The notes under the pieces: generated by a model
The model's database searches: none
Seen by the model: the letters and a program-made list of their open reading frames with translations, nothing else
What the model was told of the DNA's origin: nothing
Shown: positions 1 to 60,544 of the stretch, in pieces
Position numbering within the stretch: the stretch's first letter is position 1
Layout of the letters: each line of letters opens with the position of its first letter
Made by a program: the position numbers and the translations under genes
DNA from: a virus
Virus record (IMG/VR): IMGVR_UViG_3300048996_000071
Span: 1-60,544 of that record
Strand: one strand, 5' to 3'
Length of the DNA stretch: 60,544 bases

Positions 1-666
1 CGTACCATCACTCATCTCGAGGGGAGTCGAGAAAACATCATGCGTTCTTGCGTCGAGCATTACCTTGGTGCCAGGTCGCACCTTGACCATGCTGCTATTG
101 ACGCGGGCATCTTCGAGGCCATTCATCACGAGCGGCAGACGTGTGTCGAAGTGGCTAGCCATCTCGACATAAGCCTTTGACCGGCCCATTGCCTCAAGAA
201 TGTCTATGCCATGCTCGCATGCCGTCGGCGGGTGCCACTCAACCACCAGCCCAGCAATGGCCCGGCGACCTTCCCTCTCGGGCGTGACGAAGCTGCCAAA
301 TGCAAGGTGCGATACCTCGTGGTACAGCAGCGACATGACGACCTCGTTGACGTCGCACGCTGGACAAGCGAGGCGCTTGTTCACGCCGCGAATGCCGCAA
401 CCGCCGACCTCGTGGACGAGGTTGTCTCCCAGCCGCATGGGCGGCTGGATGTAGATGTTCTTGCCGTCGGTGTACGACGCCTGGGCGGTCGAGTAGACCT
501 GCACCTTTGGGTCGCGCATCACGGCACGAGCATAGCGCTCCAGCATCGGAAGCATGGTGTTCAGCTTCCGTGTCGCAGTCCACGCCCGATTGGTCATCCC
601 AGTCTTATGCTGGGCACGCTGTAGCGCCCGATTTGCAGTGGGCGGCAACGTGGGTGTCTTTGCCAT
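1..666 (-). CDS. Metallopeptidase of VWA/CobT-like type (C-terminus outside window)
   Basis: The frame is open from an ATG at 666 to the window edge, 222 codons, so it is truncated by the window. A Shine-Dalgarno AGGAGGT lies at 671-677. Residues 116-120 read HEVSH, the HExxH zinc-protease signature, after a CPAC pair at about 101-104. A later LEDARVN segment is typical of the metallopeptidase half of VWA/CobT-like proteins. In phages and bacteria such proteins pair with MoxR AAA+ ATPases, and a MoxR-like gene lies just upstream in the same direction. Inferred role: substrate-facing partner of the MoxR ATPase, target unknown. The VWA part, if present, is outside the window. Confidence 0.75.
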   Translation of the reverse strand, partial: MAKTPTLPPTANRALQRAQHKTGMTNRAWTATRKLNTMLPMLERYARAVMRDPKVQVYSTAQASYTDGKNIYIQPPMRLGDNLVHEVGGCGIRGVNKRLACPACDVNEVVMSLLYHEVSHLAFGSFVTPEREGRRAIAGLVVEWHPPTACEHGIDILEAMGRSKAYVEMASHFDTRLPLVMNGLEDARVNSSMVKVRPGTKVMLDARTHDVFSTPLEMSDGT

Positions 667-693
667 ACGCACCTCCTATCATTATGGTACGAG

Positions 694-748
694 TGCCCCC
701 GCCGGGAGTCGAACCCGGCCTGCACCCAGTATCACTGTGCTCGGGGGC
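694..748 (-). ncRNA. tRNA-like minihelix T1
   Basis: On the minus strand GCCCCCG pairs perfectly with CGGGGGC (7-bp acceptor), followed by an A at the discriminator position. The T-arm is CCGGG-TTCGACT-CCCGG. The 23-nt link holds a small hairpin (CAGT-GAT-ACTG) and the motif GGTGCAGG seen in other copies. There is no D-arm and no usable anticodon loop, so this is not a normal tRNA. It sits between the stop of the 73-aa gene and the Shine-Dalgarno of the metallopeptidase gene. Confidence 0.7.
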
Positions 749-755
749 GGTCTTG

Positions 756-977
756 CTAGCGCGTCGAGTCGGGAAGGTCCAGACCGGCCTCGTCCAACGC
801 ACTGGATGCGGCGGCGATCAGGGTCCGCTGATCGCTGTTCCAGCGCGCCTTCCCCGTCGAGGGGCCGCTGTTCACGATCTCGGTCGGGTCCTGCGACGCG
901 ACGATGAGGACAAAGTCGGTCATCTCCTCTTCGGACAGTTCCTCGACGAACTTCTCGATCGGGCTGGTGTTGCTCAT
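756..977 (-). CDS. Small acidic protein, 73 aa, unknown
   Basis: Starts at ATG 977 with GGAGGAAGTAC just upstream. The start overlaps the stop of the 230-aa gene by ATGA, indicating translational coupling. The product is short and acidic at its N-terminus (SPIEKFVEELSEEEM) with no membrane segment or recognised domain. It precedes tRNA-like element T1, whose 5' strand begins 7 nt after the stop. I do not recognise the family. The overlap and ribosome site make it a confident gene. Confidence 0.75.
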   Translation of the reverse strand: MSNTSPIEKFVEELSEEEMTDFVLIVASQDPTEIVNSGPSTGKARWNSDQRTLIAAASSALDEAGLDLPDSTR

Positions 978-1666
978 GTACTTCCTCCGAGTGGGTGTCG
1001 CGTCCGAGGCCTGGTTGCTTCCAGGTCCGGTGGTTCCGTGTTGTGCCTCTCGCCAAACAGTTCGCGCACGAGGGGTGGCCGCACGAGGGGCAGGATCTGG
1101 GTTGGCGGATCGTCGCCCGGCTGAATGACCGGGATGATGGCAGTTGGCGCCTCGGGCGGCGGCGAGATCGGCACCGGCGGCGGCGTTGTTCGCGGCCCGG
1201 GCCAGCCCTTGTAGGGAATCAGAAGCGGGGGTCGCGCCCGCTCCTCGTCGGGCCACTCAAGCATGTTCTGGTGCTTGGGTGGCGGCTCCGGGAACTCGAA
1301 CGCGGACCAGTCAATCATGTTCTCGTGCTTGGGTAGAAACTTCGGCGGGATGTACTGGAACTTCTGCGGCGGCCAGAGGGTATTGGCCAGCGCCTCCGGA
1401 AGGCCCAGCTTCGGCACTTTCGCCGCGTTCTCCTCGTCCGCCACGGACGTCACTGCCGTCACTGCCGCCTCGACCGGCGGCAGCTCCAGCATGTGGTGGT
1501 TGAGCCAGTAGCTGCTTGGACGCTCATCGGCCCAGGCGGTGGGGTCCGACCCCCTAGCAATGCAGGTAGCGTAGTACAGGAACGGCGGCAGCTCGTCGTC
1601 GGGTTCTTCCCTGTGGAGCATTTGCCTTACCGAAGGGTCGATGTCCTCCGGGCGATGAGATGTCAT
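974..1666 (-). CDS. Proline-rich protein, 230 aa, unknown
   Basis: ATG 1666 has an ideal GGAGGTGAC ribosome site and follows the MoxR stop by 9 nt, so it belongs to the same operon. The N-terminal third is mixed and possibly folded. The rest is rich in proline with repeated PPKF/HENM-like phrases around residues 110-145 (PPKFLPKHENMIDW then PPPKHQNMLEW), an internal short duplication. No membrane segment. It may be an adaptor or structural linker of the MoxR/metallopeptidase system, but this is inferred only from position. Confidence 0.75.
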   Translation of the reverse strand: MTSHRPEDIDPSVRQMLHREEPDDELPPFLYYATCIARGSDPTAWADERPSSYWLNHHMLELPPVEAAVTAVTSVADEENAAKVPKLGLPEALANTLWPPQKFQYIPPKFLPKHENMIDWSAFEFPEPPPKHQNMLEWPDEERARPPLLIPYKGWPGPRTTPPPVPISPPPEAPTAIIPVIQPGDDPPTQILPLVRPPLVRELFGERHNTEPPDLEATRPRTRHPLGGST

Positions 1667-1675
1667 GTCACCTCC

Positions 1676-3277
1676 CTAGCTGTAGTAAGACTTGATGGAT
1701 TCCTCGACCTGGCGACGAGAGTCGGGGTCGAGGTAGTTGAGGACACCGATGGCGAACGCCTGCTGCGGCTGGAAGTGCCGCATGAGGCGGGCGACCTTGA
1801 CCTGGTTAGCGATGCCCCAGGTGACGTTGATGCTGCTGTCGGAGGCCAGGACTCGGATGTCCTTGGCAACCTTCATCAAGTCATCGAGAATCGGCGCCGG
1901 GTCGTAGTTGTCCAGCGTCATGCACCAGCGGGTGATGATGTCTCGCTCGATCGGCTCGGGCGGCATGCCGACGTTGATGTGCAACAGTCGCCGCGCGTCA
2001 GCGTCGCCGATCTCGTTGGTGCCGACGTTGCGTGAATCCCAGGCGGGGTTCGCCGCCAGTGCGATGTAGCAGTCCGGGTGCTGATCGAACTCCTGGCCAT
2101 CGGCCTGGTCGAGTACCAACTGCTTGCTGTTGTCGAACACGGGCCGGGTGAACTGCCAGATCGGTTCCGGTGCCGTGTTCGGCTCGTCAAGGCAGATGAC
2201 GCCCGGCTGTTCGTAAACCTTGGTGAACCGCCCGTACTGGAAGTACGTACCCTTTTCGGGGTGGTACATCATCTTCCCGGCTAGATCATCCAGCTCGGAA
2301 CTGCCGGTGATGGAGTACCTGGTGAACGGCGCACCCATCAGGTAGGCCATGTACCGAAGGGCCTCCGTCTTGCCGACGCCTGGAATGCCCCACAGGATCG
2401 GGGTCATGTTGAGCTTGGTCCAGGCTACGACAATCTGCCAGACGACACCGGCGTAGTCGGTGTACAGCTCCGAGTGCTCCTTGTCGCCGTGCAGGGGCAC
2501 CTGCTTGCCCCGGTTGCCGAAGTGATCGAGGTCGTAGACCGGCAGGAAGCATGGCTCCGCGTACGAGTTGGGGTCGTCGATGCGGCGATATGCCCTGATG
2601 CCACGCTTGCGATCGTCATCAGTCACAGGCGCATCGGACAGCCACTCCTGCGGCTTCACAGTGCGGTGACGAGTCGCCTGCTTTGCGGGGTCGACAACCC
2701 CGAACGACCTGTCGTTCTCCGGGAACAGTCGCAGTCCCTGAAGGTTGGGACGCCTGCTCGGGTTTGTGCTGAACTGCTCGTTGTCCTCGCAACCCTTGGG
2801 GTACTGGTCGAGGCGATCCGCAAGCAGCAACGCACCCTTAGCCAGGCACAGGGGCGCATCGTATCCCGTCTCGGCCCTCACCATCGAGGCCGGGACAAAG
2901 TTGGTGCAGCTAACGCAGTTCGCCGTGCGCGGCCGAGCTGCCGGGTCGTCTACCTCGTTGTTCGGCAACGGCAACGCGATCTCAAACTCAAACGGCGCCG
3001 AGAACGCACTGACGTTGAAGCCCTGGAATGATTTGCCGAACTGACCGCATCCCCTGGCGTTGTGTTCCAGCTGTCGGGCCTGGACCTGATTACTGGCCGC
3101 CGCGTTGAGTAGCGGCTTGCTGTGTACGCCGCAGATGGGAGTACCGATTGTCGAACCCATGTTCGTCCGCTGATCGTCGGCACTGATGGCAGAGGGGCAA
3201 TTGGCACAGCTGCGATCCGATCCCTTGACGGCGAACGGAAGGTTGAGCCTGCCATGTCTTGCGGGAGGTGTGGTCAC
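1676..3277 (-). CDS. MoxR-type AAA+ ATPase with Cys-rich N-terminal region
   Basis: 533 aa starting at GTG 3277 with GGAGGATCG upstream. The AAA+ core has Walker A GIPGVGKT at about 297-304, Walker B ICLDEPN near 361-367, a sensor-like AANPAWDSR near 408-416 and arginines at DADARR. This is the MoxR/CbbQ arrangement. The first 170 residues carry CANC, CVSC and single cysteines that could bind zinc, an unusual addition. MoxR proteins remodel partner proteins, usually with a VWA or metallopeptidase partner, which lies three genes downstream. Transcribed from the TTGACA/TAGGAT promoter at 3298-3326. Confidence 0.85.
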   Translation of the reverse strand: MTTPPARHGRLNLPFAVKGSDRSCANCPSAISADDQRTNMGSTIGTPICGVHSKPLLNAAASNQVQARQLEHNARGCGQFGKSFQGFNVSAFSAPFEFEIALPLPNNEVDDPAARPRTANCVSCTNFVPASMVRAETGYDAPLCLAKGALLLADRLDQYPKGCEDNEQFSTNPSRRPNLQGLRLFPENDRSFGVVDPAKQATRHRTVKPQEWLSDAPVTDDDRKRGIRAYRRIDDPNSYAEPCFLPVYDLDHFGNRGKQVPLHGDKEHSELYTDYAGVVWQIVVAWTKLNMTPILWGIPGVGKTEALRYMAYLMGAPFTRYSITGSSELDDLAGKMMYHPEKGTYFQYGRFTKVYEQPGVICLDEPNTAPEPIWQFTRPVFDNSKQLVLDQADGQEFDQHPDCYIALAANPAWDSRNVGTNEIGDADARRLLHINVGMPPEPIERDIITRWCMTLDNYDPAPILDDLMKVAKDIRVLASDSSINVTWGIANQVKVARLMRHFQPQQAFAIGVLNYLDPDSRRQVEESIKSYYS

Positions 3278-3291
3278 CGATCCTCCAATCA

Positions 3292-3326
3292 GCGCCTATC
3301 CTACCACTACGATAGGCGCGTGTCAA
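3292..3326 (-). promoter_or_regulatory. Promoter of the moxR operon with overlapping inverted repeat
   Basis: Minus-strand -35 TTGACA (3321-3326), 17-bp spacer and -10 TAGGAT (3298-3303). A 9-bp inverted repeat, GCGCCTATC and GATAGGCGC (3292-3300 and 3311-3319), covers the -10 and most of the spacer. The repeat fits a dimeric repressor site. Its GCCTAT half resembles the palindrome at the 17.65-kb promoter. Confidence 0.75.
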
Positions 3327-3354
3327 CCGGGATAAAACGGACACACTGATGGCT

Positions 3355-3609
3355 TCAATCCTCCAGGTTGAGCCATTCTTGCATCGTCAGCCCGTTCGGG
3401 TACCTGCCACGATGCTCGGCGTCACGCAGCCGCTGCTCGGCCACGGCCGCCGCCGCCGGATCAGCGAGGTGGTCATCGCAGAGGTACGGCATCGTCTTGC
3501 CGACTTTCCGTGCACCGGTGGCCTGCGCAGAGCAACCGGGGCGTTCGCACTTAACACCGGCGGCGGCCAGTTGCTGCCTGACCGCCGCCGCCTTGTCGTT
3601 CTCGCTCAC
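3355..3609 (-). CDS. Small putative zinc-binding protein, 84 aa
   Basis: GTG 3609 overlaps the stop of the upstream membrane protein gene by GTGA, so I take this start rather than the longer open frame. The product has CERPGC and a later C-x2-H (LCDDH), a plausible four-ligand zinc knuckle at about residues 21-46, followed by an alanine-rich helix and a C-terminal LTMQEWLNLE segment. Function unknown. It is the last gene before the promoter that faces the moxR operon. Confidence 0.65.
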   Translation of the reverse strand: MSENDKAAAVRQQLAAAGVKCERPGCSAQATGARKVGKTMPYLCDDHLADPAAAAVAEQRLRDAEHRGRYPNGLTMQEWLNLED

Positions 3610-4244
3610 GGTGCATCCTTCTCGCACTGGGCCAATGCATCTAGTGCTGGTTTGTATTTCGACTTGAAATCCTGGTAGGCATTCTCCTGGGTCTGCGCCA
3701 GGTCGCGCTGCCGTATCTGGATCTCGCGTAGTGCATTCCAGTCCTTCTCGGCGATGGCCCTGGTTGCAGCCTTTGCGATATCGATCTGCGTGTTGGACTT
3801 GCTGTTGAGCTGGTTGACATCCTCGATGATCGACTGCATCAGAACTACTGCCTGCCTGCATGACTCCGGCAGGACCGTCTTGGTAACGGTTTCGGTCACC
3901 GTGACGGTAACTGTTACCGCAGTCGTTGCGCCGGGCGCTGCCGCAGCTGGTACCGCAGGCCTGCGCTCCGGGTATGCAGGATTATCTGGTCCACGTTCCG
4001 CCAGATGCATGGCATACGCTGAGCTAATGATGTACAGCATCATCACCCAGAACAGCCATCTCGGTACGCGTACCCGCTTACCTGATGCGGGTGTCGGCGG
4101 AGGCCTTGATGCTGGCTGCGGCAACATCGGAGGCGGAGGTGAAGGCGGGGGCCTGTTCGCTTTCGCACGGGTTGCCCGCCTTGCCGGACTCGGCTCTGGT
4201 AGAGGCCGAGTATTCATGGCATTGATGAGATCATCCATGTCCAT
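3606..4244 (-). CDS. Single-pass membrane protein with Pro-rich and VTVT linkers, 212 aa
   Basis: Begins with MDMDDLINAM, then a proline-rich cytoplasmic segment (about 15-55), one hydrophobic segment (RWLFWVMMLYIISSAYAM, about 62-80), a striking threonine-valine repeat (VTVTVTVTETVTKTV, about 109-123) and a C-terminal helical region with two cysteines. Topology suggests an inner-membrane anchor with an external helical domain. Family not recognised. Overlaps the next gene by GTGA. Confidence 0.7.
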   Translation of the reverse strand: MDMDDLINAMNTRPLPEPSPARRATRAKANRPPPSPPPPMLPQPASRPPPTPASGKRVRVPRWLFWVMMLYIISSAYAMHLAERGPDNPAYPERRPAVPAAAAPGATTAVTVTVTVTETVTKTVLPESCRQAVVLMQSIIEDVNQLNSKSNTQIDIAKAATRAIAEKDWNALREIQIRQRDLAQTQENAYQDFKSKYKPALDALAQCEKDAP

Positions 4245-4252
4245 GCTGACAC

Positions 4253-4900
4253 CTAGCCAAGAAGGCTAGGCGGCCCGGGAGCCGGACGGCCGACGAGATT
4301 TCCGTCAGCGTCGATCTCTTCGAGATACCAGACGCGACACGGGTACTGACCTCCGACGTCGAACTTGACAGTTCGCCAGTTCGTATCGACATGCTCGTCG
4401 CCCCTGAAAACGACGACCCCCGTGTGCGTGCCTTTCTGAAGGTAGCGGACGCGAGTGTTCACGGGAAACGAGCCGTCGTCAGTGTTGCGATCGGCCTCGT
4501 CGATCTCCTTGCCGAAGTACTGGTGAAGCAGTCGGCTCGTCTCGTCGACGAGCCTCTCCGGGTCCTCGATGTAGTCGAAGAACATCTTGTCGATAGAGGC
4601 GAGCGCCTGCTTCGCGGCGAGCAGCTCCACCTCGATGCCAACCGACACGGTCACCTCGGAGAGGAGCAGGTCGACATCACTCCGCCTCGCCCACACAAAC
4701 CCGGGCGCAGTCGGAACGTAGCCCGGTCGAGGCGGGATCAGCGCTGCGGTGCGCAGGTTCCTGAACGCCTCGCGAGCGGGCGCCGCCAGGGCGGCGAGCA
4801 CCTCCTTTTCGGTCAGTTCAGAACCTCGGACGCTGGAAGGGGATGCCGACCGCTTTGGGTGGCACAGCCTCTCCAGCAGGCTCGGGATCAGGTTCTTCAT
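4253..4900 (-). CDS. Unknown protein, 215 aa
   Basis: ATG 4900 has GAGGGGGACG upstream, although this makes an 83-nt overlap with the end of the preceding gene. A later start cannot be excluded. The C-terminal half (about 140-205) has short beta-like stretches and a VRYLQKGTHTGVVVF phrase suggestive of an SH3-like barrel. The last codons form a CCTAGCC/GGCTAGG hairpin (4254-4272). No family recognised. Confidence 0.65.
   Translation of the reverse strand: MKNLIPSLLERLCHPKRSASPSSVRGSELTEKEVLAALAAPAREAFRNLRTAALIPPRPGYVPTAPGFVWARRSDVDLLLSEVTVSVGIEVELLAAKQALASIDKMFFDYIEDPERLVDETSRLLHQYFGKEIDEADRNTDDGSFPVNTRVRYLQKGTHTGVVVFRGDEHVDTNWRTVKFDVGGQYPCRVWYLEEIDADGNLVGRPAPGPPSLLG
4254..4272. repeat. Hairpin CCTAGCC-AAGAA-GGCTAGG
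   Basis: A 7-bp perfect inverted repeat overlaps the stop codon of the 215-aa gene. There is no T-run on either strand, so a Rho-independent terminator is unlikely. The CCTAG half-site recurs in other palindromes of this phage. Confidence 0.5.
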
Positions 4901-5204
4901 CGTCCCCCTCTTCTACTCCCAGATCATCCAGGAGTATGTCAAACTCTACGGAGAACGCCGCCATCATAGCGGCGCCGTACTCGGCGGCCGTTGCCTCGGC
5001 GGTCTCCTCGACCTCGAACTGAAGACGAAGCCAGCCATCGTCGGGGCATGCCGTGCATGCCGCCTCGCCGGTGGTCTGATGCGTGTTGCCGTGGCCGAGG
5101 CGAAACACCTGCGGATGTCCCCGCACATACTGAACGCCGTGGATCATGCAGCTAACCTTGACCGAGATTGCCCGCACCAGGGTGAAGGGCGTGTCGTCAG
5201 TCAT
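4818..5204 (-). CDS. Unknown acidic protein, 128 aa
   Basis: Starts at ATG 5204 after GGAAGTGAAGTACT. Contains a CTAC motif with other Cys/His residues (HGVQYVRGH, HTHQTTGEAACTAC) at about 22-55, possibly a zinc site, and a strongly acidic tail (GVEEGDDEEPDPEP). No homologue recognised. It is the first gene of the group that reads toward the moxR promoter region. Confidence 0.65.
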   Translation of the reverse strand: MTDDTPFTLVRAISVKVSCMIHGVQYVRGHPQVFRLGHGNTHQTTGEAACTACPDDGWLRLQFEVEETAEATAAEYGAAMMAAFSVEFDILLDDLGVEEGDDEEPDPEPAGEAVPPKAVGIPFQRPRF

Positions 5205-5303
5205 AGTACTTCACTTCCGATAGTGTAGGTTGGTTGACGGAGCTAGGCGGCTCGTGATAGCATGACGCTACCGCGCCGCACCTGGACCGCAACCTGGGTG
5301 CAC

Positions 5304-5356
5304 CAACCGCCTCGTGACTCCCCACCTCCCCGGGTAGAGATGTCACGAGGCGGTTG
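5304..5356 (-). repeat. 15-bp stem hairpin downstream of the 183-aa gene
   Basis: CAACCGCCTCGTGAC (5304-5318) is perfectly complementary to 5342-5356, with a 23-nt loop. It begins 5 nt after the stop of the 183-aa gene. No U-tract follows on the minus strand, so it may be an RNase III site, a 3'-end stabiliser or a weak terminator. Confidence 0.6.
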
Positions 5357-5361
5357 CTCTT

Positions 5362-5913
5362 TCAGCCGCAGTCGGCCCCGTCGTCCTCGCCCTGGTCGGC
5401 CTCGTCGTTCGGGTTCTCGGAGAGGCTCTTGATGAAGGCCAAGACCTCGCCGAGAGACTTGACCAGCTCTTCGCGGCGCGGCGTTGTGCCCTGTGGCATG
5501 CGCCACTTCCAGATCAGATGGCCCTCTCGGCTGTCCCAAACGTATCGAAACGTGGAGTGGCAGTACTGACATGTGACCTCCGCATCCCGGATGTGTGATG
5601 CGAGCGGCAACTCGGCCAGGGTTAACGCGCAGCAGTCGTTGGCGTATAGCACATCGACCAGCACGTCGTCAAGACTGGCGGGTGTTGCCGGTGCCTCCAG
5701 CATGCTGGCAACCGGCAGTGACTGGATTTGCAGCGGACGGCTGTCCAGACGATCGGCGATCAGGGTTTCGAAGTGCTCGTGTGCATTGCCCCTGGCGTAC
5801 GCTTCCGCGTCGGCCGTGTTGAAGATCCCGTGCGCGTAAGCCACGAGACCCAGTCGGTTTCCGTCGGCATCCGAAACTGCGAACAGAAACTCCGGAAGCT
5901 TCTTGTTTGTCAT
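5362..5913 (-). CDS. Unknown protein, 183 aa, CxxC-containing
   Basis: I choose ATG 5913 because GGAGGTGAAACA precedes it. The open frame runs 47 codons further upstream through hairpin H1. Residues 1-60 look like a compact alpha/beta domain (LPEFLFAVSDADGNRLGLV). A CQYC pair at about 119-122 with later histidine could bind metal. The C-terminus is acidic. Function not recognised. Confidence 0.7.
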   Translation of the reverse strand: MTNKKLPEFLFAVSDADGNRLGLVAYAHGIFNTADAEAYARGNAHEHFETLIADRLDSRPLQIQSLPVASMLEAPATPASLDDVLVDVLYANDCCALTLAELPLASHIRDAEVTCQYCHSTFRYVWDSREGHLIWKWRMPQGTTPRREELVKSLGEVLAFIKSLSENPNDEADQGEDDGADCG

Positions 5914-6034
5914 TGTTTCACCTCCTCCCCTACCCCGCGCGGCGCCCATGTCGCGGCGCCGCATTTGGCCTACCCACGGGCCACGCTGCCGGACGAATGC
6001 CGGGGGGTGCGTGTCCGTGTAGGTAGACGCTAAA

Positions 6035-6059
6035 GGATCGTGACTGTCTATCACGATCC
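6035..6059 (-). promoter_or_regulatory. Hairpin H1 with TAGACAG loop
   Basis: GGATCGTGA-TAGACAG-TCACGATCC: a perfect 9-bp stem around the same 7-nt loop found in eight hairpins at 11.4-15.2 kb. It stands alone here, without a tRNA-like element, 121 nt upstream of the 183-aa gene and just after the stop of the 37-aa gene. Confidence 0.6.
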
Positions 6060-6064
6060 TACTG

Positions 6065-6178
6065 TTACCACCAATGCCTGACGCCGTGGCACCACCACTG
6101 GTTCCGATCGCCGTGCGTGTGAGCGCCGTGATCCTTGGTGTCGCTACACTTCTTTACTTTTGACTCTTCGTTGGTCAT
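6065..6178 (-). CDS. His/Trp/Cys-rich micro-protein, 37 aa
   Basis: ATG 6178 overlaps the stop of the upstream gene as GGATGA. The 37-residue product is rich in possible metal ligands (HGAHTHGDRNQWWCHGVRHWW at the C-terminus, plus one earlier Cys). Probably a small metal-binding or nucleic-acid-binding peptide. No family recognised. Confidence 0.6.
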   Translation of the reverse strand: MTNEESKVKKCSDTKDHGAHTHGDRNQWWCHGVRHWW

Positions 6179-6330
6179 CCGATTGACCCCCAGTCCGCGT
6201 AGGCGAAGAGAAGTACGACAAACAGGGCGGACATGAGGACCCAGCACGCATCGTTAATAAGACACGGGGTGTCTCGGCACCGCTTGTTTGCGCAGCTGAA
6301 CCTCGGCCACCACCACGGTGCCCGATGCAT
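6175..6330 (-). CDS. Cys-rich membrane micro-protein, 51 aa
   Basis: ATG 6330 has an ideal GGAGGTGATCTGT site. The product starts with a WWWP segment and four cysteines (CANKRC, C, C), then one hydrophobic span (VLMSALFVVLLFAYADW, about 32-48). Likely a small inner-membrane peptide. Coupled to the downstream 37-aa gene. Confidence 0.65.
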   Translation of the reverse strand: MHRAPWWWPRFSCANKRCRDTPCLINDACWVLMSALFVVLLFAYADWGSIG

Positions 6331-6343
6331 ACAGATCACCTCC

Positions 6344-6517
6344 TTACAGGTGTTGCGCCACCTCGGAGATCCCGAGTGCGACGGCGATGCCGAGCGGAAC
6401 ATAGATGATCAGTCCGCAGAACGGCCTGCGACTGGTGTGCTGACCGCCGTAACCACCACTCGAAGTCTTCTTGATTCCAGTGGTGTATTTCTGTCCACGG
6501 CCGACTTTCTTGGGCAC
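6344..6517 (-). CDS. Basic membrane micro-protein, 57 aa
   Basis: GTG 6517 follows GGGAGGCCAG. Residues 1-32 are basic and glycine/serine-rich (PKKVGRGQKYTTG), and residues 33-50 form one hydrophobic segment (FCGLIIYVPLGIAVALGI). The basic N-terminus suggests cytoplasmic orientation. Unknown role. Confidence 0.65.
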   Translation of the reverse strand: MPKKVGRGQKYTTGIKKTSSGGYGGQHTSRRPFCGLIIYVPLGIAVALGISEVAQHL

Positions 6518-6526
6518 CTGGCCTCC

Positions 6527-6688
6527 CTAAAGGGCGGCGGTCAGCAATCTCCACAACTTGCCAACCAGGGTCACGCGCCGATGGTGCTGAAGGCGGTGAT
6601 GCGTCACGCGCACCTTCTCGAGGAACTCGTCGAAGGGTGCCGACACCTGGAAGGAGAAGTCGCCGAGGTTGACTGCCGCTGCGCTCAT
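6527..6688 (-). CDS. Micro-protein, 53 aa, unknown
   Basis: ATG 6688 with GGAGTACC upstream. The 53-aa product is basic in its second half (VTHHRLQHHRRVTLVGKLWRL) and could be an amphipathic helix. It is the first gene of a tight four-gene run (6688 to 6065). A strong hairpin at 6707-6733 lies just upstream. Confidence 0.6.
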   Translation of the reverse strand: MSAAAVNLGDFSFQVSAPFDEFLEKVRVTHHRLQHHRRVTLVGKLWRLLTAAL

Positions 6689-7187
6689 GGTACTCCAATG
6701 CCGTAGGCACCCGTCCCAGGTAGGGGCGGGTGCTGGATGGGGGTGCAGGGGTTCGCGAGAATATCTCTTGACTTACCTGCGTGGTTCCCCATCCAGCTGT
6801 CAGGGCTGTATTGACACTGCATCGCAACGACAGATGGATCTGTACACCCTTGCCTCGCGGGTTTACGGTCCCCGGGGGGAGAGTTCTAACCCTTGAGCGC
6901 TTCGTGTTAACGAGTCCAGCTGCGCACGAGAGGCTTGCCTACATACGAGGCCCAGTGACTGCACCGATTTACTGAATCCATGCCGGGTCTTGGTAGGAAG
7001 ACCCACCTGCATGCGGCCTCGCCGCTCCACCTTGGCGTGGTCGGCGACGGAGGACAAGTCCGGCACCCGCCGAGGAGCATACGTGCCTGGAGGTCAATCC
7101 GGCCGGGATGGTGTACCAGCGGGACGACGCTTCAATCGGTGCAGTCACTGCGCCCAGCATATGGGTCGCCGTGCTGTGTTGCGTGCT
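6689..7187. other. About 500 bp without a confident gene
   Basis: Downstream of the 7191-7219 promoter. Minus-strand frames at 6863-7066 and 6969-7160 lack convincing ribosome sites and I do not call them. The segment holds an 11-bp hairpin (6707-6733, GCACCCGTCCC/GGGGCGGGTGC) and a 7-bp hairpin (GGGTCTT/AAGACCC). It may be a structured leader for the micro-gene operon. Confidence 0.5.
6707..6733 (-). repeat. 11-bp GC-rich hairpin in leader
   Basis: GCACCCGTCCC pairs with GGGGCGGGTGC (one G-T pair) around AGGTA. It lies about 20 nt upstream of the first micro-gene start and has no U-tract. Confidence 0.55.
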
Positions 7188-7190
7188 TGC

Positions 7191-7229
7191 ATCCTACCAC
7201 ATGGATCGGGGGATGTCAACCCCCCGATC
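7191..7229 (-). promoter_or_regulatory. Promoter TTGACA-17-TAGGAT with inverted repeat
   Basis: -35 TTGACA (7214-7219), -10 TAGGAT (7191-7196), spacer 17. A 9-bp inverted repeat GATCGGGGG/CCCCCGATC (7204-7212, 7221-7229) flanks and displays the -35 in its loop, an operator-like layout. The spacer half GATCCATGTGGTAGGATG is nearly repeated in the promoter at 10853-10881. Confidence 0.75.
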
Positions 7230-7240
7230 TCATGGCGAGA

Positions 7241-7519
7241 CTACCGCTTCGCGCGTTGCGCCCTGCGGCTCGGTCGTGCCGGAGTACTGGAGACCGGTTC
7301 GATCCAGTTGTTCGTGGTGTTGCTCTTGTGCGCATCCATCAGGCCGAACGCCACCGTGACCAGCGAGAACTGGTGCTTGCCGTGACGAACCGTCTCGTCG
7401 ATGCACTTCACCTTGTTGCCACGGTGCAGCACCTGGTAAATTCGGTGAAGCCGCTCCGACTTTGGATGCTCGGCCACGAAGGACCGAGAGCCGTGCGTGA
7501 TACACGTGAGATGTGCCAT
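7241..7519 (-). CDS. Unknown protein, 92 aa
   Basis: ATG 7519 has GGAGGTGATAGGTAG upstream. The sequence is basic with several His and Lys residues, a possible compact domain over 1-65 and a basic, Pro/Arg-rich tail. No family recognised. Its 3' end is 12 bp from the next promoter, which starts a new transcription unit. Confidence 0.65.
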   Translation of the reverse strand: MAHLTCITHGSRSFVAEHPKSERLHRIYQVLHRGNKVKCIDETVRHGKHQFSLVTVAFGLMDAHKSNTTNNWIEPVSSTPARPSRRAQRAKR

Positions 7520-7571
7520 CTACCTATCACCTCCAACCTGTCACGCGGGGTGTAGCTTCCATGCTGCTACG

Positions 7572-7616
7572 TGACCGCCGAGGGACTCGAACCCCCAACC
7601 TTTCCCCGGCGCGGTC
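7572..7616 (-). ncRNA. tRNA-like minihelix T2
   Basis: Minus strand: GACCGC pairs with GCGGTC (6 bp), discriminator A, T-arm GGGGG-TTCGAGT-CCCTC, link GCCGGGGAAAGGTTG. No D-arm or anticodon arm. The acceptor sequence differs entirely from T1 and T3 but keeps pairing. It precedes the 92-aa gene. Confidence 0.65.
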
Positions 7617-7682
7617 AGTCGTGCGATACACCTTCCGAGTCCCTGCAGGGAGACGCGACGCTTCTCACGAAAGGCATACCTC

Positions 7683-7736
7683 GTGGCTGACCCCGTACTC
7701 CAGGGACTGCTCTATCCAGTTGAGCTAGACAGACAA
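7683..7736 (-). ncRNA. Orphan tRNA 5' half (acceptor strand, D-arm, stem-loop)
   Basis: The minus strand has a textbook tRNA start: seven bases, TA, D-arm GCTC-AACTGGATA-GAGC, then a GTCCC/GGGG stem-loop. I find no matching 3' acceptor strand (GACAGAC) and no T-arm in place. It may be a decayed tRNA or a D-arm mimic. A CACGA/TCGTG hairpin follows. Confidence 0.45.
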
Positions 7737-7742
7737 CCAGTT

Positions 7743-7838
7743 GCGAGCGCCAGCCTGTCGTTCTCAGGTCTGCCGGACGCTGGCGGATCGGTTAGACCGA
7801 ATTTCCGTAATCCCAGATCTGCCGGGTAGCAACTCGTA
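7743..7838 (-). ncRNA. Candidate multi-arm structured RNA
   Basis: Between the orphan tRNA half and tRNA-Met. AGTTGC and GCAACT can close a helix over arms TCGGT-CTA-ACCGA and GCCAGC...GCTGGC, the latter capped by CCTG-AGAACGA-CAGG. It resembles a cloverleaf but has no T-loop consensus or valid anticodon loop. Identity unknown. Confidence 0.35.
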
Positions 7839-7841
7839 ACG

Positions 7842-7917
7842 TAGCGGGAACTGGATTTGAACCAGTGATCTTCGGCTTATGAGGCCGACGAGGACGACCT
7901 AACTCCTCTATCCCGCC
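7842..7917 (-). tRNA. tRNA-Met (CAT)
   Basis: Acceptor GGCGGGA/TCCCGCT (first pair G-U), TA, D-arm GAGG...CCTC, anticodon arm TCGGC-CTCATAA-GCCGA with anticodon CAT, variable loop AGATC, T-arm ACTGG-TTCAAAT-CCAGT, discriminator A, no encoded CCA. A CAT anticodon could also be read as tRNA-Ile after lysidine modification. I cannot separate these by eye. Confidence 0.9.
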
Positions 7918-7921
7918 GTGA

Positions 7922-7967
7922 CTCACCCCCGGCCTGCACATCGTGCCAGGCTCAGGCCGAGGGTGAG
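7922..7967 (-). repeat. 15-bp hairpin upstream of tRNA-Met
   Basis: CTCACCCTCGGCCTG and CAGGCCGGGGGTGAG on the minus strand form a 15-bp stem with one G-U pair and a 16-nt loop. It lies between the stop of the 381-aa gene and tRNA-Met. No U-run. It may be an RNA-processing or partial termination site. Confidence 0.55.
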
Positions 7968-7983
7968 GGTATTACTGGGTAGA

Positions 7984-9129
7984 TCAGCCTACCAACTTGG
8001 CGGCCTTGCGACCGTCCGCGTTGATCACGCCTTCGATGCCGGGGATCGTGCACTTGGTGCCGTCGTTCGGGTCGTTCTTGTCGGGGAACAGGCGGGCTGA
8101 CACCGCGCCCGGGCTCGGCGACTCGGTGCCGTACTCGTCGGACGGAGTCTTGACGATCTCGTTGATCGAGAGCACGGTACCCACGGGCTTGCCGGCGAAG
8201 GCGCTCAGGATATGGTTCGCGATGTTCTTCCGAGTACCGTCGCCCGCCGCGCGAGGCGACCGGGGCGTTGAGGTGCCACTCGCGGCCTTGCGGGGCTTCG
8301 CGACGCTGGCCCGACCCCGGGCCAGCCGGAAGCCCGCCTTGATGACGTCGGTCGCCTCCGGCGCTTCCTTGTCGAGGGCCTCGCGGACCTCCTCGGTCGC
8401 ATCCTCGGGCAGCGCCGCCACCTTGTCCTGATGGGCAGCGTACGCCCGCGCTGCATCGATCAGCTGCTGGGTGGACTGCTCGTTGAGCTTGTCCGGCCAG
8501 TCAGCGTCGACGCCCTCGGGCACCCGCACCATGTAGGGTGCGATGTACAGGCCGAGCACCTGATCGATGAAGGCCTGCGTCACGTCGACGGTCACCTTCG
8601 GCGCCGCCGGCGCCTTCGCGCCGGTGCTGACCAGCGAGTGCTTCTTGATCATGAACCACGAGCGGGCGTACGGCGAAAGCGCCGGGTCCTCCATGGCTCG
8701 GCCGACCTCGGCGTCGACCCAGGTCTTGACCCTGGTGCGGACGGCACCGGCGGGCAGCTCGTTGAACTTGGCCCGAATGTCGTTCAGCACACCGTCGGGG
8801 AAGAAGCCGGTGCTTTCGTCGCGCACGTCGCTGCAGATCAGGCCGCCGACCCAGTCGCCCGATTCGTTCCTGACGCCGAGGTAGTCGATGAAGTCGGTGG
8901 CGAGCTTGTCGAGACGCGCAGCCTCGGCAGCGGCTTCCGCCTTGGCCTTCGCCTCGGTTTCGGCCGCAGCAGCAGCCTTCTGCTCCTCGGTCAGCTCGAC
9001 CGGCGCCTCGGGCGTGCCCTCGGTGGTCGAGTCGACCGCGTTGGGGTCGGTCGACTCAGCGCTGGCTTCGGTGCTGACAGTCACGGTCTCGGTCTCGCCG
9101 AGCACCGCACCGTCCTGGGAGTCAGACAT
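7984..9129 (-). CDS. Protein with acidic N-terminus and C-terminal wing-like domain, 381 aa
   Basis: Start ATG 9129 follows GGAGGTGCAC. Residues 1-65 are acidic and low-complexity, then an alanine/glutamate coiled region (about 50-80), a central alpha-rich part, a basic linker (about 285-310), and a C-terminal domain (about 312-381). That domain contains NHILSAF, GTVLSINEIV, EYG and PSPGAVSARLF. The same domain ends the proteins at 9398-9853 and 9933-10565. The pattern suggests a winged-helix or HARE-HTH-like DNA-binding fold (inference). Possibly a regulator or nucleoid-type protein. Confidence 0.75.
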   Translation of the reverse strand: MSDSQDGAVLGETETVTVSTEASAESTDPNAVDSTTEGTPEAPVELTEEQKAAAAAETEAKAKAEAAAEAARLDKLATDFIDYLGVRNESGDWVGGLICSDVRDESTGFFPDGVLNDIRAKFNELPAGAVRTRVKTWVDAEVGRAMEDPALSPYARSWFMIKKHSLVSTGAKAPAAPKVTVDVTQAFIDQVLGLYIAPYMVRVPEGVDADWPDKLNEQSTQQLIDAARAYAAHQDKVAALPEDATEEVREALDKEAPEATDVIKAGFRLARGRASVAKPRKAASGTSTPRSPRAAGDGTRKNIANHILSAFAGKPVGTVLSINEIVKTPSDEYGTESPSPGAVSARLFPDKNDPNDGTKCTIPGIEGVINADGRKAAKLVG

Positions 9130-9179
9130 GTGCACCTCCAAGGTGTACGATAGTGTGTGTTCTCCGTGCGTCACCACCT

Positions 9180-9208
9180 ATGCTAGGCGATGGTTGGTCC
9201 TGTGTCCA
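9180..9208 (-). promoter_or_regulatory. Promoter TGGACA-17-TAGCAT
   Basis: -35 TGGACA (9203-9208), 17-bp spacer, -10 TAGCAT (9180-9185), 50 nt upstream of the 381-aa gene. The -10 sits in a short CCTA-GCA-TAGG palindrome. Confidence 0.55.
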
Positions 9209-9320
9209 GCCGACCGGCGAAGATTTTTCCAACGTCGCTCGACCACGGACAACCCGACTATCGGGTGCCCTTGTGCGGGTGTGGATCGCGAGGCCCACAT
9301 TACGCTAACCCGCCCTGTTG

Positions 9321-9398
9321 CTAACCAGCAGAGTTGAATCCGCTGATTGTGACACTGTCGTCGTCCTCGATGTCTATGGCCAGGTATTCCCGGGCCAT
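9321..9398 (-). CDS. Possible acidic micro-protein, 25 aa
   Basis: ATG 9398 overlaps the TGA of the upstream gene as TGATG. The product is MAREYLAIDIEDDD followed by a short polar tail. Support is the coupling arrangement only, with no separate ribosome site. Confidence 0.35.
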   Translation of the reverse strand: MAREYLAIDIEDDDSVTISGFNSAG

Positions 9399-9853
9399 CA
9401 GGCTACCTTGATCGCACCCTTCCTGCCAGCAGGGTACGCATCGCTGATGATCAGCGTACCCTTGACGTTGCCAACCGTGCGCGGCGTGCCGTCGGCGTCG
9501 AAGAGTCGCGCCGCAACGGCACCGGCCCCCGGAGAGTCGTCGCCGTACTCCACGGAACGATGCCTGGCGATCTCGGCGACCGTCAGCTCCGCGTGCTCGG
9601 GCTTGTCGGTAAAGGCACTGATGATGTGCTGGCCGACATCACGTCGCGGGCCGAAATACTTCTCGGCAAGATCAACCTTCGGCGCAGGCTCCTCCTCGTC
9701 GTATGCGCTCTTCCCGGTTTCGATCGTCTCGGCGAATTTGTCAAACGCCTCGGCGATCGACGAGTACACTCTCGCCTCGATGTGATCTTCCGTCAGATTG
9801 TAGTTCATGCGGAACTCTCGCGCAACGGCACGAGCCGCTCTGACTGCGTCCAT
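9398..9853 (-). CDS. Wing-like domain protein, 151 aa
   Basis: ATG 9853 lies 6 nt after a TAGGAT -10, so the mRNA is predicted to be leaderless. Residues 1-75 are helical. Residues 76-151 carry the shared domain (QHIISAFTD, ELTVAEIARHRSVEYG, SPGAGAVAARLF, NVKGTLIISDA). This is one of three paralogues in a row, suggesting a duplicated DNA-binding family. Possible roles include transcription control. Function unproven. Confidence 0.75.
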   Translation of the reverse strand: MDAVRAARAVAREFRMNYNLTEDHIEARVYSSIAEAFDKFAETIETGKSAYDEEEPAPKVDLAEKYFGPRRDVGQHIISAFTDKPEHAELTVAEIARHRSVEYGDDSPGAGAVAARLFDADGTPRTVGNVKGTLIISDAYPAGRKGAIKVA

Positions 9854-9859
9854 ACAACC

Positions 9860-9889
9860 ATCCTACCTTACACAGGCCGGTCATGTCAA
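9860..9889 (-). promoter_or_regulatory. Leaderless promoter TTGACA-18-TAGGAT
   Basis: -35 TTGACA (9884-9889), 18-bp spacer, -10 TAGGAT (9860-9865), then six bases and the ATG. The expected +1 is at or next to the start codon. Confidence 0.75.
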
Positions 9890-9898
9890 CCAGCTTTG

Positions 9899-9938
9899 TG
9901 CCTGGGGCGGGAATCGAACCCGCCCTGCACCATCAGGC
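9899..9938 (-). ncRNA. tRNA-like minihelix T3
   Basis: GCCTG/CAGGC end stem, link ATGGTGCAG, T-arm GCGGG-TTCGATT-CCCGC, discriminator A. Its 5' strand GCCTG contains the TGA stop of the 210-aa gene. Followed by a promoter instead of a TAGACAG hairpin. Confidence 0.7.
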
Positions 9939-10565
9939 TACCCTTTCTCCACCCTTCACGTTGTTGACGTAGCAGGGCACGATGCCCGGCGTGAGCGACT
10001 CACGCTTCCCGTCGTCCGTACGGAACAGCCACGCCATGACGGCACCAGGTGACGGGTGGTTGTTGCCGTACTCCTCCGACGTGTGCGCGACAATCTGGGC
10101 AATCGTCAGCTTCGTGCCGATCGGCAGGTCAGCGAATGCCGAGATGATGTGCCTGGAGACCTGGCGCCGAACGGGCGTGCGCTGTAGGGCAGGATCACCC
10201 TTCGGCCCACAGTCCGGCCTCGGCTGCAACACAGCCTGCTCGTTGCGCCGCTGAATCACCCAGGGCCAATCGCCATCGATCAGGCCCTGCACGATCGCGC
10301 CAGCCAGCACCAAATTCAGCTGATCGAGGTTGGCGCCGCACTCGGCGGCCAGCGTATTGTAGTCGACCTGCATGCGGTCCCGAGCATCTGCATCGGGTGC
10401 GTAGTGAAGCAGCACCTCAAGCAGACTATAGCTCGCCGTACCGGGACCTGTCATGTCCCCTCCGATGATGATTCGCCGTAGTGTCTGGCTGGCCGTTTCG
10501 TGCGGGTACGCCATGCGGCGTATCTGTTCCCGCACTTCGTTGTCTACGCGCACCATTCTACTCAT
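9933..10565 (-). CDS. Wing-like domain protein, 210 aa
   Basis: ATG 10565 overlaps the stop of the upstream gene by ATGA. The N-terminal 40 residues resemble a ribbon-helix-helix segment (MVRVDNEVREQIRRM, then TASQTLRRII), the middle is helical, and the last 75 residues are the shared domain (RHIISAFADLPIG, LTIAQIVAHTSEEYG, PSPGAVMAWLF). The gene ends inside tRNA-like element T3. The RHH plus wing-like architecture suggests a DNA-binding regulator. Target unknown. Confidence 0.75.
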   Translation of the reverse strand: MSRMVRVDNEVREQIRRMAYPHETASQTLRRIIIGGDMTGPGTASYSLLEVLLHYAPDADARDRMQVDYNTLAAECGANLDQLNLVLAGAIVQGLIDGDWPWVIQRRNEQAVLQPRPDCGPKGDPALQRTPVRRQVSRHIISAFADLPIGTKLTIAQIVAHTSEEYGNNHPSPGAVMAWLFRTDDGKRESLTPGIVPCYVNNVKGGERVA

Positions 10566-10846
10566 GCGGCCACATTCCCGACTATGTCAGGCTGAGCAAC
10601 ATTCGGGTCGATGCCGACGGCTTTCGCCAGTCGACGTCCACCTGCAGTGCGGTAGAACCACAGCTGGTAATCTTGCATCCAGCTACGTACGCACTTCGTC
10701 GTCGGACACACCGTGTTCTGGTGGTCGCAGTGGTAGGATAGCCACTTGATCTCCAACTGGTACCAGGCGCCGTCCTGTTTCAGGACGGACGGCACGTAGT
10801 TGTAACCAGACAGCTTCCGTAGGTTGCGATACCTTTGTCTACCCAT
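10562..10846 (-). CDS. Unknown basic protein, 94 aa
   Basis: I take ATG 10846, six nt after TAGGAT, as a leaderless start. The in-frame GTG two codons earlier would overlap the spacer after the -10. The protein is basic at its N-terminus (GRQRYRNLRKL) and has Cys/His residues (YHCDHQNTVCPTTKCV) at about 38-53 that could bind zinc. Coupled to the 210-aa gene by ATGA. Confidence 0.65.
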   Translation of the reverse strand: MGRQRYRNLRKLSGYNYVPSVLKQDGAWYQLEIKWLSYHCDHQNTVCPTTKCVRSWMQDYQLWFYRTAGGRRLAKAVGIDPNVAQPDIVGNVAA

Positions 10847-10852
10847 GTACAC

Positions 10853-10881
10853 ATCCTATCACATGGATCGTTCACTTGCAA
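10853..10881 (-). promoter_or_regulatory. Leaderless promoter TTGCAA-17-TAGGAT
   Basis: -35 TTGCAA (10876-10881), 17-bp spacer, -10 TAGGAT (10853-10858), 6 nt to ATG. The spacer end CGATCCATGTG matches the promoter at 7191-7219. Confidence 0.7.
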
Positions 10882-10917
10882 CCCCACTCTCCCAGAGCTT
10901 CAGGAGATTAGGAAAGC

Positions 10918-10957
10918 GCCTGGGGCGGGAATCGAACCCGCCCTGCACCTATCAGGC
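10918..10957 (-). ncRNA. tRNA-like minihelix T4
   Basis: GCCTG/CAGGC end stem, link ATAGGTGCAG, T-arm GCGGG-TTCGATT-CCCGC. Located 10 nt after the stop of the 153-aa gene and upstream of the 10853-10881 promoter. Confidence 0.7.
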
Positions 10958-10967
10958 TTTGTGCACC

Positions 10968-11429
10968 TCAGCGACCGCCAGGCTGCCAACCATCAGGGCT
11001 GCTCGGACGCTTGGTGTGATCGCCAACCTCGAACCCGACCATTCTTTCGCGTCGGATCTGGTCAGTGATGTCCTGCTGGCCCTGCGCTTTATTGCGCCTG
11101 GGCAGCCCAGCCTCTGTCGGCTCGCTGGGCTCCGTGCCATCTGGACCCATCAGCGACGGGTTCCGCAGGAACACGCATTCCAGCATCGCCTGCGCGATGA
11201 AGTCGAACTCCTCACCCATCCGACCGGGCGTGTGCCCGAGGTTGGTCAGAAAGTCGACCGCCGCGTCTTTGGCGCCGTCGTAGATCCGTTCACCTTCCGA
11301 CAGGCCAAGAGTCAGCGCCAGGCGCAACCTCAACGACTGGTGAAGCATGCTCACCTGCCTGTGAGTCATCCTGTCGATAATGCTGACCTGGTCGAGTACG
11401 CCTTCGGCGTACTCGTGCTCATCTGGCAT
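10968..11429 (-). CDS. Helical protein, 153 aa, paralogue of the 12281-12583 product
   Basis: ATG 11429 lies 22 nt after hairpin H2 with a GTAGGGAGG ribosome site. The middle (RIYDGAKDAAVDFLTNLG, then QAMLECVFLRNPSLM) parallels IRDGAVDRAISLIHDSG and QTMLECAFMYDVPFM in the 12281-12583 gene, so the two are diverged duplicates. The C-terminal 45 residues are polar and probably unstructured. Function unknown. Confidence 0.7.
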   Translation of the reverse strand: MPDEHEYAEGVLDQVSIIDRMTHRQVSMLHQSLRLRLALTLGLSEGERIYDGAKDAAVDFLTNLGHTPGRMGEEFDFIAQAMLECVFLRNPSLMGPDGTEPSEPTEAGLPRRNKAQGQQDITDQIRRERMVGFEVGDHTKRPSSPDGWQPGGR

Positions 11430-11451
11430 GACTAGTGCCTCCCTACCATGT

Positions 11452-11470
11452 GCGCAGTAGTCTACTGCGC
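11452..11470 (-). promoter_or_regulatory. Hairpin H2 (loop TAGACTA)
   Basis: GCGCAG-TAGACTA-CTGCGC, 6-bp stem. Loop differs at the last two bases from the TAGACAG family. 5 nt downstream of T5 and 22 nt upstream of the 153-aa start. Confidence 0.65.
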
Positions 11471-11474
11471 TACG

Positions 11475-11523
11475 TGCCTGGGCGAGGAATCGCACCCCGC
11501 CTGCACCGAACTATCGGCCAGGC
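11475..11523 (-). ncRNA. tRNA-like minihelix T5
   Basis: GCCTGG/CCAGGC end stem (6 bp), T-arm CGGGG-TGCGATT-CCTCG with a G at loop position 2, and a CCGA-TAGT-TCGG mini-hairpin plus GGTGCAGG in the link. Begins 2 nt after the stop of the 26-aa gene. Confidence 0.6.
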
Positions 11524-11525
11524 TA

Positions 11526-11606
11526 TCAGGTTTTGAGCGCTATGTACAGGGCCGCGGCAATGATTGCCGTTACCCAGAACACGCGTTTGAATGTGCCCCA
11601 GTCCAT
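11526..11606 (-). CDS. 26-aa single-span membrane peptide
   Basis: ATG 11606 with GGGAGGTATC upstream. MDWGTFKRV then a hydrophobic span (FWVTAIIAAALYIAL) and KT. A clean ribosome site, a position between two coupled units and a typical transmembrane composition support a real micro-gene. It ends just before T5. Confidence 0.6.
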   Translation of the reverse strand: MDWGTFKRVFWVTAIIAAALYIALKT

Positions 11607-11618
11607 GATACCTCCCTG

Positions 11619-12185
11619 TTACAGGTCGATCGTGGAGTGTCCGCATTCGAGCTCGTAGGCTGCCGTAGGATCACGGTGCGCCTCAACCACGAACCGACGG
11701 ACCACCCTGGGCGCACGCAGCGTACCGTCCACGAGGGGCGGGCAGCTATAGCATGGCCTGCGCTCGGGCGGCTGGACAAGGTGGCACCCGCAACCCAGCA
11801 CCTCGGTGTCCCGCTGTGGCCTGGCCCGGTAATCCCGGTACCAGTCCACCAGGGGCACGCGGACCAGGTGAATCGGGCAGTCGCGCAGCTCGGACAGACT
11901 CATCAGGCGCTCGTACTCGGCATGCCGCACGTCATCGGCACGGGACAGGTCGAGACCCTCCCGGTCGAACACGTGCTCGCAGTAACCCTCGTACGAGTGC
12001 TTGCCGCGCCTGGTGATCTCAGTGCCGCTGCCACAGGGCACGCAGTACCACGTGAACCGCAGCCAGCTGATCAGCGAGGCTCGGGATTCCGATTTGTACT
12101 CGAATCCCTGCAGCCAGTCGTAATACCAGTCCAGCTGCGCGTCACGACGGAACGAACGCACCTCGGCGTCTTCCATGTCACCCAT
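11619..12185 (-). CDS. Cys-rich unknown protein, 188 aa
   Basis: ATG 12185 is 23 nt from hairpin H3 with GGTAGGAAGG between. Several CxxC pairs (CVPC about 48-51, CGCH about 132-135, CYSC about 144-147, CGH near the end) suggest one or two zinc-binding sites. Tryptophan/tyrosine-rich N-terminus (DWYYDWLQGFEY). No recognised family. Confidence 0.7.
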   Translation of the reverse strand: MGDMEDAEVRSFRRDAQLDWYYDWLQGFEYKSESRASLISWLRFTWYCVPCGSGTEITRRGKHSYEGYCEHVFDREGLDLSRADDVRHAEYERLMSLSELRDCPIHLVRVPLVDWYRDYRARPQRDTEVLGCGCHLVQPPERRPCYSCPPLVDGTLRAPRVVRRFVVEAHRDPTAAYELECGHSTIDL

Positions 12186-12208
12186 GACTAGTGGGCCTTC
12201 CTACCATG

Positions 12209-12231
12209 GCCAGCCCCTGTCTAGGGCCAGC
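12209..12231 (-). promoter_or_regulatory. Hairpin H3 (loop TAGACAG)
   Basis: GCTGGCCC-TAGACAG-GGGCTGGC: 8-bp stem including two G-U pairs. 5 nt after T6 and 23 nt before the 188-aa start. Confidence 0.7.
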
Positions 12232-12236
12232 TACGC

Positions 12237-12276
12237 GCCTGGGGCGGGAATCGAACCCGCCCTGCACCAATCAGGC
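12237..12276 (-). ncRNA. tRNA-like minihelix T6
   Basis: GCCTG/CAGGC, link ATTGGTGCAG, T-arm GCGGG-TTCGATT-CCCGC. Follows the 100-aa gene by 4 nt. Confidence 0.7.
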
Positions 12277-12280
12277 TTTA

Positions 12281-12583
12281 TCAGGTGACGATCTGCTTTT
12301 GTGCGAGCCTGTCCATGAACGGAACGTCATACATGAACGCGCACTCCAACATGGTCTGCGTGAGCCCATCGTACGATGGGCTCTGTGGATCGACCACGCC
12401 CGAGTCGTGAATCAGACTGATGGCGCGATCAACGGCGCCATCACGAATACTGGTCGCCTCGCTACTGGTTTCCAGCAGTACCGTCCTATTGATCAGGACG
12501 TTGTACAGCTGGAAGGTCAACTCTGTGGCCCGATCGTCCATGATCTGGCGAACGTCGTCGACCGTGAAGCTAGACTGTGACAT
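12281..12583 (-). CDS. Helical protein, 100 aa, paralogue of the 10968-11429 product
   Basis: ATG 12583, six nt after TAGGAT, so a leaderless transcript is possible in addition to read-through from upstream. Mostly helical. The second half aligns with the 153-aa paralogue (IRDGAVDRAIS, then TMLECAFMYDVPFM). Function unknown. The duplication within a few kb suggests a shared role. Confidence 0.7.
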   Translation of the reverse strand: MSQSSFTVDDVRQIMDDRATELTFQLYNVLINRTVLLETSSEATSIRDGAVDRAISLIHDSGVVDPQSPSYDGLTQTMLECAFMYDVPFMDRLAQKQIVT

Positions 12584-12589
12584 ACAGCC

Positions 12590-12618
12590 ATCCTACTCTA
12601 CCGGCCAGCCCCTGTCTA
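12590..12618 (-). promoter_or_regulatory. Possible leaderless promoter TAGACA-17-TAGGAT
   Basis: -10 TAGGAT (12590-12595), 17-bp spacer, TAGACA (12613-12618) as -35. The -35 is the loop of hairpin H4, so this hairpin copy may double as promoter DNA. Confidence 0.5.
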
Positions 12619-12626
12619 GGGCCAGC
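12604..12626 (-). promoter_or_regulatory. Hairpin H4 (loop TAGACAG)
   Basis: Same sequence as H3. 5 nt after T7 and 20 nt before the 100-aa start. Confidence 0.65.
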
Positions 12627-12631
12627 ACTGC

Positions 12632-12670
12632 GCCTGGGGTGGGAATCGAACCCACCCTGCACCATCAGGC
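12632..12670 (-). ncRNA. tRNA-like minihelix T7
   Basis: GCCTG/CAGGC, link ATGGTGCAG, T-arm GTGGG-TTCGATT-CCCAC. Relative to T6 the second T-stem pair changes C-G to T-A on both strands, a compensatory change. Confidence 0.7.
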
Positions 12671-12677
12671 CTTCTGT

Positions 12678-13097
12678 TCAGCCGCCCAGAATACGATCGG
12701 CATAGTCCTCGTTGTACCACACGTTGCCAGCTCGATCCAGGCACGCCGATCCCTCCGCCTCGTGGCCGAGGTAGTCGGTACAGCGGCCAGCCTCATCGGA
12801 GGAAGACTTGCACCTGCCAAGGTAGCCCACCATGTCGAATCCCAGCTCGTCCAGTTTCGCGTTGCTGGGCTTCTGACCCTGGTAGGCCAGTGGCGTCGCC
12901 ACGTCGGTTGCAGCGAAGTCAGCCGGAATCACGCAGAACGCGATCCAGTCATACTCCTCCATGTCACGGACGGCGTTCAGGATGTGCTCCTGGACCAGGG
13001 CGTTCGACCGAAAGGTCTCTTCGCCCTGCATGAACACGTCCGTCTCGGTCTGCTCGCCTGATCGAAGCGCGATCGTCACGTTTGCCCGTACAGCCAT
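12678..13097 (-). CDS. Unknown protein, 139 aa
   Basis: ATG 13097 sits 23 nt after hairpin H5 with AGGAAGG between. An in-frame upstream ATG overlaps the ribosome site and is rejected. The first 60 residues look like a beta-rich fold (VRANVTIALRSGEQTETDVF). The C-terminal half has three cysteines. Function unknown. Confidence 0.7.
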   Translation of the reverse strand: MAVRANVTIALRSGEQTETDVFMQGEETFRSNALVQEHILNAVRDMEEYDWIAFCVIPADFAATDVATPLAYQGQKPSNAKLDELGFDMVGYLGRCKSSSDEAGRCTDYLGHEAEGSACLDRAGNVWYNEDYADRILGG

Positions 13098-13120
13098 GAC
13101 TAATGACCTTCCTACCATGT

Positions 13121-13139
13121 GCGCAGCTGTCTACTACGC
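13121..13139 (-). promoter_or_regulatory. Hairpin H5 (loop TAGACAG)
   Basis: GCGTAG-TAGACAG-CTGCGC, 6-bp stem with one G-U pair. The stem differs from H3 but the loop is identical. 5 nt after T8 and 23 nt before ATG 13097. Confidence 0.7.
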
Positions 13140-13144
13140 AACGC

Positions 13145-13183
13145 GCCTGGGGCGGGAATCGAACCCGCCCTGCACCATCAGGC
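13145..13183 (-). ncRNA. tRNA-like minihelix T8
   Basis: GCCTG/CAGGC, link ATGGTGCAG, T-arm GCGGG-TTCGATT-CCCGC. Begins 4 nt after the stop of the 98-aa gene. Confidence 0.7.
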
Positions 13184-13187
13184 CTTA

Positions 13188-13484
13188 CTAGAGTTTCGCG
13201 ATCCAGAAGATCCACCTGCCGACCAGGAACGACTGGCCACCGTTGCGCTCGACATCGGCCTCGACGCGTTCAGTGTCGAGGACGCGAAGCGAGGCTTCCA
13301 GGTTGAAACGCTGGTAGGCGGTCAGCACCTGGCGCCCGCCCTCACCTTTGAGAATAGCGCCGAAGCCCTTCCAGGCATCCTCGAAGTTCGGGTATTCGAT
13401 GGTGTTGGCAGTGATGGTGGCGTGTCCTGGGCTGTTCCAGCCCACGGTCCACGTACCGGCCGTCTTGATCATTTCGACAGTCAT
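13188..13484 (-). CDS. Unknown protein, 98 aa
   Basis: ATG 13484 lies 22 nt after hairpin H6. The long upstream open frame runs through T9 and is not coding. A beta-rich N-terminus (TAGTWTVGWN) is followed by ILKGEGGRQVLTAYQRF and a C-terminal QSFLVGRWIFWIAKL. Possibly a small protein-binding fold. No family recognised. Confidence 0.65.
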   Translation of the reverse strand: MTVEMIKTAGTWTVGWNSPGHATITANTIEYPNFEDAWKGFGAILKGEGGRQVLTAYQRFNLEASLRVLDTERVEADVERNGGQSFLVGRWIFWIAKL

Positions 13485-13506
13485 GACTAGTGACCATTCT
13501 ACCCAG

Positions 13507-13529
13507 GCCAGCCCCTGTCTAGGGCCAGC
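13507..13529 (-). promoter_or_regulatory. Hairpin H6 (loop TAGACAG)
   Basis: Same 8-bp stem as H3. 5 nt after T9 and 22 nt before ATG 13484. Confidence 0.7.
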
Positions 13530-13534
13530 TTTGC

Positions 13535-13581
13535 GCCTGAGGCGGGAATCGAACCCACCCACACCCCACCAGGAGCCAGGC
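13535..13581 (-). ncRNA. tRNA-like minihelix T9
   Basis: GCCTGG/TCAGGC end stem (last pair G-U), T-arm GTGGG-TTCGATT-CCCGC (one T-G pair), longer link with CTGGTGGGGTG. Confidence 0.65.
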
Positions 13582-13588
13582 TTTTGTA

Positions 13589-13864
13589 CTAGTCGCCGTA
13601 GCAGCGGAAGCAGTAGCTCCATCCCCTGCACCAGTGACCCTGGTCGATGGCCGCACCCCAAGGGGTACGGTACAGCACTCCCTCGCGTCGCATGGCAGCG
13701 AATGCCAGCTCGACAGCGTACTCCTCGGCGAGCGGTGGCTGACTATAACGCACCTCGTGAGGCAGGTCATAGTCAACATAGTAGCTCACCCACCAGTCCA
13801 CCTGGAAGGTGAACATCTTCCGCTGGTGTTCCGGCAGCATGCCCAATGCAACTTCCAGCTTCAT
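13589..13864 (-). CDS. Aromatic-rich unknown protein, 91 aa
   Basis: ATG 13864, 23 nt after hairpin H7 with a weak GGGA site. The N-terminus is helical (LEVALGMLPEHQRKMF) with a WW/YY-rich middle, and the C-terminus is Cys/Trp-rich (WCRGWSYCFRCYGD), possibly binding metal. Unknown function. Confidence 0.65.
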   Translation of the reverse strand: MKLEVALGMLPEHQRKMFTFQVDWWVSYYVDYDLPHEVRYSQPPLAEEYAVELAFAAMRREGVLYRTPWGAAIDQGHWCRGWSYCFRCYGD

Positions 13865-13887
13865 AGCTAGAGTCCCATTCTACCCTG

Positions 13888-13910
13888 GCTGGCCCCTGTC
13901 TAGGACCAGC
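13888..13910 (-). promoter_or_regulatory. Hairpin H7 (loop TAGACAG)
   Basis: GCTGGTCC-TAGACAG-GGGCCAGC: two stem positions that are G-U in H3 are A-T and G-C here. 5 nt from T10. Confidence 0.7.
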
Positions 13911-13914
13911 ACTG

Positions 13915-13957
13915 TGTCCAGGGTGGGAGTCGAACCCACCAGATCACCAATCTGGAC
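13915..13957 (-). ncRNA. tRNA-like minihelix T10
   Basis: End stem GTCCAG/CTGGAC (6 bp), different in sequence from GCCTG/CAGGC but still paired. T-arm GTGGG-TTCGACT-CCCAC, discriminator A, link ATTGGTGATCTG. An alternative CCAGAT/ATCTGG hairpin is possible. Confidence 0.7.
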
Positions 13958-14045
13958 GCGTGGCAGGGTTATTTGAGATCACGCACATTGCCTGGCCAGC
14001 CTGTGCGTAACCTGCGAGGTACCATACTGAGCCGCCCCATGCCAT
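13944..14045 (-). CDS. Possible 33-aa peptide
   Basis: ATG 14045 with AGAGGG upstream at suitable spacing. Sequence MAWGGSVWYLAGYAQAG then CVISNN, and its stop lies inside T10. It fills the gap between T12 and T10. Composition is aromatic and alanine-rich. Weak support. Confidence 0.4.
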   Translation of the reverse strand: MAWGGSVWYLAGYAQAGQAMCVISNNPATRPDW

Positions 14046-14061
14046 ACAGAGGCCCTCTACG

Positions 14062-14127
14062 TAGCATCCCGGAATCGAATCCGGCAGTAGACGAGGAGTG
14101 CCCGCCCACCGGCTAACCTGCAATGCC
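14062..14127 (-). ncRNA. tRNA-like element T12 (larger, degenerate)
   Basis: GGCATTG can pair with GGATGCT (two wobbles, one mismatch), and a CCGG-ATTCGATT-CCGG arm has an 8-nt T-like loop. The 36-nt body is too short for both D and anticodon arms. It lies between the 208-aa gene and the 33-aa frame. May be a decayed tRNA. Confidence 0.45.
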
Positions 14128-14162
14128 GACCACTCACCACCCCCGTCCTTGGGGGTGAGTCC

Positions 14163-14789
14163 CTATTTGCCAGTGTATTCGCGCACCTGGCGAGCGTGTT
14201 CGATGGCGACCCTGGCAGCCCGCATGATCTGCGGACTGAGTTTGCCCGTGAACCCGTACTTGGACTTCACGTAGGCAGCGATCTCGGCCCTGGTCGGGCC
14301 GTTGCCGCTGGCGCCACCGTTGCTGGAGCTGGTGCGGGTGCTGGCAGCGCGCTTGGGTGCAGCGCCGCCCTTCGGCGCACGCTTCACCTTCGACGCGGCG
14401 GCAGCCCTGTTGTCCAGCTTCTCGGCAACAGCGGGCTTCACCACGCGGGCCACCTTTAGCGGACCGTCAGGCGTGTCGATCATGCGCTGGACCAGGCGAT
14501 CACGACCCACGAACCAGACACCTTTGTCAGTGTCATAGCGCGGGTAGTTGTCGACCTCGTCCTGGCTGACCGAGATGCCGGGTCGGGGACTGGCGGGCGT
14601 GTTGTTCGGCGCTGATTCCAACGGCGAACGCACGCCCACGCAGAACCCCGTCATCGGGTTCACCACGTCGACCAGTTTGTTACCACCCAGGTCTCGGCGA
14701 CGCAGCATGGAATGAGGTTCGACCCGATTCTGGACGAACATGCGTTCCGTGCGCAGCTGTTCCTGCGTGATCACAATTGGTTCAGTCAT
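14163..14789 (-). CDS. Basic protein with Lsr2-like-looking tail, 208 aa
   Basis: ATG 14789 is 23 nt after hairpin H8. The N-terminal half is unrecognised (PRYDTDKGVWFVGRDRLV around 95-112). A basic linker of Lys, Ala, Ser, Gly and Asn follows, then a C-terminal 50 residues TRAEIAAYVKSKYGF...SPQIMRAARVAIEHAR. This resembles the small DNA-binding tails of actinobacterial nucleoid proteins in size and placement only. A nucleic-acid-binding role is an inference. Confidence 0.65.
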   Translation of the reverse strand: MTEPIVITQEQLRTERMFVQNRVEPHSMLRRRDLGGNKLVDVVNPMTGFCVGVRSPLESAPNNTPASPRPGISVSQDEVDNYPRYDTDKGVWFVGRDRLVQRMIDTPDGPLKVARVVKPAVAEKLDNRAAAASKVKRAPKGGAAPKRAASTRTSSSNGGASGNGPTRAEIAAYVKSKYGFTGKLSPQIMRAARVAIEHARQVREYTGK

Positions 14790-14812
14790 GACTAATGACC
14801 TTCCTACCATGT

Positions 14813-14831
14813 GCGCAGCTGTCTACTACGC
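14813..14831 (-). promoter_or_regulatory. Hairpin H8 (loop TAGACAG)
   Basis: Identical to H5 (6-bp stem). 5 nt after T11 and 23 nt before ATG 14789. Confidence 0.7.
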
Positions 14832-14836
14832 AACGC

Positions 14837-14876
14837 GCCTGGGTGGGGAATCGAACCCCACCTGCACCTATCAGGC
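14837..14876 (-). ncRNA. tRNA-like minihelix T11
   Basis: GCCTG/CAGGC, link ATAGGTGCAG, T-arm TGGGG-TTCGATT-CCCCA (stem changed on both strands relative to T8). Its 5' strand contains the TGA stop of the 83-aa gene. Confidence 0.7.
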
Positions 14877-15122
14877 TTTGTTATTCGAAGTGATGTCAAC
14901 CGTGATGTCAGCCGTGACCAGTTCTCCCTGCATCGCGTTCAGCTCCAGCTTCACGAAGTGCAGGTACTCGTCATCGGTCATCAGGCCCCTGCGATATTGC
15001 GCCAGGATCTTTTCCAGGTACGCCATGTGCGTCGCACGGATGGCATCACTGATCATGTCGTTCAGCTTCCTGGTACGCCTGGTCATCGGCCGCTCGACAG
15101 CTTCGATGGTGATTTCCGGCAT
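14871..15122 (-). CDS. Small helical protein, 83 aa
   Basis: ATG 15122 follows GTAGGGAGG, 21 nt after hairpin H9. Basic, helical region (RPMTRRTRKLNDMISDAIR) then an acidic YLHFVKLELNAM helix and a short beta-like tail. It is the first gene of the punctuated minus-strand series. Function unknown. Confidence 0.7.
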   Translation of the reverse strand: MPEITIEAVERPMTRRTRKLNDMISDAIRATHMAYLEKILAQYRRGLMTDDEYLHFVKLELNAMQGELVTADITVDITSNNKA

Positions 15123-15143
15123 GACTAATGCCTCCCTACCAGT

Positions 15144-15166
15144 GCGTGCCCCTGTCTAGGACACGC
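15144..15166 (-). promoter_or_regulatory. Hairpin H9 (loop TAGACAG)
   Basis: GCGTGTCC-TAGACAG-GGGCACGC: 8-bp stem with different base pairs from H3 and H7 and the same loop. 21 nt from ATG 15122. Confidence 0.7.
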
Positions 15167-15169
15167 TAG

Positions 15170-15238
15170 CGGCTGTAGGGGGAATTGAACCCCAGTAGGA
15201 CCAGGCGCCCCCATATTGCCAGGCGCCCATCTACAGCC
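15170..15238 (-). ncRNA. tRNA-like element T13
   Basis: Perfect 7-bp acceptor GGCTGTA/TACAGCC, discriminator G, T-arm with TTCAATT loop, and one long hairpin in the body (GGCGCC/GGCGCC). No D-arm or anticodon-sized loop. It is the first element of the series, upstream of the first gene. Confidence 0.65.
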
Positions 15239-15268
15239 AAACCATACACACTACCTATCTTCGGTGCC

Positions 15269-15291
15269 ACCTAGCTAGTCAGGCTAGGTGT
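15269..15291. repeat. Hairpin CACCTAGC-TAGTCAG-GCTAGGTG
   Basis: 8-bp perfect stem with a 7-nt loop TAGTCAG on the plus strand, one base from the TAGACAG loop of the opposite-strand family. Confidence 0.5.
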
Positions 15292-15327
15292 AGAACTGTT
15301 TTGTTTGATCCCCGTCCCGGTGTTGGC

Positions 15328-15392
15328 GTAACGCCTTTCGGCGCCGCCCCCGTTTCGGGGAACGTTACCCGACTCATTTACCCGAGAGTCAG
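15328..15392. repeat. Cluster of nested hairpins
   Basis: GTAACG/CGTTAC can close over CGCC-TTTC-GGCG and CCCCG-TTT-CGGGG (a three-way junction), followed by GACTC...GAGTC. Candidate structured RNA or extruded DNA. The minus frame over it looks non-coding. Confidence 0.4.
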
Positions 15393-15542
15393 GGCCGGAG
15401 GGAGTGTTCGGCGCCCGGTTTGATCGATCCATGGCTCTACCACGGAGGTGCACGATCCCTCGTTTCAGCTAACCGCTGGTCACTATCCGACTAGGGGTGA
15501 ACCTAGGGCCAAAGGTCGCACATGAACCGTGATCCTGTTTCA

Positions 15543-15568
15543 GTCGCTACCGGTAGGCCGGTCGCGAC
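15543..15568. repeat. Hairpin GTCGC-ACCGG/CCGGT-GCGAC
   Basis: Ten pairs interrupted by one T-C mismatch around a TAGG loop. Confidence 0.45.
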
Positions 15569-16150
15569 GTCCCCAGGCGGAACGCGGGCTAGCAATGGCG
15601 CTGTGTTCACGCCGTTGTACGGGTCTGGCAATCGGCACAGGCTGGCCGCTATCACGTCCGATTCACCCAGTTGCCGTTCGGCCGTGCGCTACTAGGTCGG
15701 GAGTGCGCGTTCAGGCATCGGCTAGATGTTTCGCTAGCCACACACCCTACAGGCGGTGCACCTACCGTTCCCGCACGTCCCGTCAGGGTCGTGGGTGAAT
15801 GCGAACCGCGCAGTAATGATTGCGCGACCCGAATTCGGAGGGTCAACCCAGGTGTAACGTGCGCACCCGGGGTCTAGCTGGTGTTGCGCGGCCCGTTGTG
15901 GCGCCGGTAGTACCGTAACACAGGTGGTGCAATGTGCGCCAGCCGGTATCCCGTGTGTGGGATGTGGGTTACAACGTCGGCCCGCCCGGCCCCGGTGTTC
16001 TGTGGCCGTGTCAAAACCATACGTCCAGGGCCTACCGGTGTCCAGCTACATTCCTGTGATGCGGGTCACAGGATATATCTGCACGTCAGTGGGGGTTAGG
16101 GCCAGATGGTGATAGTACGGTCACCGTAGCATGCCATCGACAGCAATCTA

Positions 16151-16179
16151 TGTACACCGTAAACAGTTTACGGCGTACA
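16151..16179. promoter_or_regulatory. 29-bp operator-like palindrome
   Basis: Two 14-bp arms, TGTACACCGTAAAC and GTTTACGGCGTACA, around a single A with one mismatch. Shape and size fit a dimeric repressor site. Confidence 0.6.
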
Positions 16180-16201
16180 GTGATCCCCGTCACTGTTTTT
16201 G
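16177..16201 (+). terminator. Short Rho-independent terminator-like hairpin
   Basis: ACAGTGA-TCCCCG-TCACTGT followed by a T-run on the plus strand. Directly abuts the palindrome at 16151-16179. Confidence 0.5.
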
Positions 16202-16445
16202 CGGGGACGTATCGGTACCTGTCCGGCAAGTCCGTTATGTCGCCCAGGCGCCGTGACCTGCCAAAACGCCGTAGGATGGCGCCTAGCGGCCTAGCGGGAA
16301 GGGGTCGGCATGATTGGGTGTGCCTTATGTGATCATGGCCCTACGGCCGTCCTAGGTGCCTTAAACGGGCATCCTAGGGACGGGATGGCATCGTCCGTTG
16401 GCCCGTCGTGGGGTGACCAGGGACGATGCCGCGCCTAGGCGTACG

Positions 16446-16563
16446 CATGGACAGGGATCGATGGCTCGTCCACATAGGACCGTCAACAGTGGACGTCTAC
16501 TGTGGACGGTCATTTGTGGACGTCCACTGTGGACCGTCCACAGTGGACCCTATGCATGGACAG
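16446..16563. repeat. GTCCAC/GTGGAC cluster (DnaA-box-like)
   Basis: About eight GTCCAC or GTGGAC motifs in both orientations, several as (A/T)GTGGAC or GTCCACA, including the palindrome GTGGACGTCCAC (16516-16527). The motif is the core of the actinobacterial DnaA box TTGTCCACA, but the two flanking bases rarely match. Confidence 0.55.
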
Positions 16564-16758
16564 ACGTCGATATGACCAGCTACCTAGTATCCTAGGATGC
16601 CCAGACAAGTCTCTATACTTGCTACGCAGTATAGGGTATACGGTGTATGGGGTTAGGGCAGGCGGCGCTGGTGTGGGGGTATGGGGGTATGGTGTATCTG
16701 ATTGCAGGCGCATACAACATAGGGCCACAGGGCCACACGTGCTCGTAGTTGATCATGC

Positions 16759-16778
16759 CTTGTTTCACGTGAAACAAG
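16759..16778. other. parS centromere-like site
   Basis: CTTGTTTCACGTGAAACAAG is a perfect 20-bp palindrome containing TGTTTCACGTGAAACA (16761-16776), the bacterial ParB-binding parS consensus. No ParA or ParB gene is in the window, so host ParB is the likely partner. Confidence 0.85.
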
Positions 16779-16818
16779 ATGGCCAACCGTTTGACTGCCG
16801 ACCCGTTTATTTCTGTGT

Positions 16819-16840
16819 GCCGATAGCGTGCGCTATCGGC
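16819..16840. repeat. 22-bp near-perfect palindrome
   Basis: GCCGATAGCG-TG-CGCTATCGGC, two 10-bp arms, 40 bp from parS. No T-run. Confidence 0.55.
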
Positions 16841-17101
16841 CCGGACCAGACTAGGACAAAACGGACAGGCGATATATAGCCATATGGCCTGACCCGGGGG
16901 TGGGAAAATGATCATGGGGGGTGGCGCGCGGGGCTTGGACCAAAGTCGATGCTCATAATTTTTTGAAGATATCATGATCAACTAACAGCGTCTGCACCTT
17001 CAAATCTGTTCCCACCTCCCCGAGCACGACCCCGCTACGCATACACTGAGTGCTCGACCACCAAGAGCCTAGGCCAGTAGTATTCCACTACAGTAGGTTT
17101 C

Positions 17102-17156
17102 CTATATTTCTCCTATGTATCTACTATATTTCTCCTATATTATTTCCATAATATAT
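17102..17156. repeat. AT-rich segment with 15-bp direct repeat
   Basis: CTATATTTCTCCTAT occurs at 17102-17116 and 17124-17138, followed by TATATA runs. This is the most AT-rich DNA in the window and could be an unwinding element. Confidence 0.5.
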
Positions 17157-17608
17157 ATGCAGGTCAAACACTATATGATCATGCTTTTAGGATATACGGA
17201 ACCAACCCCGAACCCCCGGGGATACTGTAGGGAATCGGCCCTGGTGGGCGAGCGCTATGCGTGAGCTGTGCTACTCGTTACTCTACGTTACGTAGCTATA
17301 AGTATGATCGGAAAAATTTTGGTTTCACGGGGCTTAAGAAAAAATTGCCACTTATCCGGTCCGGGGTGTCACGACCCCCCGGCGGTTCCATAATAAAAGA
17401 CTGTCGACGTTTCCGCAGGTCAACCCTAAAGTGTTTACGGAAAACAAAACGGAAAACAGCCCGAGTGACATATTGTTTCCGTTAATAAAATGTCTCCGTA
17501 TATCTACTGGAATTTCTGTGTTTCCATAATTTCCATAATACCTGTACCGATGTCACGCTGCGTATATATGGAAACGGAGATTTGGCGTTTCCGTAATGTT
17601 TCCATAAT
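17143..17608. repeat. TTTCC(A/G)TAAT iterons
   Basis: TTTCCATAAT at 17143, 17521, 17530 and 17599, TTTCCGTAAT at 17588, TTTCCGTTAAT at 17476, and inverted GGAAAAC/GGAAAC forms near 17435-17575. Spacing of 9-11 bp in pairs resembles replication or regulator iterons. Confidence 0.55.
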
Positions 17609-17644
17609 AGCTGTTCTGATGCCGGGGTCCGATAGTGCAAGCGC

Positions 17645-17684
17645 TTGACGCCGGGCAGCGACACGCCTATACTAGGCGTGTCGC
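17645..17684 (+). promoter_or_regulatory. Strong promoter with 27-bp palindromic operator
   Basis: -35 TTGACG (17645-17650), 17-bp spacer, -10 TATACT (17668-17673). A perfect inverted repeat GCGACACGCCTA-TAC-TAGGCGTGTCGC (17658-17684) covers the spacer, -10 and start region. Likely a tightly repressed early or regulatory promoter for the genes at 17710 and 18012. Confidence 0.8.
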
Positions 17685-17709
17685 GCAAAGCACTACCCGA
17701 AGGAACACT

Positions 17710-17994
17710 GTGTCTGCCCCTGTTGCGGAGTCCCCCACCCGCGTCATTCCCACTGTTACCGTTCCGACCGAGATTGCAGTCGTGCTGGCTCGCGACTCGG
17801 CGCGGCGACAGTCGCGCCACCGCATGCAGCGTGCGGCGCGGATCTACTCCGGCAAGACCACCTTGCTTGATAAGGTCTCCACCTACCCCGACAAGGGGTG
17901 GGCGGCGCTGATCCTCATCGGGACCGCCTTCGTCTTCACTGGCGTCGGATTCGCGGTCGCCCTCGTGGTCGAGTCCATCGTCAAGTCTGCCTAG
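17710..17994 (+). CDS. Small membrane protein, 94 aa
   Basis: GTG 17710 follows GAAGGAACACT. The N-terminus is polar (APVAESPTRV), the middle basic (RDSARRQSRHRMQRAAR) and the C-terminus has one strong hydrophobic segment (WAALILIGTAFVFTGVGFAVALVV, about 65-88). Directly under the operator promoter. A regulated membrane peptide such as an exclusion or signalling factor is possible but unproven. Confidence 0.7.
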   Translation: MSAPVAESPTRVIPTVTVPTEIAVVLARDSARRQSRHRMQRAARIYSGKTTLLDKVSTYPDKGWAALILIGTAFVFTGVGFAVALVVESIVKSA

Positions 17995-18011
17995 GGTAGG
18001 AGTAACCCATC

Positions 18012-18278
18012 ATGGCGGAGCCAGCTCCTACCCACAGGGAGCGCCTTAATAGGGCGCGAGCGGCCGGCACGTACGAGGATCTGCGTCCTCAGCTCACCGA
18101 ATTGCTCGCCAACCGGCACCTGTCATTCGCCATGGCGGCGGCTGCGCTCGGCATGGCGACGAAGACTGTCCGTATGGCGGCGGCTGCGCTTCGCATCAGC
18201 AACGTGAACGCGAACCCAGGGAAAGGACTTGTGACCATCATCAGAGCCTATACCGCCGACTGGGATCGCGGCTGGTAG
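18012..18278 (+). CDS. HTH-like DNA-binding protein, 88 aa
   Basis: ATG 18012 with AGGAG nine nt upstream. Residues about 31-62 (LLANRHLSFAMAAAALGMATKTVRMAAAALRI) have the spacing of a helix-turn-helix. It is co-transcribed with the 94-aa gene from the promoter carrying a perfect palindrome, so autoregulation is a natural hypothesis. It could be an immunity or early-gene regulator. Confidence 0.65.
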   Translation: MAEPAPTHRERLNRARAAGTYEDLRPQLTELLANRHLSFAMAAAALGMATKTVRMAAAALRISNVNANPGKGLVTIIRAYTADWDRGW

Positions 18279-18351
18279 GGTGGGTCTAGCTAAGCCGGGA
18301 GAAACGACCCCGCCCTCAATACACACTCGTACCGGCACTCCCTACTAAGAC

Positions 18352-18385
18352 AAGCAGGCCCCCAGGTTTCCCTGGGGGCCTGCTT
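18352..18385. terminator. Bidirectional 15-bp terminator hairpin
   Basis: AAGCAGGCCCCCAGG and its exact complement around TTTC, between convergent genes 18278 and 18398. A short T-containing tail follows on both strands. Confidence 0.8.
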
Positions 18386-18397
18386 CGCTCTGTCGGG

Positions 18398-18817
18398 TCA
18401 GCTAGCTAGTCTGGCCCGGCTTCTGTGTAGCATTCGTGCGACGCTCAACGGAATCAGGTGGTCCCGGCGGAGGGTCCGGACTTCCTTGAGCTTGCGACGC
18501 TTGGGCGGCTGGACATCCAGTGCGTAGTGGTATGTCGCGGCATAGGCGATGAAGGCGTCCAGGAACGCGTCGTACCGGCGGACTGCTGAGATACGTTCCG
18601 TCTGCGCGCCGTTCATTCTGCGCTGGACTTCCCGGCCGTAGTCGCGGTTAGCTTTCCTGCACATCGGCCCATCGCAGCCCAGCGCCTTCGTGGCGCGTCT
18701 GCCGTGCGGGTAGGCCGCGTACTCTTGGTCGAGCAGCTCCTCCCTGCAAGCCAGCAGGAAGGGCCAGTGATCGTCAGACCATTCGCCATCGCCCAGCTCG
18801 GGAACAACCAGCATCAT
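18398..18817 (-). CDS. Unknown protein, 139 aa
   Basis: ATG 18817 after AAAGGCGGC, overlapping the stop of the primase/helicase gene by ATGA. It has CDGPMC (about 48-53) and is strongly basic toward the C-terminus (PPKRRKLKEVRTLRRDHL). Basic charge and coupling to replication genes suggest nucleic-acid binding. Family not recognised. Confidence 0.65.
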   Translation of the reverse strand: MMLVVPELGDGEWSDDHWPFLLACREELLDQEYAAYPHGRRATKALGCDGPMCRKANRDYGREVQRRMNGAQTERISAVRRYDAFLDAFIAYAATYHYALDVQPPKRRKLKEVRTLRRDHLIPLSVARMLHRSRARLAS

Positions 18818-20931
18818 GCCGCCTTTCCTGGCAGCAGCTTGCCGCCTAGCATTGATGGCCTGCCTCGTGTACCGCCGGGCTGCTCTTCCAGGATCAGCAT
18901 CTCGAACTTAACCATGTGGTTGATCGTCTTGAGCATCAGTTCCGATTCGACGCCCTTGATGAGCTTCTTAAGATAGTTCATCGTGATGCCGGACTTCTTG
19001 CGGTCATAGTACCTGACAACGGCGTGGTAGATCTTGTCTTCCAGTTCGTCCGCTTCCGTTGCCATCATCGCAGTCCGCACCACGCCGTACGTCTCCAGCA
19101 GGTACGGATACAGCGCCCTGAGCTTGGTGATGTGCTCCTCGGTGATCAGCTCGGTGCGCTCGTTGATCGCCAGCAGCAGGACCAGCTTCTTCAACAGCAA
19201 GTCGATGCGGTTGAAGATCGCCGTCGACTCCTCTGTCTTGTCTTTCAGCGCGAAGACTTCTTCGTAGAAGCTTTCGAATGCGACTAGAGCCGCAGGCTCA
19301 AAGGTCACGTCCTTGGGAGTCATTGCCCAGTTGTGCACGCCCTTCAGATATTTGACCGGCTCGTCGTAGTTGGTGATGTAGGCATTGATCGCCTTCTGCT
19401 TCTTGCGTGGGCCGGTGACGAACACCCATCTGTTGATAAAGCCAGCCGCGTCATCCTTCTCGCCTACCACGCCGCGGATAGACTTGTTCTGCGTGGTCGT
19501 CATTACCTGGCCGAAAGGCTGCATCGCAATCGCATGACCAGCTCCACGTGATGCCGCCGAAATGCTGTGCGGAGCGTCGTACACCTCCATGAGCTGCGGC
19601 TTGAGCGAGGACCCCGCGCGCGAACCTCGCGAGACAAGACTGGCCATCTCGTCGAACTCAAGGTAAACTCTGATTGGCCAGTCTTTCTGTGGAGCGGCCG
19701 GTGCCGACGGATCTTCAATCTTGTGTACGAACATGTCAACCAGCACCTCGCCCGAACCGGGCGTGCCGCCGAGTTTGGTTCCCATCGGCAGCGGGTCGTT
19801 GTGGTCGAAGGGGAGTGCTCGTGACAGCACCTGCTTCAGGTGTGCCTTCGCCCTGGACTTGCCTGTACCGGACGGCCCAGTTAGGCAGACAAAGATATTC
19901 GGCACAACCTTAGGATTGTCCAGCAGTACCCTGTTGCGACCGACGCCGTAGCCGAGCGCCATGAGGCCAGTCCAGAAGTGGAACTCCTCCGGACAGGTGT
20001 CCTTTGTCGTCTCCGCCATCCAGGCCCACAGGAACGTGTTCGGCGTGACGAGCCTGCGCCAGTTAATGCTGGCGACTACCGGGCCGACCGACTCGGCGTA
20101 GTCCTGATCCTCGACGATGTGCAGCTGAACAACGTTGGACTTGGCCACCGATGGCGGCGGTTCGTCTTCCGTAGCTGCTTCGTCATTTTCCTGGGGGTCG
20201 GGGTCCACCGTGGGTGGGGTGCGCGATAGGAACGTCCCTGCGGACGTGGTGTACTTGCTATACCCCAGTTCACCCGCGATCTTCTCGCGAAGCTCCCTAA
20301 AACCTGCCGGGTCCTTTTTGTAGCCCGGAACCGGATAGCCGTAGTGCCAGGCCGCAAAGTCCCAGTTATCCCCACCCATGGCGCAGCTGCCGCAGTGCCA
20401 CAGCTGCTTGTCCTTGTTCATCCAGGCGCTGGGATCGTTGTCCGGATGAGCTGGATTTGGACAGCGGACCTTGCCCTCGTTGCGATAGGTGGCAGCGTCG
20501 ACGTGCCCTTTGCCAACCCAGCGGTTGTACGCCTCAATGATCCCGATGGCTTTGATCTCGCCGTCGAGTGCCATCTCCTCGGCGGACAGCACGACACTGT
20601 CGCCGTCCAGCACCTGTGGCACATGGACGTTGCCGTCTTCCGGCCTGCCTTCATCCTTCTGCTCGACCGCTGCTGCGGTCGCCGGCACGAGCTGAAGATG
20701 GGCGCTGCGCGCCTTGAGTGCGGCAAGTCTCTCGGCCGCAGTTCCGGTTGGCGGCGGAAGTACTGGTCGCGCAAGTGTGGGCTGCGTTGCGGGTGTGGGC
20801 ACCTCCTGGATTTGCTCTGGAGCTTCAGCCTCGACAACAACGGTGGCCCCGCTTGCCGCTGCTTCTTTTTGGGCCTTGAGTTCGGCCAGCTTCGCCGTGA
20901 AGCTGGTGCCACCCTTGGGGGTAGAGCCCAT
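18814..20931 (-). CDS. Zinc-finger primase/helicase-like replication ATPase, about 705 aa
   Basis: Starts at ATG 20931 (GTG 20940 is possible). A Pro/Ala-rich N-terminus is followed by a CHC2-type zinc ribbon (CPNPAHPDNDPS...WHCGSC, about 157-183) as in DnaG primases, then a P-loop ATPase with Walker A GPSGTGKS (about 352-359) and a long helical C-terminus. The combination is typical of phage primase-helicases that work at the fork. The catalytic primase function may instead come from the adjacent AEP protein. Confidence 0.8.
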   Translation of the reverse strand: MGSTPKGGTSFTAKLAELKAQKEAAASGATVVVEAEAPEQIQEVPTPATQPTLARPVLPPPTGTAAERLAALKARSAHLQLVPATAAAVEQKDEGRPEDGNVHVPQVLDGDSVVLSAEEMALDGEIKAIGIIEAYNRWVGKGHVDAATYRNEGKVRCPNPAHPDNDPSAWMNKDKQLWHCGSCAMGGDNWDFAAWHYGYPVPGYKKDPAGFRELREKIAGELGYSKYTTSAGTFLSRTPPTVDPDPQENDEAATEDEPPPSVAKSNVVQLHIVEDQDYAESVGPVVASINWRRLVTPNTFLWAWMAETTKDTCPEEFHFWTGLMALGYGVGRNRVLLDNPKVVPNIFVCLTGPSGTGKSRAKAHLKQVLSRALPFDHNDPLPMGTKLGGTPGSGEVLVDMFVHKIEDPSAPAAPQKDWPIRVYLEFDEMASLVSRGSRAGSSLKPQLMEVYDAPHSISAASRGAGHAIAMQPFGQVMTTTQNKSIRGVVGEKDDAAGFINRWVFVTGPRKKQKAINAYITNYDEPVKYLKGVHNWAMTPKDVTFEPAALVAFESFYEEVFALKDKTEESTAIFNRIDLLLKKLVLLLAINERTELITEEHITKLRALYPYLLETYGVVRTAMMATEADELEDKIYHAVVRYYDRKKSGITMNYLKKLIKGVESELMLKTINHMVKFEMLILEEQPGGTRGRPSMLGGKLLPGKAA

Positions 20932-20936
20932 ACTGC

Positions 20937-21926
20937 TCACTCTGTCATGACTCCTGCCCATTGATCAGAGACGGTCATGGCCTCGATCGCATTGCGTTCC
21001 CTGAATTCAGTCATGCGGTGCCGGACGTCCAGGAACTGGGGCAGGTAGTGCTCAACCCCGTCGGGCACCTTCATGTTGCGTCCGAGCGGGAGGCGCATCA
21101 GGTTTCCCAGCTGCTTCTCCTTGTCGGAAACCGTGTCCTGCTTGGGGAAGATTTCCACCGACAGCTGCGGCATGTCCTGTACCGGGTCGCCGAACTTGGC
21201 GCGGTGTTTGAAGAAGTTCTTCCCGCGCAGCAGCTCGAACCTGTCCGTCTGCAGAAGCACCATCGTCGCCAGCTCGCGAGCGACTGACGCTTCGGTCGGC
21301 TCATCCAGGATGACGTAGACGTGCATGCCCTTGTGGCCCGAGTACGTCACCAACGTGCGGTAGCCCAGGAGGTTCTGTGACTCCACGGCCAGGATCTGCG
21401 CCATGGTCCGCATCTGGTACACGAGAAACTTCTCGACGTACTCCGGCCTGTGGGGATTCTCCCAGGCGCCGCGAGGATCGCCGTCAACGAAGTGGTCCCA
21501 CGCAGTATTGATGGGATCAATGCTGATCGGCATCGGGTAGTACCGACCCTCAGGCCAGGTCATGTACTTACCTGCCTCTTTCGCCTCCTCCAAGTCAATG
21601 TCGAAGGCGAAGAACTTGACGGTGCCGGTCTGGCTAACCAGGTAGTGGCCCATGCTGGACTCGCCGCGGATGTGCTTCGCCAGGTCCTGGCGGGTGATGC
21701 GCTCGCGTACCGGGTACCAGCTTCCGTCGGGTCGCTGGAATGCCTTCACGTCCGGCCGGGAGATGAACGTCTTGGCAAAGAGATTCGCCAAGGTGTCCTG
21801 CTCCTCGGCGGTGTATTGCCTGCTGTGCAACACGCCTCCAGAGAGAACAAGTGGCCACCCGCTACGGTGGCCGAGTGGATATTCTGATGTGGTCCCGGCG
21901 CCGATAGACCTATTTGCGCAGGTCAT
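20937..21926 (-). CDS. Archaeo-eukaryotic primase (AEP/PrimPol) family protein
   Basis: The open frame is 329 aa. ATG 21926 lies 15 nt after a -10 with no ribosome site, while TTG 21830 has GGAGG, so the start is uncertain. AEP motifs are clear: FFAFDID (about 105-111, metal-binding DxD), YSGHKGMHVYV (about 195-205, the sxH motif) and VEIFPKQ (about 257-263, third carboxylate). Most like LigD-type primases. Likely makes primers for phage replication together with the downstream zinc/ATPase protein. Confidence 0.85.
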   Translation of the reverse strand: MTCANRSIGAGTTSEYPLGHRSGWPLVLSGGVLHSRQYTAEEQDTLANLFAKTFISRPDVKAFQRPDGSWYPVRERITRQDLAKHIRGESSMGHYLVSQTGTVKFFAFDIDLEEAKEAGKYMTWPEGRYYPMPISIDPINTAWDHFVDGDPRGAWENPHRPEYVEKFLVYQMRTMAQILAVESQNLLGYRTLVTYSGHKGMHVYVILDEPTEASVARELATMVLLQTDRFELLRGKNFFKHRAKFGDPVQDMPQLSVEIFPKQDTVSDKEKQLGNLMRLPLGRNMKVPDGVEHYLPQFLDVRHRMTEFRERNAIEAMTVSDQWAGVMTE

Positions 21927-21941
21927 AAACGCTGGATGTAG

Positions 21942-21970
21942 AACATAACACGCACTTCGAAGGGCGTCAA
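21942..21970 (-). promoter_or_regulatory. Promoter TTGACG-17-TATGTT for replication genes
   Basis: -35 TTGACG (21965-21970), -10 TATGTT (21942-21947). A GCGCGG/CCGCGC hairpin (21973-21989) lies just behind it. Confidence 0.6.
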
Positions 21971-21998
21971 CCGCGCGGTGGCGCCGCGCGCCCGGTCA

Positions 21999-22007
21999 TG
22001 CTACACT
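21999..22007 (+). promoter_or_regulatory. Extended -10 promoter of the late operon
   Basis: TGcTACACT extended -10 (21999-22007), no good -35. Predicted start about 10 nt before the three-way junction. Confidence 0.45.
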
Positions 22008-22023
22008 ATGCCTTGCTACCTCC

Positions 22024-22100
22024 AGAGGCCACAATCCACGCCGGTCAGTTGCTACCTGACCAGTCTCCCCCCAGGAGACAAGGCGTGGATTTTGGTCTCT
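22024..22100 (+). ncRNA. Three-way-junction leader structure
   Basis: An 18-pair base helix with one mismatch (22024-22042 with 22082-22100, core AATCCACGCC/GGCGTGGATT) encloses two hairpins: GGTCAG-TTGCTAC-CTGACC and GTCTCC-CCCCA-GGAGAC. Located 84 nt upstream of the first late gene. Possible attenuator, antitermination or packaging-related RNA. Confidence 0.6.
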
Positions 22101-22184
22101 CCGTTTCCCGTTCGGCGATCCGGGGATCGCTTGCGCCTCCGTGATAGATTACTCTGAGTCGACCGTCCTAGCTAAGGGATCTGC

Positions 22185-23630
22185 ATGGCGACAGAATTCT
22201 GGCTCCGCAACCCCCAGCGCAGTGTGCGTCAAGCCATTGCCGAGGGTGTCGAGCGATACGTCTTCGATCAGGCGCTAGTCAACTGGCAGCGCCAATCTCC
22301 TCACGCCTTCATGCGTGAGCACTTCCTGGGCACCGGCCTCAACCCGCTGTACGTACTGCAAGGCGACCAGGGCGCCCGACTGTACAGCATGTTCACGACG
22401 CCGGATCAGCCGATCGCCGTGTGGCCCACCTGGGACCCAAGTCAGGAACTGGATCTGCTGGAGCATTACCTCGCGCTCCCCCAGGGTGAAGACATCTACC
22501 TGTGTGGTGACGACGAGATCGATTCGTCGATTCGACCAGTGTTCGACCAGGAGCACAGGGTCTTCATCACCGGCGGTCTCAGGATGCAGACCGGTCCACA
22601 GAAAGACAAGATCATCGGCGAGATCCGACAGCTGTGTGCAGGCTACCCCAACGCCATCGTACACCTGTCCGGCGCACTCACGTTCGGCACCATGTTCAAC
22701 TGGGGTTGGCAGTCGGTTGATTGGTGCACCGACGAGGCTCGCGTCTACGGTAACATCATCTTGCCAAACGGCATCAAACTGAGGTTCGCCAGTGATGACC
22801 TCATGCTGTACTCCGACTGGATCGAGATGGTCGGGTTCACGGTCGAAAGGCTGAGCAGGCATCGCAACGAGCAGGTCCAGTTTCACATCAGGTCGGCACT
22901 ATGGGCCGCCGAGAACTTCGACAGGGACTTGCGCACCAAGCGCCGCTACACGCCGAACCTTGCTGGCGCATCCGCGCTACCCAGTACGTGGGCTAGCCAG
23001 AACACCAATGCCCAGCGCAACTGGCGTAAGAGTAGCACCATCGCGTCTCGTGCACTGCCGATGCTCAACAAGGCCGACGGCGACAAGGCGTTCTGCGATT
23101 ACTGCGTCCTGAGTACATCTTGCAAGCTGGCGCGCGCCGAGCAGGTTTGCGGACTGGAGGAGACCGAGATGGGCGAACTGGCGAAGCACTTCAAGACCCG
23201 TAATTCCGACCAGATCATCGACGGGCTGACGGATCTGATCGTGATGCAGGCTGACCGCATGGAGCGCAGCGTCGCCGCCGAGGACGTCGAGGGCGAGGAC
23301 GGCCCCAGCTCCGAGGTGACTCGCCAGATGAACAGCGTGTTCAGCAACGCGACGGCGCTGGCTAAGCTGCTCAACCCGAACCTCAACGGTAAGGGCACGA
23401 CGGTTAACAACCAGACGCTGAACATCAACGGCGGCAACATTCCGTTCAGCTCGGGTAACCCTCGCGAGGTCATGGCTGCCATCGTCAAGGAGCTGACCAT
23501 GGCCGGCATCCCGCGCGACGAGATCACCGCCGATATGATCAAGGCGGTGCTCCGGCAGGGTAGCGATCAGCAGACTGACCAGCAGGCCCTGGAGGGTGTT
23601 ATCGTTCAGAACACCTCGGCCAAGGAGTAG
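22185..23630 (+). CDS. First late gene, 481 aa, with four-Cys cluster; possible packaging factor
   Basis: ATG 22185 after AAGGGATCTGC. Residues 1-250 are mixed alpha/beta. C304, C307, C313 and C322 form a CX2CX5CX8C cluster that could hold zinc or Fe-S. The C-terminal region (NATALAKLLNPNLNGKGTTVNNQTLNIN) and position before the large terminase resemble DNA-binding small-terminase partners. The size is far larger than usual, so this is a tentative assignment. Confidence 0.6.
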   Translation: MATEFWLRNPQRSVRQAIAEGVERYVFDQALVNWQRQSPHAFMREHFLGTGLNPLYVLQGDQGARLYSMFTTPDQPIAVWPTWDPSQELDLLEHYLALPQGEDIYLCGDDEIDSSIRPVFDQEHRVFITGGLRMQTGPQKDKIIGEIRQLCAGYPNAIVHLSGALTFGTMFNWGWQSVDWCTDEARVYGNIILPNGIKLRFASDDLMLYSDWIEMVGFTVERLSRHRNEQVQFHIRSALWAAENFDRDLRTKRRYTPNLAGASALPSTWASQNTNAQRNWRKSSTIASRALPMLNKADGDKAFCDYCVLSTSCKLARAEQVCGLEETEMGELAKHFKTRNSDQIIDGLTDLIVMQADRMERSVAAEDVEGEDGPSSEVTRQMNSVFSNATALAKLLNPNLNGKGTTVNNQTLNINGGNIPFSSGNPREVMAAIVKELTMAGIPRDEITADMIKAVLRQGSDQQTDQQALEGVIVQNTSAKE

Positions 23631-23632
23631 CG

Positions 23633-23818
23633 ATGGGAAAGCTTACCCCCGAGCAGATGGCCTTCGACGTCAGTCAGTTCTTCGATCCAGACGCTCCGTC
23701 GGGCGAACCGATGCTTGAGCAGATTCATGACCCCTTTACTGGGGATGTGATCTGTCCAGGCATGAGAATCGACACAGACGGAAACATTCACCGCACAGTA
23801 CCGAAGGGGCAGTCATGA
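23633..23818 (+). CDS. Small protein, 61 aa, unknown
   Basis: ATG 23633 starts 2 nt after the previous stop, with AAGGAG at the end of the upstream gene as ribosome site. Acidic, with PFTGDVICPGMRIDTDGNIH, a possible small beta fold. Overlaps the next gene by ATGA. Confidence 0.65.
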   Translation: MGKLTPEQMAFDVSQFFDPDAPSGEPMLEQIHDPFTGDVICPGMRIDTDGNIHRTVPKGQS

Positions 23819-24243
23819 CAGCGAACACGACACACTTCTCGGAGAAGGACTGCCCCGTCAAGGAGTGGCACGGCAACCCGTTCCGGTACTGCGGCTCGTG
23901 CAATTGGAGCGAGGAGACCAAACCGGTGAAGTCGCCTGACTACGTCTTCGACTTGATTCGCGCACTCAAGGATAATACGCCCCTGAACTTCCATGGCCAC
24001 GAGGTGCCAGCGGATATCCAGGCTGCGCTTTCCCAGCTGGACTGGGTGAGGCGTGACAAGCACGCCTGCCTCATCGACGCTGAGGTGGACCACTTCGCGG
24101 TCCGCGAGCAGTACATCATCGGGTGCCAGTGCCACGAGGGCAACGTCAAGCACATCTGGCAGCCCGGTGACCCGGCGTACGTCTGTCCGACGTCCGGCGT
24201 TACGGTCGCCGACCCGCGCACCCTCATCAAGCAGGGGGACTGA
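23815..24243 (+). CDS. Putative zinc-binding protein, 142 aa
   Basis: ATG 23815 overlaps the previous stop. It has CPVKEWHGNPFRYCGSC (about 12-28), a likely zinc ribbon, and CQCHEGNVKH (about 103-112). Function unknown. Coupled to the 94-aa gene. Confidence 0.65.
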   Translation: MTANTTHFSEKDCPVKEWHGNPFRYCGSCNWSEETKPVKSPDYVFDLIRALKDNTPLNFHGHEVPADIQAALSQLDWVRRDKHACLIDAEVDHFAVREQYIIGCQCHEGNVKHIWQPGDPAYVCPTSGVTVADPRTLIKQGD

Positions 24244-24244
24244 G

Positions 24245-24529
24245 ATGGGTGTCGTTTACGAGCCGCCGGTTGTGCACACCTGTAGGCCGGGCTGGACGCT
24301 GCGGGTCCTCACGGAGTCGCTGCCGCCGTTCTTTCTGCCGGTCGGTACCCGCCTGTCAGATCCGCCGACGCCCTGGAATTACCCCGCCGGGACCGTGGTC
24401 GAGTGCGACTGCGGTAAAACGCACGTGAGCCTGGGCTCCGTGCGCCGCAACACGCCGGGCATGTGCTTCTTTCGCTCCGAGGGTCGGTTCGAGCGGTGGC
24501 GTCGCGAGCGGCGGCAGGCGCGTGTTTAA
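24245..24529 (+). CDS. Unknown protein, 94 aa
   Basis: ATG 24245 follows AGGGGGACTGAG. It contains WTLRVLTESL, then ECDCGKTH (about 58-65) and a basic C-terminus (RFERWRRERRQ). The single CxC/H site may bind metal. Typical small actinophage gene in the packaging region. Confidence 0.65.
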   Translation: MGVVYEPPVVHTCRPGWTLRVLTESLPPFFLPVGTRLSDPPTPWNYPAGTVVECDCGKTHVSLGSVRRNTPGMCFFRSEGRFERWRRERRQARV

Positions 24530-24686
24530 GTCTGTTCATCTTCGACTTGCCCCTGGTCGCTACGCATGCGGCGTTGGCAAGCGTTGGTCTAGTCAGGACA
24601 TTAGCAGTGTCTTGCGGCCACGGAAGGTTGACTGTGGCGGGTGTAAGCGTACCGTCGCCTATCGCAAGTTGGTGAAGCGTGTCTAA
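24522..24686 (+). CDS. Two-CxxC zinc micro-protein, 54 aa
   Basis: GTG 24522 overlaps the previous stop. Sequence VHLRLAPGRYACGVG then KVDCGGCKRTVAYRKL gives a Cys plus CxxC pattern found in many short actinophage proteins. It overlaps the terminase start by 8 nt. Likely a zinc-stabilised peptide of unknown role. Confidence 0.65.
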   Translation: MFKSVHLRLAPGRYACGVGKRWSSQDISSVLRPRKVDCGGCKRTVAYRKLVKRV

Positions 24687-26535
24687 GACGCTCGAAGAGG
24701 AACTCGAGTGGCTGCAGAATAATCCGGCGTTCGATGAGCGTCCTGCCAGCATTACCGAGTTCCTCGGGCCGGATTACCTGAACATCGAGGGGGGCGTTCG
24801 GCCGGGCGTCCGCAAGGCACTTGTTGACATCTTCGGAGAAGAGTCAAACGGTGAGACTATCGCTCGGGTGCAGCGCGCCATCATGACCGGGGCGATCGGT
24901 ATCGGTAAGACGACTCTCGCATCCATCGCTCTGCCGTACATGTGTCACTGGGTCCTGTGCCTCAGTGACCCACAGGATTTCTTTGACCTCCTGCCTGGCA
25001 GTCGTATCGCGTTCATGCAGATGTCGACCAGCGAGGACCAGGCGAAGCAGGTTCTCTTCGGCGACATCTTTGCCCGCATCAACCACTCCCCGTGGTTCAA
25101 GAAGTTTCCGTACGACTCTCGGTTCAAAAACCAGATTCGGTTCCCGAAAGATATCTGGGTCGTACCGGGCGACAGCTCCGAGACTACCTTCGAGGGTTAT
25201 AACATTCTGGGTGGCATCCTTGACGAGATCGACTCCCACAAGGTCACGCCCAAGAAGGATTATGCGCAGAGTGGATACGACACGATCAACTCCCGAATCG
25301 AGTCGCGGTACGGCACCAAGGGACTGCTGATCCTGATCGGACAGATGAAGGCATCGCTCGGGTTCGCCGCCAAGAAGTACAAAGAGTTTAAGGTCGATCC
25401 TGACGCAGCCGTCGCTCGCATGTCCATCTGGGAGTCGTTCGGCTGGGACGACAAGCGCTTCAATGACGGCCACGGCAATCGCAAGAGCTTCTGGTATGAC
25501 CCGCGGCGTAAGGGTATCGTACCTGATGTGTCCATCAAGATGGGCGCAGTCTCCACGACGGAGCACCTCATCGAGATACCGCGCACGTACATGGCCAGCT
25601 TCCTGAACGATCCCGAGAAGGCGCTGCGGGACCTGGCTGGCATTCCTCCGCTGGTCGGCGCTGCCTTCATCGGCATGGGTGACCGTATCTACGAGGCGCG
25701 CGATCGGTGGAACGAGAGGTTCCCAGGCGTAGGCAGTCCTGTCCGTACGACCTTGTCGTCGGCAGACTTCGAATCGTGGTTCCGGGCGCCGGACACGCTC
25801 CCCCGGGCGGCCCATCTAGACATCGCGTACGCGTCGGACGGCGACGCGCTGGGGCTAGCGATGGGCCACGTTCCGGAGGTCAAGGAAATCGATGGCGAGC
25901 TACGGCCAGTCATCGTGTTCGATTTCCTGCTGCGCATGAGGCCCATGCCGGGTTACCAGCTGATCTTGAGTGACATCCGACAGATCATCTATTACCTGCG
26001 AGATGACCTGGGATTCAAGATTGAGAAAGTCACGATGGATGGCTTCCAGTCTACGGACATGATGCAGCAGCTCCAGAAGCGCCGGGTGAATGCTGAATAT
26101 TTGTCGGTCGACAAAAAGAAGTTGCCCTACCAGGACTTGCGTGACGCACTGTACGAACGGCGCGTAGAGTTCCCCCAGTACATCACGCACCGGCGGCACG
26201 GTGACGTAGAGCGTGTCGAGATCGCCATCGAGGAATTGTCGCAGCTAGTCGACGCTGGTCCAAAAATCGATCACCCCGACGGTGGCAGTAAGGACGTGGC
26301 AGACGCCATGGCCGGTGTTGTGCATACCCTCATGGGTGACCGCAAATACCGCCGTGGTGTATCCTCCGTAAGTCCTGTCGATGGGCAGGAGCACCCGACG
26401 GGTGGCAGCAGCTTCAGTGGCATTTTCGCACCATCGCCCCTCTCGGGACTCGCAGTGCCTTCGCTCCCAGTCCCCGGGTCGCTGCTGCGCGGAGCTCCGA
26501 ACCTGCCTGACTATCTCCGTCCACGGAATCGGTAG
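24679..26535 (+). CDS. terL: Large terminase subunit
   Basis: 618 aa from GTG 24679. Walker A-like GAIGIGKTT (71-79), Walker B GGILDEID (178-185), then a C-terminal RNase H-like nuclease domain with acidic residues in HLDIAYASDGDALG (about 379-392) and VTMDGFQS. The terminase motor binds the portal, translocates DNA into the procapsid with ATP and cuts concatemers. Immediately followed by the portal gene, the usual order. Confidence 0.92.
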   Translation: MSKTLEEELEWLQNNPAFDERPASITEFLGPDYLNIEGGVRPGVRKALVDIFGEESNGETIARVQRAIMTGAIGIGKTTLASIALPYMCHWVLCLSDPQDFFDLLPGSRIAFMQMSTSEDQAKQVLFGDIFARINHSPWFKKFPYDSRFKNQIRFPKDIWVVPGDSSETTFEGYNILGGILDEIDSHKVTPKKDYAQSGYDTINSRIESRYGTKGLLILIGQMKASLGFAAKKYKEFKVDPDAAVARMSIWESFGWDDKRFNDGHGNRKSFWYDPRRKGIVPDVSIKMGAVSTTEHLIEIPRTYMASFLNDPEKALRDLAGIPPLVGAAFIGMGDRIYEARDRWNERFPGVGSPVRTTLSSADFESWFRAPDTLPRAAHLDIAYASDGDALGLAMGHVPEVKEIDGELRPVIVFDFLLRMRPMPGYQLILSDIRQIIYYLRDDLGFKIEKVTMDGFQSTDMMQQLQKRRVNAEYLSVDKKKLPYQDLRDALYERRVEFPQYITHRRHGDVERVEIAIEELSQLVDAGPKIDHPDGGSKDVADAMAGVVHTLMGDRKYRRGVSSVSPVDGQEHPTGGSSFSGIFAPSPLSGLAVPSLPVPGSLLRGAPNLPDYLRPRNR

Positions 26536-26541
26536 GTACCA

Positions 26542-28293
26542 GTGTCCGGACTTGAGAAGCGTCCGCCTTTCGTCGGCCCCACAAAGGCGCCCGCGGAAGC
26601 GCCTAGGACAACACGTGAGGCGCGGGCCAGCGGGTCCGAGTTCAAAAAGGCGGCGCCTCCGCAGCTCGGTGAGGCGTTCGGTCAGGTTTGGCACAACGAC
26701 AGCAGAGTCTGGAACCGCCTTCCCGGCGGTGGCATTATCCAGTTCGACCTGAATCAGCTGACGCTGTCTGACTTCCGGGCGATGAAGGATCACTACCAGA
26801 TCAACGCAAGCCTCAGTGTGCTGATGTTCCTCATGCATCAGCTGGACTGGAAGGTTGTCAGCGACAACCCGAAGATCGCCAAGTTCTGCGACGACAACAT
26901 GCGTGAGGTGTGGACCCGCATGGTCCGCGCACTGAGTCAGTCGTTCTGGGCGGGATACTCGCCCAACATTCTCCAGTGGGAGAATGACATCGATGGCAGG
27001 GCTGTCAAGCTCACCAAGATCAAGGACCTGATTCCCGAGCTGTGCGACGTCAACTGGAAGGACGTGGAAGGCTGGGCGCCGCCGGGCCATAACAAGCCGA
27101 AGATTCAGGTCTACGACGGGATCAATCAGTACGGACTTGGCTGGCCGATTCCGCCCGAGAATACTCTGTGGTACACGCTTCTCAAGGAGAACCAGAACGT
27201 GTACGGCAGGAAGCTGCTGCGGCCCGCCTTCACGCCGTGGTACTTCAGCATCCTGATCCACATGTTTGCCAACAGGTACATGGAGCGCTTCGGCGAGCCG
27301 CTGCCTGTTGGTCGGGCGCCGATGGACAACATCACGCTGCCGAATGGGAAGAAGACCACCGGCCTCGCCGTCATGGGTGAGATTCTGCAGAACTTGCGGA
27401 ACCGTGCCGTCGTCGTTCTGCCTGACGACCGGACGCTGCTCGGTACCAGCAACGCCGAGTTTGATTACCAAATTGAATACTTGGAATCGCAGATGCGTGG
27501 CGCCGACTTCGAGCGCTATCTCATGCGGCTCGACGAGGAGATCAGCCTTGCGCTGTTCACTCCGCTTCTGATCCTGCGCACCGCCGACGTGGGTAGCTAC
27601 AACCTGGGCACCACACACTGGAACGTGTTCCAGCAGATGCTGAACGCACTGTCTGGCGACTGGGCTGAGTACATCGACAGGTACGTACTGGCACCGATGG
27701 TCAAGTTCAACTTCGGAGCGAACGCCAAGAAGGCGCACATCAAGTTCCGCAAGCTCGGCGACGAGAAGTCGCAGCTCGTCATCACTCTCCTGCAGGCATT
27801 GGTCTCCGCGAACAAGGCGGACCTGGATTTGGAGCAGCTCGGTGAGATCGCTGGACTCACTCTTAGTGAGGTCAAGGAAGTCACGACGCCGCCGGACGCG
27901 CCTCCATCAGATCCAGCCAATGATTCAGGCTCGGGCGGCGGTGGAGCTGGTTCAACTGGAAAGACAGGAGATAAGGGGGGGTCGGCTAATCGGCGAGCCG
28001 GGAGTCAGCTACCGGGTGTGGATTCGGTGCGAGCCCAGATATCGGCTCGAGTTGCCGCCCAGCTGGCGCGTGCGACTGCTGCGCAGGATTCTTCCATTCG
28101 ACCGGACCTTGGCTTTCGTCGACAGCTTGGCGATGCTTTCGGATCCAGGGCCTCGAGTCATGATCTGGACCGAGTATACACAGTGGCCGGATCGTGGCTT
28201 GGCGAGATGTACGACGCAGGAATCCCCGACCTGGCTGGCAAGTTTGACGTCTTCCTGAAGGAACTCCTGGAGGCTCTGGGTGGCGCAGACTGA
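26542..28293 (+). CDS. Portal protein
   Basis: 583 aa from GTG 26542 (ATG/GTG region after the terminase stop). The sequence is of the Mu gp29/DUF935-like portal type: INASLSVLMFLMHQLDW near 92-108, an aromatic clip region, and an N-terminal QVWHNDSRVWNRLPGGGI. The C-terminal 140 residues are a Gly/Ser linker and an extra helical domain. The portal ring is the DNA entry channel and the head-tail connector base. Confidence 0.85.
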   Translation: MSGLEKRPPFVGPTKAPAEAPRTTREARASGSEFKKAAPPQLGEAFGQVWHNDSRVWNRLPGGGIIQFDLNQLTLSDFRAMKDHYQINASLSVLMFLMHQLDWKVVSDNPKIAKFCDDNMREVWTRMVRALSQSFWAGYSPNILQWENDIDGRAVKLTKIKDLIPELCDVNWKDVEGWAPPGHNKPKIQVYDGINQYGLGWPIPPENTLWYTLLKENQNVYGRKLLRPAFTPWYFSILIHMFANRYMERFGEPLPVGRAPMDNITLPNGKKTTGLAVMGEILQNLRNRAVVVLPDDRTLLGTSNAEFDYQIEYLESQMRGADFERYLMRLDEEISLALFTPLLILRTADVGSYNLGTTHWNVFQQMLNALSGDWAEYIDRYVLAPMVKFNFGANAKKAHIKFRKLGDEKSQLVITLLQALVSANKADLDLEQLGEIAGLTLSEVKEVTTPPDAPPSDPANDSGSGGGGAGSTGKTGDKGGSANRRAGSQLPGVDSVRAQISARVAAQLARATAAQDSSIRPDLGFRRQLGDAFGSRASSHDLDRVYTVAGSWLGEMYDAGIPDLAGKFDVFLKELLEALGGAD

Positions 28294-28606
28294 GATACCG
28301 CGAACCTCGCGTCATCAGCCGCGCACGAAGAATGACCTTAGGTGCATGTGCCGTCGCCAATGTTTACTAGCGGTGTTCGGGCTTGACGCTCGGGGTAGGC
28401 TCTACCTGCACGTCAAGGTTTACAAGCAGGATCGGATCTTCGGAAACCTGATACTGCGTGGCGGTCCAGTGGAGTTGCAGTGTCGCGAGTGCTTTCGCTG
28501 GCATATCATCAACTTCAGAAACAACGAGCCGGTGATGGAAGAAACCAGAGCCCCCGCCGAGATAAGGCAGACGAATGACGACACTGGCACTGCCGAGGGC
28601 GCGTAG
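28280..28606 (+). CDS. Com-like zinc-finger protein, 108 aa
   Basis: GTG 28280 has GGAGGCTCTGG upstream and overlaps the portal end. CMCRRQC (about 22-28) and LQCRECFRWHIINFR (about 67-81) resemble the four-Cys zinc finger of Mu Com. The C-terminus is acidic. Com regulates translation in Mu. Here only the fold is suggested. Confidence 0.6.
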   Translation: MAQTEIPRTSRHQPRTKNDLRCMCRRQCLLAVFGLDARGRLYLHVKVYKQDRIFGNLILRGGPVELQCRECFRWHIINFRNNEPVMEETRAPAEIRQTNDDTGTAEGA

Positions 28607-29741
28607 CTTCTTCACGCTCTCGGACGGGTTCGGGATCCAGCCGAATGTCTACCGCAAGAGCAGCAAGCGTACCCTGGTGGTTGAGCACGCGGCAGTCTTT
28701 CGTTCCGGCACGTTCCGCGACAGCAGTGGATACCAGAATGAATGGCTGGATATCCACATGCGGCAGATGTTGGAGAACTTCAACTACCTGCGCAACAACA
28801 AGATCTTCGAGAACGTTCCGGTTCGCCTCGGTCATCCCGGGTTCCTGATCAACGGGACGCCTGGCACTGGTGCCGTGGCGGGCTGGCACACGGCGCTCGT
28901 GTCGGAGAAGCTCGTCGCTCCGCATGACGGCGTGGAGTATGACTACGTCTTCGCGGACTTCGAGATCTTGGACGGCAAGGCGGCCGACGACTACGAGGCC
29001 GGCCTTCTGCGGAACAGGTCCGCGGAGATCATCCCGTACTTCACCAATAACGAAGCAGAATTTTGGCCCACCTATGCGGGGTTCGCGTTCGTGGACATCC
29101 CGGCGGTGGAGGGCCTAAACTTCAGCCGCGACACGTCAACGGCCCAGGGCGGGGATGCACCAGCCCGAGTCATCGTCATGTTCGACAAGGAGATTCCAAG
29201 CATGACCACTCCCGTTTCGGGCGTTCCGGCCCCGGCAGACCGTCCGGCCCTGGGTGGTGCCCCGCAGGCGCAGGCCCAGGCTCACGTGTTCAGTATCAAC
29301 GGCCAGGCGACCAGCGACTTCGCCGCTGTGCAGCGGCATATCACCGTGCTGGAGACGCAGGCCTCCGAGACCCGTACCGCCGCGCGTCAGGCGTTCGTCA
29401 GCAACCTCGCGCACCACGGTGCGATCCTGGCGGCTGCGATTCCCGACTTCGAGGCCGCTGTCGCGAAGATGGACGACGAGACCTACGACCTGTTCTGCAA
29501 GGGCTACGCGGGTGTCGGCACGCTTTCGGCCGTCGGACAGCACGCCGCCCCGGCCGCCGCTGGCGCACAGGGCACCCAGTTCAGCAACGGCGCCGGTGCG
29601 GTGGCCAACCCGCAGGCGGAGGAGATCGAGATCGCCAAGCAGGTCGTCGCGGGCCTCCGGCGCAACGGCATGCACGGCGCCCAGCTCAAGTCGCGGCCGT
29701 CGTACCAGAAGCTCGTCGCCGCGGGCCTCGAGCAGGCGTAA
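28575..29741 (+). CDS. Capsid maturation protease/scaffold precursor (Mu gpI-like)
   Basis: 388 aa, ATG 28575. The N-terminal protease-like domain includes NVPVRLGHPG, RSAEIIPYF and WPTYAGFAFVDIPAVEGLN (about 82-195), typical of Mu I-type proteases. The rest is Ala/Gln-rich with a coiled helix (AVQRHITVLETQAS) like a scaffold. An in-frame internal start at 29202 would make the scaffold alone. Confidence 0.8.
   Translation: MTTLALPRARSFFTLSDGFGIQPNVYRKSSKRTLVVEHAAVFRSGTFRDSSGYQNEWLDIHMRQMLENFNYLRNNKIFENVPVRLGHPGFLINGTPGTGAVAGWHTALVSEKLVAPHDGVEYDYVFADFEILDGKAADDYEAGLLRNRSAEIIPYFTNNEAEFWPTYAGFAFVDIPAVEGLNFSRDTSTAQGGDAPARVIVMFDKEIPSMTTPVSGVPAPADRPALGGAPQAQAQAHVFSINGQATSDFAAVQRHITVLETQASETRTAARQAFVSNLAHHGAILAAAIPDFEAAVAKMDDETYDLFCKGYAGVGTLSAVGQHAAPAAAGAQGTQFSNGAGAVANPQAEEIEIAKQVVAGLRRNGMHGAQLKSRPSYQKLVAAGLEQA
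29202..29741 (+). CDS. Internal-start scaffold protein, 179 aa
   Basis: ATG 29202 is in frame with the protease gene and preceded by GGAG at nine nt. It would yield the Ala/Gln-rich helical part only, as Nu3 does within lambda C and Z within Mu I. Prediction from sequence and analogy. Confidence 0.55.
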   Translation: MTTPVSGVPAPADRPALGGAPQAQAQAHVFSINGQATSDFAAVQRHITVLETQASETRTAARQAFVSNLAHHGAILAAAIPDFEAAVAKMDDETYDLFCKGYAGVGTLSAVGQHAAPAAAGAQGTQFSNGAGAVANPQAEEIEIAKQVVAGLRRNGMHGAQLKSRPSYQKLVAAGLEQA

Positions 29742-29781
29742 GCCACACTCGCCGGACGACTGAGAGAGAGCAGAAACAAAC

Positions 29782-30567
29782 ATGGCTGACTTCGTCAAGG
29801 GTGGGCTTCCGGTCACGCCGTTCGGCGAGAACAACTGGCTGCGGTCCACCAAGCTGGTCCGGACCACGTCCTACACGGTAGCTCGTGCGACGATCCCCCC
29901 GGTCACCATCGACGGCGTCCCGGGCCAGCGTGCCCTGCAGAAGGGCACCGTCATGGCCAAGATCACCTCCGGCCCGGACACCGGCAAGATCGGCCCGTTC
30001 CAGGCGGCCGGTACTGCCGAGGTGCAGACGGTGACCCCGACCACGGTGACGGCGGGCACCTTCACGCTGACCATCGTCAACCCGGTGACCGGCGTCTCGC
30101 GCACCACGGCGGCCATCGCCTTCAACGCCACGGCGGCGGTCATCCAGGCTGCACTCGAAGCACTGGACAACGTCGACGCCGGTGATATCCTGGCGGCTGG
30201 CGGTCCCATCAACACCACGGCAGTCACGCTGACCTTCTACGGCCAGTTCATCGGCAACCCGGCGCAGATGACCGTGAGCAACACTGGTCTGACCGGCACC
30301 CTTGCGGTCACGACCACAACGGCAGGTGTCGCCGGAGCGGCGGACGGTCGCCAGACGCTGGGCAACATCGTCGGCATCAACAACACCTGGGTGCCGTGGC
30401 AGTTCATGGAGCGCGACGTCGAGGTTGCCATCGCCTACGAGGCGGCCGGCGTCCAGGCGTGGTGCATCGAGCTGGACGCGGCAGGCCTGCCGATCACGCT
30501 CACGAACACCACGCGCGACCAGATGAAGGGTGGCGTCACTGCCACCATGGACCTGAAGTTCCATTAA
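29782..30567 (+). CDS. Head decoration-like protein with inserted Thr-rich domain, 261 aa
   Basis: ATG 29782. The N-terminal 75 and C-terminal 60 residues form a decoration-type fold (RATIPPVTIDG, VPWQFMERDVEVAIAYEAAG). Between them about 76-195 is a beta-rich, Thr-rich insert with AIAFNATAAVIQAALEAL. The same module occurs in the tail tube protein at 34471. The position before the major capsid gene supports capsid decoration. Confidence 0.7.
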   Translation: MADFVKGGLPVTPFGENNWLRSTKLVRTTSYTVARATIPPVTIDGVPGQRALQKGTVMAKITSGPDTGKIGPFQAAGTAEVQTVTPTTVTAGTFTLTIVNPVTGVSRTTAAIAFNATAAVIQAALEALDNVDAGDILAAGGPINTTAVTLTFYGQFIGNPAQMTVSNTGLTGTLAVTTTTAGVAGAADGRQTLGNIVGINNTWVPWQFMERDVEVAIAYEAAGVQAWCIELDAAGLPITLTNTTRDQMKGGVTATMDLKFH

Positions 30568-30582
30568 GAAGGGTTGCCAGGT

Positions 30583-31893
30583 ATGACTGGTTTCAACGCA
30601 CCGGGGATGGCCGGTCCTGCTGGCGGTCCTGCTGGCGGTGCCTCGCAGGGCGTCGGTACGCTGACTGGCAGTCCCAACGTCCCGGCGTATGTGCAGTTCA
30701 CGAACCCGGCCTTGCGTGGAGCCGTGAACCACGCTTCGCCGATTGGCCTCGACCGGATCATCCGGCGCGAGGTCATGCTGGGCATCGTTCGCGAGATCGT
30801 TCCGCCACTGCAGCACATCGGTACGACGCTGTGCCCGTGGCTGGAGGTCGACTCGGACGACGTCATCTTCGGCTACGCGCAGGGTCAGGCCGACGGCCTC
30901 ATCCCGGCCCGCGCCGAGGACGCCGAAGCGGAACTCGCCCAGAAGGATGACACCTTCCTGACCGAGGGCCGGGCGTCCGTCATCGACTGGGCGGTCAAGG
31001 ACCACTACGACGCCAGCGACGTGCAGCGTGCTCGCGAGTGGCTCCGCATCCGCGAGCTGATGCGGGACCAGGAGGTGCTGCCGCTGACCGCGGGTTCCGC
31101 GGGCGCCGACTTCGCCGCCAAGCTCACGCGGGACGCGGTGAAGCGCAAGCGCAAGCTGGACAACCGGATTGAGTGGCTGATCATGTCAGCCCTCTCGACC
31201 GGTGCCATCGCCTACAACGATGGCCGCATCAAGTTCGCGGTGGACTTCCTCCGTCCGGGCAACCAGCAGGCGGTCGCGCCGGGTACCACGCTGTCGACGG
31301 GCAACGTCCTGGGCACCGGCTGGTCGAACACCAACTCGGACCCGATCGGCGACATCATCGCCATCCAGCAGTACATGTTCGACGTCTACGGGATCACCAT
31401 CCGCAAGGCCATGGTCTCCCGCAAGATTCTGAACATGATCATGAAGTCGGACAAGTTCGTCGCTCGGTCCGGCCTGGTTGTGGGCGGCACGCCGTCTTCG
31501 CCGATCAACCCCAACTACGTGATCGACGGCTGGGGTCCGGCGGCAGCCATCGCCATCGTGGCGCAGCAGACCGGCATCACGTTCATCGAGTACGACTCGG
31601 TGTACCGCACGCGGAACGTCGCGAGCAACACCTTCGTGAACAACAGGTTCTTCCCGGAGAACCGCATCCTGTTCATGCCCGACGAGGCCGAGGTCGCCGA
31701 GTTCGACGACACCGAGCTGGGCATGGGTCGTCTGCTCACCTCGCCTCATCCGGCGAACAACTGGTCCCCGGGCGTCTACAACTGGGACCACGAGTACGGC
31801 GTGGACCCGTGGGGCGCCGACTACGGCACCGGCGTCAAGGCCTTCCCGGTCTTCCCGCACATGGATCTGACGCTCACCTACGACGTCTTCTAG
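30583..31893 (+). CDS. Major capsid protein
   Basis: 436 aa from ATG 30583 (TTG 30574 possible). Flexible Gly/Ala/Pro N-terminus, then SPIGLDRIIRREVMLG and a lambda gpE-like/HK97-type body with AMVSRKILNMIMKSDKF, followed by a C-terminal PHPANNWSPGVYNWDHEYGVDPWG. Highly optimised codons. Forms the icosahedral shell. Confidence 0.88.
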   Translation: MTGFNAPGMAGPAGGPAGGASQGVGTLTGSPNVPAYVQFTNPALRGAVNHASPIGLDRIIRREVMLGIVREIVPPLQHIGTTLCPWLEVDSDDVIFGYAQGQADGLIPARAEDAEAELAQKDDTFLTEGRASVIDWAVKDHYDASDVQRAREWLRIRELMRDQEVLPLTAGSAGADFAAKLTRDAVKRKRKLDNRIEWLIMSALSTGAIAYNDGRIKFAVDFLRPGNQQAVAPGTTLSTGNVLGTGWSNTNSDPIGDIIAIQQYMFDVYGITIRKAMVSRKILNMIMKSDKFVARSGLVVGGTPSSPINPNYVIDGWGPAAAIAIVAQQTGITFIEYDSVYRTRNVASNTFVNNRFFPENRILFMPDEAEVAEFDDTELGMGRLLTSPHPANNWSPGVYNWDHEYGVDPWGADYGTGVKAFPVFPHMDLTLTYDVF

Positions 31894-31949
31894 GAGTCTG
31901 GCGCGCGCCGCACCTGGGTGCGCGCCAGCTCAGGACGGAGAACAGTAAG

Positions 31950-32144
31950 ATGGCAACCAAGAACGCTGACGGAACGGTCACGCTGCGGACCCAGGGTTCG
32001 CTGGCGTACACGCCGAGCATCACGCCGACCACGAGCCTTTCCCGGCCTGCCACTGCGAAGTCGATCGGCGGCGGCGGCTTCGAGTCGTCCGGCCGGCTTG
32101 CCAAGCAGAAGGGGCGTTCGATCGCCTCCAAGTCCGCCCGGTAA
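31950..32144 (+). CDS. Small basic structural-region protein, 64 aa
   Basis: ATG 31950 follows ACGGAGAACAGTAAG. Low-complexity, Ser/Thr/Ala/Gly and Lys-rich (PSITPTTSLSRPATAK, SSGRLAKQKGRS). May be a head component or unstructured accessory. No family recognised. Confidence 0.6.
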   Translation: MATKNADGTVTLRTQGSLAYTPSITPTTSLSRPATAKSIGGGGFESSGRLAKQKGRSIASKSAR

Positions 32145-32152
32145 GTACCCAA

Positions 32153-32185
32153 GGTTGGGGGTGTCTCTGCGGAGGCATCCCCTTT
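32153..32185 (+). terminator. Possible weak terminator after the capsid cluster
   Basis: A GGGGTG...CATCCCC hairpin followed by TTTCCTT. The stem has a bulge, so it may only lower downstream expression after the capsid genes. Confidence 0.4.
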
Positions 32186-32208
32186 CCTTACAGTGAGGGA
32201 GCAACGCA

Positions 32209-32571
32209 ATGTCCGACCAGCCCGAGAACACCCCGGCCGGTTCGTACCGAGTCGCAGGCAACGACGTCTCCGGTTATCTGGGTGTCGACAACGAGTACAT
32301 GAACTACGCCGACGAGACTCAGAAGCCGAGCCTCACGGAGGAGGAGCAGTACCTGTTCCTCCCGGCTCCGGTCGACGAGGAAGACGAGTCGGTCGAGGGC
32401 TACGGCCCCGTGACGGACGAGGAGAAGTCGGCCGAGTCCGACGACGAGGACGCCGAGCACAAGGAGCAGCGGAACCCGGAGCCACTTCCGGGCGACTTCG
32501 TTGCCCCCTCCCAGTCGCCGTCACCCGAAGCCGAGACGGTTACCCTGGCGCCGACGCGTCCGGCCCTGTAG
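32209..32571 (+). CDS. Acidic protein, 120 aa
   Basis: ATG 32209 after GAGGGAGCAACGCA. Strongly acidic over about 45-95 (PVDEEDESVEGYG, SDDEDAEHKE) and likely disordered. Lies between capsid and connector genes. Could be a head assembly cofactor. Unknown. Confidence 0.65.
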   Translation: MSDQPENTPAGSYRVAGNDVSGYLGVDNEYMNYADETQKPSLTEEEQYLFLPAPVDEEDESVEGYGPVTDEEKSAESDDEDAEHKEQRNPEPLPGDFVAPSQSPSPEAETVTLAPTRPAL

Positions 32572-32601
32572 CAACCAGCACTGCAACAAGGAGGATGGGC
32601 A

Positions 32602-33093
32602 GTGTCATACTCCACTCCTGATCAGGTACTGCTCGGGAACATTCCGCTGCCCGCAGCCGACAAGGTGCGCAACGCAGTCGATCGTGCCGCCGACGAGATC
32701 GACGGCACGATCGGCTTCCTGTACCAGACGCCGATCAGGTCGATTGGCCCTCACCAGCGTGCAGTCGAGGCGCTGATGATAAACCTCAATAACTGGCTTG
32801 CAACCGGACGTCTCGGCATGGAGCTGACGGCAAGCACGCAGCGCGTCGAGCTGCATTCGTACTTTGCTGTCCTCGTGAAGCAGGCAGTTGATACGCTTGC
32901 CAGGATCGTCGCCGGAGATATCGTCTTGGAAGGTGTTCCAGTTCCTGGCGGCGGAACTGCAGCGATGTCAGGTCCGGCGATTTACAACAAGGATGACAGC
33001 TCTAACGTCGATGACTTTTACGATAAGGTCAGCAATCCGCCGACGTATCCGGCTGAAGGCTTCTACCTGTTCGGGCCGAGGATGTACTTCTAA
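32602..33093 (+). CDS. Head-tail connector, 163 aa
   Basis: GTG 32602 after GGAGGATGGGCA. Helical bundle pattern (ADKVRNAVDRAADEIDGTIG, HQRAVEALMINLNNWLATG) typical of gp36/gp6-type adaptors that bind the portal. Followed immediately by the morphogenesis gene. Function from fold pattern and order. Confidence 0.7.
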   Translation: MSYSTPDQVLLGNIPLPAADKVRNAVDRAADEIDGTIGFLYQTPIRSIGPHQRAVEALMINLNNWLATGRLGMELTASTQRVELHSYFAVLVKQAVDTLARIVAGDIVLEGVPVPGGGTAAMSGPAIYNKDDSSNVDDFYDKVSNPPTYPAEGFYLFGPRMYF

Positions 33094-33587
33094 TGCCGAC
33101 CCGTGCAGATGTAGACATCTCAGTAGACCCAAGCCGCGTCTCCGTGATGCTACTGAAGATGCAGATCAAGCTTCAGGCTGCTGGCCTTGAAATGTTCATG
33201 CAGAACACAGTGGTTCCGTGGCTGAAGATCCGCGCGGCCAAGAGGTTCACCTCGGAGGGCGACGACGCATCAGGTAAGTGGACTCCCCTGAAAAAAGCTA
33301 CCGAGGGGTTTCGTACGCGCCAGGGATTCCCCGCTGCGCACCCGATCAACGTTCGAACCCTTCAGATGTTCGACTTCATCACCAGTGCCAACGGCAGTAT
33401 GACCGGTGGCTCGGGTTACGCATCGCTCAACTGGCCTGGCTCAAGCGGCCGCGCAAAGAAGATTGACGAAAAGATTCGCACCGCCCAGGGCCTCAAGCCC
33501 GGCGTCGTTGCCAGGCCGGTGCTTGGCCTCAGCCAGCGCGACGATATCTTCATCGCGGGCCGCCTCCTCACCCACCTGTTGAGTTGA
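33093..33587 (+). CDS. Virion morphogenesis protein (Mu gpG-like), 164 aa
   Basis: ATG 33093 overlaps the previous stop. SGKWTPLKKATEGFRTRQGF and HPINVRTLQMFDFITS match the W-x-PL-x-x-T / L-x-x-TG-x-L pattern of the gpG virion morphogenesis family. Probably a head-tail joining or tail completion protein. Confidence 0.75.
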   Translation: MPTRADVDISVDPSRVSVMLLKMQIKLQAAGLEMFMQNTVVPWLKIRAAKRFTSEGDDASGKWTPLKKATEGFRTRQGFPAAHPINVRTLQMFDFITSANGSMTGGSGYASLNWPGSSGRAKKIDEKIRTAQGLKPGVVARPVLGLSQRDDIFIAGRLLTHLLS

Positions 33588-33588
33588 C

Positions 33589-34104
33589 ATGACGATCCTG
33601 CCGGATCTTAACTGCTTCCCGAACAACGCCGTGGAGATCCTTGTTCCGCGACTGAAGACGCTTGATGTGGACATTCCTGTCCTCAAGCGTCCATTGCGAG
33701 ATGGCGACGGCGAGCAGGCAATCGGCGTCTTCGCCAGCACGTGGCTGCCGGACGAGGCGAGCTATGAGATGAACGGCGGCGTGAGCCTGCTCGGGCAGCC
33801 ACGTGCCGCCAGCGAGCAGACGCTGAGCACCTACACGATCAACGTTCAGGGCTACGTCTTGGACACCGACGAGCAAAAAGGCATCGGCGTTCACAATGTT
33901 CTAGCGAAGATGATTCGCGCGTTGCTTTACCGCGACCCGGTGTTGGCCGTAGGATTGGACGCACTTAGCTACACGTTGTTCGGTTCGACCGAGCGGATTC
34001 AGCGTAGACGAGTCGGTGTCCAGCGGTACTTGAACGACGAGATCGGCGGCGTGTTCATGTTCCTGTCGACGCTGGAGTACTACATCGAGACAGAGACAAC
34101 GTAG
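33589..34104 (+). CDS. Tail terminator-like protein, 171 aa
   Basis: ATG 33589, one base after the previous stop. The alpha/beta pattern with a long YTINVQGYVLDTD strand and C-terminal FMFLSTLEYYIETE resembles tail terminator proteins. Order (after gpG-like, before tail tube) supports this. Confidence 0.65.
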   Translation: MTILPDLNCFPNNAVEILVPRLKTLDVDIPVLKRPLRDGDGEQAIGVFASTWLPDEASYEMNGGVSLLGQPRAASEQTLSTYTINVQGYVLDTDEQKGIGVHNVLAKMIRALLYRDPVLAVGLDALSYTLFGSTERIQRRRVGVQRYLNDEIGGVFMFLSTLEYYIETETT

Positions 34105-34123
34105 CTTCGAGACGAGGGCTGAA

Positions 34124-34471
34124 ATGTCAGTTACCCCCGAGCGACTGGCGGAGCAGCGGCGGTACGCCGAACAGCTTCGTCGGGAGATCGCAACGCTGGA
34201 CTTCGCAGCGCGCGAAGACCTGGTGGAAGCGGAACTCGCTAACCAGAGCGTGGCCCTCGATGAGGAGATCGCGCGGCTGGAGGCCCAGCGCAGTGAGAAG
34301 GTTGAGATTGCGGTGCGCCAGGGCGGCGGGTCCGTGGCCGAGGCTCTGGCTGCGATGGAGGCGGTGGAGCGCGAGTCTGCGCTGCCGGTTCCTGCGCCCA
34401 GTGCACGTCCGTCGATCGGCGTCACCCCCACCGCCACGAGCACGAGCACCGAAGGTGAGGGCGGCAAGTAA
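34124..34471 (+). CDS. Coiled-coil protein, 115 aa
   Basis: ATG 34124 after GACGAGGGCTGAA. Residues 1-75 are a long charged helix (RLAEQRRYAEQLRREIATL), the rest Ala/Ser/Thr/Pro-rich. A short coiled-coil accessory in the head-tail region. Unknown role. Confidence 0.65.
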   Translation: MSVTPERLAEQRRYAEQLRREIATLDFAAREDLVEAELANQSVALDEEIARLEAQRSEKVEIAVRQGGGSVAEALAAMEAVERESALPVPAPSARPSIGVTPTATSTSTEGEGGK

Positions 34472-35835
34472 TGCCTGGTTTCTCTTCACAGGGTGGTCAC
34501 TTCGCAGTGATGACTCAGGCCACGCCGGACACCTTCCCGGCTGGCTTCGCTACCACGGCGGTTAACTTCCGCACCCGTGGCGGCGCACTCGCCATCAACC
34601 GTGACCTGCTCATTCCCGACCCGGAGATCGGCGGCGGGCGCGACATCGCTGACGCCTACCTGGGTGCGGCCGTCTGGTCCGGCGACATCGAGTTCTACGC
34701 CCGGCTCCGGAGCCTTCCGGTGCTCCTTCGTGCGGCGCTTGGTCTCAACGCTGTCGGTCCGACCGGCGCACAGGAGATCGAGACCCTGACGATCACGGGT
34801 GCACCGACGGGTGGCACGTTCACCCTGACCTACAGCGCCCAGACCACCACCGCGCTGCCGTACAACGCAACGGCGGCCCAGATCCAGGCGGCGCTCCAGG
34901 CGCTGTCGAACATCGGTGACCTGGATGTGATCGTCACCGGTGGCCCCTTCCCGGCCACGGCGGTCGTTGTCTCCTTCGTCGGTGCCCTGAGTGGCACCGT
35001 GACGGGCGCGCCACTGACAGCTACGCCAGCCTTCACCGGCGGCACCACGCCAGCGCTCGGCATTGTCCGTACCCAGACGGGCCTCAGTGCAACCCCGGCG
35101 AGCAACGGCTACCAGCACACCATCAGCCCCAGCGACCTGGCGCAGCTGCCATTCCTGTCGGTGGAGGAGCAGATCGGTGCCGGCCTGGAGGTCTACAGGT
35201 ACACCGACGGCGTTGTCAACACTCTCCACCTGGAGTCTGACGCCAACGGCTATCTGATGGGCACTGTCGGCATGATTGCCCGCAAGCAGACTGCGGGTAC
35301 CACGCCGATGACCGCCGGTCAACTGGCAGCCCAGACTGACGAGTCGGCAATGATCGTCGGCACGAACATCACGATCACCTACAACGGCGTCAGTCTCCCG
35401 GCCAAGTCGTTCAACTTCGACTTCAACAACAACTTCGAAGACGACGACTTCCGACTGGGCAGCTTCAACATCGGCGACCTCACCCCGAAGCGTCGCGAAG
35501 TAACGGTCGGCGTGAGTATCCGAGAGTCGAGCAACGCGATGTGGCGTCAGGCTGCATACGGCGGTTCGGCTCTGGTGACGCCGGGTGGCCTGATCACCAA
35601 GCAGGGTCTCGTGATCACGATGAGCACTTACGAGACGCTCCCTGGCGTCACGTCCCCGCTGACCCCGTTCACGCTCACGCTGAACTTCCCGTCGGCGGCG
35701 CTGACCCCGTACGCCTACGACCCGTCTGGGGACGACGTCATCGAGTCCGATCTGACCTTCCAGATCGTGCGCAACCAGAGCTACCGGCCGCTGGTGTACT
35801 GCTACGTCGTCAACGACGTGGCGACCATCGTGTAA
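34471..35835 (+). CDS. Major tail (tube) protein with inserted Thr-rich module, 454 aa
   Basis: ATG 34471 overlaps the preceding stop. The N-terminal (FRTRGGALAINRDLLIPDPEIGG) and C-terminal parts (PAKSFNFDFNNNFEDDDFRLG) fit a tail-tube barrel. About 98-215 is the module shared with the decoration protein (GGTFTLTYSAQTT, NATAAQIQAALQAL). The insert likely projects from the tube surface. Confidence 0.8.
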   Translation: MPGFSSQGGHFAVMTQATPDTFPAGFATTAVNFRTRGGALAINRDLLIPDPEIGGGRDIADAYLGAAVWSGDIEFYARLRSLPVLLRAALGLNAVGPTGAQEIETLTITGAPTGGTFTLTYSAQTTTALPYNATAAQIQAALQALSNIGDLDVIVTGGPFPATAVVVSFVGALSGTVTGAPLTATPAFTGGTTPALGIVRTQTGLSATPASNGYQHTISPSDLAQLPFLSVEEQIGAGLEVYRYTDGVVNTLHLESDANGYLMGTVGMIARKQTAGTTPMTAGQLAAQTDESAMIVGTNITITYNGVSLPAKSFNFDFNNNFEDDDFRLGSFNIGDLTPKRREVTVGVSIRESSNAMWRQAAYGGSALVTPGGLITKQGLVITMSTYETLPGVTSPLTPFTLTLNFPSAALTPYAYDPSGDDVIESDLTFQIVRNQSYRPLVYCYVVNDVATIV

Positions 35836-35956
35836 GCTTCTCGATTCCCGGACCCCCGGATTCGAGATGGGGGCGGCGGCAGGCCGGACTCGCGGCCGGA
35901 CGATATCACCTGCCGTCGCTCCACTAAACAAGAAGGCCTAGAAAGGGCGAACAGGC
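35836..35956 (+). repeat. Hairpin-containing spacer after the tail tube gene
   Basis: TCTCGA-T-TCC pairs with GGA-T-TCGAGA around a C-rich loop. No T-run. Possible attenuator or mRNA 3' stabiliser after a highly expressed gene. Confidence 0.4.
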
Positions 35957-36631
35957 ATGACCATGCCGGACCCGCGGCTCGCGCCGCAGCAGACAGTGCA
36001 GTTCCCGCCGCCGAACTTCCAGGGTGGCGTCCCGGCCCAGGTGCTCGACCCCAGCGCGCCTGGATACGGACAGTTCCAGTCGCCGTACCAGCAGCCACAG
36101 CCCGAACCGACCGGCTTTACCGGCGAGGTCGAGGTCGAGGAGTACGGCGACTACTACGGCTTCTCGCAGGAGCACGTCTACTTCCTGCCCGACGGCAAGC
36201 TGTGGATCAAGTTCAAGGTGTTCACCGAGGGCGACCTCGCCATGTACCACAAGCTCCTCAAGCGGGATGTCGTGGTCGAGAAGACCAGCGGTGACGCTCG
36301 CATCAAGATCGATCAGATCGAGGAGCGTCACGCCCTTCTTCACGTGGCTGTCACCGGCTGGTTCATGATGAAGAAGACCCCAACGAAGGGATGGGTGCAG
36401 CAGCCCTTCAGTAACGGCCGGGGTGGCACCGAGTTCGACAAGTGGATGAACGTGGCGAACCCGGAGATCATCGCCGACCTCGCCGAGGCCGTCCGCAAGG
36501 AGAACCCGTTCCTGCTCGGGACCGGCGCCGACACCATCGAGGCCCTCGACAAGCAGATCGACCAGCTCCAGAAGCAGCGCCAGGAACTGGTGGACCGGCA
36601 GCGGGGGGAAGCCGTCTCCGCGAACAGCTAA
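35957..36631 (+). CDS. Tail assembly chaperone (short form), 224 aa
   Basis: ATG 35957 after AAAGGGCGAACAGGC. A Pro/Gln-rich N-terminus, then a folded domain (SQEHVYFLPDGKLWIKFKVFTEGDLAMYHK) and a C-terminal coil (IEALDKQIDQLQKQRQEL). The end holds a GGGGGGA slip site. In this position the gene product acts with the frameshift product to assemble the tail around the tape measure. Confidence 0.8.
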   Translation: MTMPDPRLAPQQTVQFPPPNFQGGVPAQVLDPSAPGYGQFQSPYQQPQPEPTGFTGEVEVEEYGDYYGFSQEHVYFLPDGKLWIKFKVFTEGDLAMYHKLLKRDVVVEKTSGDARIKIDQIEERHALLHVAVTGWFMMKKTPTKGWVQQPFSNGRGGTEFDKWMNVANPEIIADLAEAVRKENPFLLGTGADTIEALDKQIDQLQKQRQELVDRQRGEAVSANS

Positions 36632-36882
36632 GGGACTACGTACGGGGCCGGGAGATTAGTAGTCCTGTCCCCGTACTAAGGTTGCTAGCTGTCGCGGATG
36701 CGATGGAGTTCCGGCATCTTCCTGTTGCTGGTGGGATTTACGATCAGCACCCTGAGTTCATCGAGGCGATGATGCGCTTACTGTCGGAGCGCGGTATTCA
36801 CGAGCGCGAAAAGCAGAAGGCGCGCGATAACGAGAACAAGCAGGGAACCAGGATGCCCAGTCATCCACGGCGTAAACGGTAG
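35957..36882 (+). CDS. Tail assembly chaperone, -1 frameshift extended form
   Basis: At 36603-36609 (GGGGGGA, codons CGG GGG GAA) a -1 slip joins the first frame to the overlapping frame that continues to 36882. The second part reads GSRLREQLRDYV, then AMEFRHLPVAGGIYDQ and a charged tail. The G/GT-type chaperone pair before the tape measure gene is near universal in siphophages. The exact slip codon is inferred. Confidence 0.75.
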
Positions 36883-36889
36883 GTGGGGG

Positions 36890-36931
36890 TGACCCCCGTC
36901 GTTTGACATCAAGCGACGGGGGTCGTACTCT
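36890..36931 (+). promoter_or_regulatory. Promoter-like site and 11-bp hairpin before the tape measure gene
   Basis: GACCCCCGTCG and CGACGGGGGTC flank TTTGACATCAAG. The loop contains TTGACA (36903-36908), and TACTCT (36926-36931) sits 17 bp on, a good -35 with a weak -10. Internal late promoter or attenuator. Confidence 0.45.
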
Positions 36932-36994
36932 GTGTTGCGTCGGGCACCAGAGGCCCATGGGGACTCACGAAGGTCCACAGAGGGGCTCTAGCCA

Positions 36995-39900
36995 GTGACA
37001 AGTTTTATCAACATCCAGATTCGGATCATGGCGCAGCAGGCGATGCGCCAGATTCAGCAGATGCAGGGCCAGATGAACGGCCTTGGCGGACAGTTCGGCA
37101 GGGCCAACAACTCTGCCCAGGGGTTTCGTAATACGCTCTCGGCCACGTCCCAGCACGTCACTCGGTTCGGTAGCCAGATGCAGTGGACCGGCCGACAGGT
37201 GGAGTATAACTTTACGCTACCAATAGTTGCAGCTGGCGCGGCGGCAATGAAGTTCGCGCTGGAAAACGAAGCTGCAATGGTGCGCGTGGAGAAGGTCTAC
37301 GGCGACGGCACGCAGACTCTCGAAGAGATGCGGCACGAGACCGATGCGCTCGGTCGTGCGTTTGAGCAGCTATCGAATAACTTCGGCGTGAACCGTGCGC
37401 AGGTTATCGCCATTGGTGCCGACTGGGCTGCCGCCGGATCCTCGGGTCTCGCTCTAGCTAAGGCTGTCGAGCAGACCCTGAAGACTATGATCCTCGGCGA
37501 GATGGGCTCGACGGAGGCAACGCGAGCACTCATTGCAATTCAGGCACAGTACACCCTGAGCACGAAAGAGCTTACCGAAACCATCGACATGCTCAACATG
37601 GTGGAGAACCAGACCGCCATTAAGCTGTCTGAACTGGTGGAGGGCTTTTCGCGTGCCGCCGGTACGGCACGTTCCGCTGGCGTCTCAACGCGCGAACTTG
37701 CCGCGATGATGGCTGCCCTCGTGCCAGCTGCCGGTACTGCCGCACAGGCTGGTAATGCACTCAAGACGATCTTCTCGCGGATGCTGGCCCCGACCGAGGA
37801 GGCCAAGGATGTCCTCGGCTTGATGGGCATTAACACCGCCGACATGGGGTGGCAGTCATTGAGCGCTGCTGACCGACTCATGACTCTCGCCAAGGCGTTC
37901 ACCAGCCTCGGCGGCGCTGAGGAGGATCACCTTACCGGTCAGGCGGCAGTGGTCAGCTCGCTGGTTGCCAGCCGATACCAGATCAACAAGTTCGAAGTCC
38001 TCATGCAGGACATGGTCCGGACGCAGGGGCGCTACCAGACCGCGCTGCGTGTGACCGAAGATGAGCAGAAGGTCTTCGACCAGTCGGTTCGAGAGCTGAA
38101 CGCGGTGCTGGATAGCAACCCGCGTAAGCTTGAGATGATCAAGGTGCTGATGCAGAACGCATTGGCAGACGCGATCCAGCCGATGATCCCGGCTATCCTA
38201 AGTCTGGCCAGTTCGGCGGCGGCGTTCTTCCAGAAGCTCAGTGAGCTGAATCCTTCGGTACTGAAGCTCATCACCGTACTCCTACTGCTGATCGCAGTAG
38301 TAGGTCCGTTGCTTCGGTACCTTGGGGCCACGTTCGTACTCCTTGGCTCCCTCGGTCGCGCCTTCGCGTTTGCCTCCACTCCAGTCCTCATGCTGGCTAG
38401 CGCGTTGTGGGTTCTGATCAAGATCCCGGTGCTTGCGTTCCTGTCGGTTGTCAGCAAGGGCGTCATGATGTTCGGCTTCATTGTGAGTCGAGTGTTCCTG
38501 GGCATCGGACTGGCATTCAAGTTGATGTGGCTCGGACTCAAGCTGCTGGCAGCTCTGACCTGGGTCGGCGTCGCGAGCATGATGGGCGCCTGGCGATTCT
38601 TCGTATTCAACATGATGGGCCTGCCCGCCGTACTGTTCGCGCGCGTTAGTGCAATCTTCGTCGCCGGATTCCAGACGCTGCGTGGCATCACGATTCTTGG
38701 CTGGGCCAACATCCGCGCAATCTTCTTGGCAATGACTGCAGCTGTTGGCATCATTCCTACCGCTGTCGCTTCACTGTTCCTGGTGTTGGCTTCTCAGTTT
38801 TGGGCTGGATTCCTTGGCCTGGCAACCATTGCCCAAAGGGCAACGGTTATGCTCAGCGGAGTTCTGTACCGAGGTTGGGCTGCACTTTTCATCGTGGCAA
38901 ACGGAATGTTCTTCACCTTGCGCAACATCTTCGTTGCGGGGTGGGCGTCCGTTCAGGCGGCAACCGCCACGGCCTGGGTCGGACTCAGGGCGCTGTTCGT
39001 CGCGGGCCGGGCAGCACTGCTTGGCATCTGGCTGACGATGCAGACTGTCATGCTGGTGCAGTGGCGGGCGATGTGGGCTGCCATGGTGCTGATCGGTGCG
39101 AACTTCATGTCGAGGATGCGTGGCATTTATGTTGCGTTCCTGATGATGACGCGCACGTTCAGTACATCCGTAATGGCGGCGCTGACGGGTCCGTGGGGTG
39201 CGGCCATTGCTCTTGTGATCCTTCTGGTGGTGATGTTCTGGGACGAGTTGAAGCAGGCCTGGAAGGCTATCGTCGAGGGAACCATCAAGGCGTTCAATGC
39301 GCTGCCACAAGGTGTACAGAACGCTATGCTGAATGTGGTTCGGGTTGTGCGGGCAGCCGTCATGGCAGTCTATAACCTGTTCAGCTGGATGAACCCCTGG
39401 GCGCACCACTCGCCGTCGCTCGTGGAAAATGTCACCTCCGGCGTGGCCGAGATCAAGAATCAGTTCGGTAGCCTCGGGGACATCGGCAGTGTATTCCAGC
39501 AGGCAGGTCTCGATCTCGAAGAGTTCGGGATGCACGTCCGCAAGCTCCAGGCTGCAGCAGACGCGAAGGCGTGGGAAGATCTTCGCAAGCAGTTGCAGTC
39601 CATTGCGCCTGCGGCTATTCCAAGCTTCGACAAGTTGGTATCGATTCTGGGTCCGCTCAAGGACCTACTCGAAGATATCAACGTAGACCTGCGTGCACAG
39701 CAGATGATCGTCGACAGTCTCAAGCCTGGGCTGGACGCGGCTAACTCTGCGTACGACGAGCAGAAGAACATCCTCGACGGGCTCGCGAAGGCTGCCGACG
39801 CCTACCAGAACCAACTTGACGCCGCAAAGCAGAAACTGGAAGACTTTGCCTCTGCGCCCATCGAAGGCATGAAGGCGATGGGTGATGCCATCTTCGCCAA

Positions 39901-42250
39901 TACGATGGAGCAGAAGCGCCTTCAACTGCAGCTCATGCAGATGGAGGATGCGGTTGGGCCACTCGACCAGCTCCAGGGTCGCCTCGATGCCATTAATGGG
40001 CAGATGGAGTTGCTGTCGGGCGAACAGACCAATCTTCGCAATGCCGGGGCGGGCAGCGAGATCCTGTCTCAATACGACGACCAGATCGCTGCACTCGAAG
40101 ACCAGCAGCGAGCCATCAACGAGCAGGTCAAGCCGCTGCAGGATCTGTCCGACGCGATCGATGACCTCGGCCGCAAGGGGCAGATGCTGGATCTTGAAAA
40201 CAGTCTGAAGTTCGATCCCCTGAAGAAGCAGATCGATGATGTTGCCCACTCTATGAAGGAGTTGCCGTTCGAGGAGATCCTTGCCGGGATCACCGAGCAG
40301 CGTGCCGCGGTCGATGACCTGACCCAGAAGTATAACGAGGCGCAGGACGCCGTTGACGCACAGAAGGAAGTCGTCGATCAGCTCGACGCCGCGCGTCAGG
40401 CCCTGCAACTCACGTATGATCTGGAGAAGGCGAAGCTAGACGAACTCACCGACAAGTACCAGCAGGTCGAGGATCGCATTCGGTCCATTGAGCAGGCGTT
40501 CCGTGATCTTGGGCAGGCAGCCCGGGATGCATCCGATGCCTACGTCTCGCCTGGCGTGCAGAACTTCCTGGATGCCGCTGGTGGTAGCTTCCCCGACCCA
40601 GGCGGCAAAGGCGGCATGGGTCGTGAACAGACCGACATCGCGGATCAGTCCAAGTTGATCGACGACTTTACCAAGGAGCTTGCTGACAAGACGAAGAACA
40701 TGTTCGGCATGTTCGACTTCTTGGAGCCGATCAAGAGGGGGTGGAACAAGGCGTGGGGATGGGTTAAGGAAAACATCGGCCCGACGTTCGGCGAGATCGG
40801 CGGAATCTTCGGCGAGAAGATGGCAGGCCTGAACCCATTCAAGGGCGCGAGCAAGTGGGTCGAAGCTGGCAAGGAGATTCTCGGCGATATCGGCGGATTC
40901 TTTTCGGACATCTGGAAGCTCATTGGTCCAGATGTTATGAAGATCTTCAGTGAGACCTGGAAGGCGCTCCAGGATGGATTCAAAACCATCCAGCCCGAGA
41001 TTGCGAAGTTCAAAGATCTCATCGGACCCGCTGGTGAATCGATCAAGACCATCTGGTCGGCACTCGGGCCGATACTTGGCGTCATTCTTGGCCTCCTTGT
41101 TGCGGTTGTCAAGGTGTTGCTTTCGGGATTGGCTGGTCTCGTCGGTCCTCTAATCAAGGGCATTGCGGATGTTATCGCTGGCATCATCCGGGTGATTCGG
41201 GGACTCATCGAGGTAATTGTCGGCATCTTCACGGGCGACAAGGACAAGATCTGGAGCGGCGTCAAGGATATCTTCCTTGGCCTGTGGGATATCATCGTGG
41301 CAGCACTCGAGGGTCTAGCCAGTTCCCTCCTGGGCCTCTTCTGGGGCCTGGTCAATGGCATCGTCGAGGCAGCCATCTGGCTGTGGGACGAGCTGGTTGG
41401 CCACTCGATTATCCCTGACATCGTCAATGGCATCAGCGAGTGGTGGGACAAGCTTGTAGCTTGGACGAAGGCGCCGTTCCTCCTGATCAAGGACATCATC
41501 ATGGCGGTGGTGGATTGGGCGAAGGGCAAGTTCGACGAGTGGATCGAGAAGACCAAGTGGGTCCGCGACAAGATTAGCGAATACATCGGAGCCGTGACCG
41601 ACAGGTTCTGGGACATCGTCACCAATATCAAAGGCGTCTGGGATAACTTCTGGAGCTGGATCGACCGGATCGTTGACAGGCTGAACGGCATGAAGGATCG
41701 GTTCTCGTTCGGCGGTATTTTCGATGGGCTGAAGAACGCCTTCAGGGATGCGATGAACTGGATCGTAGGCAAGTGGAACAACCTGAGTTTCGGAGTCGGA
41801 GACTTCAAGATCGGCACGCCGGACATCGACTTCTTTGCGAGCGGCGGCGTGACCAACGGGGTTGCGGTGGTGGGCGAGGGTCGGTCACAATATCCGGAGT
41901 ACGTCATCCCGACGGACCCGAATTACCGCAAGCGTGCGGTTCAGTTGTTCGCCGATCTTGGTAAGCAGCTTGGTGTTGGCAGTTCGCGCGAGGGTGCACT
42001 GCTTGCCAGCATTGTGGCGGGACAGAAGCACGGCGCCTTCGGCCAGAAGGTTCAGATGCTTGCGTCTGGCGGAATTACTGGTCGTAACTGGAAGTTTCGC
42101 GGAGTTGGTGGTAGCGCCGTAGTCTTCGCGCCAGTCACCAAGCACTCGGAATATCACTTCCATGGCGACCTGTCCTTCCCGAACATCAAGAACGGCGAGG
42201 ACGCAGAGACGTTTGTCAGGAACCTTGAAGCATTGTTGAATGAGGGATAA
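36995..42250 (+). CDS. Tape measure protein
   Basis: 1751 aa from GTG 36995, the longest gene. Helical N-terminus (QAMRQIQQMQGQMNGL), several hydrophobic segments between about 410 and 780, long coiled regions (about 880-1190), and a C-terminal domain. Length sets tail length, so about 250-270 nm by the usual rule of thumb. Follows the chaperones as expected. Part of it may also act in DNA injection. Confidence 0.92.
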   Translation: MTSFINIQIRIMAQQAMRQIQQMQGQMNGLGGQFGRANNSAQGFRNTLSATSQHVTRFGSQMQWTGRQVEYNFTLPIVAAGAAAMKFALENEAAMVRVEKVYGDGTQTLEEMRHETDALGRAFEQLSNNFGVNRAQVIAIGADWAAAGSSGLALAKAVEQTLKTMILGEMGSTEATRALIAIQAQYTLSTKELTETIDMLNMVENQTAIKLSELVEGFSRAAGTARSAGVSTRELAAMMAALVPAAGTAAQAGNALKTIFSRMLAPTEEAKDVLGLMGINTADMGWQSLSAADRLMTLAKAFTSLGGAEEDHLTGQAAVVSSLVASRYQINKFEVLMQDMVRTQGRYQTALRVTEDEQKVFDQSVRELNAVLDSNPRKLEMIKVLMQNALADAIQPMIPAILSLASSAAAFFQKLSELNPSVLKLITVLLLLIAVVGPLLRYLGATFVLLGSLGRAFAFASTPVLMLASALWVLIKIPVLAFLSVVSKGVMMFGFIVSRVFLGIGLAFKLMWLGLKLLAALTWVGVASMMGAWRFFVFNMMGLPAVLFARVSAIFVAGFQTLRGITILGWANIRAIFLAMTAAVGIIPTAVASLFLVLASQFWAGFLGLATIAQRATVMLSGVLYRGWAALFIVANGMFFTLRNIFVAGWASVQAATATAWVGLRALFVAGRAALLGIWLTMQTVMLVQWRAMWAAMVLIGANFMSRMRGIYVAFLMMTRTFSTSVMAALTGPWGAAIALVILLVVMFWDELKQAWKAIVEGTIKAFNALPQGVQNAMLNVVRVVRAAVMAVYNLFSWMNPWAHHSPSLVENVTSGVAEIKNQFGSLGDIGSVFQQAGLDLEEFGMHVRKLQAAADAKAWEDLRKQLQSIAPAAIPSFDKLVSILGPLKDLLEDINVDLRAQQMIVDSLKPGLDAANSAYDEQKNILDGLAKAADAYQNQLDAAKQKLEDFASAPIEGMKAMGDAIFANTMEQKRLQLQLMQMEDAVGPLDQLQGRLDAINGQMELLSGEQTNLRNAGAGSEILSQYDDQIAALEDQQRAINEQVKPLQDLSDAIDDLGRKGQMLDLENSLKFDPLKKQIDDVAHSMKELPFEEILAGITEQRAAVDDLTQKYNEAQDAVDAQKEVVDQLDAARQALQLTYDLEKAKLDELTDKYQQVEDRIRSIEQAFRDLGQAARDASDAYVSPGVQNFLDAAGGSFPDPGGKGGMGREQTDIADQSKLIDDFTKELADKTKNMFGMFDFLEPIKRGWNKAWGWVKENIGPTFGEIGGIFGEKMAGLNPFKGASKWVEAGKEILGDIGGFFSDIWKLIGPDVMKIFSETWKALQDGFKTIQPEIAKFKDLIGPAGESIKTIWSALGPILGVILGLLVAVVKVLLSGLAGLVGPLIKGIADVIAGIIRVIRGLIEVIVGIFTGDKDKIWSGVKDIFLGLWDIIVAALEGLASSLLGLFWGLVNGIVEAAIWLWDELVGHSIIPDIVNGISEWWDKLVAWTKAPFLLIKDIIMAVVDWAKGKFDEWIEKTKWVRDKISEYIGAVTDRFWDIVTNIKGVWDNFWSWIDRIVDRLNGMKDRFSFGGIFDGLKNAFRDAMNWIVGKWNNLSFGVGDFKIGTPDIDFFASGGVTNGVAVVGEGRSQYPEYVIPTDPNYRKRAVQLFADLGKQLGVGSSREGALLASIVAGQKHGAFGQKVQMLASGGITGRNWKFRGVGGSAVVFAPVTKHSEYHFHGDLSFPNIKNGEDAETFVRNLEALLNEG

Positions 42251-45200
42251 TGAGTGCAGTAGAACTTCGCGCCTTGGGGACGACTGCAACGTACGCCCCC
42301 GTGATGAAGCGCGCCACTGCTCACCTCTCGACTGGGCAGTCTGTACTGGTTGTTCCGGACATGAACTTGGTTGGTGCCCAGGGAGCTGACGTCTCTGGCA
42401 CCGCCAAGTTTCTGGTGTACGTTTCGACTGACTCTGCTCGAACCGCGTACACCATGTTCGCCTATACGCCAGCCGTCGCACCGATGCTTGCCGCAAAGAG
42501 TGCGATCTGCTCTGTGGCCCGATCGGCCAGTGACAACAGACTCCTCATCGCCTACCAGGGCATCGACAACAGCGTTCGCCTGATCACACTTGCGTGGTCA
42601 GGCACCGCGTACACCGGCGGCACCGAGCAGACGGTTATCGCAGCCAATGCCGTGACGAACCGCATCAGGGCGATCGACGTTGACGACACTGGGCCGAGCA
42701 TCATCAGCCCGGCGGTGGCGGTGTACGAGTCGCTGGCCAGCAGTGGACAGGGTGCTTACGTCAGGGCGTACATTCGTAAGGATGACCAGACGACGTGGAT
42801 CAAAGCCTGGGAAGAGCAGATCTTCACCAGTCAGTTCATCAACGCTGGCAGCGAGGACATCTGTATCGCGTGGGACGCGAGTAATCTTTCGGCGAACGTG
42901 AACCGCCTGGCGATCTACTACACGCGCAACCACACGACGGGCGACCTCGGAGACAAGGTCGTTGAGATCAGTGTGAACGTCAACACTGCGACGACGAACT
43001 CGGCCACGTTGACGGGCACATGGTTCAGCAATCTGAATCAGAACATTGCCGCCGGAACGCGCCGCGGCTGGCTGTTCAGCGAGGCGAGTGGCGTCTGGAT
43101 GTTTGCCACTTCTGTTGGCAGTACGTCGCCGTTCTTCATGGCGGCGCGACTGTATCACAACGTCTTCACCGGCATCATTCAGAACAAGACTGTTCAAAGT
43201 CCGGCCACCCAGGCGCAGCCTACAAGCGTCTTCAATATCGTGCGATCGATCTTCCCGCAGGGTGCGGTGGCCTGCAGCTTCTCCGACGGTCGAGTGATGT
43301 TTACCTACTCGGGTCTCGGCCTCCTGGTCAGCTACACTACGCGGTCCGTCGTTATCAGGTTTTCGACGACGACGACTGTAACCTCCGCACTCTCTATCGA
43401 CACAGCGCCGCGTATCTTTGACCTGGGATACACGTTGGCCGACGGTGTCATCGGAGTATACGGCGGTGACAATAAGCGCCTTTCGGTAGGCGACTTCCAG
43501 TTCAACGTGATGGCGATGTATGGCAACAAGGGCGTGTCCCTGAATGCCATAAACAACGACACCTTTGACCGCACCGTCGCAAACGGCCTTGGCACGTCGA
43601 ACAGTGGCTACGCCTGGAGCGTGATCGGTACCGCCTCGAACTATGCGGTGAACGGCTCGGCTGCTACCATGTCAATGGCTGCGGTCAACACAGCGTATAA
43701 GGCGATAACGACTGCTGGACCAAGTGCTGCCGACAGCTCGCAGTACGTTGACATCACGGTTCCAGTTCTGGCAACTGGCGCCACGATTAACGTTGGCCTT
43801 GTTGCCAGGTACCTGAACGCGAGCAACTTCTACGAGCTGAATATCAACTTCCTCACCACCAACGCGATTCAGCTGACGGTCAACAAGACTGTGGCCGGAG
43901 CGGTTTCGACCGTCGCAGGCCCAACCGCATCCGGCCTGACTCACGTGGCTGGAACGACGTATCGTATCAAGCTTCTGGTGACGGGCAACGCGATTAATGC
44001 CTACATCTGGAGTCCGGGCGGCGTGGAGCCAGCTCCACAGATCGCGACGACGGACGCCTCGCTGTCGTCGGCCGGGCAGCAAGGTTTCAGCTGTAGCCGA
44101 AACACTGGCAACACGAACGGCGTACAGTCGATCACCTTTGACAACTACGCGTACTTCGCGGCACTTCAGTTCATCTCGCGAAGGGCGCGAGCGGTGACCG
44201 AGGATGTTCCGAGTGCGCCTACGGTTGTTGCGCCGATCAACACAGTCGTAGCCAAGAACACACTGGATATGCGCGTCCAGTCCCAGAATATCAACATCTA
44301 CAGTAACGCCCTGGGGAAGGTCGAGGTTCAGCTCGCGGTCGACGCCGGATTCACTACCAGTCTGCGCACCATCACTGAGGCGGACTCTAGCTACGTTTCC
44401 CTTTCGGCAACGACTGGGACGACCCCGCCTATCAGGGTCACGACACTGACAGCGAGTGGAGTAAATGCTCTGTTCGCAGGCACTTGGTACCTGCGTGCGA
44501 GGATGATTGACGATCTGGGTGGCGCGTCATCGTACAGCGCAACGGTCAGCTTCATCGTGTCCCATCCGCCGACCGCTACGCCCACAGCGCCGGCCGCCGG
44601 GTCCAGCCTGATCTACGGAACTGGCGACGTTACATTCAGTTGGAACTTCAGTGACTCGGAGCCGACAGATACTCAGTCTGCCTATCAGGTCATTGTTGCC
44701 CGACTGGACACTGGCGCAATAGTCTGGGATTCTGGCAAGGTTATCTCATCCGCTAAGTCGGCGGTAAACAACTTCGCATCGGGACTGAAGGACATCCCGA
44801 TGCAGTGGACCGTATCATTGTGGGACTCGGGCAACTCGCAGGGTCCGCTCTCTGCGCCGGGCATGTTTACGGTCATGGACCCACCCACCGTGTCCATCAC
44901 GGCGCCCACGGGTGCCAGCACGGTGACCACGGCGCTGCCCACAATCACGTGGAACTTCACCGCTGGTGGCACTCGGACCCAGCGCGGCTATCGTGTACTG
45001 ATTTACGATCGTGACCCGGTTCCGGATGTCGTCGTTGCTGATACTGGCTGGCTGATGGGTGCGGCAGTTTCGTATACCTTCCCCACGCAGGTGCTACAGC
45101 AGAGCGACATCAACGCATTTACCGAGGGCTTCGAAGCAGGCGTCGCGGGTTGGACGGCGACGAACTGCACGATCGCATCGAATGCCGTCAACTTCCACAG

Positions 45201-46383
45201 CGGCACCAAGTCGGCGCTGCTCACTGTGACCGGCACGCCAACCCAGGCGTACGCTCGTCCTGGAGAGATTCCCGTGGTCGGTGGCGACTGGTACTATGCT
45301 TCGACCTGGGTGCACTGTGTCGCGGGCTACTCGCTGGTCGGCGTCGCCATCGACTGGATCGACGCGACCCACACGTACATCAGCACCACGATCATGCCTG
45401 GCAATGGCGGCCCACTGGCTGCGAACACCTGGGAGCAGCGCGTCATTGCATCGGCACAGGCTCCGGCTAATGCCGCGTACGCTGTAGTTGGTCCGACGAT
45501 CAGTGGCAACCCGCCCACGAGCACTGCGGTGTCGTTCGACGATGTGGCATTCGACGAACTCAACTACCAGGTGTATGTATACGTCCAGGACACGGTTGGA
45601 CTCCAGGCAGTTGACAACGAACTGTTCATTACGGACTGGGTGCCACCGGCCCAGGCCGCCGCAACGGCCACCTCGCTTGACAACTTCAAGATTACGGTAG
45701 CCTGGACGAATGCGGCCCAGGACGCCAACTGGATTTCGTGGCGGGTATACAGGCGCTACATGGTGACGGCAACGTCGGACCTGGATCTGTATGACACGGC
45801 GCATGTATGGACCCTGGTGGACGAGCAGTTCGCGTCCTCGGCTAGCATGTCGTTCCAGGACTATCTGGCCCCGCTGAACAGGCAGATTCAGTACTGCGTG
45901 GTTCAGCTGGCTGACCGATTCGGGTCGATGATCGAGTCGGACATTGTAAGCATGTCGACGATTACCTTGGTCGGTGACCGGTACTACTTCGTACCCGAGG
46001 TTCCGATCGGCTCCATCGCATCGTTCGAGGCGGCCAACGTGACGGCCGATGGGTTCGCCAAGGAAGTCGAACAGGCAGTCATCCACGTCAAGGGTCGCGG
46101 GCGCCAGGTTCAGATCGGTGACGACTTGGGTTACATCGGAAGTCTCACCATCAAGTTGCGCAACCCGGCAACGGCTCGCCGGGACCGCGAGTTCTTCGAG
46201 TTCCTGTCCAGCGACGATGCTGGAAACGTCTACATCAGGAGCCCCTTCGGTGACGTCTTGTATGTAGCCTTTGGTAACATACCCACGACCCGAATCGCTG
46301 GGACTGGCCTGGGCGACATGGCTGACATTACAGTCCCTTACATGGTTGTGTTCGGCACTCTGCCGGTCACCCGTAACTCCTGA
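42250..46383 (+). CDS. Large minor tail protein, 1377 aa
   Basis: ATG 42250 overlaps the tape measure stop by ATGA-like coupling. The N-terminal 400 residues have repeated beta strands. Later parts show concanavalin-like segments (NTFDR/FDDVAF-type phrases) and fibronectin-III-like regions (about 740-960). The C-terminal 120 residues (VGDRYYFVPEVPIGSIASFE) resemble a baseplate-binding domain. Probably a distal tail or baseplate hub with carbohydrate contacts. Confidence 0.75.
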   Translation: MSAVELRALGTTATYAPVMKRATAHLSTGQSVLVVPDMNLVGAQGADVSGTAKFLVYVSTDSARTAYTMFAYTPAVAPMLAAKSAICSVARSASDNRLLIAYQGIDNSVRLITLAWSGTAYTGGTEQTVIAANAVTNRIRAIDVDDTGPSIISPAVAVYESLASSGQGAYVRAYIRKDDQTTWIKAWEEQIFTSQFINAGSEDICIAWDASNLSANVNRLAIYYTRNHTTGDLGDKVVEISVNVNTATTNSATLTGTWFSNLNQNIAAGTRRGWLFSEASGVWMFATSVGSTSPFFMAARLYHNVFTGIIQNKTVQSPATQAQPTSVFNIVRSIFPQGAVACSFSDGRVMFTYSGLGLLVSYTTRSVVIRFSTTTTVTSALSIDTAPRIFDLGYTLADGVIGVYGGDNKRLSVGDFQFNVMAMYGNKGVSLNAINNDTFDRTVANGLGTSNSGYAWSVIGTASNYAVNGSAATMSMAAVNTAYKAITTAGPSAADSSQYVDITVPVLATGATINVGLVARYLNASNFYELNINFLTTNAIQLTVNKTVAGAVSTVAGPTASGLTHVAGTTYRIKLLVTGNAINAYIWSPGGVEPAPQIATTDASLSSAGQQGFSCSRNTGNTNGVQSITFDNYAYFAALQFISRRARAVTEDVPSAPTVVAPINTVVAKNTLDMRVQSQNINIYSNALGKVEVQLAVDAGFTTSLRTITEADSSYVSLSATTGTTPPIRVTTLTASGVNALFAGTWYLRARMIDDLGGASSYSATVSFIVSHPPTATPTAPAAGSSLIYGTGDVTFSWNFSDSEPTDTQSAYQVIVARLDTGAIVWDSGKVISSAKSAVNNFASGLKDIPMQWTVSLWDSGNSQGPLSAPGMFTVMDPPTVSITAPTGASTVTTALPTITWNFTAGGTRTQRGYRVLIYDRDPVPDVVVADTGWLMGAAVSYTFPTQVLQQSDINAFTEGFEAGVAGWTATNCTIASNAVNFHSGTKSALLTVTGTPTQAYARPGEIPVVGGDWYYASTWVHCVAGYSLVGVAIDWIDATHTYISTTIMPGNGGPLAANTWEQRVIASAQAPANAAYAVVGPTISGNPPTSTAVSFDDVAFDELNYQVYVYVQDTVGLQAVDNELFITDWVPPAQAAATATSLDNFKITVAWTNAAQDANWISWRVYRRYMVTATSDLDLYDTAHVWTLVDEQFASSASMSFQDYLAPLNRQIQYCVVQLADRFGSMIESDIVSMSTITLVGDRYYFVPEVPIGSIASFEAANVTADGFAKEVEQAVIHVKGRGRQVQIGDDLGYIGSLTIKLRNPATARRDREFFEFLSSDDAGNVYIRSPFGDVLYVAFGNIPTTRIAGTGLGDMADITVPYMVVFGTLPVTRNS

Positions 46384-46395
46384 GAGGGTGGCGTT

Positions 46396-47601
46396 ATGAG
46401 CTTCGCGCCCGGACCCTACCCTCCAATTCCGGACCAGGGTCTACCGCCGGACGAGGTGATTGATGCCTTGATCGCTGGCATTGTTCGTATCACTCGGCGG
46501 GTAGAGATTTACGAGAACGATGCGATTACTCCCTTCGACATTCCACTGTGGGATGGGCGACTTGTCGACGGAGAGGTGACCGTCGACCGCGAGCGTGACG
46601 AGCGTCGCATGTGCGACGTCACCCTCACGAACTACGACAACGCCTTGCGGATCAACCCGATCGACGGATTCTGGTACGACAAGATTCTCAAGGTGTTCTG
46701 GGGTATCCGGTACTTCTCGGCGGGCGTCGAGAAGCGATGGGAAACTCAGATCGGCGAGTTCCTGATCGACAGTATCTCCGAGGCGTCGTTCCCGCACACC
46801 GTAAAGATCGTCGGCAGGGACTACGCAAAGAAGTGTCTTCAGACAAAACTTAAGAGCAGCCTCTCGTTCTCGCAGTATACACCTGTCGAGGATATCATCG
46901 CCGCCCTTGCGGGCAACAGTGGCATCACGAAGCTGTCGTTGCCATACACCGGCCAGGGCTTCGCTCAGGACATCGTGTTCGAGCGAGGCACCGAGCGCTG
47001 GAAGGTGATGCGTCAGCTTGCCGAATCTATCGGGTATGAGCTATACTTCCGTGGTGACGGCAACCTCACCATGCGTCCGTACGGCGACCCGACCTTGAGT
47101 CCGCTACGATGGATCTTCAATCAGAGTCCACTCGACGGGACGCTGGTCAACTACGAGCGGACCAGTAACGACTCGAGAATCAAGAATCACATCATCGTCA
47201 CGGGCGCCACTACGACCGACCTGAACGGCTTCACTCAGACTGCATTTGGCGAGGCGATCAACAACGACACTATCTCGCCCACGAGGGTGTCGCGCATCGG
47301 CGACAGGGTGGACCCTATCGAGTCTGACTACATCACCGACAGCGTCCAAGCGCAGGCACTTGCGGAACAGCGCCTGCGCGTTTCGGCGCTGGAAGAGTTC
47401 GACATCAACTTCGAGAGCGTCATCATTCCCTGGCTTGACGGCGGTGATATCGTTGACATCGTAGACAGGGGCGAGGGAGAGTATGTCCCGAGCCGGTTCC
47501 TGTTGGTCAACTTCACATTCCCGCTAGCACTGAATCCGATGACAGGTACTGCCAGGCGTGTCACCATCGTCGGGACCACGCATGCTCTGGAGTATCAGTA
47601 A
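46396..47601 (+). CDS. Minor tail protein/baseplate hub, 401 aa
   Basis: ATG 46396 with GAGAGGGTGGCGTT upstream. The pattern RRVEIYENDAITPFDIPLWDGRLVDGEVTVDRERDERR and FVLDVSFPALNPMTGTARR-like C-terminus are typical of the tail-hub proteins following the large minor tail gene in actinophages. Likely part of the central hub. Confidence 0.75.
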   Translation: MSFAPGPYPPIPDQGLPPDEVIDALIAGIVRITRRVEIYENDAITPFDIPLWDGRLVDGEVTVDRERDERRMCDVTLTNYDNALRINPIDGFWYDKILKVFWGIRYFSAGVEKRWETQIGEFLIDSISEASFPHTVKIVGRDYAKKCLQTKLKSSLSFSQYTPVEDIIAALAGNSGITKLSLPYTGQGFAQDIVFERGTERWKVMRQLAESIGYELYFRGDGNLTMRPYGDPTLSPLRWIFNQSPLDGTLVNYERTSNDSRIKNHIIVTGATTTDLNGFTQTAFGEAINNDTISPTRVSRIGDRVDPIESDYITDSVQAQALAEQRLRVSALEEFDINFESVIIPWLDGGDIVDIVDRGEGEYVPSRFLLVNFTFPLALNPMTGTARRVTIVGTTHALEYQ

Positions 47602-50078
47602 TGACTGACGAAACAGTAGGATTCGATAAGATTGACACGGCCTCCCGCGTGCGGGAGGTGATCAAGAAGCTTGCCAGGCAGACTGTGGCAAACGAGGTTC
47701 CGACCAAAAACATCGGTCGAGTTATGTCGGTTGACCTGCCGCGGCTCAGGGCGACGGTCTGGTTCCCGAACGACGAGCAGCCAATCGAGGTCAGGCTGCT
47801 AAGCTCGGTTATCCCCGGCGAGTGGCAGCATAAGTCTGCGACGAACGGCGGGTACGACTCGCTGTCGGGCTACGGCTCGCAGGCTGTGGTGCAGCGCCTC
47901 AATGGTTCGCTGTACATCACCGAGGTACTGACTGGCGGGCAGTTCAGTTTCGACCTCCGAACGATGAACCACAGCATCGTCGCACAGAAGGCTACTCCTA
48001 CCTCGGCAGGTAACACGACAAGTATCGAGCCGATCGTGGACCAGCCACTCGAGACGTTCATCAATTGCCGCGTTGTTGACAGCACGATCAACGAGGATCA
48101 GGCGATCGAGTTCGGCCCATTCACCCAGTACTACTCTGGCCAGCCTGGCATCGGTTTCATTGAGATGACGGTTGCACTTTCGCCGAACCGGGGAACCAAG
48201 TACTACAAGTTCGTGGTGAACCCCGCCCAGGAGTTCGACCACCCGGGCAGTACCGGAATCCTGGACAGCTGGTTCCGGATCATGTCGGAACACAGTATTG
48301 CGGACTCGGCTGGCACGATCGCTACGGCGGCGGACTGGGACCTGGACATCAGCTATAAGCGTACTGCGTACGGCAACACTAGCGAGTACGCGGGGTACCC
48401 TGAGATCTGGTTCCGCATCGTCAAGCGTTCCACGTGGACTGGCGGCCTCGATGCGTTGGTCACCCTCAGGGCCACCAACATTCAGAAGGCCCGCTCCTTG
48501 GGTGGTCGAGAGCTGTTCATGCAGGAGAAGCGAACTGGGCCGACCGAGATCCACGGGCACCTCGGATTTCACAACTCCAAGCATCTGTTTCGCGACACAG
48601 ACGACTATGCGCTGTTCGACAACTATGGACGCGTCACGCTGGCAGGTACTGGCTGGCAAACGTCCGACTCTGGCCAGGTGTGGTCCGGCACCACTGGCAT
48701 GAACGTCGACGGCGTATCAGGTGTCATGTCGCACACGGCTGCTAATCAGACATTCACTGCCCGTATCAACGACAACCAGACCCAGGTCGACGGAACCTGG
48801 GTGGTGTGGGTCGAGCAGGTCGCACTCGGTGCAGAGTTCCAGACGCAGGGTATCTTCAGGTTCCTCGATCAGAATAACAAGGTCGCGTTTAAGGTTATCT
48901 TTGACCTGCTCGGCGTGGTCAAGCTGTCGGTGATCGAAAGCTATCTTGGTGTGCACAACTTCGTAGGATCAGACGTCACCATGCCGTTCACGTACGCGGC
49001 GAACACGAAGATCCGAGTACGCGTGAAGATTACAACTGTCGGCGCGTACTACTTCAAGGCGTGGCTCGACGGCACTCGCGAACCAGAGACTTGGACCAAG
49101 ACGGGCAGCATCCCCAACATCACCGGTGGAACGAACTACGGGTACGGATTCCAGAACACAACCGGTGGCGCCAACTCGAACCCTCGCCCGTCGAACATCC
49201 ACTTCGCCGAGGCGAAGCTGTACGTTGCCAACCCGACTCTGGACAACGGCGGCGCACAGTGGCACACCGGGCCGTGGCGGAGTGGCCTGCTGCGAGTTGC
49301 GAGTGATGTGCAAAAAGCCTTCACCACGTCCGTTGCAGGCTGGGGTTGGGATGGCAGTAGAGTCAAGTGGTACGTGATTTTCCTGCACGGACCCGGCCCC
49401 CACCGTAACGGGCTCGCAGTGGGTAGATCCAATCTTGAGATGCCAGACGTTGGCGCCACGATCCCTGTAGTTCCTAACGGAACTACAGTTACCGTTAACA
49501 GTTCCGGGATTCCACTCGCTCCGGAGCAGGCGTTGTACTGTGCCATTCCGCCCGGCTCCGACTGGCGAGACCTTGGCCAGTTCCTGTTCATCGTGGATGG
49601 AACAAGCACTCGCGACTATCAGCTGCCCGAGTGGGCAGTGCTGATCGCCTCGCGTGGGCCATCTGGTAATGCCGTCTTTGCTTTCAATGCTCGTCCCGAG
49701 TTGAAACTGGGCGACGGAAGTCAGCTAGACTCGTGGCATGCACTTCCGTTCCGCGGTGGCTGGTCGGACTATGGCGGTCAGTGGCAGGGCGCACAGTACC
49801 GCATGGAGCCTGGTAACGTAGTCCGCCTGCGTGGGCTCTTCAAGGCAAACGCGGCAACTGTTGGAACGCCCTCGATTGTTGGCGTGTTCGCCGATATGCC
49901 TACCTTCTTTTCGCCGCCGCTAGAAGAGGTTTTCCACACCATCGCTTCGGGCAGTGGACTCGGGGCGGCACGCATCGAGGTATTCCCCGATGGCAGGCTG
50001 GAGACTCCACAGCAGATGAACGGCGGCGGAGCTCTGTGGATCTCGCTGGCAGGTATTACGTGGGTAGCCAACATGTGA
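47601..50078 (+). CDS. Tail fibre/receptor-binding candidate, 825 aa
   Basis: ATG 47601 overlaps the previous stop. N-terminal OB/hub-like segment (LPRLRATVWFPNDEQPIEVRL), then a middle LamG/concanavalin-like region (about 330-530, FDNYGRVTLAGTGWQTSDSG) and a C-terminal beta-rich knob (PELKLGDGSQLDSWHALP). Last large structural gene before lysis. A host-binding role is inferred. Confidence 0.7.
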   Translation: MTDETVGFDKIDTASRVREVIKKLARQTVANEVPTKNIGRVMSVDLPRLRATVWFPNDEQPIEVRLLSSVIPGEWQHKSATNGGYDSLSGYGSQAVVQRLNGSLYITEVLTGGQFSFDLRTMNHSIVAQKATPTSAGNTTSIEPIVDQPLETFINCRVVDSTINEDQAIEFGPFTQYYSGQPGIGFIEMTVALSPNRGTKYYKFVVNPAQEFDHPGSTGILDSWFRIMSEHSIADSAGTIATAADWDLDISYKRTAYGNTSEYAGYPEIWFRIVKRSTWTGGLDALVTLRATNIQKARSLGGRELFMQEKRTGPTEIHGHLGFHNSKHLFRDTDDYALFDNYGRVTLAGTGWQTSDSGQVWSGTTGMNVDGVSGVMSHTAANQTFTARINDNQTQVDGTWVVWVEQVALGAEFQTQGIFRFLDQNNKVAFKVIFDLLGVVKLSVIESYLGVHNFVGSDVTMPFTYAANTKIRVRVKITTVGAYYFKAWLDGTREPETWTKTGSIPNITGGTNYGYGFQNTTGGANSNPRPSNIHFAEAKLYVANPTLDNGGAQWHTGPWRSGLLRVASDVQKAFTTSVAGWGWDGSRVKWYVIFLHGPGPHRNGLAVGRSNLEMPDVGATIPVVPNGTTVTVNSSGIPLAPEQALYCAIPPGSDWRDLGQFLFIVDGTSTRDYQLPEWAVLIASRGPSGNAVFAFNARPELKLGDGSQLDSWHALPFRGGWSDYGGQWQGAQYRMEPGNVVRLRGLFKANAATVGTPSIVGVFADMPTFFSPPLEEVFHTIASGSGLGAARIEVFPDGRLETPQQMNGGGALWISLAGITWVANM

Positions 50079-50125
50079 CGATGCTTGACGCGCCGTGTAG
50101 CTTCATGATGGAAGGAGGGCCAACA

Positions 50126-50467
50126 ATGTCTGAACCTGAACAGCCAAGCGACAAGAGCCCACTCTGGAACCTCGTCCATCTCAGCCCGGCACTGTATATC
50201 GGCCTTGTCGTAGCAGTTGCTGGCGTCCTCGGCGCCTTCGGTCTGGCCATCAGTGGCGAGCAGAAAGAGTCTCTCGGGACTCTCGTTCTCTCGGTGGTTG
50301 CTATCCTGCAGGCCGTGTGGACGGGCGCCAAGACGACTCCCAACAAGAAGGTCGTCGTTGTTGCGCCAGACCCGATCGCCCAGCCGACGCTGGTAGTGCC
50401 GGGCGAGGCGACTACTACGGCCCGACAGGTCGACATTCTCGACGCTGCGCGTGGCATGCCCCAGTAA
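50126..50467 (+). CDS. Holin-like membrane protein, 113 aa
   Basis: ATG 50126 after GGAGGGCCAACA. Two hydrophobic segments (ALYIGLVVAVAGVLGAFGLAI about 22-42, LGTLVLSVVAILQAVW about 50-65) and a polar C-terminal tail. Directly before the lysis enzyme region. Likely the holin or its partner. Confidence 0.7.
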   Translation: MSEPEQPSDKSPLWNLVHLSPALYIGLVVAVAGVLGAFGLAISGEQKESLGTLVLSVVAILQAVWTGAKTTPNKKVVVVAPDPIAQPTLVVPGEATTTARQVDILDAARGMPQ

Positions 50468-50476
50468 GGGAGAGTC

Positions 50477-50722
50477 ATGTTCGTGCGGGTATTCTTCGGG
50501 TGGCTCGGCAAGAGGTACCCGCACCGAGACTGGCGGGCGGTTCGCACATTCTGTGCGTGGCTGGTCATCGATGTAGTGCTGGTCAACTGGCCGGTGTCGA
50601 TGCTCACCTACGCCAGCAACGAGCCGCCCCTCATTCTTTCACTCAGTTGGTTGGCGCTGTTGATTGAGGCTATTAGCCTCTTGACGGCAAGCCAGGTCCA
50701 CGAAGAGACGGGAACCAATTAG
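50477..50722 (+). CDS. Second holin-like membrane protein, 81 aa
   Basis: ATG 50477 after AAGGGAGAGTC. Two hydrophobic spans (TFCAWLVIDVVLVNWPVSML about 23-42, LILSLSWLALLIEAISLL about 51-68). Ends one base before the endolysin start. Holin, antiholin or pinholin role. Confidence 0.65.
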   Translation: MFVRVFFGWLGKRYPHRDWRAVRTFCAWLVIDVVLVNWPVSMLTYASNEPPLILSLSWLALLIEAISLLTASQVHEETGTN

Positions 50723-51586
50723 ATGTTGCTGACGCCAGACTTCACACTGCCAAGCCCAAACGTGCGCGCCTCGAACACCACCGACGCGGTGTGGTGGCTG
50801 AGGTGCCACCTGCTCGAGTTGGAGCCGGACACAGAGGACGGCGGCACCTACGCCAACAAGCCCGGGTTCCACAACAAGGGCAAGCAGGTTCGCGACAACG
50901 GTGCTTACAACTCGACCACGGATTATTCTATCCGGCAGGCCGTCAACCGCGAAGGTATTTGGTGGCGGGAATTCAGCTCCGCCTTCGACTGGACCTTCAA
51001 GTCCGCACAGCGTGGTGACTACTCGAACATCGCCACGTACACGCAGCGACTGTTCGCCGCGGCGCTCGATCCGAACGACACACGCCTCGACGGTCTGTAC
51101 GAGTTTTACGGTCAGGCCGACTTCGACAAGGTCGTGGAAGGCTACAACGAGTGGGAAGAGCGGAACGTCAGTTCCGATCCGTCTCACCTGTGGCACCTGC
51201 ACTTCTCGTTCCTCCGCAAGTACACCGGCGACTTCCTCATCATGTACGCCATCTACACTGTCCTGGCTGGCTGGACCATGCAGGAGTGGCTCGACAGCTT
51301 CGGCGACACTCCGGTCGAGACGCCTCCTCCCACGCCGATCCCGATGCCGGAGGGACTCCCGTTCTATCAGCTCGGCACCCGCGTGCTGCGGGACCTCAAT
51401 CCGGACATGACGGGCACCGACATTCTGTACATCCAGAAGTTCATCGGTCCCGAGAAGTGCGGCGCAGCTGACGGAGGCTACGGCCCCAAGACCACGTCCG
51501 GTGTCCGGTGGTATCAGCGCATGCGCGGCCTCAACGACGATGGCATCGTCGGCCCTGCCACCTGGCACAACATGGGTGTGCGGTAA
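50723..51586 (+). CDS. Endolysin: M15-like peptidase plus PG-binding domain
   Basis: 287 aa, ATG 50723 right after the previous stop. The N-terminal domain has H50, SAFDW (D89) and HLWHLH (about 155-160), fitting the H...D...HxH zinc-ligand pattern of M15-type peptidases. A Pro-rich linker (about 195-215) leads to a C-terminal PG_binding_1 repeat (GTDILYIQKFIG...YGPKTTSGVRWYQRMRGLNDDGIVGPATW). Cleaves peptidoglycan peptides to release progeny. Confidence 0.85.
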   Translation: MLLTPDFTLPSPNVRASNTTDAVWWLRCHLLELEPDTEDGGTYANKPGFHNKGKQVRDNGAYNSTTDYSIRQAVNREGIWWREFSSAFDWTFKSAQRGDYSNIATYTQRLFAAALDPNDTRLDGLYEFYGQADFDKVVEGYNEWEERNVSSDPSHLWHLHFSFLRKYTGDFLIMYAIYTVLAGWTMQEWLDSFGDTPVETPPPTPIPMPEGLPFYQLGTRVLRDLNPDMTGTDILYIQKFIGPEKCGAADGGYGPKTTSGVRWYQRMRGLNDDGIVGPATWHNMGVR

Positions 51587-51616
51587 CCTTCTAGTTTAAC
51601 TACGCACGCGGAGGGT

Positions 51617-51955
51617 ATGCGAGCAATGTCGGCTCTCCAGGTAGGCATCGCCGTGATCAGTGCGCTGGTCGCCGTGATCCAAAGTGGAGCCGTTGCGATC
51701 CTGGTTTGGGTCTTCAAGCGGGTCATCGGCGGCGGCCTGGTTGCAAGAAGCGTTCTAGAGGACGTCCGCAAGGACCGTGACGAGAGGGTGGCCGACGCCG
51801 TAGAGGCTGCCGCTTTGTGGCAGGCTGCGCATATCAGGAGTGAAGAAGCGCGCGGGGTGCAGGCAGCGCACGTGAATCAGCTGCTCGAAACAGGTCGGAT
51901 TGCTGAAGCACTGCTGCGCTCCCTGCAGCCCCACGACAGGGAGCCTCAGACGTGA
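51617..51955 (+). CDS. Membrane-anchored coiled-coil protein, 112 aa
   Basis: ATG 51617 after GGAGGGTATGCGAGCA region. One N-terminal hydrophobic segment (VGIAVISALVAVIQSGAVAILVWVF, about 9-33) and a charged helix (DVRKDRDERVADAVEAA). Downstream of the lysin. Possibly a spanin-like or lysis accessory. Not proven. Confidence 0.6.
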   Translation: MRAMSALQVGIAVISALVAVIQSGAVAILVWVFKRVIGGGLVARSVLEDVRKDRDERVADAVEAAALWQAAHIRSEEARGVQAAHVNQLLETGRIAEALLRSLQPHDREPQT

Positions 51956-52188
51956 AGTGGAAGCTACGGTTCTTCGGGGGAGGGCCAGATGATGACGTGG
52001 ACACCGTAGATCTTACGGAACAGAAGGTCGCCGCGCGGGCGGCACTTGCGAAGTCCACCCAAGCTCTGGCGGAGGCACGGCGACGCGGACCGGAGGTAGC
52101 GCGCGTAAGCAGATCGTTGCGGGAGATCCGGGCGAAGAATCATTTCGCCGAGATGATCCAGGATTCTTTCAGGGGTAGTACATCATGA
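51952..52188 (+). CDS. Small charged protein, 78 aa
   Basis: GTG 51952 overlaps the previous stop by GTGA. MKWKLRFFGG then acidic DDDVDTVDL and a helical tail (AARAALAKSTQALAEARRR...SRSLREIRAKNHF). A recurrent small gene after actinophage lysis genes. Function unknown. Confidence 0.65.
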   Translation: MKWKLRFFGGGPDDDVDTVDLTEQKVAARAALAKSTQALAEARRRGPEVARVSRSLREIRAKNHFAEMIQDSFRGSTS

Positions 52189-52466
52189 TCACCGTACTGA
52201 TCGGCCTCACTGCCTTGGGGGCGATTGGCTTCTGTTTCTTGTATGCGTTGCTGGCCCCGTTCTACAAGAGCGAGGGCGGCTGGAATATGATGGCCTTCAT
52301 GGTCATCGTCGGCACGATGGTGACGCTGTCCCTCTACTTCCGGAGTACTGGCACTCGGGCGCCGGACTGGTTGGCATATGTCCTGTGGGGGATGTGCTGC
52401 GCGTGCGTGTGGTGGAGGGTCACAATCCTTCTGCGGGCGCAACTCAAGAGATGGACTTCCCGCTAG
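52185..52466 (+). CDS. Three-span membrane protein, 93 aa
   Basis: ATG 52185 overlaps the previous stop by ATGA. Hydrophobic spans at about 3-23, 35-53 and 62-80. Last gene of the late operon. Possibly lysis-related. Confidence 0.65.
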   Translation: MITVLIGLTALGAIGFCFLYALLAPFYKSEGGWNMMAFMVIVGTMVTLSLYFRSTGTRAPDWLAYVLWGMCCACVWWRVTILLRAQLKRWTSR

Positions 52467-52475
52467 TCGGGAAAG

Positions 52476-52522
52476 AGAGAACGGCTCGGTGCTCTGTTGG
52501 GGTGAGCACCGAGCCGTTCTCT
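52476..52522. terminator. 19-bp bidirectional terminator
   Basis: AGAGAACGGCTCGGTGCTC and its exact complement around TGTTGGGGT, between the convergent late operon and right-arm genes. A short T-rich tail follows. The most stable terminator in the window. Confidence 0.85.
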
Positions 52523-52526
52523 TACT

Positions 52527-52727
52527 TCAGTTCGATCTGCGATTCTCCTTGAGCCACTTGCGTGCCGCCGCAATGGCGCGCAGCCTGGCGATACCGCCTG
52601 GCGATGTGGTACGAATTGGCATCTTGACTGTCTGTGGCATTCTGTACCAGCAGGCAGAGCATGCTACCATCTCCCGGGACACTCCCGTCTTGTCGCAGCC
52701 AGGGCAGTCCATGTCATCTGGGGGCAT
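52527..52727 (-). CDS. Zinc-ribbon protein, 66 aa
   Basis: ATG 52727 shares its A with the upstream TGA (TGATG). DCPGC and ACSAC (about 7-26) form a CxxC...CxxC zinc site, and the C-terminus is a basic helix (ARLRAIAAARKWLKENRR). A small nucleic-acid-binding or adaptor protein. The longer upstream frame is rejected because it overlaps the 56-aa gene. Confidence 0.65.
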   Translation of the reverse strand: MPPDDMDCPGCDKTGVSREMVACSACWYRMPQTVKMPIRTTSPGGIARLRAIAAARKWLKENRRSN

Positions 52728-52897
52728 CAGTTCGTCGCGACAATCAGAGCGGCACCAGGTGCCGCAAGGAGCGGTGGTCCAGCGATGCACAGGAGTAGCC
52801 CCAGGCCGCCACGCTTCGGCGCCCACACAGGTTGTAGCATTCCCGTGAGCGCACTTGCGATGCCGAGTGCCAGCAGAACGAATCCGAGAATTCGCAT
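52727..52897 (-). CDS. Membrane micro-protein, 56 aa
   Basis: ATG 52897 overlaps the stop of the 120-aa gene as TGATG, with GGAGGG upstream. MRILGFVLLALGIASALTGM then a second hydrophobic half (LGLLLCIAGPPLLAAPGAALIVA). Two membrane spans. Unknown function. Confidence 0.65.
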   Translation of the reverse strand: MRILGFVLLALGIASALTGMLQPVWAPKRGGLGLLLCIAGPPLLAAPGAALIVATN

Positions 52898-53259
52898 CAG
52901 CCCTCCACGTTCACTAGTTCGGACCAGACGGTGCCCGCCTCGTCCACGAGGAAGAACTCCCAGCGGAGTAGATCACACTCGCGGATGTCGGCCTCCACGC
53001 CTTCTTCGAAGAAGTGTCTTTCGTAGATGCCGATCGTGTCGGCGTAGTCACTGTCACCAGTGATGAACAGCAGACGCTCTTCGTTAACAGCGTCGAGGTT
53101 GCTCGCGATCGGCTTCCCGATCAGGGGGGATGCGTCGTAGAGCGACGCATCCAGCTTCGCCCCGAACGCCACCCTGCACCGAAGTTCGATGTGCAGCTCG
53201 CTCGTCGGTGGCGCTCCGGCCTTGAGGACGATCTTGCGCTGCGTGGTGATGTCTGTCAT
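52897..53259 (-). CDS. Unknown protein, 120 aa
   Basis: ATG 53259 follows the MazG-like gene with ATGA overlap. Beta-rich pattern (RKIVLKAG, SELHIELRCRVAFG, ERLLFITG) and acidic C-terminus. No recognised family. It lies in a coupled run of short genes. Confidence 0.65.
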   Translation of the reverse strand: MTDITTQRKIVLKAGAPPTSELHIELRCRVAFGAKLDASLYDASPLIGKPIASNLDAVNEERLLFITGDSDYADTIGIYERHFFEEGVEADIRECDLLRWEFFLVDEAGTVWSELVNVEG

Positions 53260-53591
53260 AACTCCTCCAGGTTAGCTCGCTTGCGAAGAGTATCGATATG
53301 CCACATGAGTGCAAGGATACATGTACCCTTGTTTCCAGTGACGTGCTCGAAGGCCGTCAGCGCCGACACCGCTACATCGAGTAGTTCCTTCTTGACGTCG
53401 TCGATCCCGCCGTGAACTCCTTTGCGTGGGTTCTGTCCGGTCACGCCAATGTAGGCTGCGATGACCTCTCCGGCCTCCTCCTGCACCTTTGCCAGGCGGC
53501 CCCACGTGAGCGCCTCTGGATCGCGAGTAGCATTGGCGGGTGACTCGTCAATCCACTTGCTCAGGTTTGCAATCGTTCTGGACACCGTCAC
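53256..53591 (-). CDS. MazG-like nucleotide pyrophosphohydrolase, 111 aa
   Basis: GTG 53591 overlaps the lipoprotein stop by GTGA, so the longer open frame is rejected. WGRLAKVQEEAGEVIAAY (EExGE at 38-42) and KKELLDVAVSAL (E69, D72) are the MazG metal-binding helices. Phage MazG-type enzymes hydrolyse NTPs or dNTPs or lower ppGpp. Cytoplasmic. Confidence 0.8.
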   Translation of the reverse strand: MTVSRTIANLSKWIDESPANATRDPEALTWGRLAKVQEEAGEVIAAYIGVTGQNPRKGVHGGIDDVKKELLDVAVSALTAFEHVTGNKGTCILALMWHIDTLRKRANLEEL

Positions 53592-53755
53592 CCCCTCGTC
53601 TCCCATGCGTGCGGGTACGGCGACGGCGTGACGGTCATCCTCGCGGGCTGTGGCACATCGTGCGGCACGTTCCGGCGCCGGGCACACCCTACGACGGACG
53701 CCAAGAGGAATGCCGTCACGACGGCGAAGACAGTCAATCGCTTGCGTAGTGTCAT
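53588..53755 (-). CDS. Small lipoprotein, 55 aa
   Basis: ATG 53755 shares TGATG with the upstream stop. Basic MTLRKR start, hydrophobic span (LTVFAVVTAFLLASVVGC) and lipobox VVGC with Cys24, then a Pro-rich tail. A predicted membrane-anchored lipoprotein. Phage lipoproteins often block superinfection. That role is speculative here. Confidence 0.65.
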   Translation of the reverse strand: MTLRKRLTVFAVVTAFLLASVVGCARRRNVPHDVPQPARMTVTPSPYPHAWETRG

Positions 53756-53922
53756 CAGAAATCCTGCCTCTCTTTCGGGCGTCTGTCATTCTCGTCGCGG
53801 ACCGGCGGAAGATCCTGGTGGACGAAGGCAGGCTCCGGGAGTCCGCAGCGAACGCTGCTAGCGCCGCCGACCAGGGCGGTGCACCAGCCCAACTTGTCCG
53901 GCTTGTATTCGTGCTTGTTCAT
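53755..53922 (-). CDS. Small protein, 55 aa, unknown
   Basis: ATG 53922 has AAGGAGGAGGA upstream and overlaps the previous stop. Mixed composition (MNKHEYKPDKLGWCTALVG), two cysteines, polar tail. Coupled upstream of the lipoprotein gene. No recognised family. Confidence 0.6.
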   Translation of the reverse strand: MNKHEYKPDKLGWCTALVGGASSVRCGLPEPAFVHQDLPPVRDENDRRPKERQDF

Positions 53923-54149
53923 TCCTCCTCCTTGAGATCGACCTTCTCGACCTGCATCGTCCTCAGGTTCAGGACGTAGACCTCGTCGAGCTTCTTGTGA
54001 TACGTCGCCAGGACGCCGGCGGTCAGCATGGCGTCATGCTCGCTGTCAGCCGGAAGGGCGGCAGCGAGGTTGAGCTGGTCGGCATAGTCGACGTAGTAGA
54101 CCGTCGGGCCGACGACGAGAATGCTCTTGATTGGCGTCATTGCAGGCAT
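53919..54149 (-). CDS. Unknown protein, 76 aa
   Basis: ATG 54149 (or 54140) overlaps the previous stop as TAATG. SILVVGPTVYYVDYADQLNL and VYVLNLRTMQVEKVDL suggest a small beta fold with an acidic end. Unknown. Confidence 0.6.
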   Translation of the reverse strand: MPAMTPIKSILVVGPTVYYVDYADQLNLAAALPADSEHDAMLTAGVLATYHKKLDEVYVLNLRTMQVEKVDLKEEE

Positions 54150-54259
54150 TACTCCCGCTCTCCGTTGCAGTACCGGTAGCCCGGCACCTCGTCGTCACTC
54201 TTGTACCAGTCGTGCTCTTCGTGAGCCCCGACCTCTTCGCAATGCTCTACCGGAATCAT
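54149..54259 (-). CDS. Acidic Cys/His micro-protein, 36 aa
   Basis: ATG 54259 with GGAGGAAGTA upstream. HCEEVGAHEEHDWYK and YRYCNG give two Cys and several His, a possible single metal site. Sits between the nuclease gene and the 76-aa gene, both overlaps of one or two bases. Confidence 0.6.
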   Translation of the reverse strand: MIPVEHCEEVGAHEEHDWYKSDDEVPGYRYCNGERE

Positions 54260-55431
54260 TACTTCCTCCTAGTTACCCTGACGTAGGACTCGCCGTACTT
54301 CTTCTTGGTGATACCCCTGACGGCGGCTTGCTGTGAAGGTGTCAGCCTGCCACTCAGTATCAGGTCGTCGACGACGCTTAGCGTGAGCCGCCCCTTGCAC
54401 TCGGCCACGATGGCCGGGCCGAGGATCGCGGACAGCTTATCGAAGTCCATGTCTCGGCGGCCGGACGCCCCGACCTTGACCCTGCCGACCGGAGCGTCCC
54501 ACTCGATCTGATCCGTCTCCTCGCCGTGCATCAGGAGTCGCTTCTCAACCTCGTTCTTTAGCTGATTGAGACCCTTGAGTTTGTCGGCGATGTCAGCCAT
54601 CACCTCAGCCAGGTCGTCAATGTCCAGGCCCATGACGCCGCCCGCGTCGATGTTCGACCTGAGCTTCAAGCACGAAGGCTTGCGGACACAGTATGTGCAC
54701 TCCGGATTAAGCTGCTCGGAGGCGTCATCCTCGTCGGTGTCCATGATGTCCTGGGCGATCTGCTTGAGGGTCTGCCAGGTGTTCTTAGCATCCTCGCGAG
54801 TGAAGACTACGCCGATCTTCTCATGGCGGAGGAAGTCGAAGTCCACCCAGATGCGTGTGGCGTTCGGGTACAGGATCAGCGCGGCTAGCGCGTACACCTT
54901 CGCCTGGATATTCTCTCTGAGATCCTCGGCTCGCAGTGGCTGCCGCTGCGACTTGTAGTCCACCACCCGGATCTCGCCGCCACCAAGGTCGTCGAACCTG
55001 TCCATGATGTAATTGAACCGGATCTTGATGATCTCGTTGGCGACACGATCCAGCACCGGCACCTCGAAGAAGTTCTTCTCTTCGAGGCTGATGATCTTGC
55101 AGCCGATGATATCTTCGAGCATGTAGGGGCGATTGAACCAGCCGATGAGGATCGCGCGTCCCTCGCGGTACCACTCGGTGTTGATGTCCGGACTGATCAA
55201 CTGCTTGTAGTACTTGTCGTACAGTTCGAGGAGTACGTCCTCTTCCCACATGTACGTCTTGTGGATCTTCACGCCGCCGATGAAGTCCTCAAGGGCGGCG
55301 TGAAGCGTGGTGCCCAGCAGGGCGGCATCGCCTTGGAAGTTGGCGCCACGATGGATGTTCTCAGCCACGAACCGCGACGGACACGCCATCCACGTCTTGA
55401 TCGACGAGGCGCTCAGTGTCTTAGGAAGCAC
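54259..55431 (-). CDS. Cas4/RecB-like PD-(D/E)XK nuclease with Fe-S cysteines, 390 aa
   Basis: GTG 55431 has AAGGAG at seven nt and overlaps the WhiB stop by a few bases. The longer frame to 55617 would overlap WhiB more. Motifs: TTLHAALEDF (H44), D144 in YIMDRFDDLG, VVDYKSQ (D158, K160), and Cys residues C17, C245, C248, C254 like the Cas4/AddB iron-sulfur staple. Probably a 5'-3' exonuclease in DNA replication or recombination. Confidence 0.85.
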   Translation of the reverse strand: MLPKTLSASSIKTWMACPSRFVAENIHRGANFQGDAALLGTTLHAALEDFIGGVKIHKTYMWEEDVLLELYDKYYKQLISPDINTEWYREGRAILIGWFNRPYMLEDIIGCKIISLEEKNFFEVPVLDRVANEIIKIRFNYIMDRFDDLGGGEIRVVDYKSQRQPLRAEDLRENIQAKVYALAALILYPNATRIWVDFDFLRHEKIGVVFTREDAKNTWQTLKQIAQDIMDTDEDDASEQLNPECTYCVRKPSCLKLRSNIDAGGVMGLDIDDLAEVMADIADKLKGLNQLKNEVEKRLLMHGEETDQIEWDAPVGRVKVGASGRRDMDFDKLSAILGPAIVAECKGRLTLSVVDDLILSGRLTPSQQAAVRGITKKKYGESYVRVTRRK

Positions 55432-55675
55432 TCTTGGTCTCCTTGCCAGCCGCCCGAGTCCGACGCTTTCCGCCCCAGACGCCGTATCGCTCATCCCGCC
55501 GAATTGCACTCGTGTCGCACTCCCGGCGAACCGGGCAGCCGAAGCACCATCCAGCCACGGCGTCGTCGCCTGTCTCCGACTTCCCAGGATAGAAGATGTC
55601 CTGGTAACTCTCGACACCGACTATGTCGCCGGCGGGACCTCGCCAGTAGTCTCGACAGGCAGCACGACCGCGCCA
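55421..55675 (-). CDS. WhiB-like Fe-S regulator, start codon not found
   Basis: The frame reads WRGRAACRD, IFYPG, WCFGCPVRREC and RYGVWGGK. These are the four Fe-S cysteines and the G[VI]W turn of WhiB proteins, ending in a basic tail. No ATG, GTG or TTG lies in this frame from the upstream stop (55874) to the first cysteine. The coordinates cover the recognisable domain only. It is in the -1 frame of the 167-aa gene, so a frameshift fusion, non-standard start or sequence error is possible. WhiB-type phage proteins alter host transcription. Confidence 0.75.
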   Translation of the reverse strand, partial: WRGRAACRDYWRGPAGDIVGVESYQDIFYPGKSETGDDAVAGWCFGCPVRRECDTSAIRRDERYGVWGGKRRTRAAGKETKSAS

Positions 55676-56124
55676 GTCGTCTTCGCCTGAAACTGCTGCT
55701 TGAACTTCTCGAGTGCTGCCTTCTCCGCATCCGCAGTCATTGCCGGCAGTTCCAACGGGGACGTCTGGCTCTCCGTCGATGCTGGCGTCGGGGTCTCCAG
55801 CGTAGTACTCTTGGACGACTCGCCTTCGGATGGCGTAGCACTGTCGGTCACAGACGAGTCCGCACCTTTTGGGTCACTGCCCTCGCTGGCCTCACCTTCA
55901 CTGGACTCTTCCGCACTGGCGGGCGCTGGCGGCTTCGGAAGTTCGACGTCGGATGCGACGACCTTGACGCGGAAGTCGACAACCTTCTCCTCGGCGGGGA
56001 GGATGGTTGACTCGTCGGCAGGGATGATTCCTTCCTTCTGTCCGGCGGTTGGCCCACCGAGGCGGGGACGGTTGAAGACGATGAGCGGGAAGATCGCCCG
56101 CGGCTCAGCTGGTGTTTCGGTCAT
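55621..56124 (-). CDS. Low-complexity acidic protein, 167 aa
   Basis: ATG 56124 with AAGGGACCACAA upstream. The N-terminal 70 residues look folded (AIFPLIVFNRPRLGG, KVVDFRVKVVASDVEL). Residues about 75-130 are Ser/Glu/Thr-rich, and the end is a short helix (DAEKAALEKFKQQFQ). The last 55 nt overlap the WhiB frame. A structural or regulatory accessory of unknown function. Confidence 0.65.
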   Translation of the reverse strand: MTETPAEPRAIFPLIVFNRPRLGGPTAGQKEGIIPADESTILPAEEKVVDFRVKVVASDVELPKPPAPASAEESSEGEASEGSDPKGADSSVTDSATPSEGESSKSTTLETPTPASTESQTSPLELPAMTADAEKAALEKFKQQFQAKTTGAVVLPVETTGEVPPAT

Positions 56125-56152
56125 TTGTGGTCCCTTGTGTCCCGGGGGTGGA

Positions 56153-56905
56153 CTAGAACAGGTTTGTTGAGGTTTCGACCAGGCGACGATCGGCCTTCGC
56201 CCACCGCACCGGGTCTAACTCGATGCCAACTGCTGGTCGGCCGAGGTTCCTGGCGGCGATGACCGTAGATGCCGACCCGCCAAAGGGATCGACGATGAAG
56301 TCGCCACGATTGGTGCTCGGCTTGATGAGCATCTCGAGCAGGGCCGGCGGCTTCTCGTGCGGGTGGATGAGCTTGTCGGGGCGAATCTGTGGGACGTGAA
56401 GCACGGCGTTGCGCCGCTTGTCCGACAGTGGGCGGTTACCCTTCTTGAGGTAGAGGATGAACTCGATCCCCTGTCCCCACGAAGCTAGGTTACCCTGGCC
56501 TGGACCATCCTTTTCCCAAACCAAGATAGCAGACCGACGGTACCCGTGTCTAGTCAAACTATCGGCTACTTTTAGCCACTCATCCAAGACCTGATGGGCG
56601 GTGAAGATGTACAGGTCGGCCTCGTCCACGGTGGCCGGAAGCAGGCTGTCCATCACATCCTGAAAGACTGCAATGGCTTCTTCAGGAGTGCTGTCGTTCA
56701 GGATCTTCGTGGCATTCGCCTTGCCCTCTGGCGTGGTAGACGAATTGCTCTGGTTGTCGACACCGAAGGGCGGGTCAGTGATTACACAGGCAACCCGGCG
56801 CTTCGCCTGAAACCGCTTGCACAGTTCAATACTGTCACCCTGCCAGAGCTGGTGGGCCTCCGCGTTCATACCGGGAACTGTCGGGGCTGTCGCTGCTGCT
56901 GTCAA
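56153..56905 (-). CDS. Beta-class DNA methyltransferase (N6-A or N4-C), up to 250 aa
   Basis: Start uncertain: TTG 56905 has GGCGAG upstream, and ATG 56869 is 12 codons later. Motif IV TDPPF (about 43-47) precedes motif I FIVDPFGGSAST (about 203-214), the beta-class order for N6-adenine or N4-cytosine enzymes. Recognition target unknown. Could protect phage DNA against restriction. Overlaps the preceding 104-aa gene. Confidence 0.85.
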   Translation of the reverse strand: MTAAATAPTVPGMNAEAHQLWQGDSIELCKRFQAKRRVACVITDPPFGVDNQSNSSTTPEGKANATKILNDSTPEEAIAVFQDVMDSLLPATVDEADLYIFTAHQVLDEWLKVADSLTRHGYRRSAILVWEKDGPGQGNLASWGQGIEFILYLKKGNRPLSDKRRNAVLHVPQIRPDKLIHPHEKPPALLEMLIKPSTNRGDFIVDPFGGSASTVIAARNLGRPAVGIELDPVRWAKADRRLVETSTNLF

Positions 56906-57149
56906 CGATCTCGCCGTCCATTACTCGTTGTTCCGGGGATAGATAAAGCAATGCGGCCAGTAATGCGCCGACCGGGTTTGCGTCCTGATCGATCAGGACG
57001 GCCTGCGTGTAGTGGCCGAGGGCCGGGCCACGATCGACGTTGACCTTCATGTGATACTCGACTGACTTCCCATAGCGCCGCATGGGCGAGAGGTCAACAG
57101 TGCCGACCTGCTCGCCCATGCCGTCACGTATGGTGACGTGAAGTTCCAT
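56835..57149 (-). CDS. Unknown protein, 104 aa
   Basis: ATG 57149 overlaps the RusA-like stop. N-terminal beta pattern (MELHVTIRDGMGEQVGTVDL), a histidine-containing middle (HMKVNVDRGPALGHYTQAVL) and a Ser-rich C-terminus. The long 3' overlap with the methyltransferase depends on which start that gene uses. Confidence 0.65.
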   Translation of the reverse strand: MELHVTIRDGMGEQVGTVDLSPMRRYGKSVEYHMKVNVDRGPALGHYTQAVLIDQDANPVGALLAALLYLSPEQRVMDGEIVDSSSDSPDSSRYERGGPPALAG

Positions 57150-57778
57150 CAGAAGTCAAAGAGGCTCGCGGACGCGTTGCCGTCCTCTTCGTTGGAGTTC
57201 CGGAAGATCTGCTCGATGCGCTCCCACACGAACGATGGCAGCTCATCTGGGTCCGGCGAGATGAACGGCTGAATCGAGATGACGACCAGACCCTCCGGCA
57301 CCTCCTCGCCGCACTGATAGAAGACGTTGCGTTGCGCGCGCACCTGCGTGTCGTTGTTCAGGAGCAGGCCCTGTACCGCGTCTTCGGCTGCCTTCACCAT
57401 GTTGGTCAGGTCGGCGGCCTTGTCGACGATGCGCCTGCCGTTGACCTCGGCGACTTCCAACTTCTGCCAGAAGTGGAACGTCAGCTCGACGTGCGCCCCG
57501 GCCCACAACGAACGATCCTTCGCCTTGGCCGGATCGCCCGTGACGTATCGGCGCAGGTCAGGGAACTTCTTGAGCAGCTTGGCGTCGATGAACTCGCGGA
57601 GGTAGGGGTACTCCAAGAGCATCGTCGCCGCCAAGGCGGCCTCATACGCGTGCAGTTCCTGGTTCCGCCCCATCGTGGCGAAAACCTTCCCGGTGGCATT
57701 GCGACCGCTGGACAGCGGTCCGACGGCCCAGGGTCGGGGATTGACTCCGAGCACGTACCAGGTTTTGTTGCTTGTCAT
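57149..57778 (-). CDS. RusA-like Holliday junction resolvase, 209 aa
   Basis: ATG 57778. Central pattern VDKAADLTNMVKAAEDAVQGLLLNNDTQV (about 118-146) has the aspartates (D119/D123, D133, D143) of the RusA fold, which cleaves Holliday junctions. The N- and C-terminal extensions are longer than in E. coli RusA. Likely resolves recombination intermediates before packaging. Confidence 0.8.
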   Translation of the reverse strand: MTSNKTWYVLGVNPRPWAVGPLSSGRNATGKVFATMGRNQELHAYEAALAATMLLEYPYLREFIDAKLLKKFPDLRRYVTGDPAKAKDRSLWAGAHVELTFHFWQKLEVAEVNGRRIVDKAADLTNMVKAAEDAVQGLLLNNDTQVRAQRNVFYQCGEEVPEGLVVISIQPFISPDPDELPSFVWERIEQIFRNSNEEDGNASASLFDF

Positions 57779-57796
57779 ACGTGGTCCCTCCAGGTG

Positions 57797-58150
57797 CTAG
57801 TGAAACAGGTGACCGTAGTACTTGACGAGAACGAAGGCAATCGTGATGCTGATGACGCCGAGGCAGAGCAGCGCGAGGAGCGCTGACAACGCATGGCCGA
57901 ACCATCTCATCACAATGCCAGGCCGATAGGTCTGCTTCTGCCGCTCCGCTGTCCGGGTGTCAATCTCGGCGACGAACTTGTCAACGTTATCCTTGCCCGT
58001 CTTCGGCATGACTGACGTATCGCCGGGGCGCGCGAAGATCCTCGTCTCACGGCTGTCGGCAACCCTGGGGATGGGCTGCGTCTGATCTCGGCCGTCCTCG
58101 GCGAACTCGGGACGCCGTCGGTGTCCGTATCTTCCTGATGGACCCGCCAT
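57797..58150 (-). CDS. C-terminal single-span membrane protein, 117 aa
   Basis: ATG 58150 or ATG 58009 (MPKTGKD) is the start, and the long form lacks a strong ribosome site. Basic, Arg-rich N-terminal region, then one C-terminal span (ALSALLALLCLGVISITIAFVLV, about 87-109). Tail-anchored topology. Unknown function. Confidence 0.55.
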   Translation of the reverse strand: MAGPSGRYGHRRRPEFAEDGRDQTQPIPRVADSRETRIFARPGDTSVMPKTGKDNVDKFVAEIDTRTAERQKQTYRPGIVMRWFGHALSALLALLCLGVISITIAFVLVKYYGHLFH

Positions 58151-58159
58151 GCCTAACTC

Positions 58160-58540
58160 CTAGGGCAGCTCGTATGGATAACTCATGGTAAGGCTGTAGT
58201 ACCAGATCGACATGTCGACGGTCAGCGCAAGATTAAGCTCTGCGGTTGCCCCTCGTGACTTCATCCAGCCGGGGAGCAGGATGATTCCGTCACAGGCGAG
58301 AAGAATCCTGAAGTCAGCCTTCAGGTATTCCGCGTACGGCTTGCTGCCGCGCTCCTCGGGTGTCTCGCCGTGGTCAACCTCGTGTGGCGAAAGGACATCG
58401 TACCCCTGCCCTCGCAGGCGCGTCGCCGCCTTTTCGAAGTAGGGAAAGTTGTGATCTTCGATGCCGGCCATCGGCCCGGCCAGGTAGTAGTGCATCGACG
58501 CTGTGCTGCCGATGCCCTTGCGTAGGGGCGCCTTCCTCAT
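58160..58540 (-). CDS. DUF4406 protein (nucleoside 2-deoxyribosyltransferase-like), 126 aa
   Basis: I select ATG 58540 with GGAAGGTAATA upstream and TAATAATG coupling. YLAGPMAG (about 18-25), HEVDHGET and the C-terminal DGIILLPGWMKSRGATAELNLA are DUF4406 hallmarks. Related enzymes act on nucleosides or nucleotides. Exact substrate unknown. Confidence 0.8.
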   Translation of the reverse strand: MRKAPLRKGIGSTASMHYYLAGPMAGIEDHNFPYFEKAATRLRGQGYDVLSPHEVDHGETPEERGSKPYAEYLKADFRILLACDGIILLPGWMKSRGATAELNLALTVDMSIWYYSLTMSYPYELP

Positions 58541-58542
58541 TA

Positions 58543-58695
58543 TTACCTTCCGGTGTGCGTGTGGCCGAGGAGCACGTGGATATCTTCTGCCTCGGCTACG
58601 ACGTTGTCGAGAGCCGTGTCGTTTCGCGTTATGGCTGCCGACCAAACACGCGGTAGCTTAACTGCCAGCAGGAGATACAAGAAGATCTTCCTCAT
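58543..58695 (-). CDS. Small protein with hydrophobic N-terminus, 50 aa
   Basis: ATG 58695 overlaps the LamG-protein stop as ATGA. MRKIFLYLLLAVKL is signal-like, followed by a polar stretch ending HTHTG. Possibly exported or membrane-bound. Unknown. Confidence 0.6.
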   Translation of the reverse strand: MRKIFLYLLLAVKLPRVWSAAITRNDTALDNVVAEAEDIHVLLGHTHTGR

Positions 58696-60182
58696 TCCAG
58701 CTCAATCCTCATGCCGGGGGCAGTCAGGCTGATGACAAGACGAGGTGTTCCGAACTTGACAACAATTGACGGCGATGATAGCCTGATCGTGATAGGCACG
58801 CTAGGAGTAGAATCCTGCGGGATGCCGTCGACGTGCTCGTGTTCGATGAGAGCGAAGAGGTCGCTACCTGTGACCGCACCCTTGCCGGTAAAGACTGCGT
58901 CCGACAGGATAAAGGCATCCGTCGAAATGATGCCCATGTGCTCAAGCTCGCTGATCAGTGTAAACTGATCGACAACTCCTAGCGAAACCCTGACCGGTGC
59001 AGTGTCATCCAACATGAACGAATCGGACGCGGTCACGCTACCACGCTGGGCTTCGGATAGCAAGGCCGAATCACTATCGGTCACATTCAGCTTCAGTAGA
59101 GTGTCGGTGAACGTAAACGAGTCGAACTCTTTTACGGCGGCGCTCGATGTCGCATCGCTGAGCATAAAGGTATCACCATCCCTGGTTGACAGAGATGGTG
59201 TAGCTTCCGTCAGACTGAAGGCTTCGGAGATCTTGACAGTGAATGCAGGAGTACCCTCGCCCAGGGAGAACCCATCGGTACTGACGACACTGATTCGTTC
59301 CGACTCTGTCAGTGTAGCCAAATCTGTGCTGGTTGTTGCAACACTCGGAGTACCCTCAACAAGAGTTGCTGAATCTGTATTACTGGTGGAGAGTGTAAAC
59401 GTACTGTCAGAAAGTGTGATGGACTCAATCTCGTGCGTAGCAAGACTGTAGATGCCATCGCTCAGCGTAGCTGAATCTGTACTGGTAGGTCCGCCGCTGC
59501 CGAAGAACCCAGCCGGATCGGCGACGAGACTGATGGCGGGAGTTCCGGTGCGAGACAGTTCATTGCCTCCACCTCCCGTCGCGTCGCTGCGCGAGCCTAT
59601 GCCTGTGTACTCGACCATCCAATCCGGGTTTAGCGCCTGCCAGGTTGTATAGTCGCCTGTTGACAGGCTATCCCATTCAGCGTTGGAAAGTACCCGCTTC
59701 CAGATGGCATCGACTGCGAACTCGCCGTTGATGAACTCCGAGGCAGAGTTCAGAAACTGGCCAATGCGAATCTTGAAGGTCGAATCAGCTGCTGACCCGA
59801 CGCCGACATCGGTCAGGGATGCTGTCGCAGTAAAGTGTGTTAGCGCACTACCAAGGACACCGTAATGTCCGGTGGGGTTACCACTGACATCAACTTTACT
59901 TGCGCCAAGAACCGCCCAGTTTCCGATAACTCCAAGCGATGACAGGTTGGCGCTACTGATTGGACGAGCAATGGTGTTGACGCCGTAGTTCAGTGTGCCG
60001 AACGTCTCGACAAAAAGAACCCCGGCCGCTCCTGAAGAGTTAACGATGTGAGCCAGGGCGCCATTCGATGCGTCACCCAGTTTTACAAGTGAGGCAACGC
60101 TGATAGGTCCGCCATCAACACCGACAAGGTTGCCAATGGAGAAGTCGATCTTAGCATTGTTGCCGTTAAGCGAGTACGCCAT
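58692..60182 (-). CDS. LamG-like plus repeat protein, fibre or surface candidate, 496 aa
   Basis: ATG 60182 after GAGGTGAGCC. The N-terminal 190 residues have a concanavalin/LamG-like pattern (FSIGNLVGVDGGPISV, GEFAVDAIWKRVLSNAEWDSLSTGDYTTW). From about 235 to 455 there are roughly a dozen imperfect repeats of 17-20 residues built around D-(S/A)-(F/A)-x-L-(S/T)-(E/D)-(A/G) (for example TDSATLSDG, STDGFSLGEG). Such repeats suit a rod. Likely a virion fibre or head fibre, though it lies on the opposite strand to the other structural genes. Confidence 0.65.
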   Translation of the reverse strand: MAYSLNGNNAKIDFSIGNLVGVDGGPISVASLVKLGDASNGALAHIVNSSGAAGVLFVETFGTLNYGVNTIARPISSANLSSLGVIGNWAVLGASKVDVSGNPTGHYGVLGSALTHFTATASLTDVGVGSAADSTFKIRIGQFLNSASEFINGEFAVDAIWKRVLSNAEWDSLSTGDYTTWQALNPDWMVEYTGIGSRSDATGGGGNELSRTGTPAISLVADPAGFFGSGGPTSTDSATLSDGIYSLATHEIESITLSDSTFTLSTSNTDSATLVEGTPSVATTSTDLATLTESERISVVSTDGFSLGEGTPAFTVKISEAFSLTEATPSLSTRDGDTFMLSDATSSAAVKEFDSFTFTDTLLKLNVTDSDSALLSEAQRGSVTASDSFMLDDTAPVRVSLGVVDQFTLISELEHMGIISTDAFILSDAVFTGKGAVTGSDLFALIEHEHVDGIPQDSTPSVPITIRLSSPSIVVKFGTPRLVISLTAPGMRIELE

Positions 60183-60196
60183 GGCTCACCTCGTCG

Positions 60197-60544
60197 TTAG
60201 GCCAGCGAAAGGGTGACGGCCAGATCCAGGGCGACAGCCGACGTCTTGGTCACCATGGTCACGACGCGGCGGTTCAGCATGCGGCCGGTTGCCGCCGTCG
60301 CCGAGTTGAAGAGTCCCCACTCGTTCCACTGAAAATTGGCCTCAGTGGTTGCGAACGTCGACTTGAAGTCGATGCTCGCACTGCCAACCACTACGCCGTC
60401 GGTGTGCAGGGGGTATGTCGCGAGCATCCCCTTGCGGATCTTGTTGGTAGGTGCCGCCGCACCCTGCAGATCCGTCTGCGTAGCCGCCGCTGCGGTGGTC
60501 GAGTCGCCAACCCCGAGCGCCGCGTTCGCGTTGTTGAAGAAGGT
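60197..60544 (-). CDS. Structural-type protein, N-terminus outside window
   Basis: The frame is open to the right edge. Visible part: FFNNANAALGVGDSTTAAAATQTD, then GSASIDFKSTFATTEANFQWNEWGLFNS and NRRVVTMVTKTSAVALDLAV. This pattern (NEWGLFN, V-x-KT) is common in phage capsid-fibre or tail-associated proteins. It precedes the LamG repeat protein, supporting a common fibre unit. Confidence 0.6.
   Translation of the reverse strand, partial: TFFNNANAALGVGDSTTAAAATQTDLQGAAAPTNKIRKGMLATYPLHTDGVVVGSASIDFKSTFATTEANFQWNEWGLFNSATAATGRMLNRRVVTMVTKTSAVALDLAVTLSLA

Follow-up and report, generated by a model that had tools for sequence, protein, structure and literature searches.

The window, which is the whole 60,544-nucleotide stretch of virus record IMGVR_UViG_3300048996_000071, carries on its minus strand 12 elements shaped like the top half of a tRNA, together with one degenerate copy. 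All of the elements named in the earlier note, which had claimed at least 12 combinations of a T-arm and an acceptor stem, are present on that strand. A strict rule that required the T-loop TKCRANN, 12 pairs with no more than 2 of them G-U, and a linker shorter than 40 nt matched 11 times on the minus strand, never on the plus strand, and 0.017 times per Markov shuffle; the twelfth element, T13, falls one pair short of it. Gene plus element forms a repeating unit, with some copies almost identical, and searches of Pfam and PHROGs assigned no function to the small genes.

T1 (695 to 748) is a 7+5-bp minihelix with loop TTCGACT and AC directly 3'; it sits within an operon, where a GGAGG-bearing leader comes next and no promoter-like site was seen. 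T2 (7573 to 7616; 6+6 bp, loop TTCGAGT, AC directly 3') adjoins tRNA-Met. The 5+7-bp form is found in T3 (9900 to 9938), T4 (10918 to 10957, with a z of -3.7), T6 (12237 to 12276), T7 (12632 to 12670), T8 (13145 to 13183), T9 (13535 to 13581, with 2 G-U pairs), and T11 (14837 to 14876). T3 contains the stop codon of the upstream open reading frame at 9933 to 10565, and T11 that of the open reading frame at 14871 to 15122. T10 (13916 to 13957) is a 6+6-bp minihelix, as is T5 (11476 to 11523), which has a G55 loop, TGCGATT, and a D-like hairpin, CCGA-TAGT-TCGG. T13 (15171 to 15238) takes the 7+5 form, with one pair missing and a 37-nt insert that has a hairpin of its own. The degenerate copy, T12 (14061 to 14117), has an 8-nt loop, lacks the purine-C flank described below, and was read directly from the sequence; the strict scan does not match it.

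What is constant in the window elements is the total of 12 coaxial base pair positions under a 7-nt T-loop, while the split between inner and outer stems (5+7, 6+6, or 7+5) varies. T3, T4, T6 to T9, and T11 had been described as a 5-bp T-stem on a 5-bp acceptor with two loose bases; these elements stand, but their stems need redrawing, since the GG that ends GGTGCAGG pairs to give 7+5, or 12 contiguous pairs. Among 188 elements selected by a pattern that left the acceptor unconstrained, the acceptor paired at five of five positions in one register in 77% and in the 6+6 register in 14%, and other offsets were mostly near zero. A purine followed by C (R73-C74), absent from the earlier note, lies directly 3' of all 12 window elements and of all actinophage-type elements, as it does for the window's own tRNA-Met. 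A 7-nt T-loop on 12 bp of stacked T-stem and acceptor is the architecture of a tRNA-like RNase P substrate, and together with R73-C74 it makes up the tRNA geometry measured by RNase P and RNase Z. Of the 3' RCCA with which such a substrate contacts the RNase P RNA, the actinophage-type elements have R73-C74 and lack the full CCA, and C74 may be a non-ideal context for RNase Z. A second form of the element, which has a D-like hairpin, carries A-T-T instead (T at both 74 and 75 in 186 of 188 elements); CCA is encoded by five of the six tRNA-Leu genes in the contigs bearing that form.

Covariation was assessed by counting pairs, with shuffled and slid sequences as controls. Across 14 distinct elements, nine of the 12 pairs vary on both sides and 99.4% of cells pair, with a covariation score of 0.764, compared to 0.192 after shuffling and no more than 0.15 in slid controls, so that the stem covariation claimed earlier is borne out. 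On the coding strand, G-U pairs outnumber A-C pairs 131 to 18, an excess that points to an RNA of the sense strand. A covariance model whose training set was restricted to elements from IMG/VR contigs with the D-hairpin form, the kind of model that the earlier note had called for, recovered the window elements, placing 10 of them above everything else in the window (the best, T3, at an E value of 5e-16; T4 at 4e-12; T5 at 1e-5). These data strongly support the view that the elements constitute an RNA family.

The earlier description of the elements as having neither a D-arm nor an anticodon arm is correct for the latter, as their linkers of 8 to 37 nt hold no canonical anticodon arm, but the absence of a D-arm is not universal, given the D-like hairpin of T5. 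It had also been guessed that a GG in the linker docks into the T-loop, and the base composition of the two regions favors this: GG is present in 28 of 33 linkers under TTC loops but in 0 of 129 under TGC loops, in counts that ignore relatedness, and the residue in the D-loop changes in step with residue 55 of the T-loop. Real tRNA-Leu genes in the same contigs behave in the same way, with the two that have TGC loops carrying AG instead of GG in the D-loop and the TTC ones carrying GG. The joint swap of these residues in elements and in the same phages' real tRNAs serves as a comparative test of an elbow contact, and the covariation is that expected of GG docking from the D-region in the elbow of a tRNA-like RNase P substrate, a contact that we infer would also form in three dimensions.

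Placement relative to genes is equally regular. In a wider set of elements, the upstream stop codon starts within the first 12 nt of the element in 124 of 162 cases (77%), compared to 6.5% at shifted positions, and the downstream open reading frame begins a median of 35 nt away. A hairpin or pseudoknot in this set begins 1 to 3 nt 3' of the element; a hairpin lies directly downstream of 90% of elements, against 11% after shuffling, and a covarying pseudoknot is common to 31 distinct leaders. In the window, 10 of the 12 elements have a downstream hairpin scoring at least 6. On the minus strand, hairpins with an AGACA loop follow T13 after 4 nt (15144 to 15166; GCGTGTCCT/GGGGCACGC), T11 after 4 nt (14812 to 14832; TGCGTAGT/GCTGCGCA), T10 after 5 nt (13888 to 13910; GCTGGTCCT/GGGGCCAGC), T9 after 5 nt (13507 to 13529), T8 after 4 nt (13120 to 13140), and T6 after 5 nt (12209 to 12231). 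Those 5 nt after T5 (11452 to 11470; GCGCAGT/ACTGCGC), T7 (12604 to 12626), and T3 (9876 to 9894) are on the same strand, the last two overlapping promoter-like matches at 12590 to 12618 and 9860 to 9889, respectively. A promoter-like sequence also lies 3' of T4, where it was read directly from the sequence. Relatives of the window phage have inverted repeats around the -35 box at the corresponding place, and DNA operators around such a box could account in part for the hairpins that follow the window elements.

Megablast of the window against phages gave no match, nor did a single-protein search of viral contigs with the ATPase, which called for an alignment instead. A very specific element pattern likewise matched nothing, and looser patterns did. 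Elements with different stems are present in the actinophages Austin, GMA7, Amore2, and L045, the kind of related genomes in which the earlier note had proposed to look. The D-hairpin form occurs in more than 130 IMG/VR contigs, about half of those tested sharing proteins with cyanophage S-EIV1. Picocyanobacterial chromosomes hold single copies, located in the 3' untranslated region of a single gene, a histone-like one, with a convergent neighbor at the locus examined, which leaves the element there just two possible roles, in the service of the upstream mRNA or as a product in its own right. As a control, a genome-wide pattern scan gave chance matches in unrelated bacteria that mostly do not fold, and the matches in Prochlorococcus, a Ktedonobacteraceae MAG, and a gut archaeon MAG do. 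Real and odd tRNAs occur near elements in these phages, and genes for tyrosine recombinases are present in several relatives.

The element escapes standard scans for tRNAs and Rfam families. In the window, ARAGORN and Rfam report only the tRNA-Met at 7841 to 7917, and ARAGORN finds no tmRNA; at the gathering score, Rfam release 15 returns the true tRNA alone in the window and nothing at six element-bearing loci. The tmRNA model aligns to the elements only over a 17-nt T-arm match below threshold, and the 3' ends of phage tmRNAs show a weak match to the T-arms of the elements. A search of the open-licence literature found no description of the element.

Several known systems offer likenesses. 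The early genes of phage T7 are separated by hairpins that the host nuclease RNase III cuts to yield separate phage mRNAs; both the structure and the proposed enzyme differ here. Some plant RNA viruses end their RNA in a tRNA mimic, with a pseudoknotted acceptor, a CCA end, and aminoacylation. The phage elements, unlike these structures, are internal and serial and encode no CCA. The tRNA-like domain of tmRNA shares an acceptor, a T-arm, and a reduced D-region without an anticodon arm, but the elements lack its mRNA-like domain, tag, and chain of pseudoknots. Viral tRNA mimicry has been treated as a subject in its own right (PMC5723415). MALAT1/mascRNA and MEN-beta/menRNA have a tRNA-like element at the 3' end of an RNA, where its imitation of the elbow brings in RNase P and RNase Z (PMC11693755); they are eukaryotic, occur once per long noncoding RNA, and have an anticodon-like stem, whereas the phage elements are serial between protein genes, are also found in bacteria, mostly span 39 to 48 nt, and often include a stop codon. 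In mitochondria, intergenic tRNA structures are excised to release mRNAs (PMC8601606), but those are real tRNAs, and elements without an anticodon arm cannot decode. The architecture is almost the same as that of synthetic RNase P model substrates consisting of acceptor stem, T-stem, and T-loop, which the enzyme cuts (PMC11143913). The form without a D-hairpin resembles such a substrate; the models are laboratory designs, however, and the elements appear natural, repeated, selected, and often equipped with a D-like hairpin.

The analysis shows the secondary structure of the elements and its conservation, their position and strand, and the structures beside them; in our judgment, these minimal tRNA mimics are probably mRNA punctuation marks at gene ends, cut by RNase P and RNase Z. 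The RNA folds into a 12-bp acceptor/T-arm stack capped by the T-loop, and GG (or AG) from the linker or a small D-like hairpin would dock in that loop to recreate the elbow of a tRNA although the anticodon arm is absent. The distance that RNase P gauges from the elbow is fixed (PMC4919913); the host enzyme would clamp this one, count off 12 bp, and cleave at the 5' edge, so that the upstream mRNA would end at or just past its stop codon. A second cut, by RNase Z or a different enzyme of tRNA 3' processing, would fall after the discriminator base and leave the downstream mRNA with a new 5' end a few bases from a protective hairpin or pseudoknot. Cleavage at either edge is predicted from the geometry; if it takes place, one polycistronic phage transcript would become separate mRNAs by means of enzymes that the host cannot lose. 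Against this reading, promoter-like sequences follow T3, T4, and T7, where the next mRNA could thus arise without processing. The benefit, at a guess, would be more stable mRNA or the ability to control small genes separately. The elements would then probably be a phage counterpart of the way in which MALAT1/mascRNA is processed and in which tRNAs punctuate mitochondrial transcripts.

Other readings account for parts of the data. The mRNA might simply end at the tRNA-like structure, which would block 3' exonucleases or receive CCA without removal by RNase P. Elements do directly follow stop codons, most of the inspected picocyanobacterial copies have no close codirectional gene behind them, and the same gaps in relatives of the window phage hold ordinary strong hairpins. 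A plain hairpin would protect equally well, though, with no need for a ruler of exactly 12 bp or for covariation between T-loop and D-loop, and the conserved structure that begins 1 to 3 nt later suggests that there is also an end 3' of the element; we regard this reading as unlikely. A released minihelix that acts in trans, for example by titrating RNase P, EF-Tu, tRNA-modifying enzymes, or a defense that targets tRNA, would also suit the copy number, as high as 12 in a genome, and the presence of all the features of an elbow. Such a decoy would have no need to sit on every gene's stop codon, to be backed by conserved 5' structure, or to vary its stems from gene to gene, which makes this possibility less likely still.

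A role as transcription terminator or insulator between promoters is improbable. T3, T4, and T7 do lie between a stop codon and a promoter-like site, but the next gene lacks a visible promoter of its own at T1, Austin, L045, and L109; a terminator scan (stem plus T-run) found none at the window elements, and we reject an intrinsic terminator because no T-run follows them. Only slightly more remote is a DNA-level boundary of gene cassettes, either a folded single-strand site like integron attC or a homology seed for gene shuffling, as the repeating unit, its near-identical copies, and the recombinases of relatives might suggest. The G-U excess is that expected for RNA rather than DNA, conservation falls on a tRNA T-loop and not on an attC core site (the 3' ends lack GTTRRRY, and attC itself is rejected on both grounds), and neighboring copies differ in their stems. 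Hardest to credit are decaying tRNA genes or fragments of tRNA attachment sites, despite the tRNAs nearby: decay would keep neither 12 compensated pairs nor placement at stop codons, an attachment site retains the 3' half and not the 5' acceptor strand, and the covariation contradicts decay, which we therefore reject.

Returning to punctuation by RNase P and RNase Z, we put at about even the chances of its broader form: that an undescribed gene-end module, a stop codon in a tRNA top half followed by a 5' hairpin or pseudoknot, is common to actinobacterial and cyanobacterial phages and picocyanobacterial chromosomes and makes these host enzymes a general cutter of polycistronic phage mRNA. If true, the elements would be natural counterparts of the minimal RNase P substrates designed in the laboratory and could provide a portable tool to cut synthetic operons. 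The copy behind a picocyanobacterial histone-like gene suggests a cellular version. Phages would be using the cell's most conserved RNA-processing enzyme as an operon editor, and RNase P would gain a widespread mRNA role in bacteria.

We are almost certain that the tRNA-like minihelices of this phage, each built from a T-arm and an acceptor stem, belong to a real RNA family. As the earlier note had claimed, they lie between small genes on the minus strand at 0.7 to 15.2 kb of the 60,544-base virus record, where they space genes that for the most part have no match in Pfam or PHROG. Read in tRNA register, the two stems of every element total exactly 12 base pairs below a 7-nt T-loop, split 7+5 in T1 and T13, 6+6 in T2, T5, and T10, and 5+7 in the remaining window elements; the note's "5-bp acceptor plus 5-bp T-stem" had overlooked two pairs. 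T13 has one pair missing, T12 is a degenerate copy, and a purine and then a C directly follow each element. A strict scan recovered 11 elements on the minus strand and 0 on the plus strand, compared to 0.017 per shuffled genome. At the protein level, the closest characterized relatives are phages of Gordonia, Rhodococcus, and Tsukamurella (portal, ~51% identity across 71% of the protein; AAA-ATPase, 35 to 38% identity), and it is from these relatives that we infer the host.

Other features of the same strand deserve mention. Three adjacent genes (7984-9177, 9398-9853, and 9933-10565) share the C-terminal domain of phrog_6708, of unknown function. A large structured noncoding region at 6700-7200, with no match in Rfam, carries a 17-bp inverted repeat (CAGTGACTGCACCGATT/AATCGGTGCAGTCACTG), a GCTGGATGGGG/CCCCATCCAGC hairpin, and a GC-rich hairpin behind a TTGACA-TAGGAT promoter-like site. 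Upstream of T2, at 7620-7740, a tRNA-like 5' half (TAGCTCAACTGGATAGAGCA) may belong to a tRNA interrupted by a long insert.

The earlier note had proposed a search of related actinophages, and elements were found in Austin, GMA7, Amore2, and two other stretches, L045 and L028. Relatives likewise have their small genes ~100 bp apart in the syntenic region, where the gaps hold mostly ordinary hairpins and TTGACA...TAGACT promoters. Gordonia phage Austin has two elements, common to GMA7 and Amore2, with stems very unlike those of the window (GCCCTA...CGTAGG-TTCGAGT-CCTACG-TAGGGC) and the same R-C flank; no promoter is visible in Austin between element and next start codon. A perfect 7+5 element in L045 sits directly behind a stop codon, and a short leader separates it from the next gene; the 7+5 element of L028 lies within a long noncoding stretch. 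Long tRNA-like elements of ~115 nt with 7-nt acceptor strands, not called as tRNAs by ARAGORN, occur on the minus strand in two Rhodococcus phages, ReqiDocB7 (L008 near 15872) and Perlina (L009 near 14386). Gaps also hold unannotated T-arm elements: a long degenerate tRNA-like stretch in Streptomyces phage Yaboi (L327, 863-1060) and an isolated T-arm with an R-C flank and a leader behind it in Mycobacterium phage Bane1 (L326, 1180-1332).

A linker plus T-arm pattern extended the family to viral contigs of 44 to 61% G+C. When a covariance model was trained solely on nine window-like elements from such contigs, ten window elements outranked all other window matches, with E values, approximate given the short calibration, of 5e-16 to 3e-3. 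A second form, beside the window-like one, has the T-loop TGCAAAC and a D-like hairpin (ATCCGTNNAAGCGGGT) as its linker; one scan matched 101 stretches and the next at least 120. Two such elements occur in the isolate Synechococcus phage S-EIV1, whose proteins are shared by 92 of 187 loci. Gaps in S-EIV1 (L207) hold a further repeated motif, CCTGGGCRTCCAT...TAAGTCCCAGG, that may represent a third type of element, and a tRNA-like gene in L082 (G001:C1:72000-72700) has an apparent insert of ~45 nt in its anticodon arm. Neither Rfam, for the window and six element-bearing loci, nor the open literature we searched describes the elements; they may still be known outside that scope, and absence is not proof of novelty.

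Cellular genomes contain the element as well. The D-hairpin pattern matched 33 stretches of bacterial genomes, most of them not folding; those that fold come from Prochlorococcus single-cell genomes and a few others. By covariance model, 29 of 151 Prochlorococcus family genomes match at E <= 1e-4, with 1 or 2 copies per genome, and in most inspected picocyanobacterial chromosomes the single minihelix lies in the 3' untranslated region of a histone-H1-like gene (e.g., L312 at about 5000-5060 and L329 at 1501). A Ktedonobacteraceae metagenome-assembled genome has a D-hairpin-form minihelix (L298, 1471, minus strand) just upstream of an open reading frame whose N terminus may resemble IS605-family TnpB. 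In a gut archaeon bin, four model matches within 1.7 kb (L341, G044:C1:106023-107748) form an array that is perhaps viral.

Covariation, which the earlier note had asserted, held up. Among 14 distinct spliced elements of actinophage type, both sides change in 9 of 12 pairs, 99.4% of cells are paired, and the covariation score is 0.764, whereas shuffling gives 0.192 and sliding the structure gives 0.15 or less. Since the D-hairpin pattern leaves the acceptor unconstrained, acceptor pairing could be tested free of selection for pairing: of 188 distinct elements, 77% share one register with 5/5 pairing, a further 14% pair in the 6+6 register, and inner pairing is 0.83 at pair 7 but 0.05 at pair 8. 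Both sides change in 11 of 16 pairs of a 36-element alignment (A6) chosen for pairing; none of the covariation counts corrects for kinship among elements. Because G-U pairs (131) far outnumber A-C mismatches (18), the sequences point to an element that works as RNA of the coding strand.

With kinship ignored, the linker residue at the would-be G18 position covaries with T-loop residue 55, and GG occurs in the linker of 28 of 33 TTC-loop elements versus 0 of 129 TGC-loop elements, which mostly have AG. T5, the sole TGC-loop element of the window, has the D-like loop TAGT. In six tRNA-Leu genes of viral contigs, D-loops are of the AATTAGTAG type in both TGC-loop genes and contain GG in the others.

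In a set of 162 elements, mainly from viral contigs, the upstream stop codon begins within the element's first 12 nt in 124 cases, compared to 6.5% at shifted positions, and the start of a downstream reading frame lies a median 35 nt away. In the arrays of L107 and L102, each gene has its stop codon within an element, and a hairpin stands between that element and the following gene. Hairpins with 5 or more pairs begin close behind the discriminator, usually by 1 to 3 nt, in 90% of viral-contig elements versus 11% of shuffled sequences; in 31 distinct leaders the structure is an H-type pseudoknot whose two stems pair completely and show compensatory changes. Within the window, a hairpin scoring at least 6 starts 4 to 10 nt behind 10 of 12 elements, versus 6% of shuffles, and most of these hairpins have the loop AGACA.

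The T-stem/acceptor stack serves RNase P as a ruler, along which the enzyme measures a fixed distance from the tRNA elbow (PMC4919913). RNase P also cleaves hairpins made solely of acceptor, T-stem, and T-loop (PMC11143913), and elbow mimicry by mascRNA and menRNA recruits both RNase P and RNase Z (PMC11693755). The elements retain these recognition features and lack the decoding half of tRNA. CCA is encoded in five of the six viral-contig tRNA-Leu genes; D-hairpin elements carry TT there instead, which is consistent with cutting by RNase Z. We favor, with somewhat better than even confidence, processing by RNase P and RNase Z. A cut at the 5' edge of an element would release the mRNA upstream of it, which would then end at its stop codon, and a cut at the 3' edge would leave the 5' end of the next mRNA adjoining a hairpin or pseudoknot, 5' secondary structures being known to stabilize bacterial mRNAs (PMC3997798).

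Follow-up and report, generated by a model that had tools for sequence, protein, structure and literature searches.

Half-tRNA minihelices as probable tRNA-style punctuation in the operons of DNA phages

The elements described here resemble the tRNA punctuation of mitochondrial transcripts, in which tRNA-shaped units lie between genes and the mRNAs between them are freed by RNase P and RNase Z. The same cuts are expected at the phage units, which differ in that they have no anticodon arm, belong to operons of DNA phages and mostly have a hairpin and a ribosome site after them. Armless mitochondrial tRNAs have lost arms while keeping the acceptor end and the anticodon, and they decode; the loss of arms and the kept acceptor end are common to both, whereas the phage elements have no anticodon. 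In phage T7, polycistronic RNA is cut at RNase III sites, which are intergenic RNA hairpins. Those sites are long double strands, while the present elements are tRNA-shaped, and in T7-like cyanophages they precede the capsid gene. Synthetic half-tRNA minihelices serve as substrates for the CCA-adding enzyme as well as for RNase P and tRNase Z (PMC3714273), and model hairpins made of acceptor stem, T-stem and T-loop are cut by RNase P, for which T4 gene 32 mRNA is also a substrate (PMC11143913). The phage elements share with these laboratory constructs an acceptor stem stacked on a T-stem and a T-loop, but they are natural and carry a conserved GG bulge or a mini D-arm. The nearest actinophage motif is the SAS/ESAS of cluster K mycobacteriophages, a repeated inverted-repeat motif that, together with a conserved ribosome site, precedes many small genes; the ESAS is a 17-bp imperfect inverted repeat with a spacer of mostly 4-13 bp and no reported T-loop, and, compared by description, it differs in form from the minihelix (PMC3203893).

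The stretch of DNA analysed (the window) is a 60,544-base IMG/VR virus record with PHROGs matches to primase/helicase, terminase, portal and tail genes. Its modules all lie on the minus strand and follow one order: stop codon, minihelix (mini-tRNA), 4-5 nt, hairpin, 20-23 nt that include the ribosome site, and ATG. The features are as follows.

695..748, minus strand: extra mini-tRNA beyond the region first described; 6+6 bp, loop UUCGACU, linker with GGUG
9876..9894, minus strand: hairpin 5 nt after T3, loop UGACAUG; ATG 22 nt on, at 9853
9900..9938, minus strand: mini-tRNA T3, GCCUG-AUGGUGCA-GGGCGGG-UUCGAUU-CCCGCCC-CAGGC; upstream UGA stop within
10918..10957, minus strand: mini-tRNA T4, with no UAGACAG hairpin after it
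11452..11470, minus strand: hairpin H2, 5 nt after T5, loop UAGACUA; ATG 22 nt on, at 11429
11476..11523, minus strand: mini-tRNA T5 with a mini D-arm and the T-loop variant UGCGAUU
12209..12231, minus strand: hairpin H3, 5 nt after T6, loop UAGACAG; ATG 23 nt on, at 12185
12237..12276, minus strand: mini-tRNA T6
12604..12626, minus strand: hairpin H4, 5 nt after T7; ATG 20 nt on, at 12583
12632..12670, minus strand: mini-tRNA T7
13120..13140, minus strand: hairpin H5, 4 nt after T8; ATG 22 nt on, at 13097
13145..13183, minus strand: mini-tRNA T8
13507..13529, minus strand: hairpin H6, 5 nt after T9; ATG 22 nt on, at 13484
13535..13581, minus strand: mini-tRNA T9 with a mini D-arm, loop UGGU
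13888..13910, minus strand: hairpin H7, 5 nt after T10; ATG 23 nt on, at 13864
13916..13957, minus strand: mini-tRNA T10, 6+6 bp form with a different acceptor, GUCCAG/CUGGAC
14812..14832, minus strand: hairpin H8, 4 nt after T11; ATG 22 nt on, at 14789
14837..14876, minus strand: mini-tRNA T11; upstream UGA stop within
15144..15166, minus strand: hairpin H9, 4 nt after T13; ATG 21 nt on, at 15122
15171..15238, minus strand: T13, a larger variant with 8 bp acceptor, 4 bp T-stem and an extra arm, still 12 bp

The initial annotation had described T5 to T11 and T13 as eight copies of one module, with a minihelix-hairpin gap of 4-5 nt and a hairpin-ATG distance of 20-23 nt on differing stems. Both distances hold in all eight, and the UAGACAG loop or a near-variant is indeed carried by five different stems with paired changes; the loop is exactly UAGACAG in seven of the window hairpins and UAGACUA in H2. 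T3 is a ninth fitting module, apart from its loop. At T4 and at 695..748 the minihelix is present and the adjacent simple hairpin is absent, the latter element lying 7 nt past a stop codon and being followed by a ribosome site and an ATG. The minihelices are intergenic and on the coding strand. The upstream stop is mostly found 4-10 nt 5' of the minihelix, the upstream UGA often falls inside it, as in T3 and T11, and the position of the stop is less clear 5' of T5, T10 and T13.

The minihelix is a genuine RNA structure of 12 bp that ends in a tRNA T-loop; the place of the other tRNA arms is taken by a GGUG bulge of 8-9 nt or by a very small D-arm. Ten elements gave this shape when folded alone. 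An alignment of 50 copies (A1) reads 5 bp, the bulge AUGGUGUA, 7 bp and UUCGAYU; 94.7% of its cells are paired, and double-sided changes in the helix pairs number 110, compared to 28 after shuffling, while the acceptor sequence varies freely. The T-loops of the window elements conform to UUCRANN, T5 alone deviating with UGCGAUU. GGUG is invariant in the alignment and the mini D-arms carry GG; since several copies in the window and in Gordonia phage VanLee possess a mini D-arm with the loop UGGU, the comparison suggests that the GGUG bulge is a counterpart of the D-loop. In the window copies the first paired base is G and the helix is directly followed by a purine, and no strong preference for U was seen at position -1. 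None of the window elements has the anticodon arm of the RF00005 cloverleaf, and they were missed by ARAGORN and Rfam, whose only detection in the window is a tRNA-Met at 7841-7917, on the same strand as the modules. Units without an anticodon arm cannot be working tRNAs. Rfam 15 families gave no match at the gathering score, and weaker matches (plastid ycf2 UTR, tRNA-Sec) were rejected as opposite-strand or forced T-arm alignments. A covariance model, R1, found six window copies at E values of 5e-14 to 2e-18 and eight at E <= 2.1e-4, six of these eight being in its training set.

In a tRNA, the acceptor stem and T-stem add up to 7+5 = 12 bp. The branch point of the phage elements shifts between copies, with T-stems of 4 to 8 bp and acceptors of 4 to 8 bp, and yet the total is exactly 12 bp in 11/11 window elements (which are not mutually independent), 13/16 elements of VanLee and 17/28 other non-redundant contigs. 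When the T-stem was kept and the flanks were shuffled, exactly 12 bp was obtained in 4%. As the copies that one phage carries are related to each other, it is the agreement between lineages that provides independent support for the 12-bp rule.

The pattern TGGTGNAGGNNNGGTTCGANTCC matched 90 viral contigs, far more than the few that we estimate to be expected by chance (18 fixed bases), and a near-identical, longer pattern matched no more than 5 stretches in 257 Gb of genomes from bacteria and archaea. A single copy per contig is the rule, with two to four in some; arrays occur in the window phage and in VanLee, where the element is present in 17/17 gaps examined, all of them unannotated. Elements recur in unrelated viruses, and in T7-like cyanophages they precede psbA and major capsid genes, both presumably highly expressed. 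The capsid slot of these cyanophages consists of an element before the major capsid gene, followed by a conserved leader hairpin beginning UUGGC, and among non-redundant contigs the element is a complete tRNA in 19 cases (18 Gly-UCC, 1 Met) and a mini-tRNA in about 32; tRNA-Ser matches, which are tandem tRNAs outside the capsid slot, were excluded from these counts. The acceptor end lies 1-2 nt from UUGGC for complete tRNAs and mini-tRNAs alike, and the isolate NATL1A-7 has an annotated tRNA-Gly at this position. P-SSP7, S45C4 and S-SBP1 gave no strong R1 match and have diverged T-arm elements at the slot, which in other cyanophages holds a different hairpin. The tRNA-Gly(UCC) genes at the slot do not encode CCA, and to function, a tRNA without an encoded CCA must have its 3' end trimmed in the manner of RNase Z, so release of the leader by RNase Z would be expected. 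The mini-tRNA, which has identical spacing, is most readily taken to be processed likewise. This exchange of tRNA and mini-tRNA at one slot is the strongest point for processing: a tRNA-shaped unit, intergenic and on the coding strand, is interchangeable with a real tRNA.

Given that the minihelix is found in phages unrelated to each other, and that a complete tRNA takes its place in some of them, it probably signals cutting by host tRNA-processing enzymes. Our preferred explanation, which we judge quite probable from the comparison of sequences, is tRNA-style punctuation with RNase P acting on the 5' side of the element and RNase Z on its 3' side, and in this respect the comparison supports the RNase P/RNase Z interpretation offered in the initial annotation. 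The scheme that we infer is the following. The minihelix would be a natural half-tRNA serving as RNA punctuation in a long polycistronic RNA, the T-loop and the GG bulge docking, together with the 12-bp acceptor/T helix, as the elbow of a tRNA does. Host RNase P would make its cut at the 5' end of the minihelix, on the upstream stop codon or immediately past it, and host RNase Z would cut 3' of the terminal unpaired base. The polycistronic RNA would be separated into monocistrons, each downstream mRNA starting a few nt 5' of the hairpin, followed by the ribosome site, with a possible effect on expression. The element does retain what the two enzymes recognise, namely the stacked 12-bp acceptor/T helix, the T-loop and a D-loop-like GG. 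Several observations count against punctuation: the elements encode no CCA, an aid to bacterial RNase P; U is not strongly preferred at position -1; the downstream hairpin is missing from some actinophage contigs, and arrays from the tape-measure and helicase relatives; the capsid slot of other cyanophages holds a different hairpin; and the UAGACAG loop is conserved beyond what end protection explains.

A hairpin near the 5' end of an mRNA slows 5'-dependent decay, and the hairpin at the proposed new 5' end may hinder decay in this way. It begins 2-5 nt 3' of the element in many unrelated lineages, as well as in VanLee and the window, and is absent in some actinophage contigs. The conservation of the UAGACAG loop exceeds what simple end protection explains, and a binder specific for this loop is possible.

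The same loop bears on a different reading, in which the structure stays uncut and regulates how the following gene is translated, as in operator mimicry, by binding a factor that recognises tRNA (EF-Tu, Ro, a synthetase or a phage protein). Retention of UAGACAG on different stems suggests a specific binder, and VanLee encodes a Ro-like protein. We nevertheless find this reading improbable: the element sits at the upstream stop, the ribosome site and hairpin being separate and downstream, its acceptor sequence is free to vary, and it swaps with an ordinary tRNA-Gly, which would be processed. A tRNA-like 3' cap is unlikely too, if less so. In that case the element would end the upstream mRNA and block 3' exonucleases, as do plant viral tRNA-like ends, after trimming by exonucleases or a single RNase Z cut, possibly followed by CCA addition, RNase P being idle. 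Its location directly 3' of stop codons speaks for a cap, as does the acceptance of minihelices by the CCA enzyme (PMC3714273); the conserved first-position G and the exact 12 bp in the window and VanLee, however, also fit 5' cutting, and both ends of a complete tRNA at this slot would be released.

The modules could also be read as promoters, with UAGACA as the -35 box, TAGGAT/TAGAAT as the -10 box and the T-arm hairpin as a terminator of transcription from upstream. Sigma-70-like scores are obtained for two modules (9889, 12618), but boxes 16-18 nt apart were found in those two alone and the spacing is 13-14 nt in most; moreover, the stems flanking UAGACAG show paired changes, the covariation is at the RNA level, the boxes are absent from other lineages, and no intrinsic terminator (G+C hairpin plus U run) was found in 9800-15300, so that we give this reading very little credence. 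Least plausible of all, with hardly any probability left to it, is that the elements are functionless remains of tRNA genes or duplicates of an integration site (tRNA 3' end). In its favour, the T-arm sequence is kept and the tRNA-Met lies nearby on the same strand; such decay is already contradicted by the covariation, the compensatory change being strong and both length and placement being fixed in distant phages.

With somewhat more reserve than for punctuation itself, we consider it likely that these elements form an unnamed, widespread family of half-tRNAs, which would serve solely as non-decoding cut sites in unrelated DNA phages of cyanobacteria and actinobacteria, divide operons into hairpin-led mRNAs and be interchangeable with complete tRNA genes. 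In the open-access literature searched, we found no description of the element. If the proposal is true, tRNA punctuation reaches beyond organelles to phage operons, RNase P and RNase Z have natural, anticodon-free minimal substrates, the unannotated gaps of ~100 nt in phages such as VanLee are accounted for, and there is an additional layer of processing ahead of major phage genes, among them psbA and the capsid gene of cyanophages. It also makes transcript processing directly testable in phages without T7-style RNase III sites.

The tape measure and helicase of the window phage have a low-identity resemblance to those of Gordonia, Rhodococcus and Tsukamurella phages. These distant relatives are without full elements, and the tape-measure and helicase relatives are without arrays; a protein-based search found no relatives of the window phage among viral contigs. 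The module genes scanned gave no family match, with the sole exception of 9933-10565, and BLAST of the module region against phages returned zero matches. Short-query BLAST gave partial matches only, yet pointed to VanLee and Dagobah. The repeated gaps of Gordonia phage CaiB (PMC9302106) proved to hold a different motif. The pattern GGGTTCGATTCCC..TAGACAG was rejected as a probe, its matches in viral contigs being mostly ordinary tRNAs or tmRNAs with a chance TAGACAG 3' of them; the same search also uncovered the cyanophage psbA copies.

In other cyanopodoviruses, the capsid slot upstream of the major capsid gene is occupied by a third kind of structured element, distinct from the mini-tRNA and the complete tRNA. 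An invariant loop of 15 nt, CACCUCAG(A/U)GUCGGA, tops a stem that is variable, covaries and measures about 6-10 bp; the UUGGC hairpin is again found on the 3' side of the element. It is present in at least 120 contigs (L210, L209, L225, L226, L233, L241 and others among the compared viral sequences), and it has no Rfam family. Several cyanopodovirus contigs (L035, L214, L271, L293) carry Glutamine-II riboswitches upstream of the capsid slot.

Among the mini-tRNAs of unrelated phages, a T-loop variant, UGCRANN, in which G replaces U55, is recurrent; copies are found, for example, at window 11476-11523 and in the viral sequences L152 and L150.

Two further stretches of the window have T-arm-like hairpins:

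7573-7740, minus strand: D-arm-like stretch and T-arm-like hairpin
14058-14100, minus strand: degenerate T-arm-like hairpin, CCGG-AUUCGAUU-CCGG

In the former, the D-arm-like stretch reads UAGCUCAACUGGAUAGAGC. About 100 nt beyond it comes the T-arm-like hairpin, near 7591, whose end resembles an acceptor. The whole may be a tRNA that is split or has decayed. In the same stretch lies CUGUCUA, which is complementary to the UAGACAG loop. The hairpin at 14058-14100 fails the 12-bp rule.

Three window genes appear to have a C-terminal domain in common (around DEYG..SPGAV):

7984-9177, minus strand: gene with the putatively related domain
9398-9853, minus strand: gene with the putatively related domain
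9933-10565, minus strand: gene with the putatively related domain, matching phrog_6708

Those bacterial Y RNAs that Ro binds contain tRNA-like domains. Gene 126 of Gordonia phage VanLee (L195), a phage with 17 mini-tRNA gaps, encodes a Ro-like RNA-binding protein, and the same phage also encodes a tRNA-Arg.

Follow-up and report, generated by a model that had tools for sequence, protein, structure and literature searches.

Partition sites (parS) and the ParB proteins that bind them form one of the most conserved chromosome-segregation systems of bacteria. The locus described here raises the question of why such a site should stand, letter for letter, in a phage genome. The window (the whole stretch of DNA analysed, 60,544 nt) is a linear viral sequence, 60.5 kb in length, and at positions 16759-16778 it contains CTTGTTTCACGTGAAACAAG, a 20-bp perfect palindrome that we predict to be an orphan parS; like the repeat features described below, it is not assigned to a strand. 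The inner 16 bp (16761-16776), TGTTTCACGTGAAACA, match the universal parS consensus at 16 of 16 positions, and two extra bases pair on each side. The ParB-binding consensus is thus present exactly, as the original prediction had stated, and the 16-mer is a predicted loading site for host ParB. The consensus itself comes from bacterial chromosomal ParABS systems (Livny et al., 2007, as cited in a passage of PMC10197239). Sites of the chromosomal type are 16-bp palindromes with few mismatches, and the one found here has none.

The number of exact parS 16-mers expected in a 60.5-kb window is 4.1e-6 from base composition and 8.1e-6 under a first-order Markov model. The site is the only copy in the window, with no further match at up to 3 mismatches and the next best 16-mers agreeing at 12 of 16 positions. 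It had also been argued that a 20-bp perfect palindrome is very unlikely by chance. That argument is weaker than it was taken to be, as the window holds three perfect palindromes of at least 20 bp (12362-12383, 16759-16778 and 56981-57000) against about 0.09 expected, and such a palindrome is therefore unremarkable per se. The improbable feature is the identity with parS, not the palindrome as such. The 22-bp palindrome at 12362-12383 lies within a predicted gene, and the 20-bp one at 56981-57000 lies between predicted genes.

To which phages is this virus related, and where in its genome does the site lie? Nucleotide searches gave no relatives among cultured phages, either for 14000-20000 in distant mode or for 30000-54000 in near mode, and relatives were identified by protein searches instead. 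Its primase, helicase, terminase and portal genes mark it as distantly related to phages of Gordonia, Rhodococcus and Tsukamurella; the helicase is 32% identical to its counterpart in Rhodococcus phage ReqiDocB7, and the portal protein is about 50% identical, over the aligned part only, to those of Gordonia cluster CS phages. The relatives have genomes of 72-83 kb, and the record may thus be a fragment. A search of IMG/VR for related loci with the helicase confirmed none.

The site is located in a stretch of about 2.5 kb that is poor in genes and rich in repeats (15123-17634), as delineated by coding scores, repeats and GC profile, and all ORFs that lie wholly inside it have negative codon-usage scores. 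The nearest confident genes are 1.6-2 kb away. To the left, an 83-aa gene called from its coding score (14871-15122, minus strand), with no match in Pfam, reads away from the site. To the right, the 3′-end of a helicase/primase-like gene (18814-20961, minus strand), which is a positional anchor common to the relatives, lies 2.04 kb from parS, and a gene for an archaeo-eukaryotic-type DNA primase (20937-21926, minus strand) follows; both assignments come from Pfam and protein searches. About 210 bp to the left of parS, four related repeats of 28 nt that contain GTCCAC(T/A)GTGGAC palindromes are clustered (16467-16548), and repeat analysis suggests them as possible iterons. On the other side, an AT-rich segment with TTCCATAATA repeats (17101-17610), with a GC content of 29% at 17101-17200, is a possible DNA unwinding element from its repeats and GC profile. 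The iteron-like GTCCACTGTGGAC repeats and the AT-rich TTCCATAATA segment make up a candidate replication origin, and we regard the whole stretch as a putative origin, terminal or regulatory region. ReqiDocB7 has a comparable annotated gap of 2.5 kb downstream of its helicase gene with many direct repeats, and the gaps that correspond to that of the window in ReqiDocB7 and in Gordonia phage Orchid are likewise rich in repeats.

If the phage has a parS, does it also encode the proteins to use it? The original prediction described a genome without visible parAB, and this holds for the domains searched: neither ParB_N (PF02195) nor a ParA-type domain (PF13614) had a match in the record. The same two domains had no match in Woes, Shelley, Lahirium, Orchid, ReqiDocB7, Katyusha and Monty, among which Woes, Shelley and Orchid are complete genomes that carry the site. 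A complete phage parABS system is ruled out as far as these domains go in a record that is possibly incomplete. The prediction had further offered a plasmid-like prophage, which we do not favor, as tyrosine integrase (PF00589) and resolvase (PF00239) had no match in the window, Woes or Shelley, and cluster CS phages, including Woes, are reported to be without temperate features (PMC5559632), though Orchid does carry a tyrosine integrase.

We searched 23 records of relatives for the 14-mer core of parS with up to 2 mismatches. Exact copies were found in Shelley and Woes (Woesvirus, cluster CS3) and in Orchid (cluster CX), two in each; Camerico has a single match with 2 mismatches, and the other 19 records, among them ReqiDocB7, GTE7, Katyusha, Monty and Jumbo, have none. 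Each of these six copies lies close to the right end of its genome. The inner copy lies 2.3 kb from that end in Woes and 1.2 kb in Orchid, in the direction of the helicase region, which is also the case in the window, and the genome ends are confirmed by terminal repeats of 184 bp in Woes and 249 bp in Orchid, which have also been reported earlier (PMC5559632). The site is thus conserved, exactly and in a comparable region, in two distant lineages. The lack of conservation among relatives that would have spoken against the original prediction is therefore not what we see. There are differences as well, since Woes, Shelley and Orchid have two copies each, mostly inside longer hairpins after stop codons, and the window has one; the second copy of Orchid lies, as in the window, within a large noncoding gap. 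Judged from these sequences, the nearly all-or-none pattern would be more in keeping with selection on a protein-binding site than with neutral decay. Lahirium is assigned to the species of Woes and has neither copy: relative to Woes, one repeat unit and its gene are absent, and another hairpin, which is not a parS, is found at the junction. As Lahirium grows, isolation on the laboratory host does not require the site, and parS is probably optional under laboratory propagation.

Beyond this group, three palindromic 18-mers built on parS, with flanks other than that of the window, were found in 178 cultured phage records at 428 places (both strands counted), and a further 18-mer, which has the flank of the window site itself, in 117 of the cultured phage records, which are redundant, so that independent gains are fewer than the record count. 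When the search behind the 178 records was repeated with two control palindromes matched in composition, it gave zero matches. The phages of the 178 records infect Microbacterium, Gordonia, Listeria, Arthrobacter, Bacillus, Lactobacillus and other genera. Among actinomycetes, the likely host group, the parS 16-mer is present in 39 of 98 sampled genomes in 1-13 copies each and a control pattern in none of the 98, and this makes the motif effectively specific to parS; the count is for the actinomycetes as one group. Across the whole IMG/VR collection parS had at least 120 matches, the first control palindrome 1 and the second at least 120, mainly from one abundant coding lineage, and we discarded these counts as evidence of enrichment. 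The second control, TGTTCTACGTAGAACA, is common in viral contigs, mainly in one coding lineage among the matches listed; the matches listed also include about 30 other contexts, some apparently intergenic, and it may be a real operator.

ParB_N scored over the cut-off in 5 of 46 viral contigs of at least 18 kb with the parS core, with some of the IMG/VR contigs perhaps derived from prophages, plasmids or chromosomes, and in one of four parS-bearing cultured phages checked, Microbacterium phage KaiHaiDragon. The parS of KaiHaiDragon (3001-3018) lies inside an annotated gene for a DNA-binding protein, and its ParB_N protein is encoded elsewhere (49.0 kb).

The best-supported reading of these sequence comparisons is that the site is an orphan parS that would recruit host ParB to the phage genome. 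That host ParB binds here is, on the same grounds, highly probable; whether positioning or segregation is the function under selection is in our view an even question. The phage apparently encodes neither ParA nor ParB, and we suggest that host ParB would bind its orphan parS, form a closed clamp in a CTP-dependent manner and from there spread over the flanking phage DNA beside the putative origin or terminal region. Host ParA and partners, or SMC loaded by ParB, could then hold and position the phage genome or genomes during infection, and the effect would be greatest in carrier cells that are slow, stalled or dividing. The benefit could lie in positioning, carrier-state inheritance, condensation or titration. 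Of the host-ParB interpretation given in the original prediction, the recruitment part is well supported, at the level of sequence, by the conservation and by the excess over controls in cultured phages, and the plasmid-like prophage part is not favored. Several observations speak against our reading as a whole: the window record has one copy only, most relatives lack the site, as does Lahirium within the species of Woes, both copies of Woes and Shelley and one of Orchid are in hairpins after stop codons, and the site of the window is not next to any gene.

Known systems offer partial parallels. Bacterial chromosomal ParABS systems have the identical 16-bp site, likewise in a putative origin region, but the phage has a single copy and no parA or parB domain was found in its record. 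The virulent Bacillus phage phi29 is described as using host Spo0J (ParB) for entrapment of its genome in the spore (passage in PMC9437464, citing Meijer et al., 2005). Phage B103, which is phi29-like, has an exact parS and no ParB_N match; the parallel is a virulent phage that exploits host ParB. However, the site of B103 is inside the endolysin gene, whereas that of the window is in a noncoding gap. The extrachromosomal mycobacteriophages RedRock and Miko show that an actinobacteriophage can carry a centromere, as proposed for the window, but they encode their own ParA and ParB, and the parS loci of RedRock are arrays of 8-bp direct repeats instead of the chromosomal palindrome found here (PMC7157519). 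We found no paper in the open-licence literature on host-type orphan parS sites in actinobacteriophages. As regards spore entrapment, Gordonia, Rhodococcus and Tsukamurella, the hosts of the relatives of the window phage, do not to our knowledge form endospores, and a benefit other than entrapment, such as carrier-state inheritance, would therefore be needed.

Could the site instead act as a decoy? Replicating phage genomes could titrate host ParB, and SMC with it, off the chromosome and in this way disturb segregation or free replication resources. The sequence evidence for ParB recruitment serves this explanation equally, and phage copies would outnumber the exact chromosomal sites of actinomycete genomes. 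On the other hand, a decoy would be expected to need more than one or two sites in each genome, and Lahirium manages without any. Some other viruses do carry more: the bajarodino viruses (PQ006135.1, PQ006099.1 and PQ006178.1), with genomes of about 6 kb, have 8-11 reported parS places each, which corresponds to about 4-5 sites as the strands are counted twice. We consider a decoy rather unlikely.

A different explanation is that the site is part of an RNA hairpin, a terminator or a regulatory stem, and that the parS sequence within it is a coincidence or stems from a captured host terminator that contained a parS. Both copies of Woes and Shelley and one of Orchid stand directly after stop codons, each within a perfect palindrome of 30-36 bp; the outer arms vary between copies but pair fully, and this suggests an RNA role for these copies. 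A hairpin is probably wanted at the Woes/Lahirium junction independently of parS, as a different one takes its place in Lahirium. It is also in line with this explanation that palindromes of at least 24 bp surround about 16% of the sampled bacterial parS 16-mers, against 3.5% of the viral ones. However, the inner 16 bp are invariant while the arms vary, which is the reverse of what a terminator needs. The palindromes of the window (20 bp) and of the second Orchid copy (16 bp) are short and lie in a gap away from a stop codon. The window site does not qualify as an intrinsic terminator, which would have a G+C-rich stem immediately behind a gene and then a T run: its stem has 40% GC, neither strand has a T run, and the nearest confident genes are 1.6-2 kb off. 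We regard a hairpin part as unlikely. The possibility that long hairpins are a trait of phage sites only was rejected on the same frequencies, as bacterial sites are more often found in them. Two bacterial parS sites lie within perfect palindromes of 54 and 52 bp.

The site could also be a neutral relic, a fragment of host parS gained by recombination and unused. Its patchy occurrence among relatives, with absence even within one species, would be expected of a relic. A neutral site should, however, decay to 1-3 mismatches, and we see exact cores of 14-16 bp, and almost no degenerate copies, in three lineages between which shared proteins mostly have about 25-50% identity, besides the strong excess of parS over the matched palindromes among cultured phages; a relic seems improbable to us. 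Most improbable is an operator for a phage regulator, or a site for a divergent phage ParB missed by the profiles or encoded outside a record that may be incomplete: some parS-bearing phages do encode ParB_N (KaiHaiDragon and the five viral contigs), but neither a ParB_N nor a ParA-type match is present in Woes, Shelley or Orchid, whose genomes are complete.

Recruitment of host ParB could reach beyond this phage. We put forward tentatively, as somewhat less than an even proposition, that many phages of actinobacteria and Firmicutes, virulent ones included, have independently gained an orphan parS for loading of host ParB, in the present group at a fixed position close to the origin or to an end of the genome. 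If so, borrowing the chromosome-segregation machinery of the host would be a general viral strategy, for instance to anchor the incoming genome or to have it inherited by daughter cells in a stalled infection. Recurrent carriage of parS without ParB would make this machinery a common phage dependency, and in the open-licence literature we found such a dependency reported only for phi29 in sporulating Bacillus. Woes, with two sites, and Lahirium, with none, are of one species and infect the same laboratory strain, and this makes a direct test possible.

Two further features of the window deserve mention. Three adjacent minus-strand genes (7984-9177, 9398-9853 and 9933-10565) have a common domain that matches one single region of Woes gp88 and of ReqiDocB7 gp81, and they form a locally expanded paralogous family; a Pfam search with two of the three gave no match. 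Finally, a gene for a DNA N6/N4 methylase (56153-56905, minus strand) lies near a PD-(D/E)XK nuclease gene (54259-55617) and a RusA-like gene (57149-57778).
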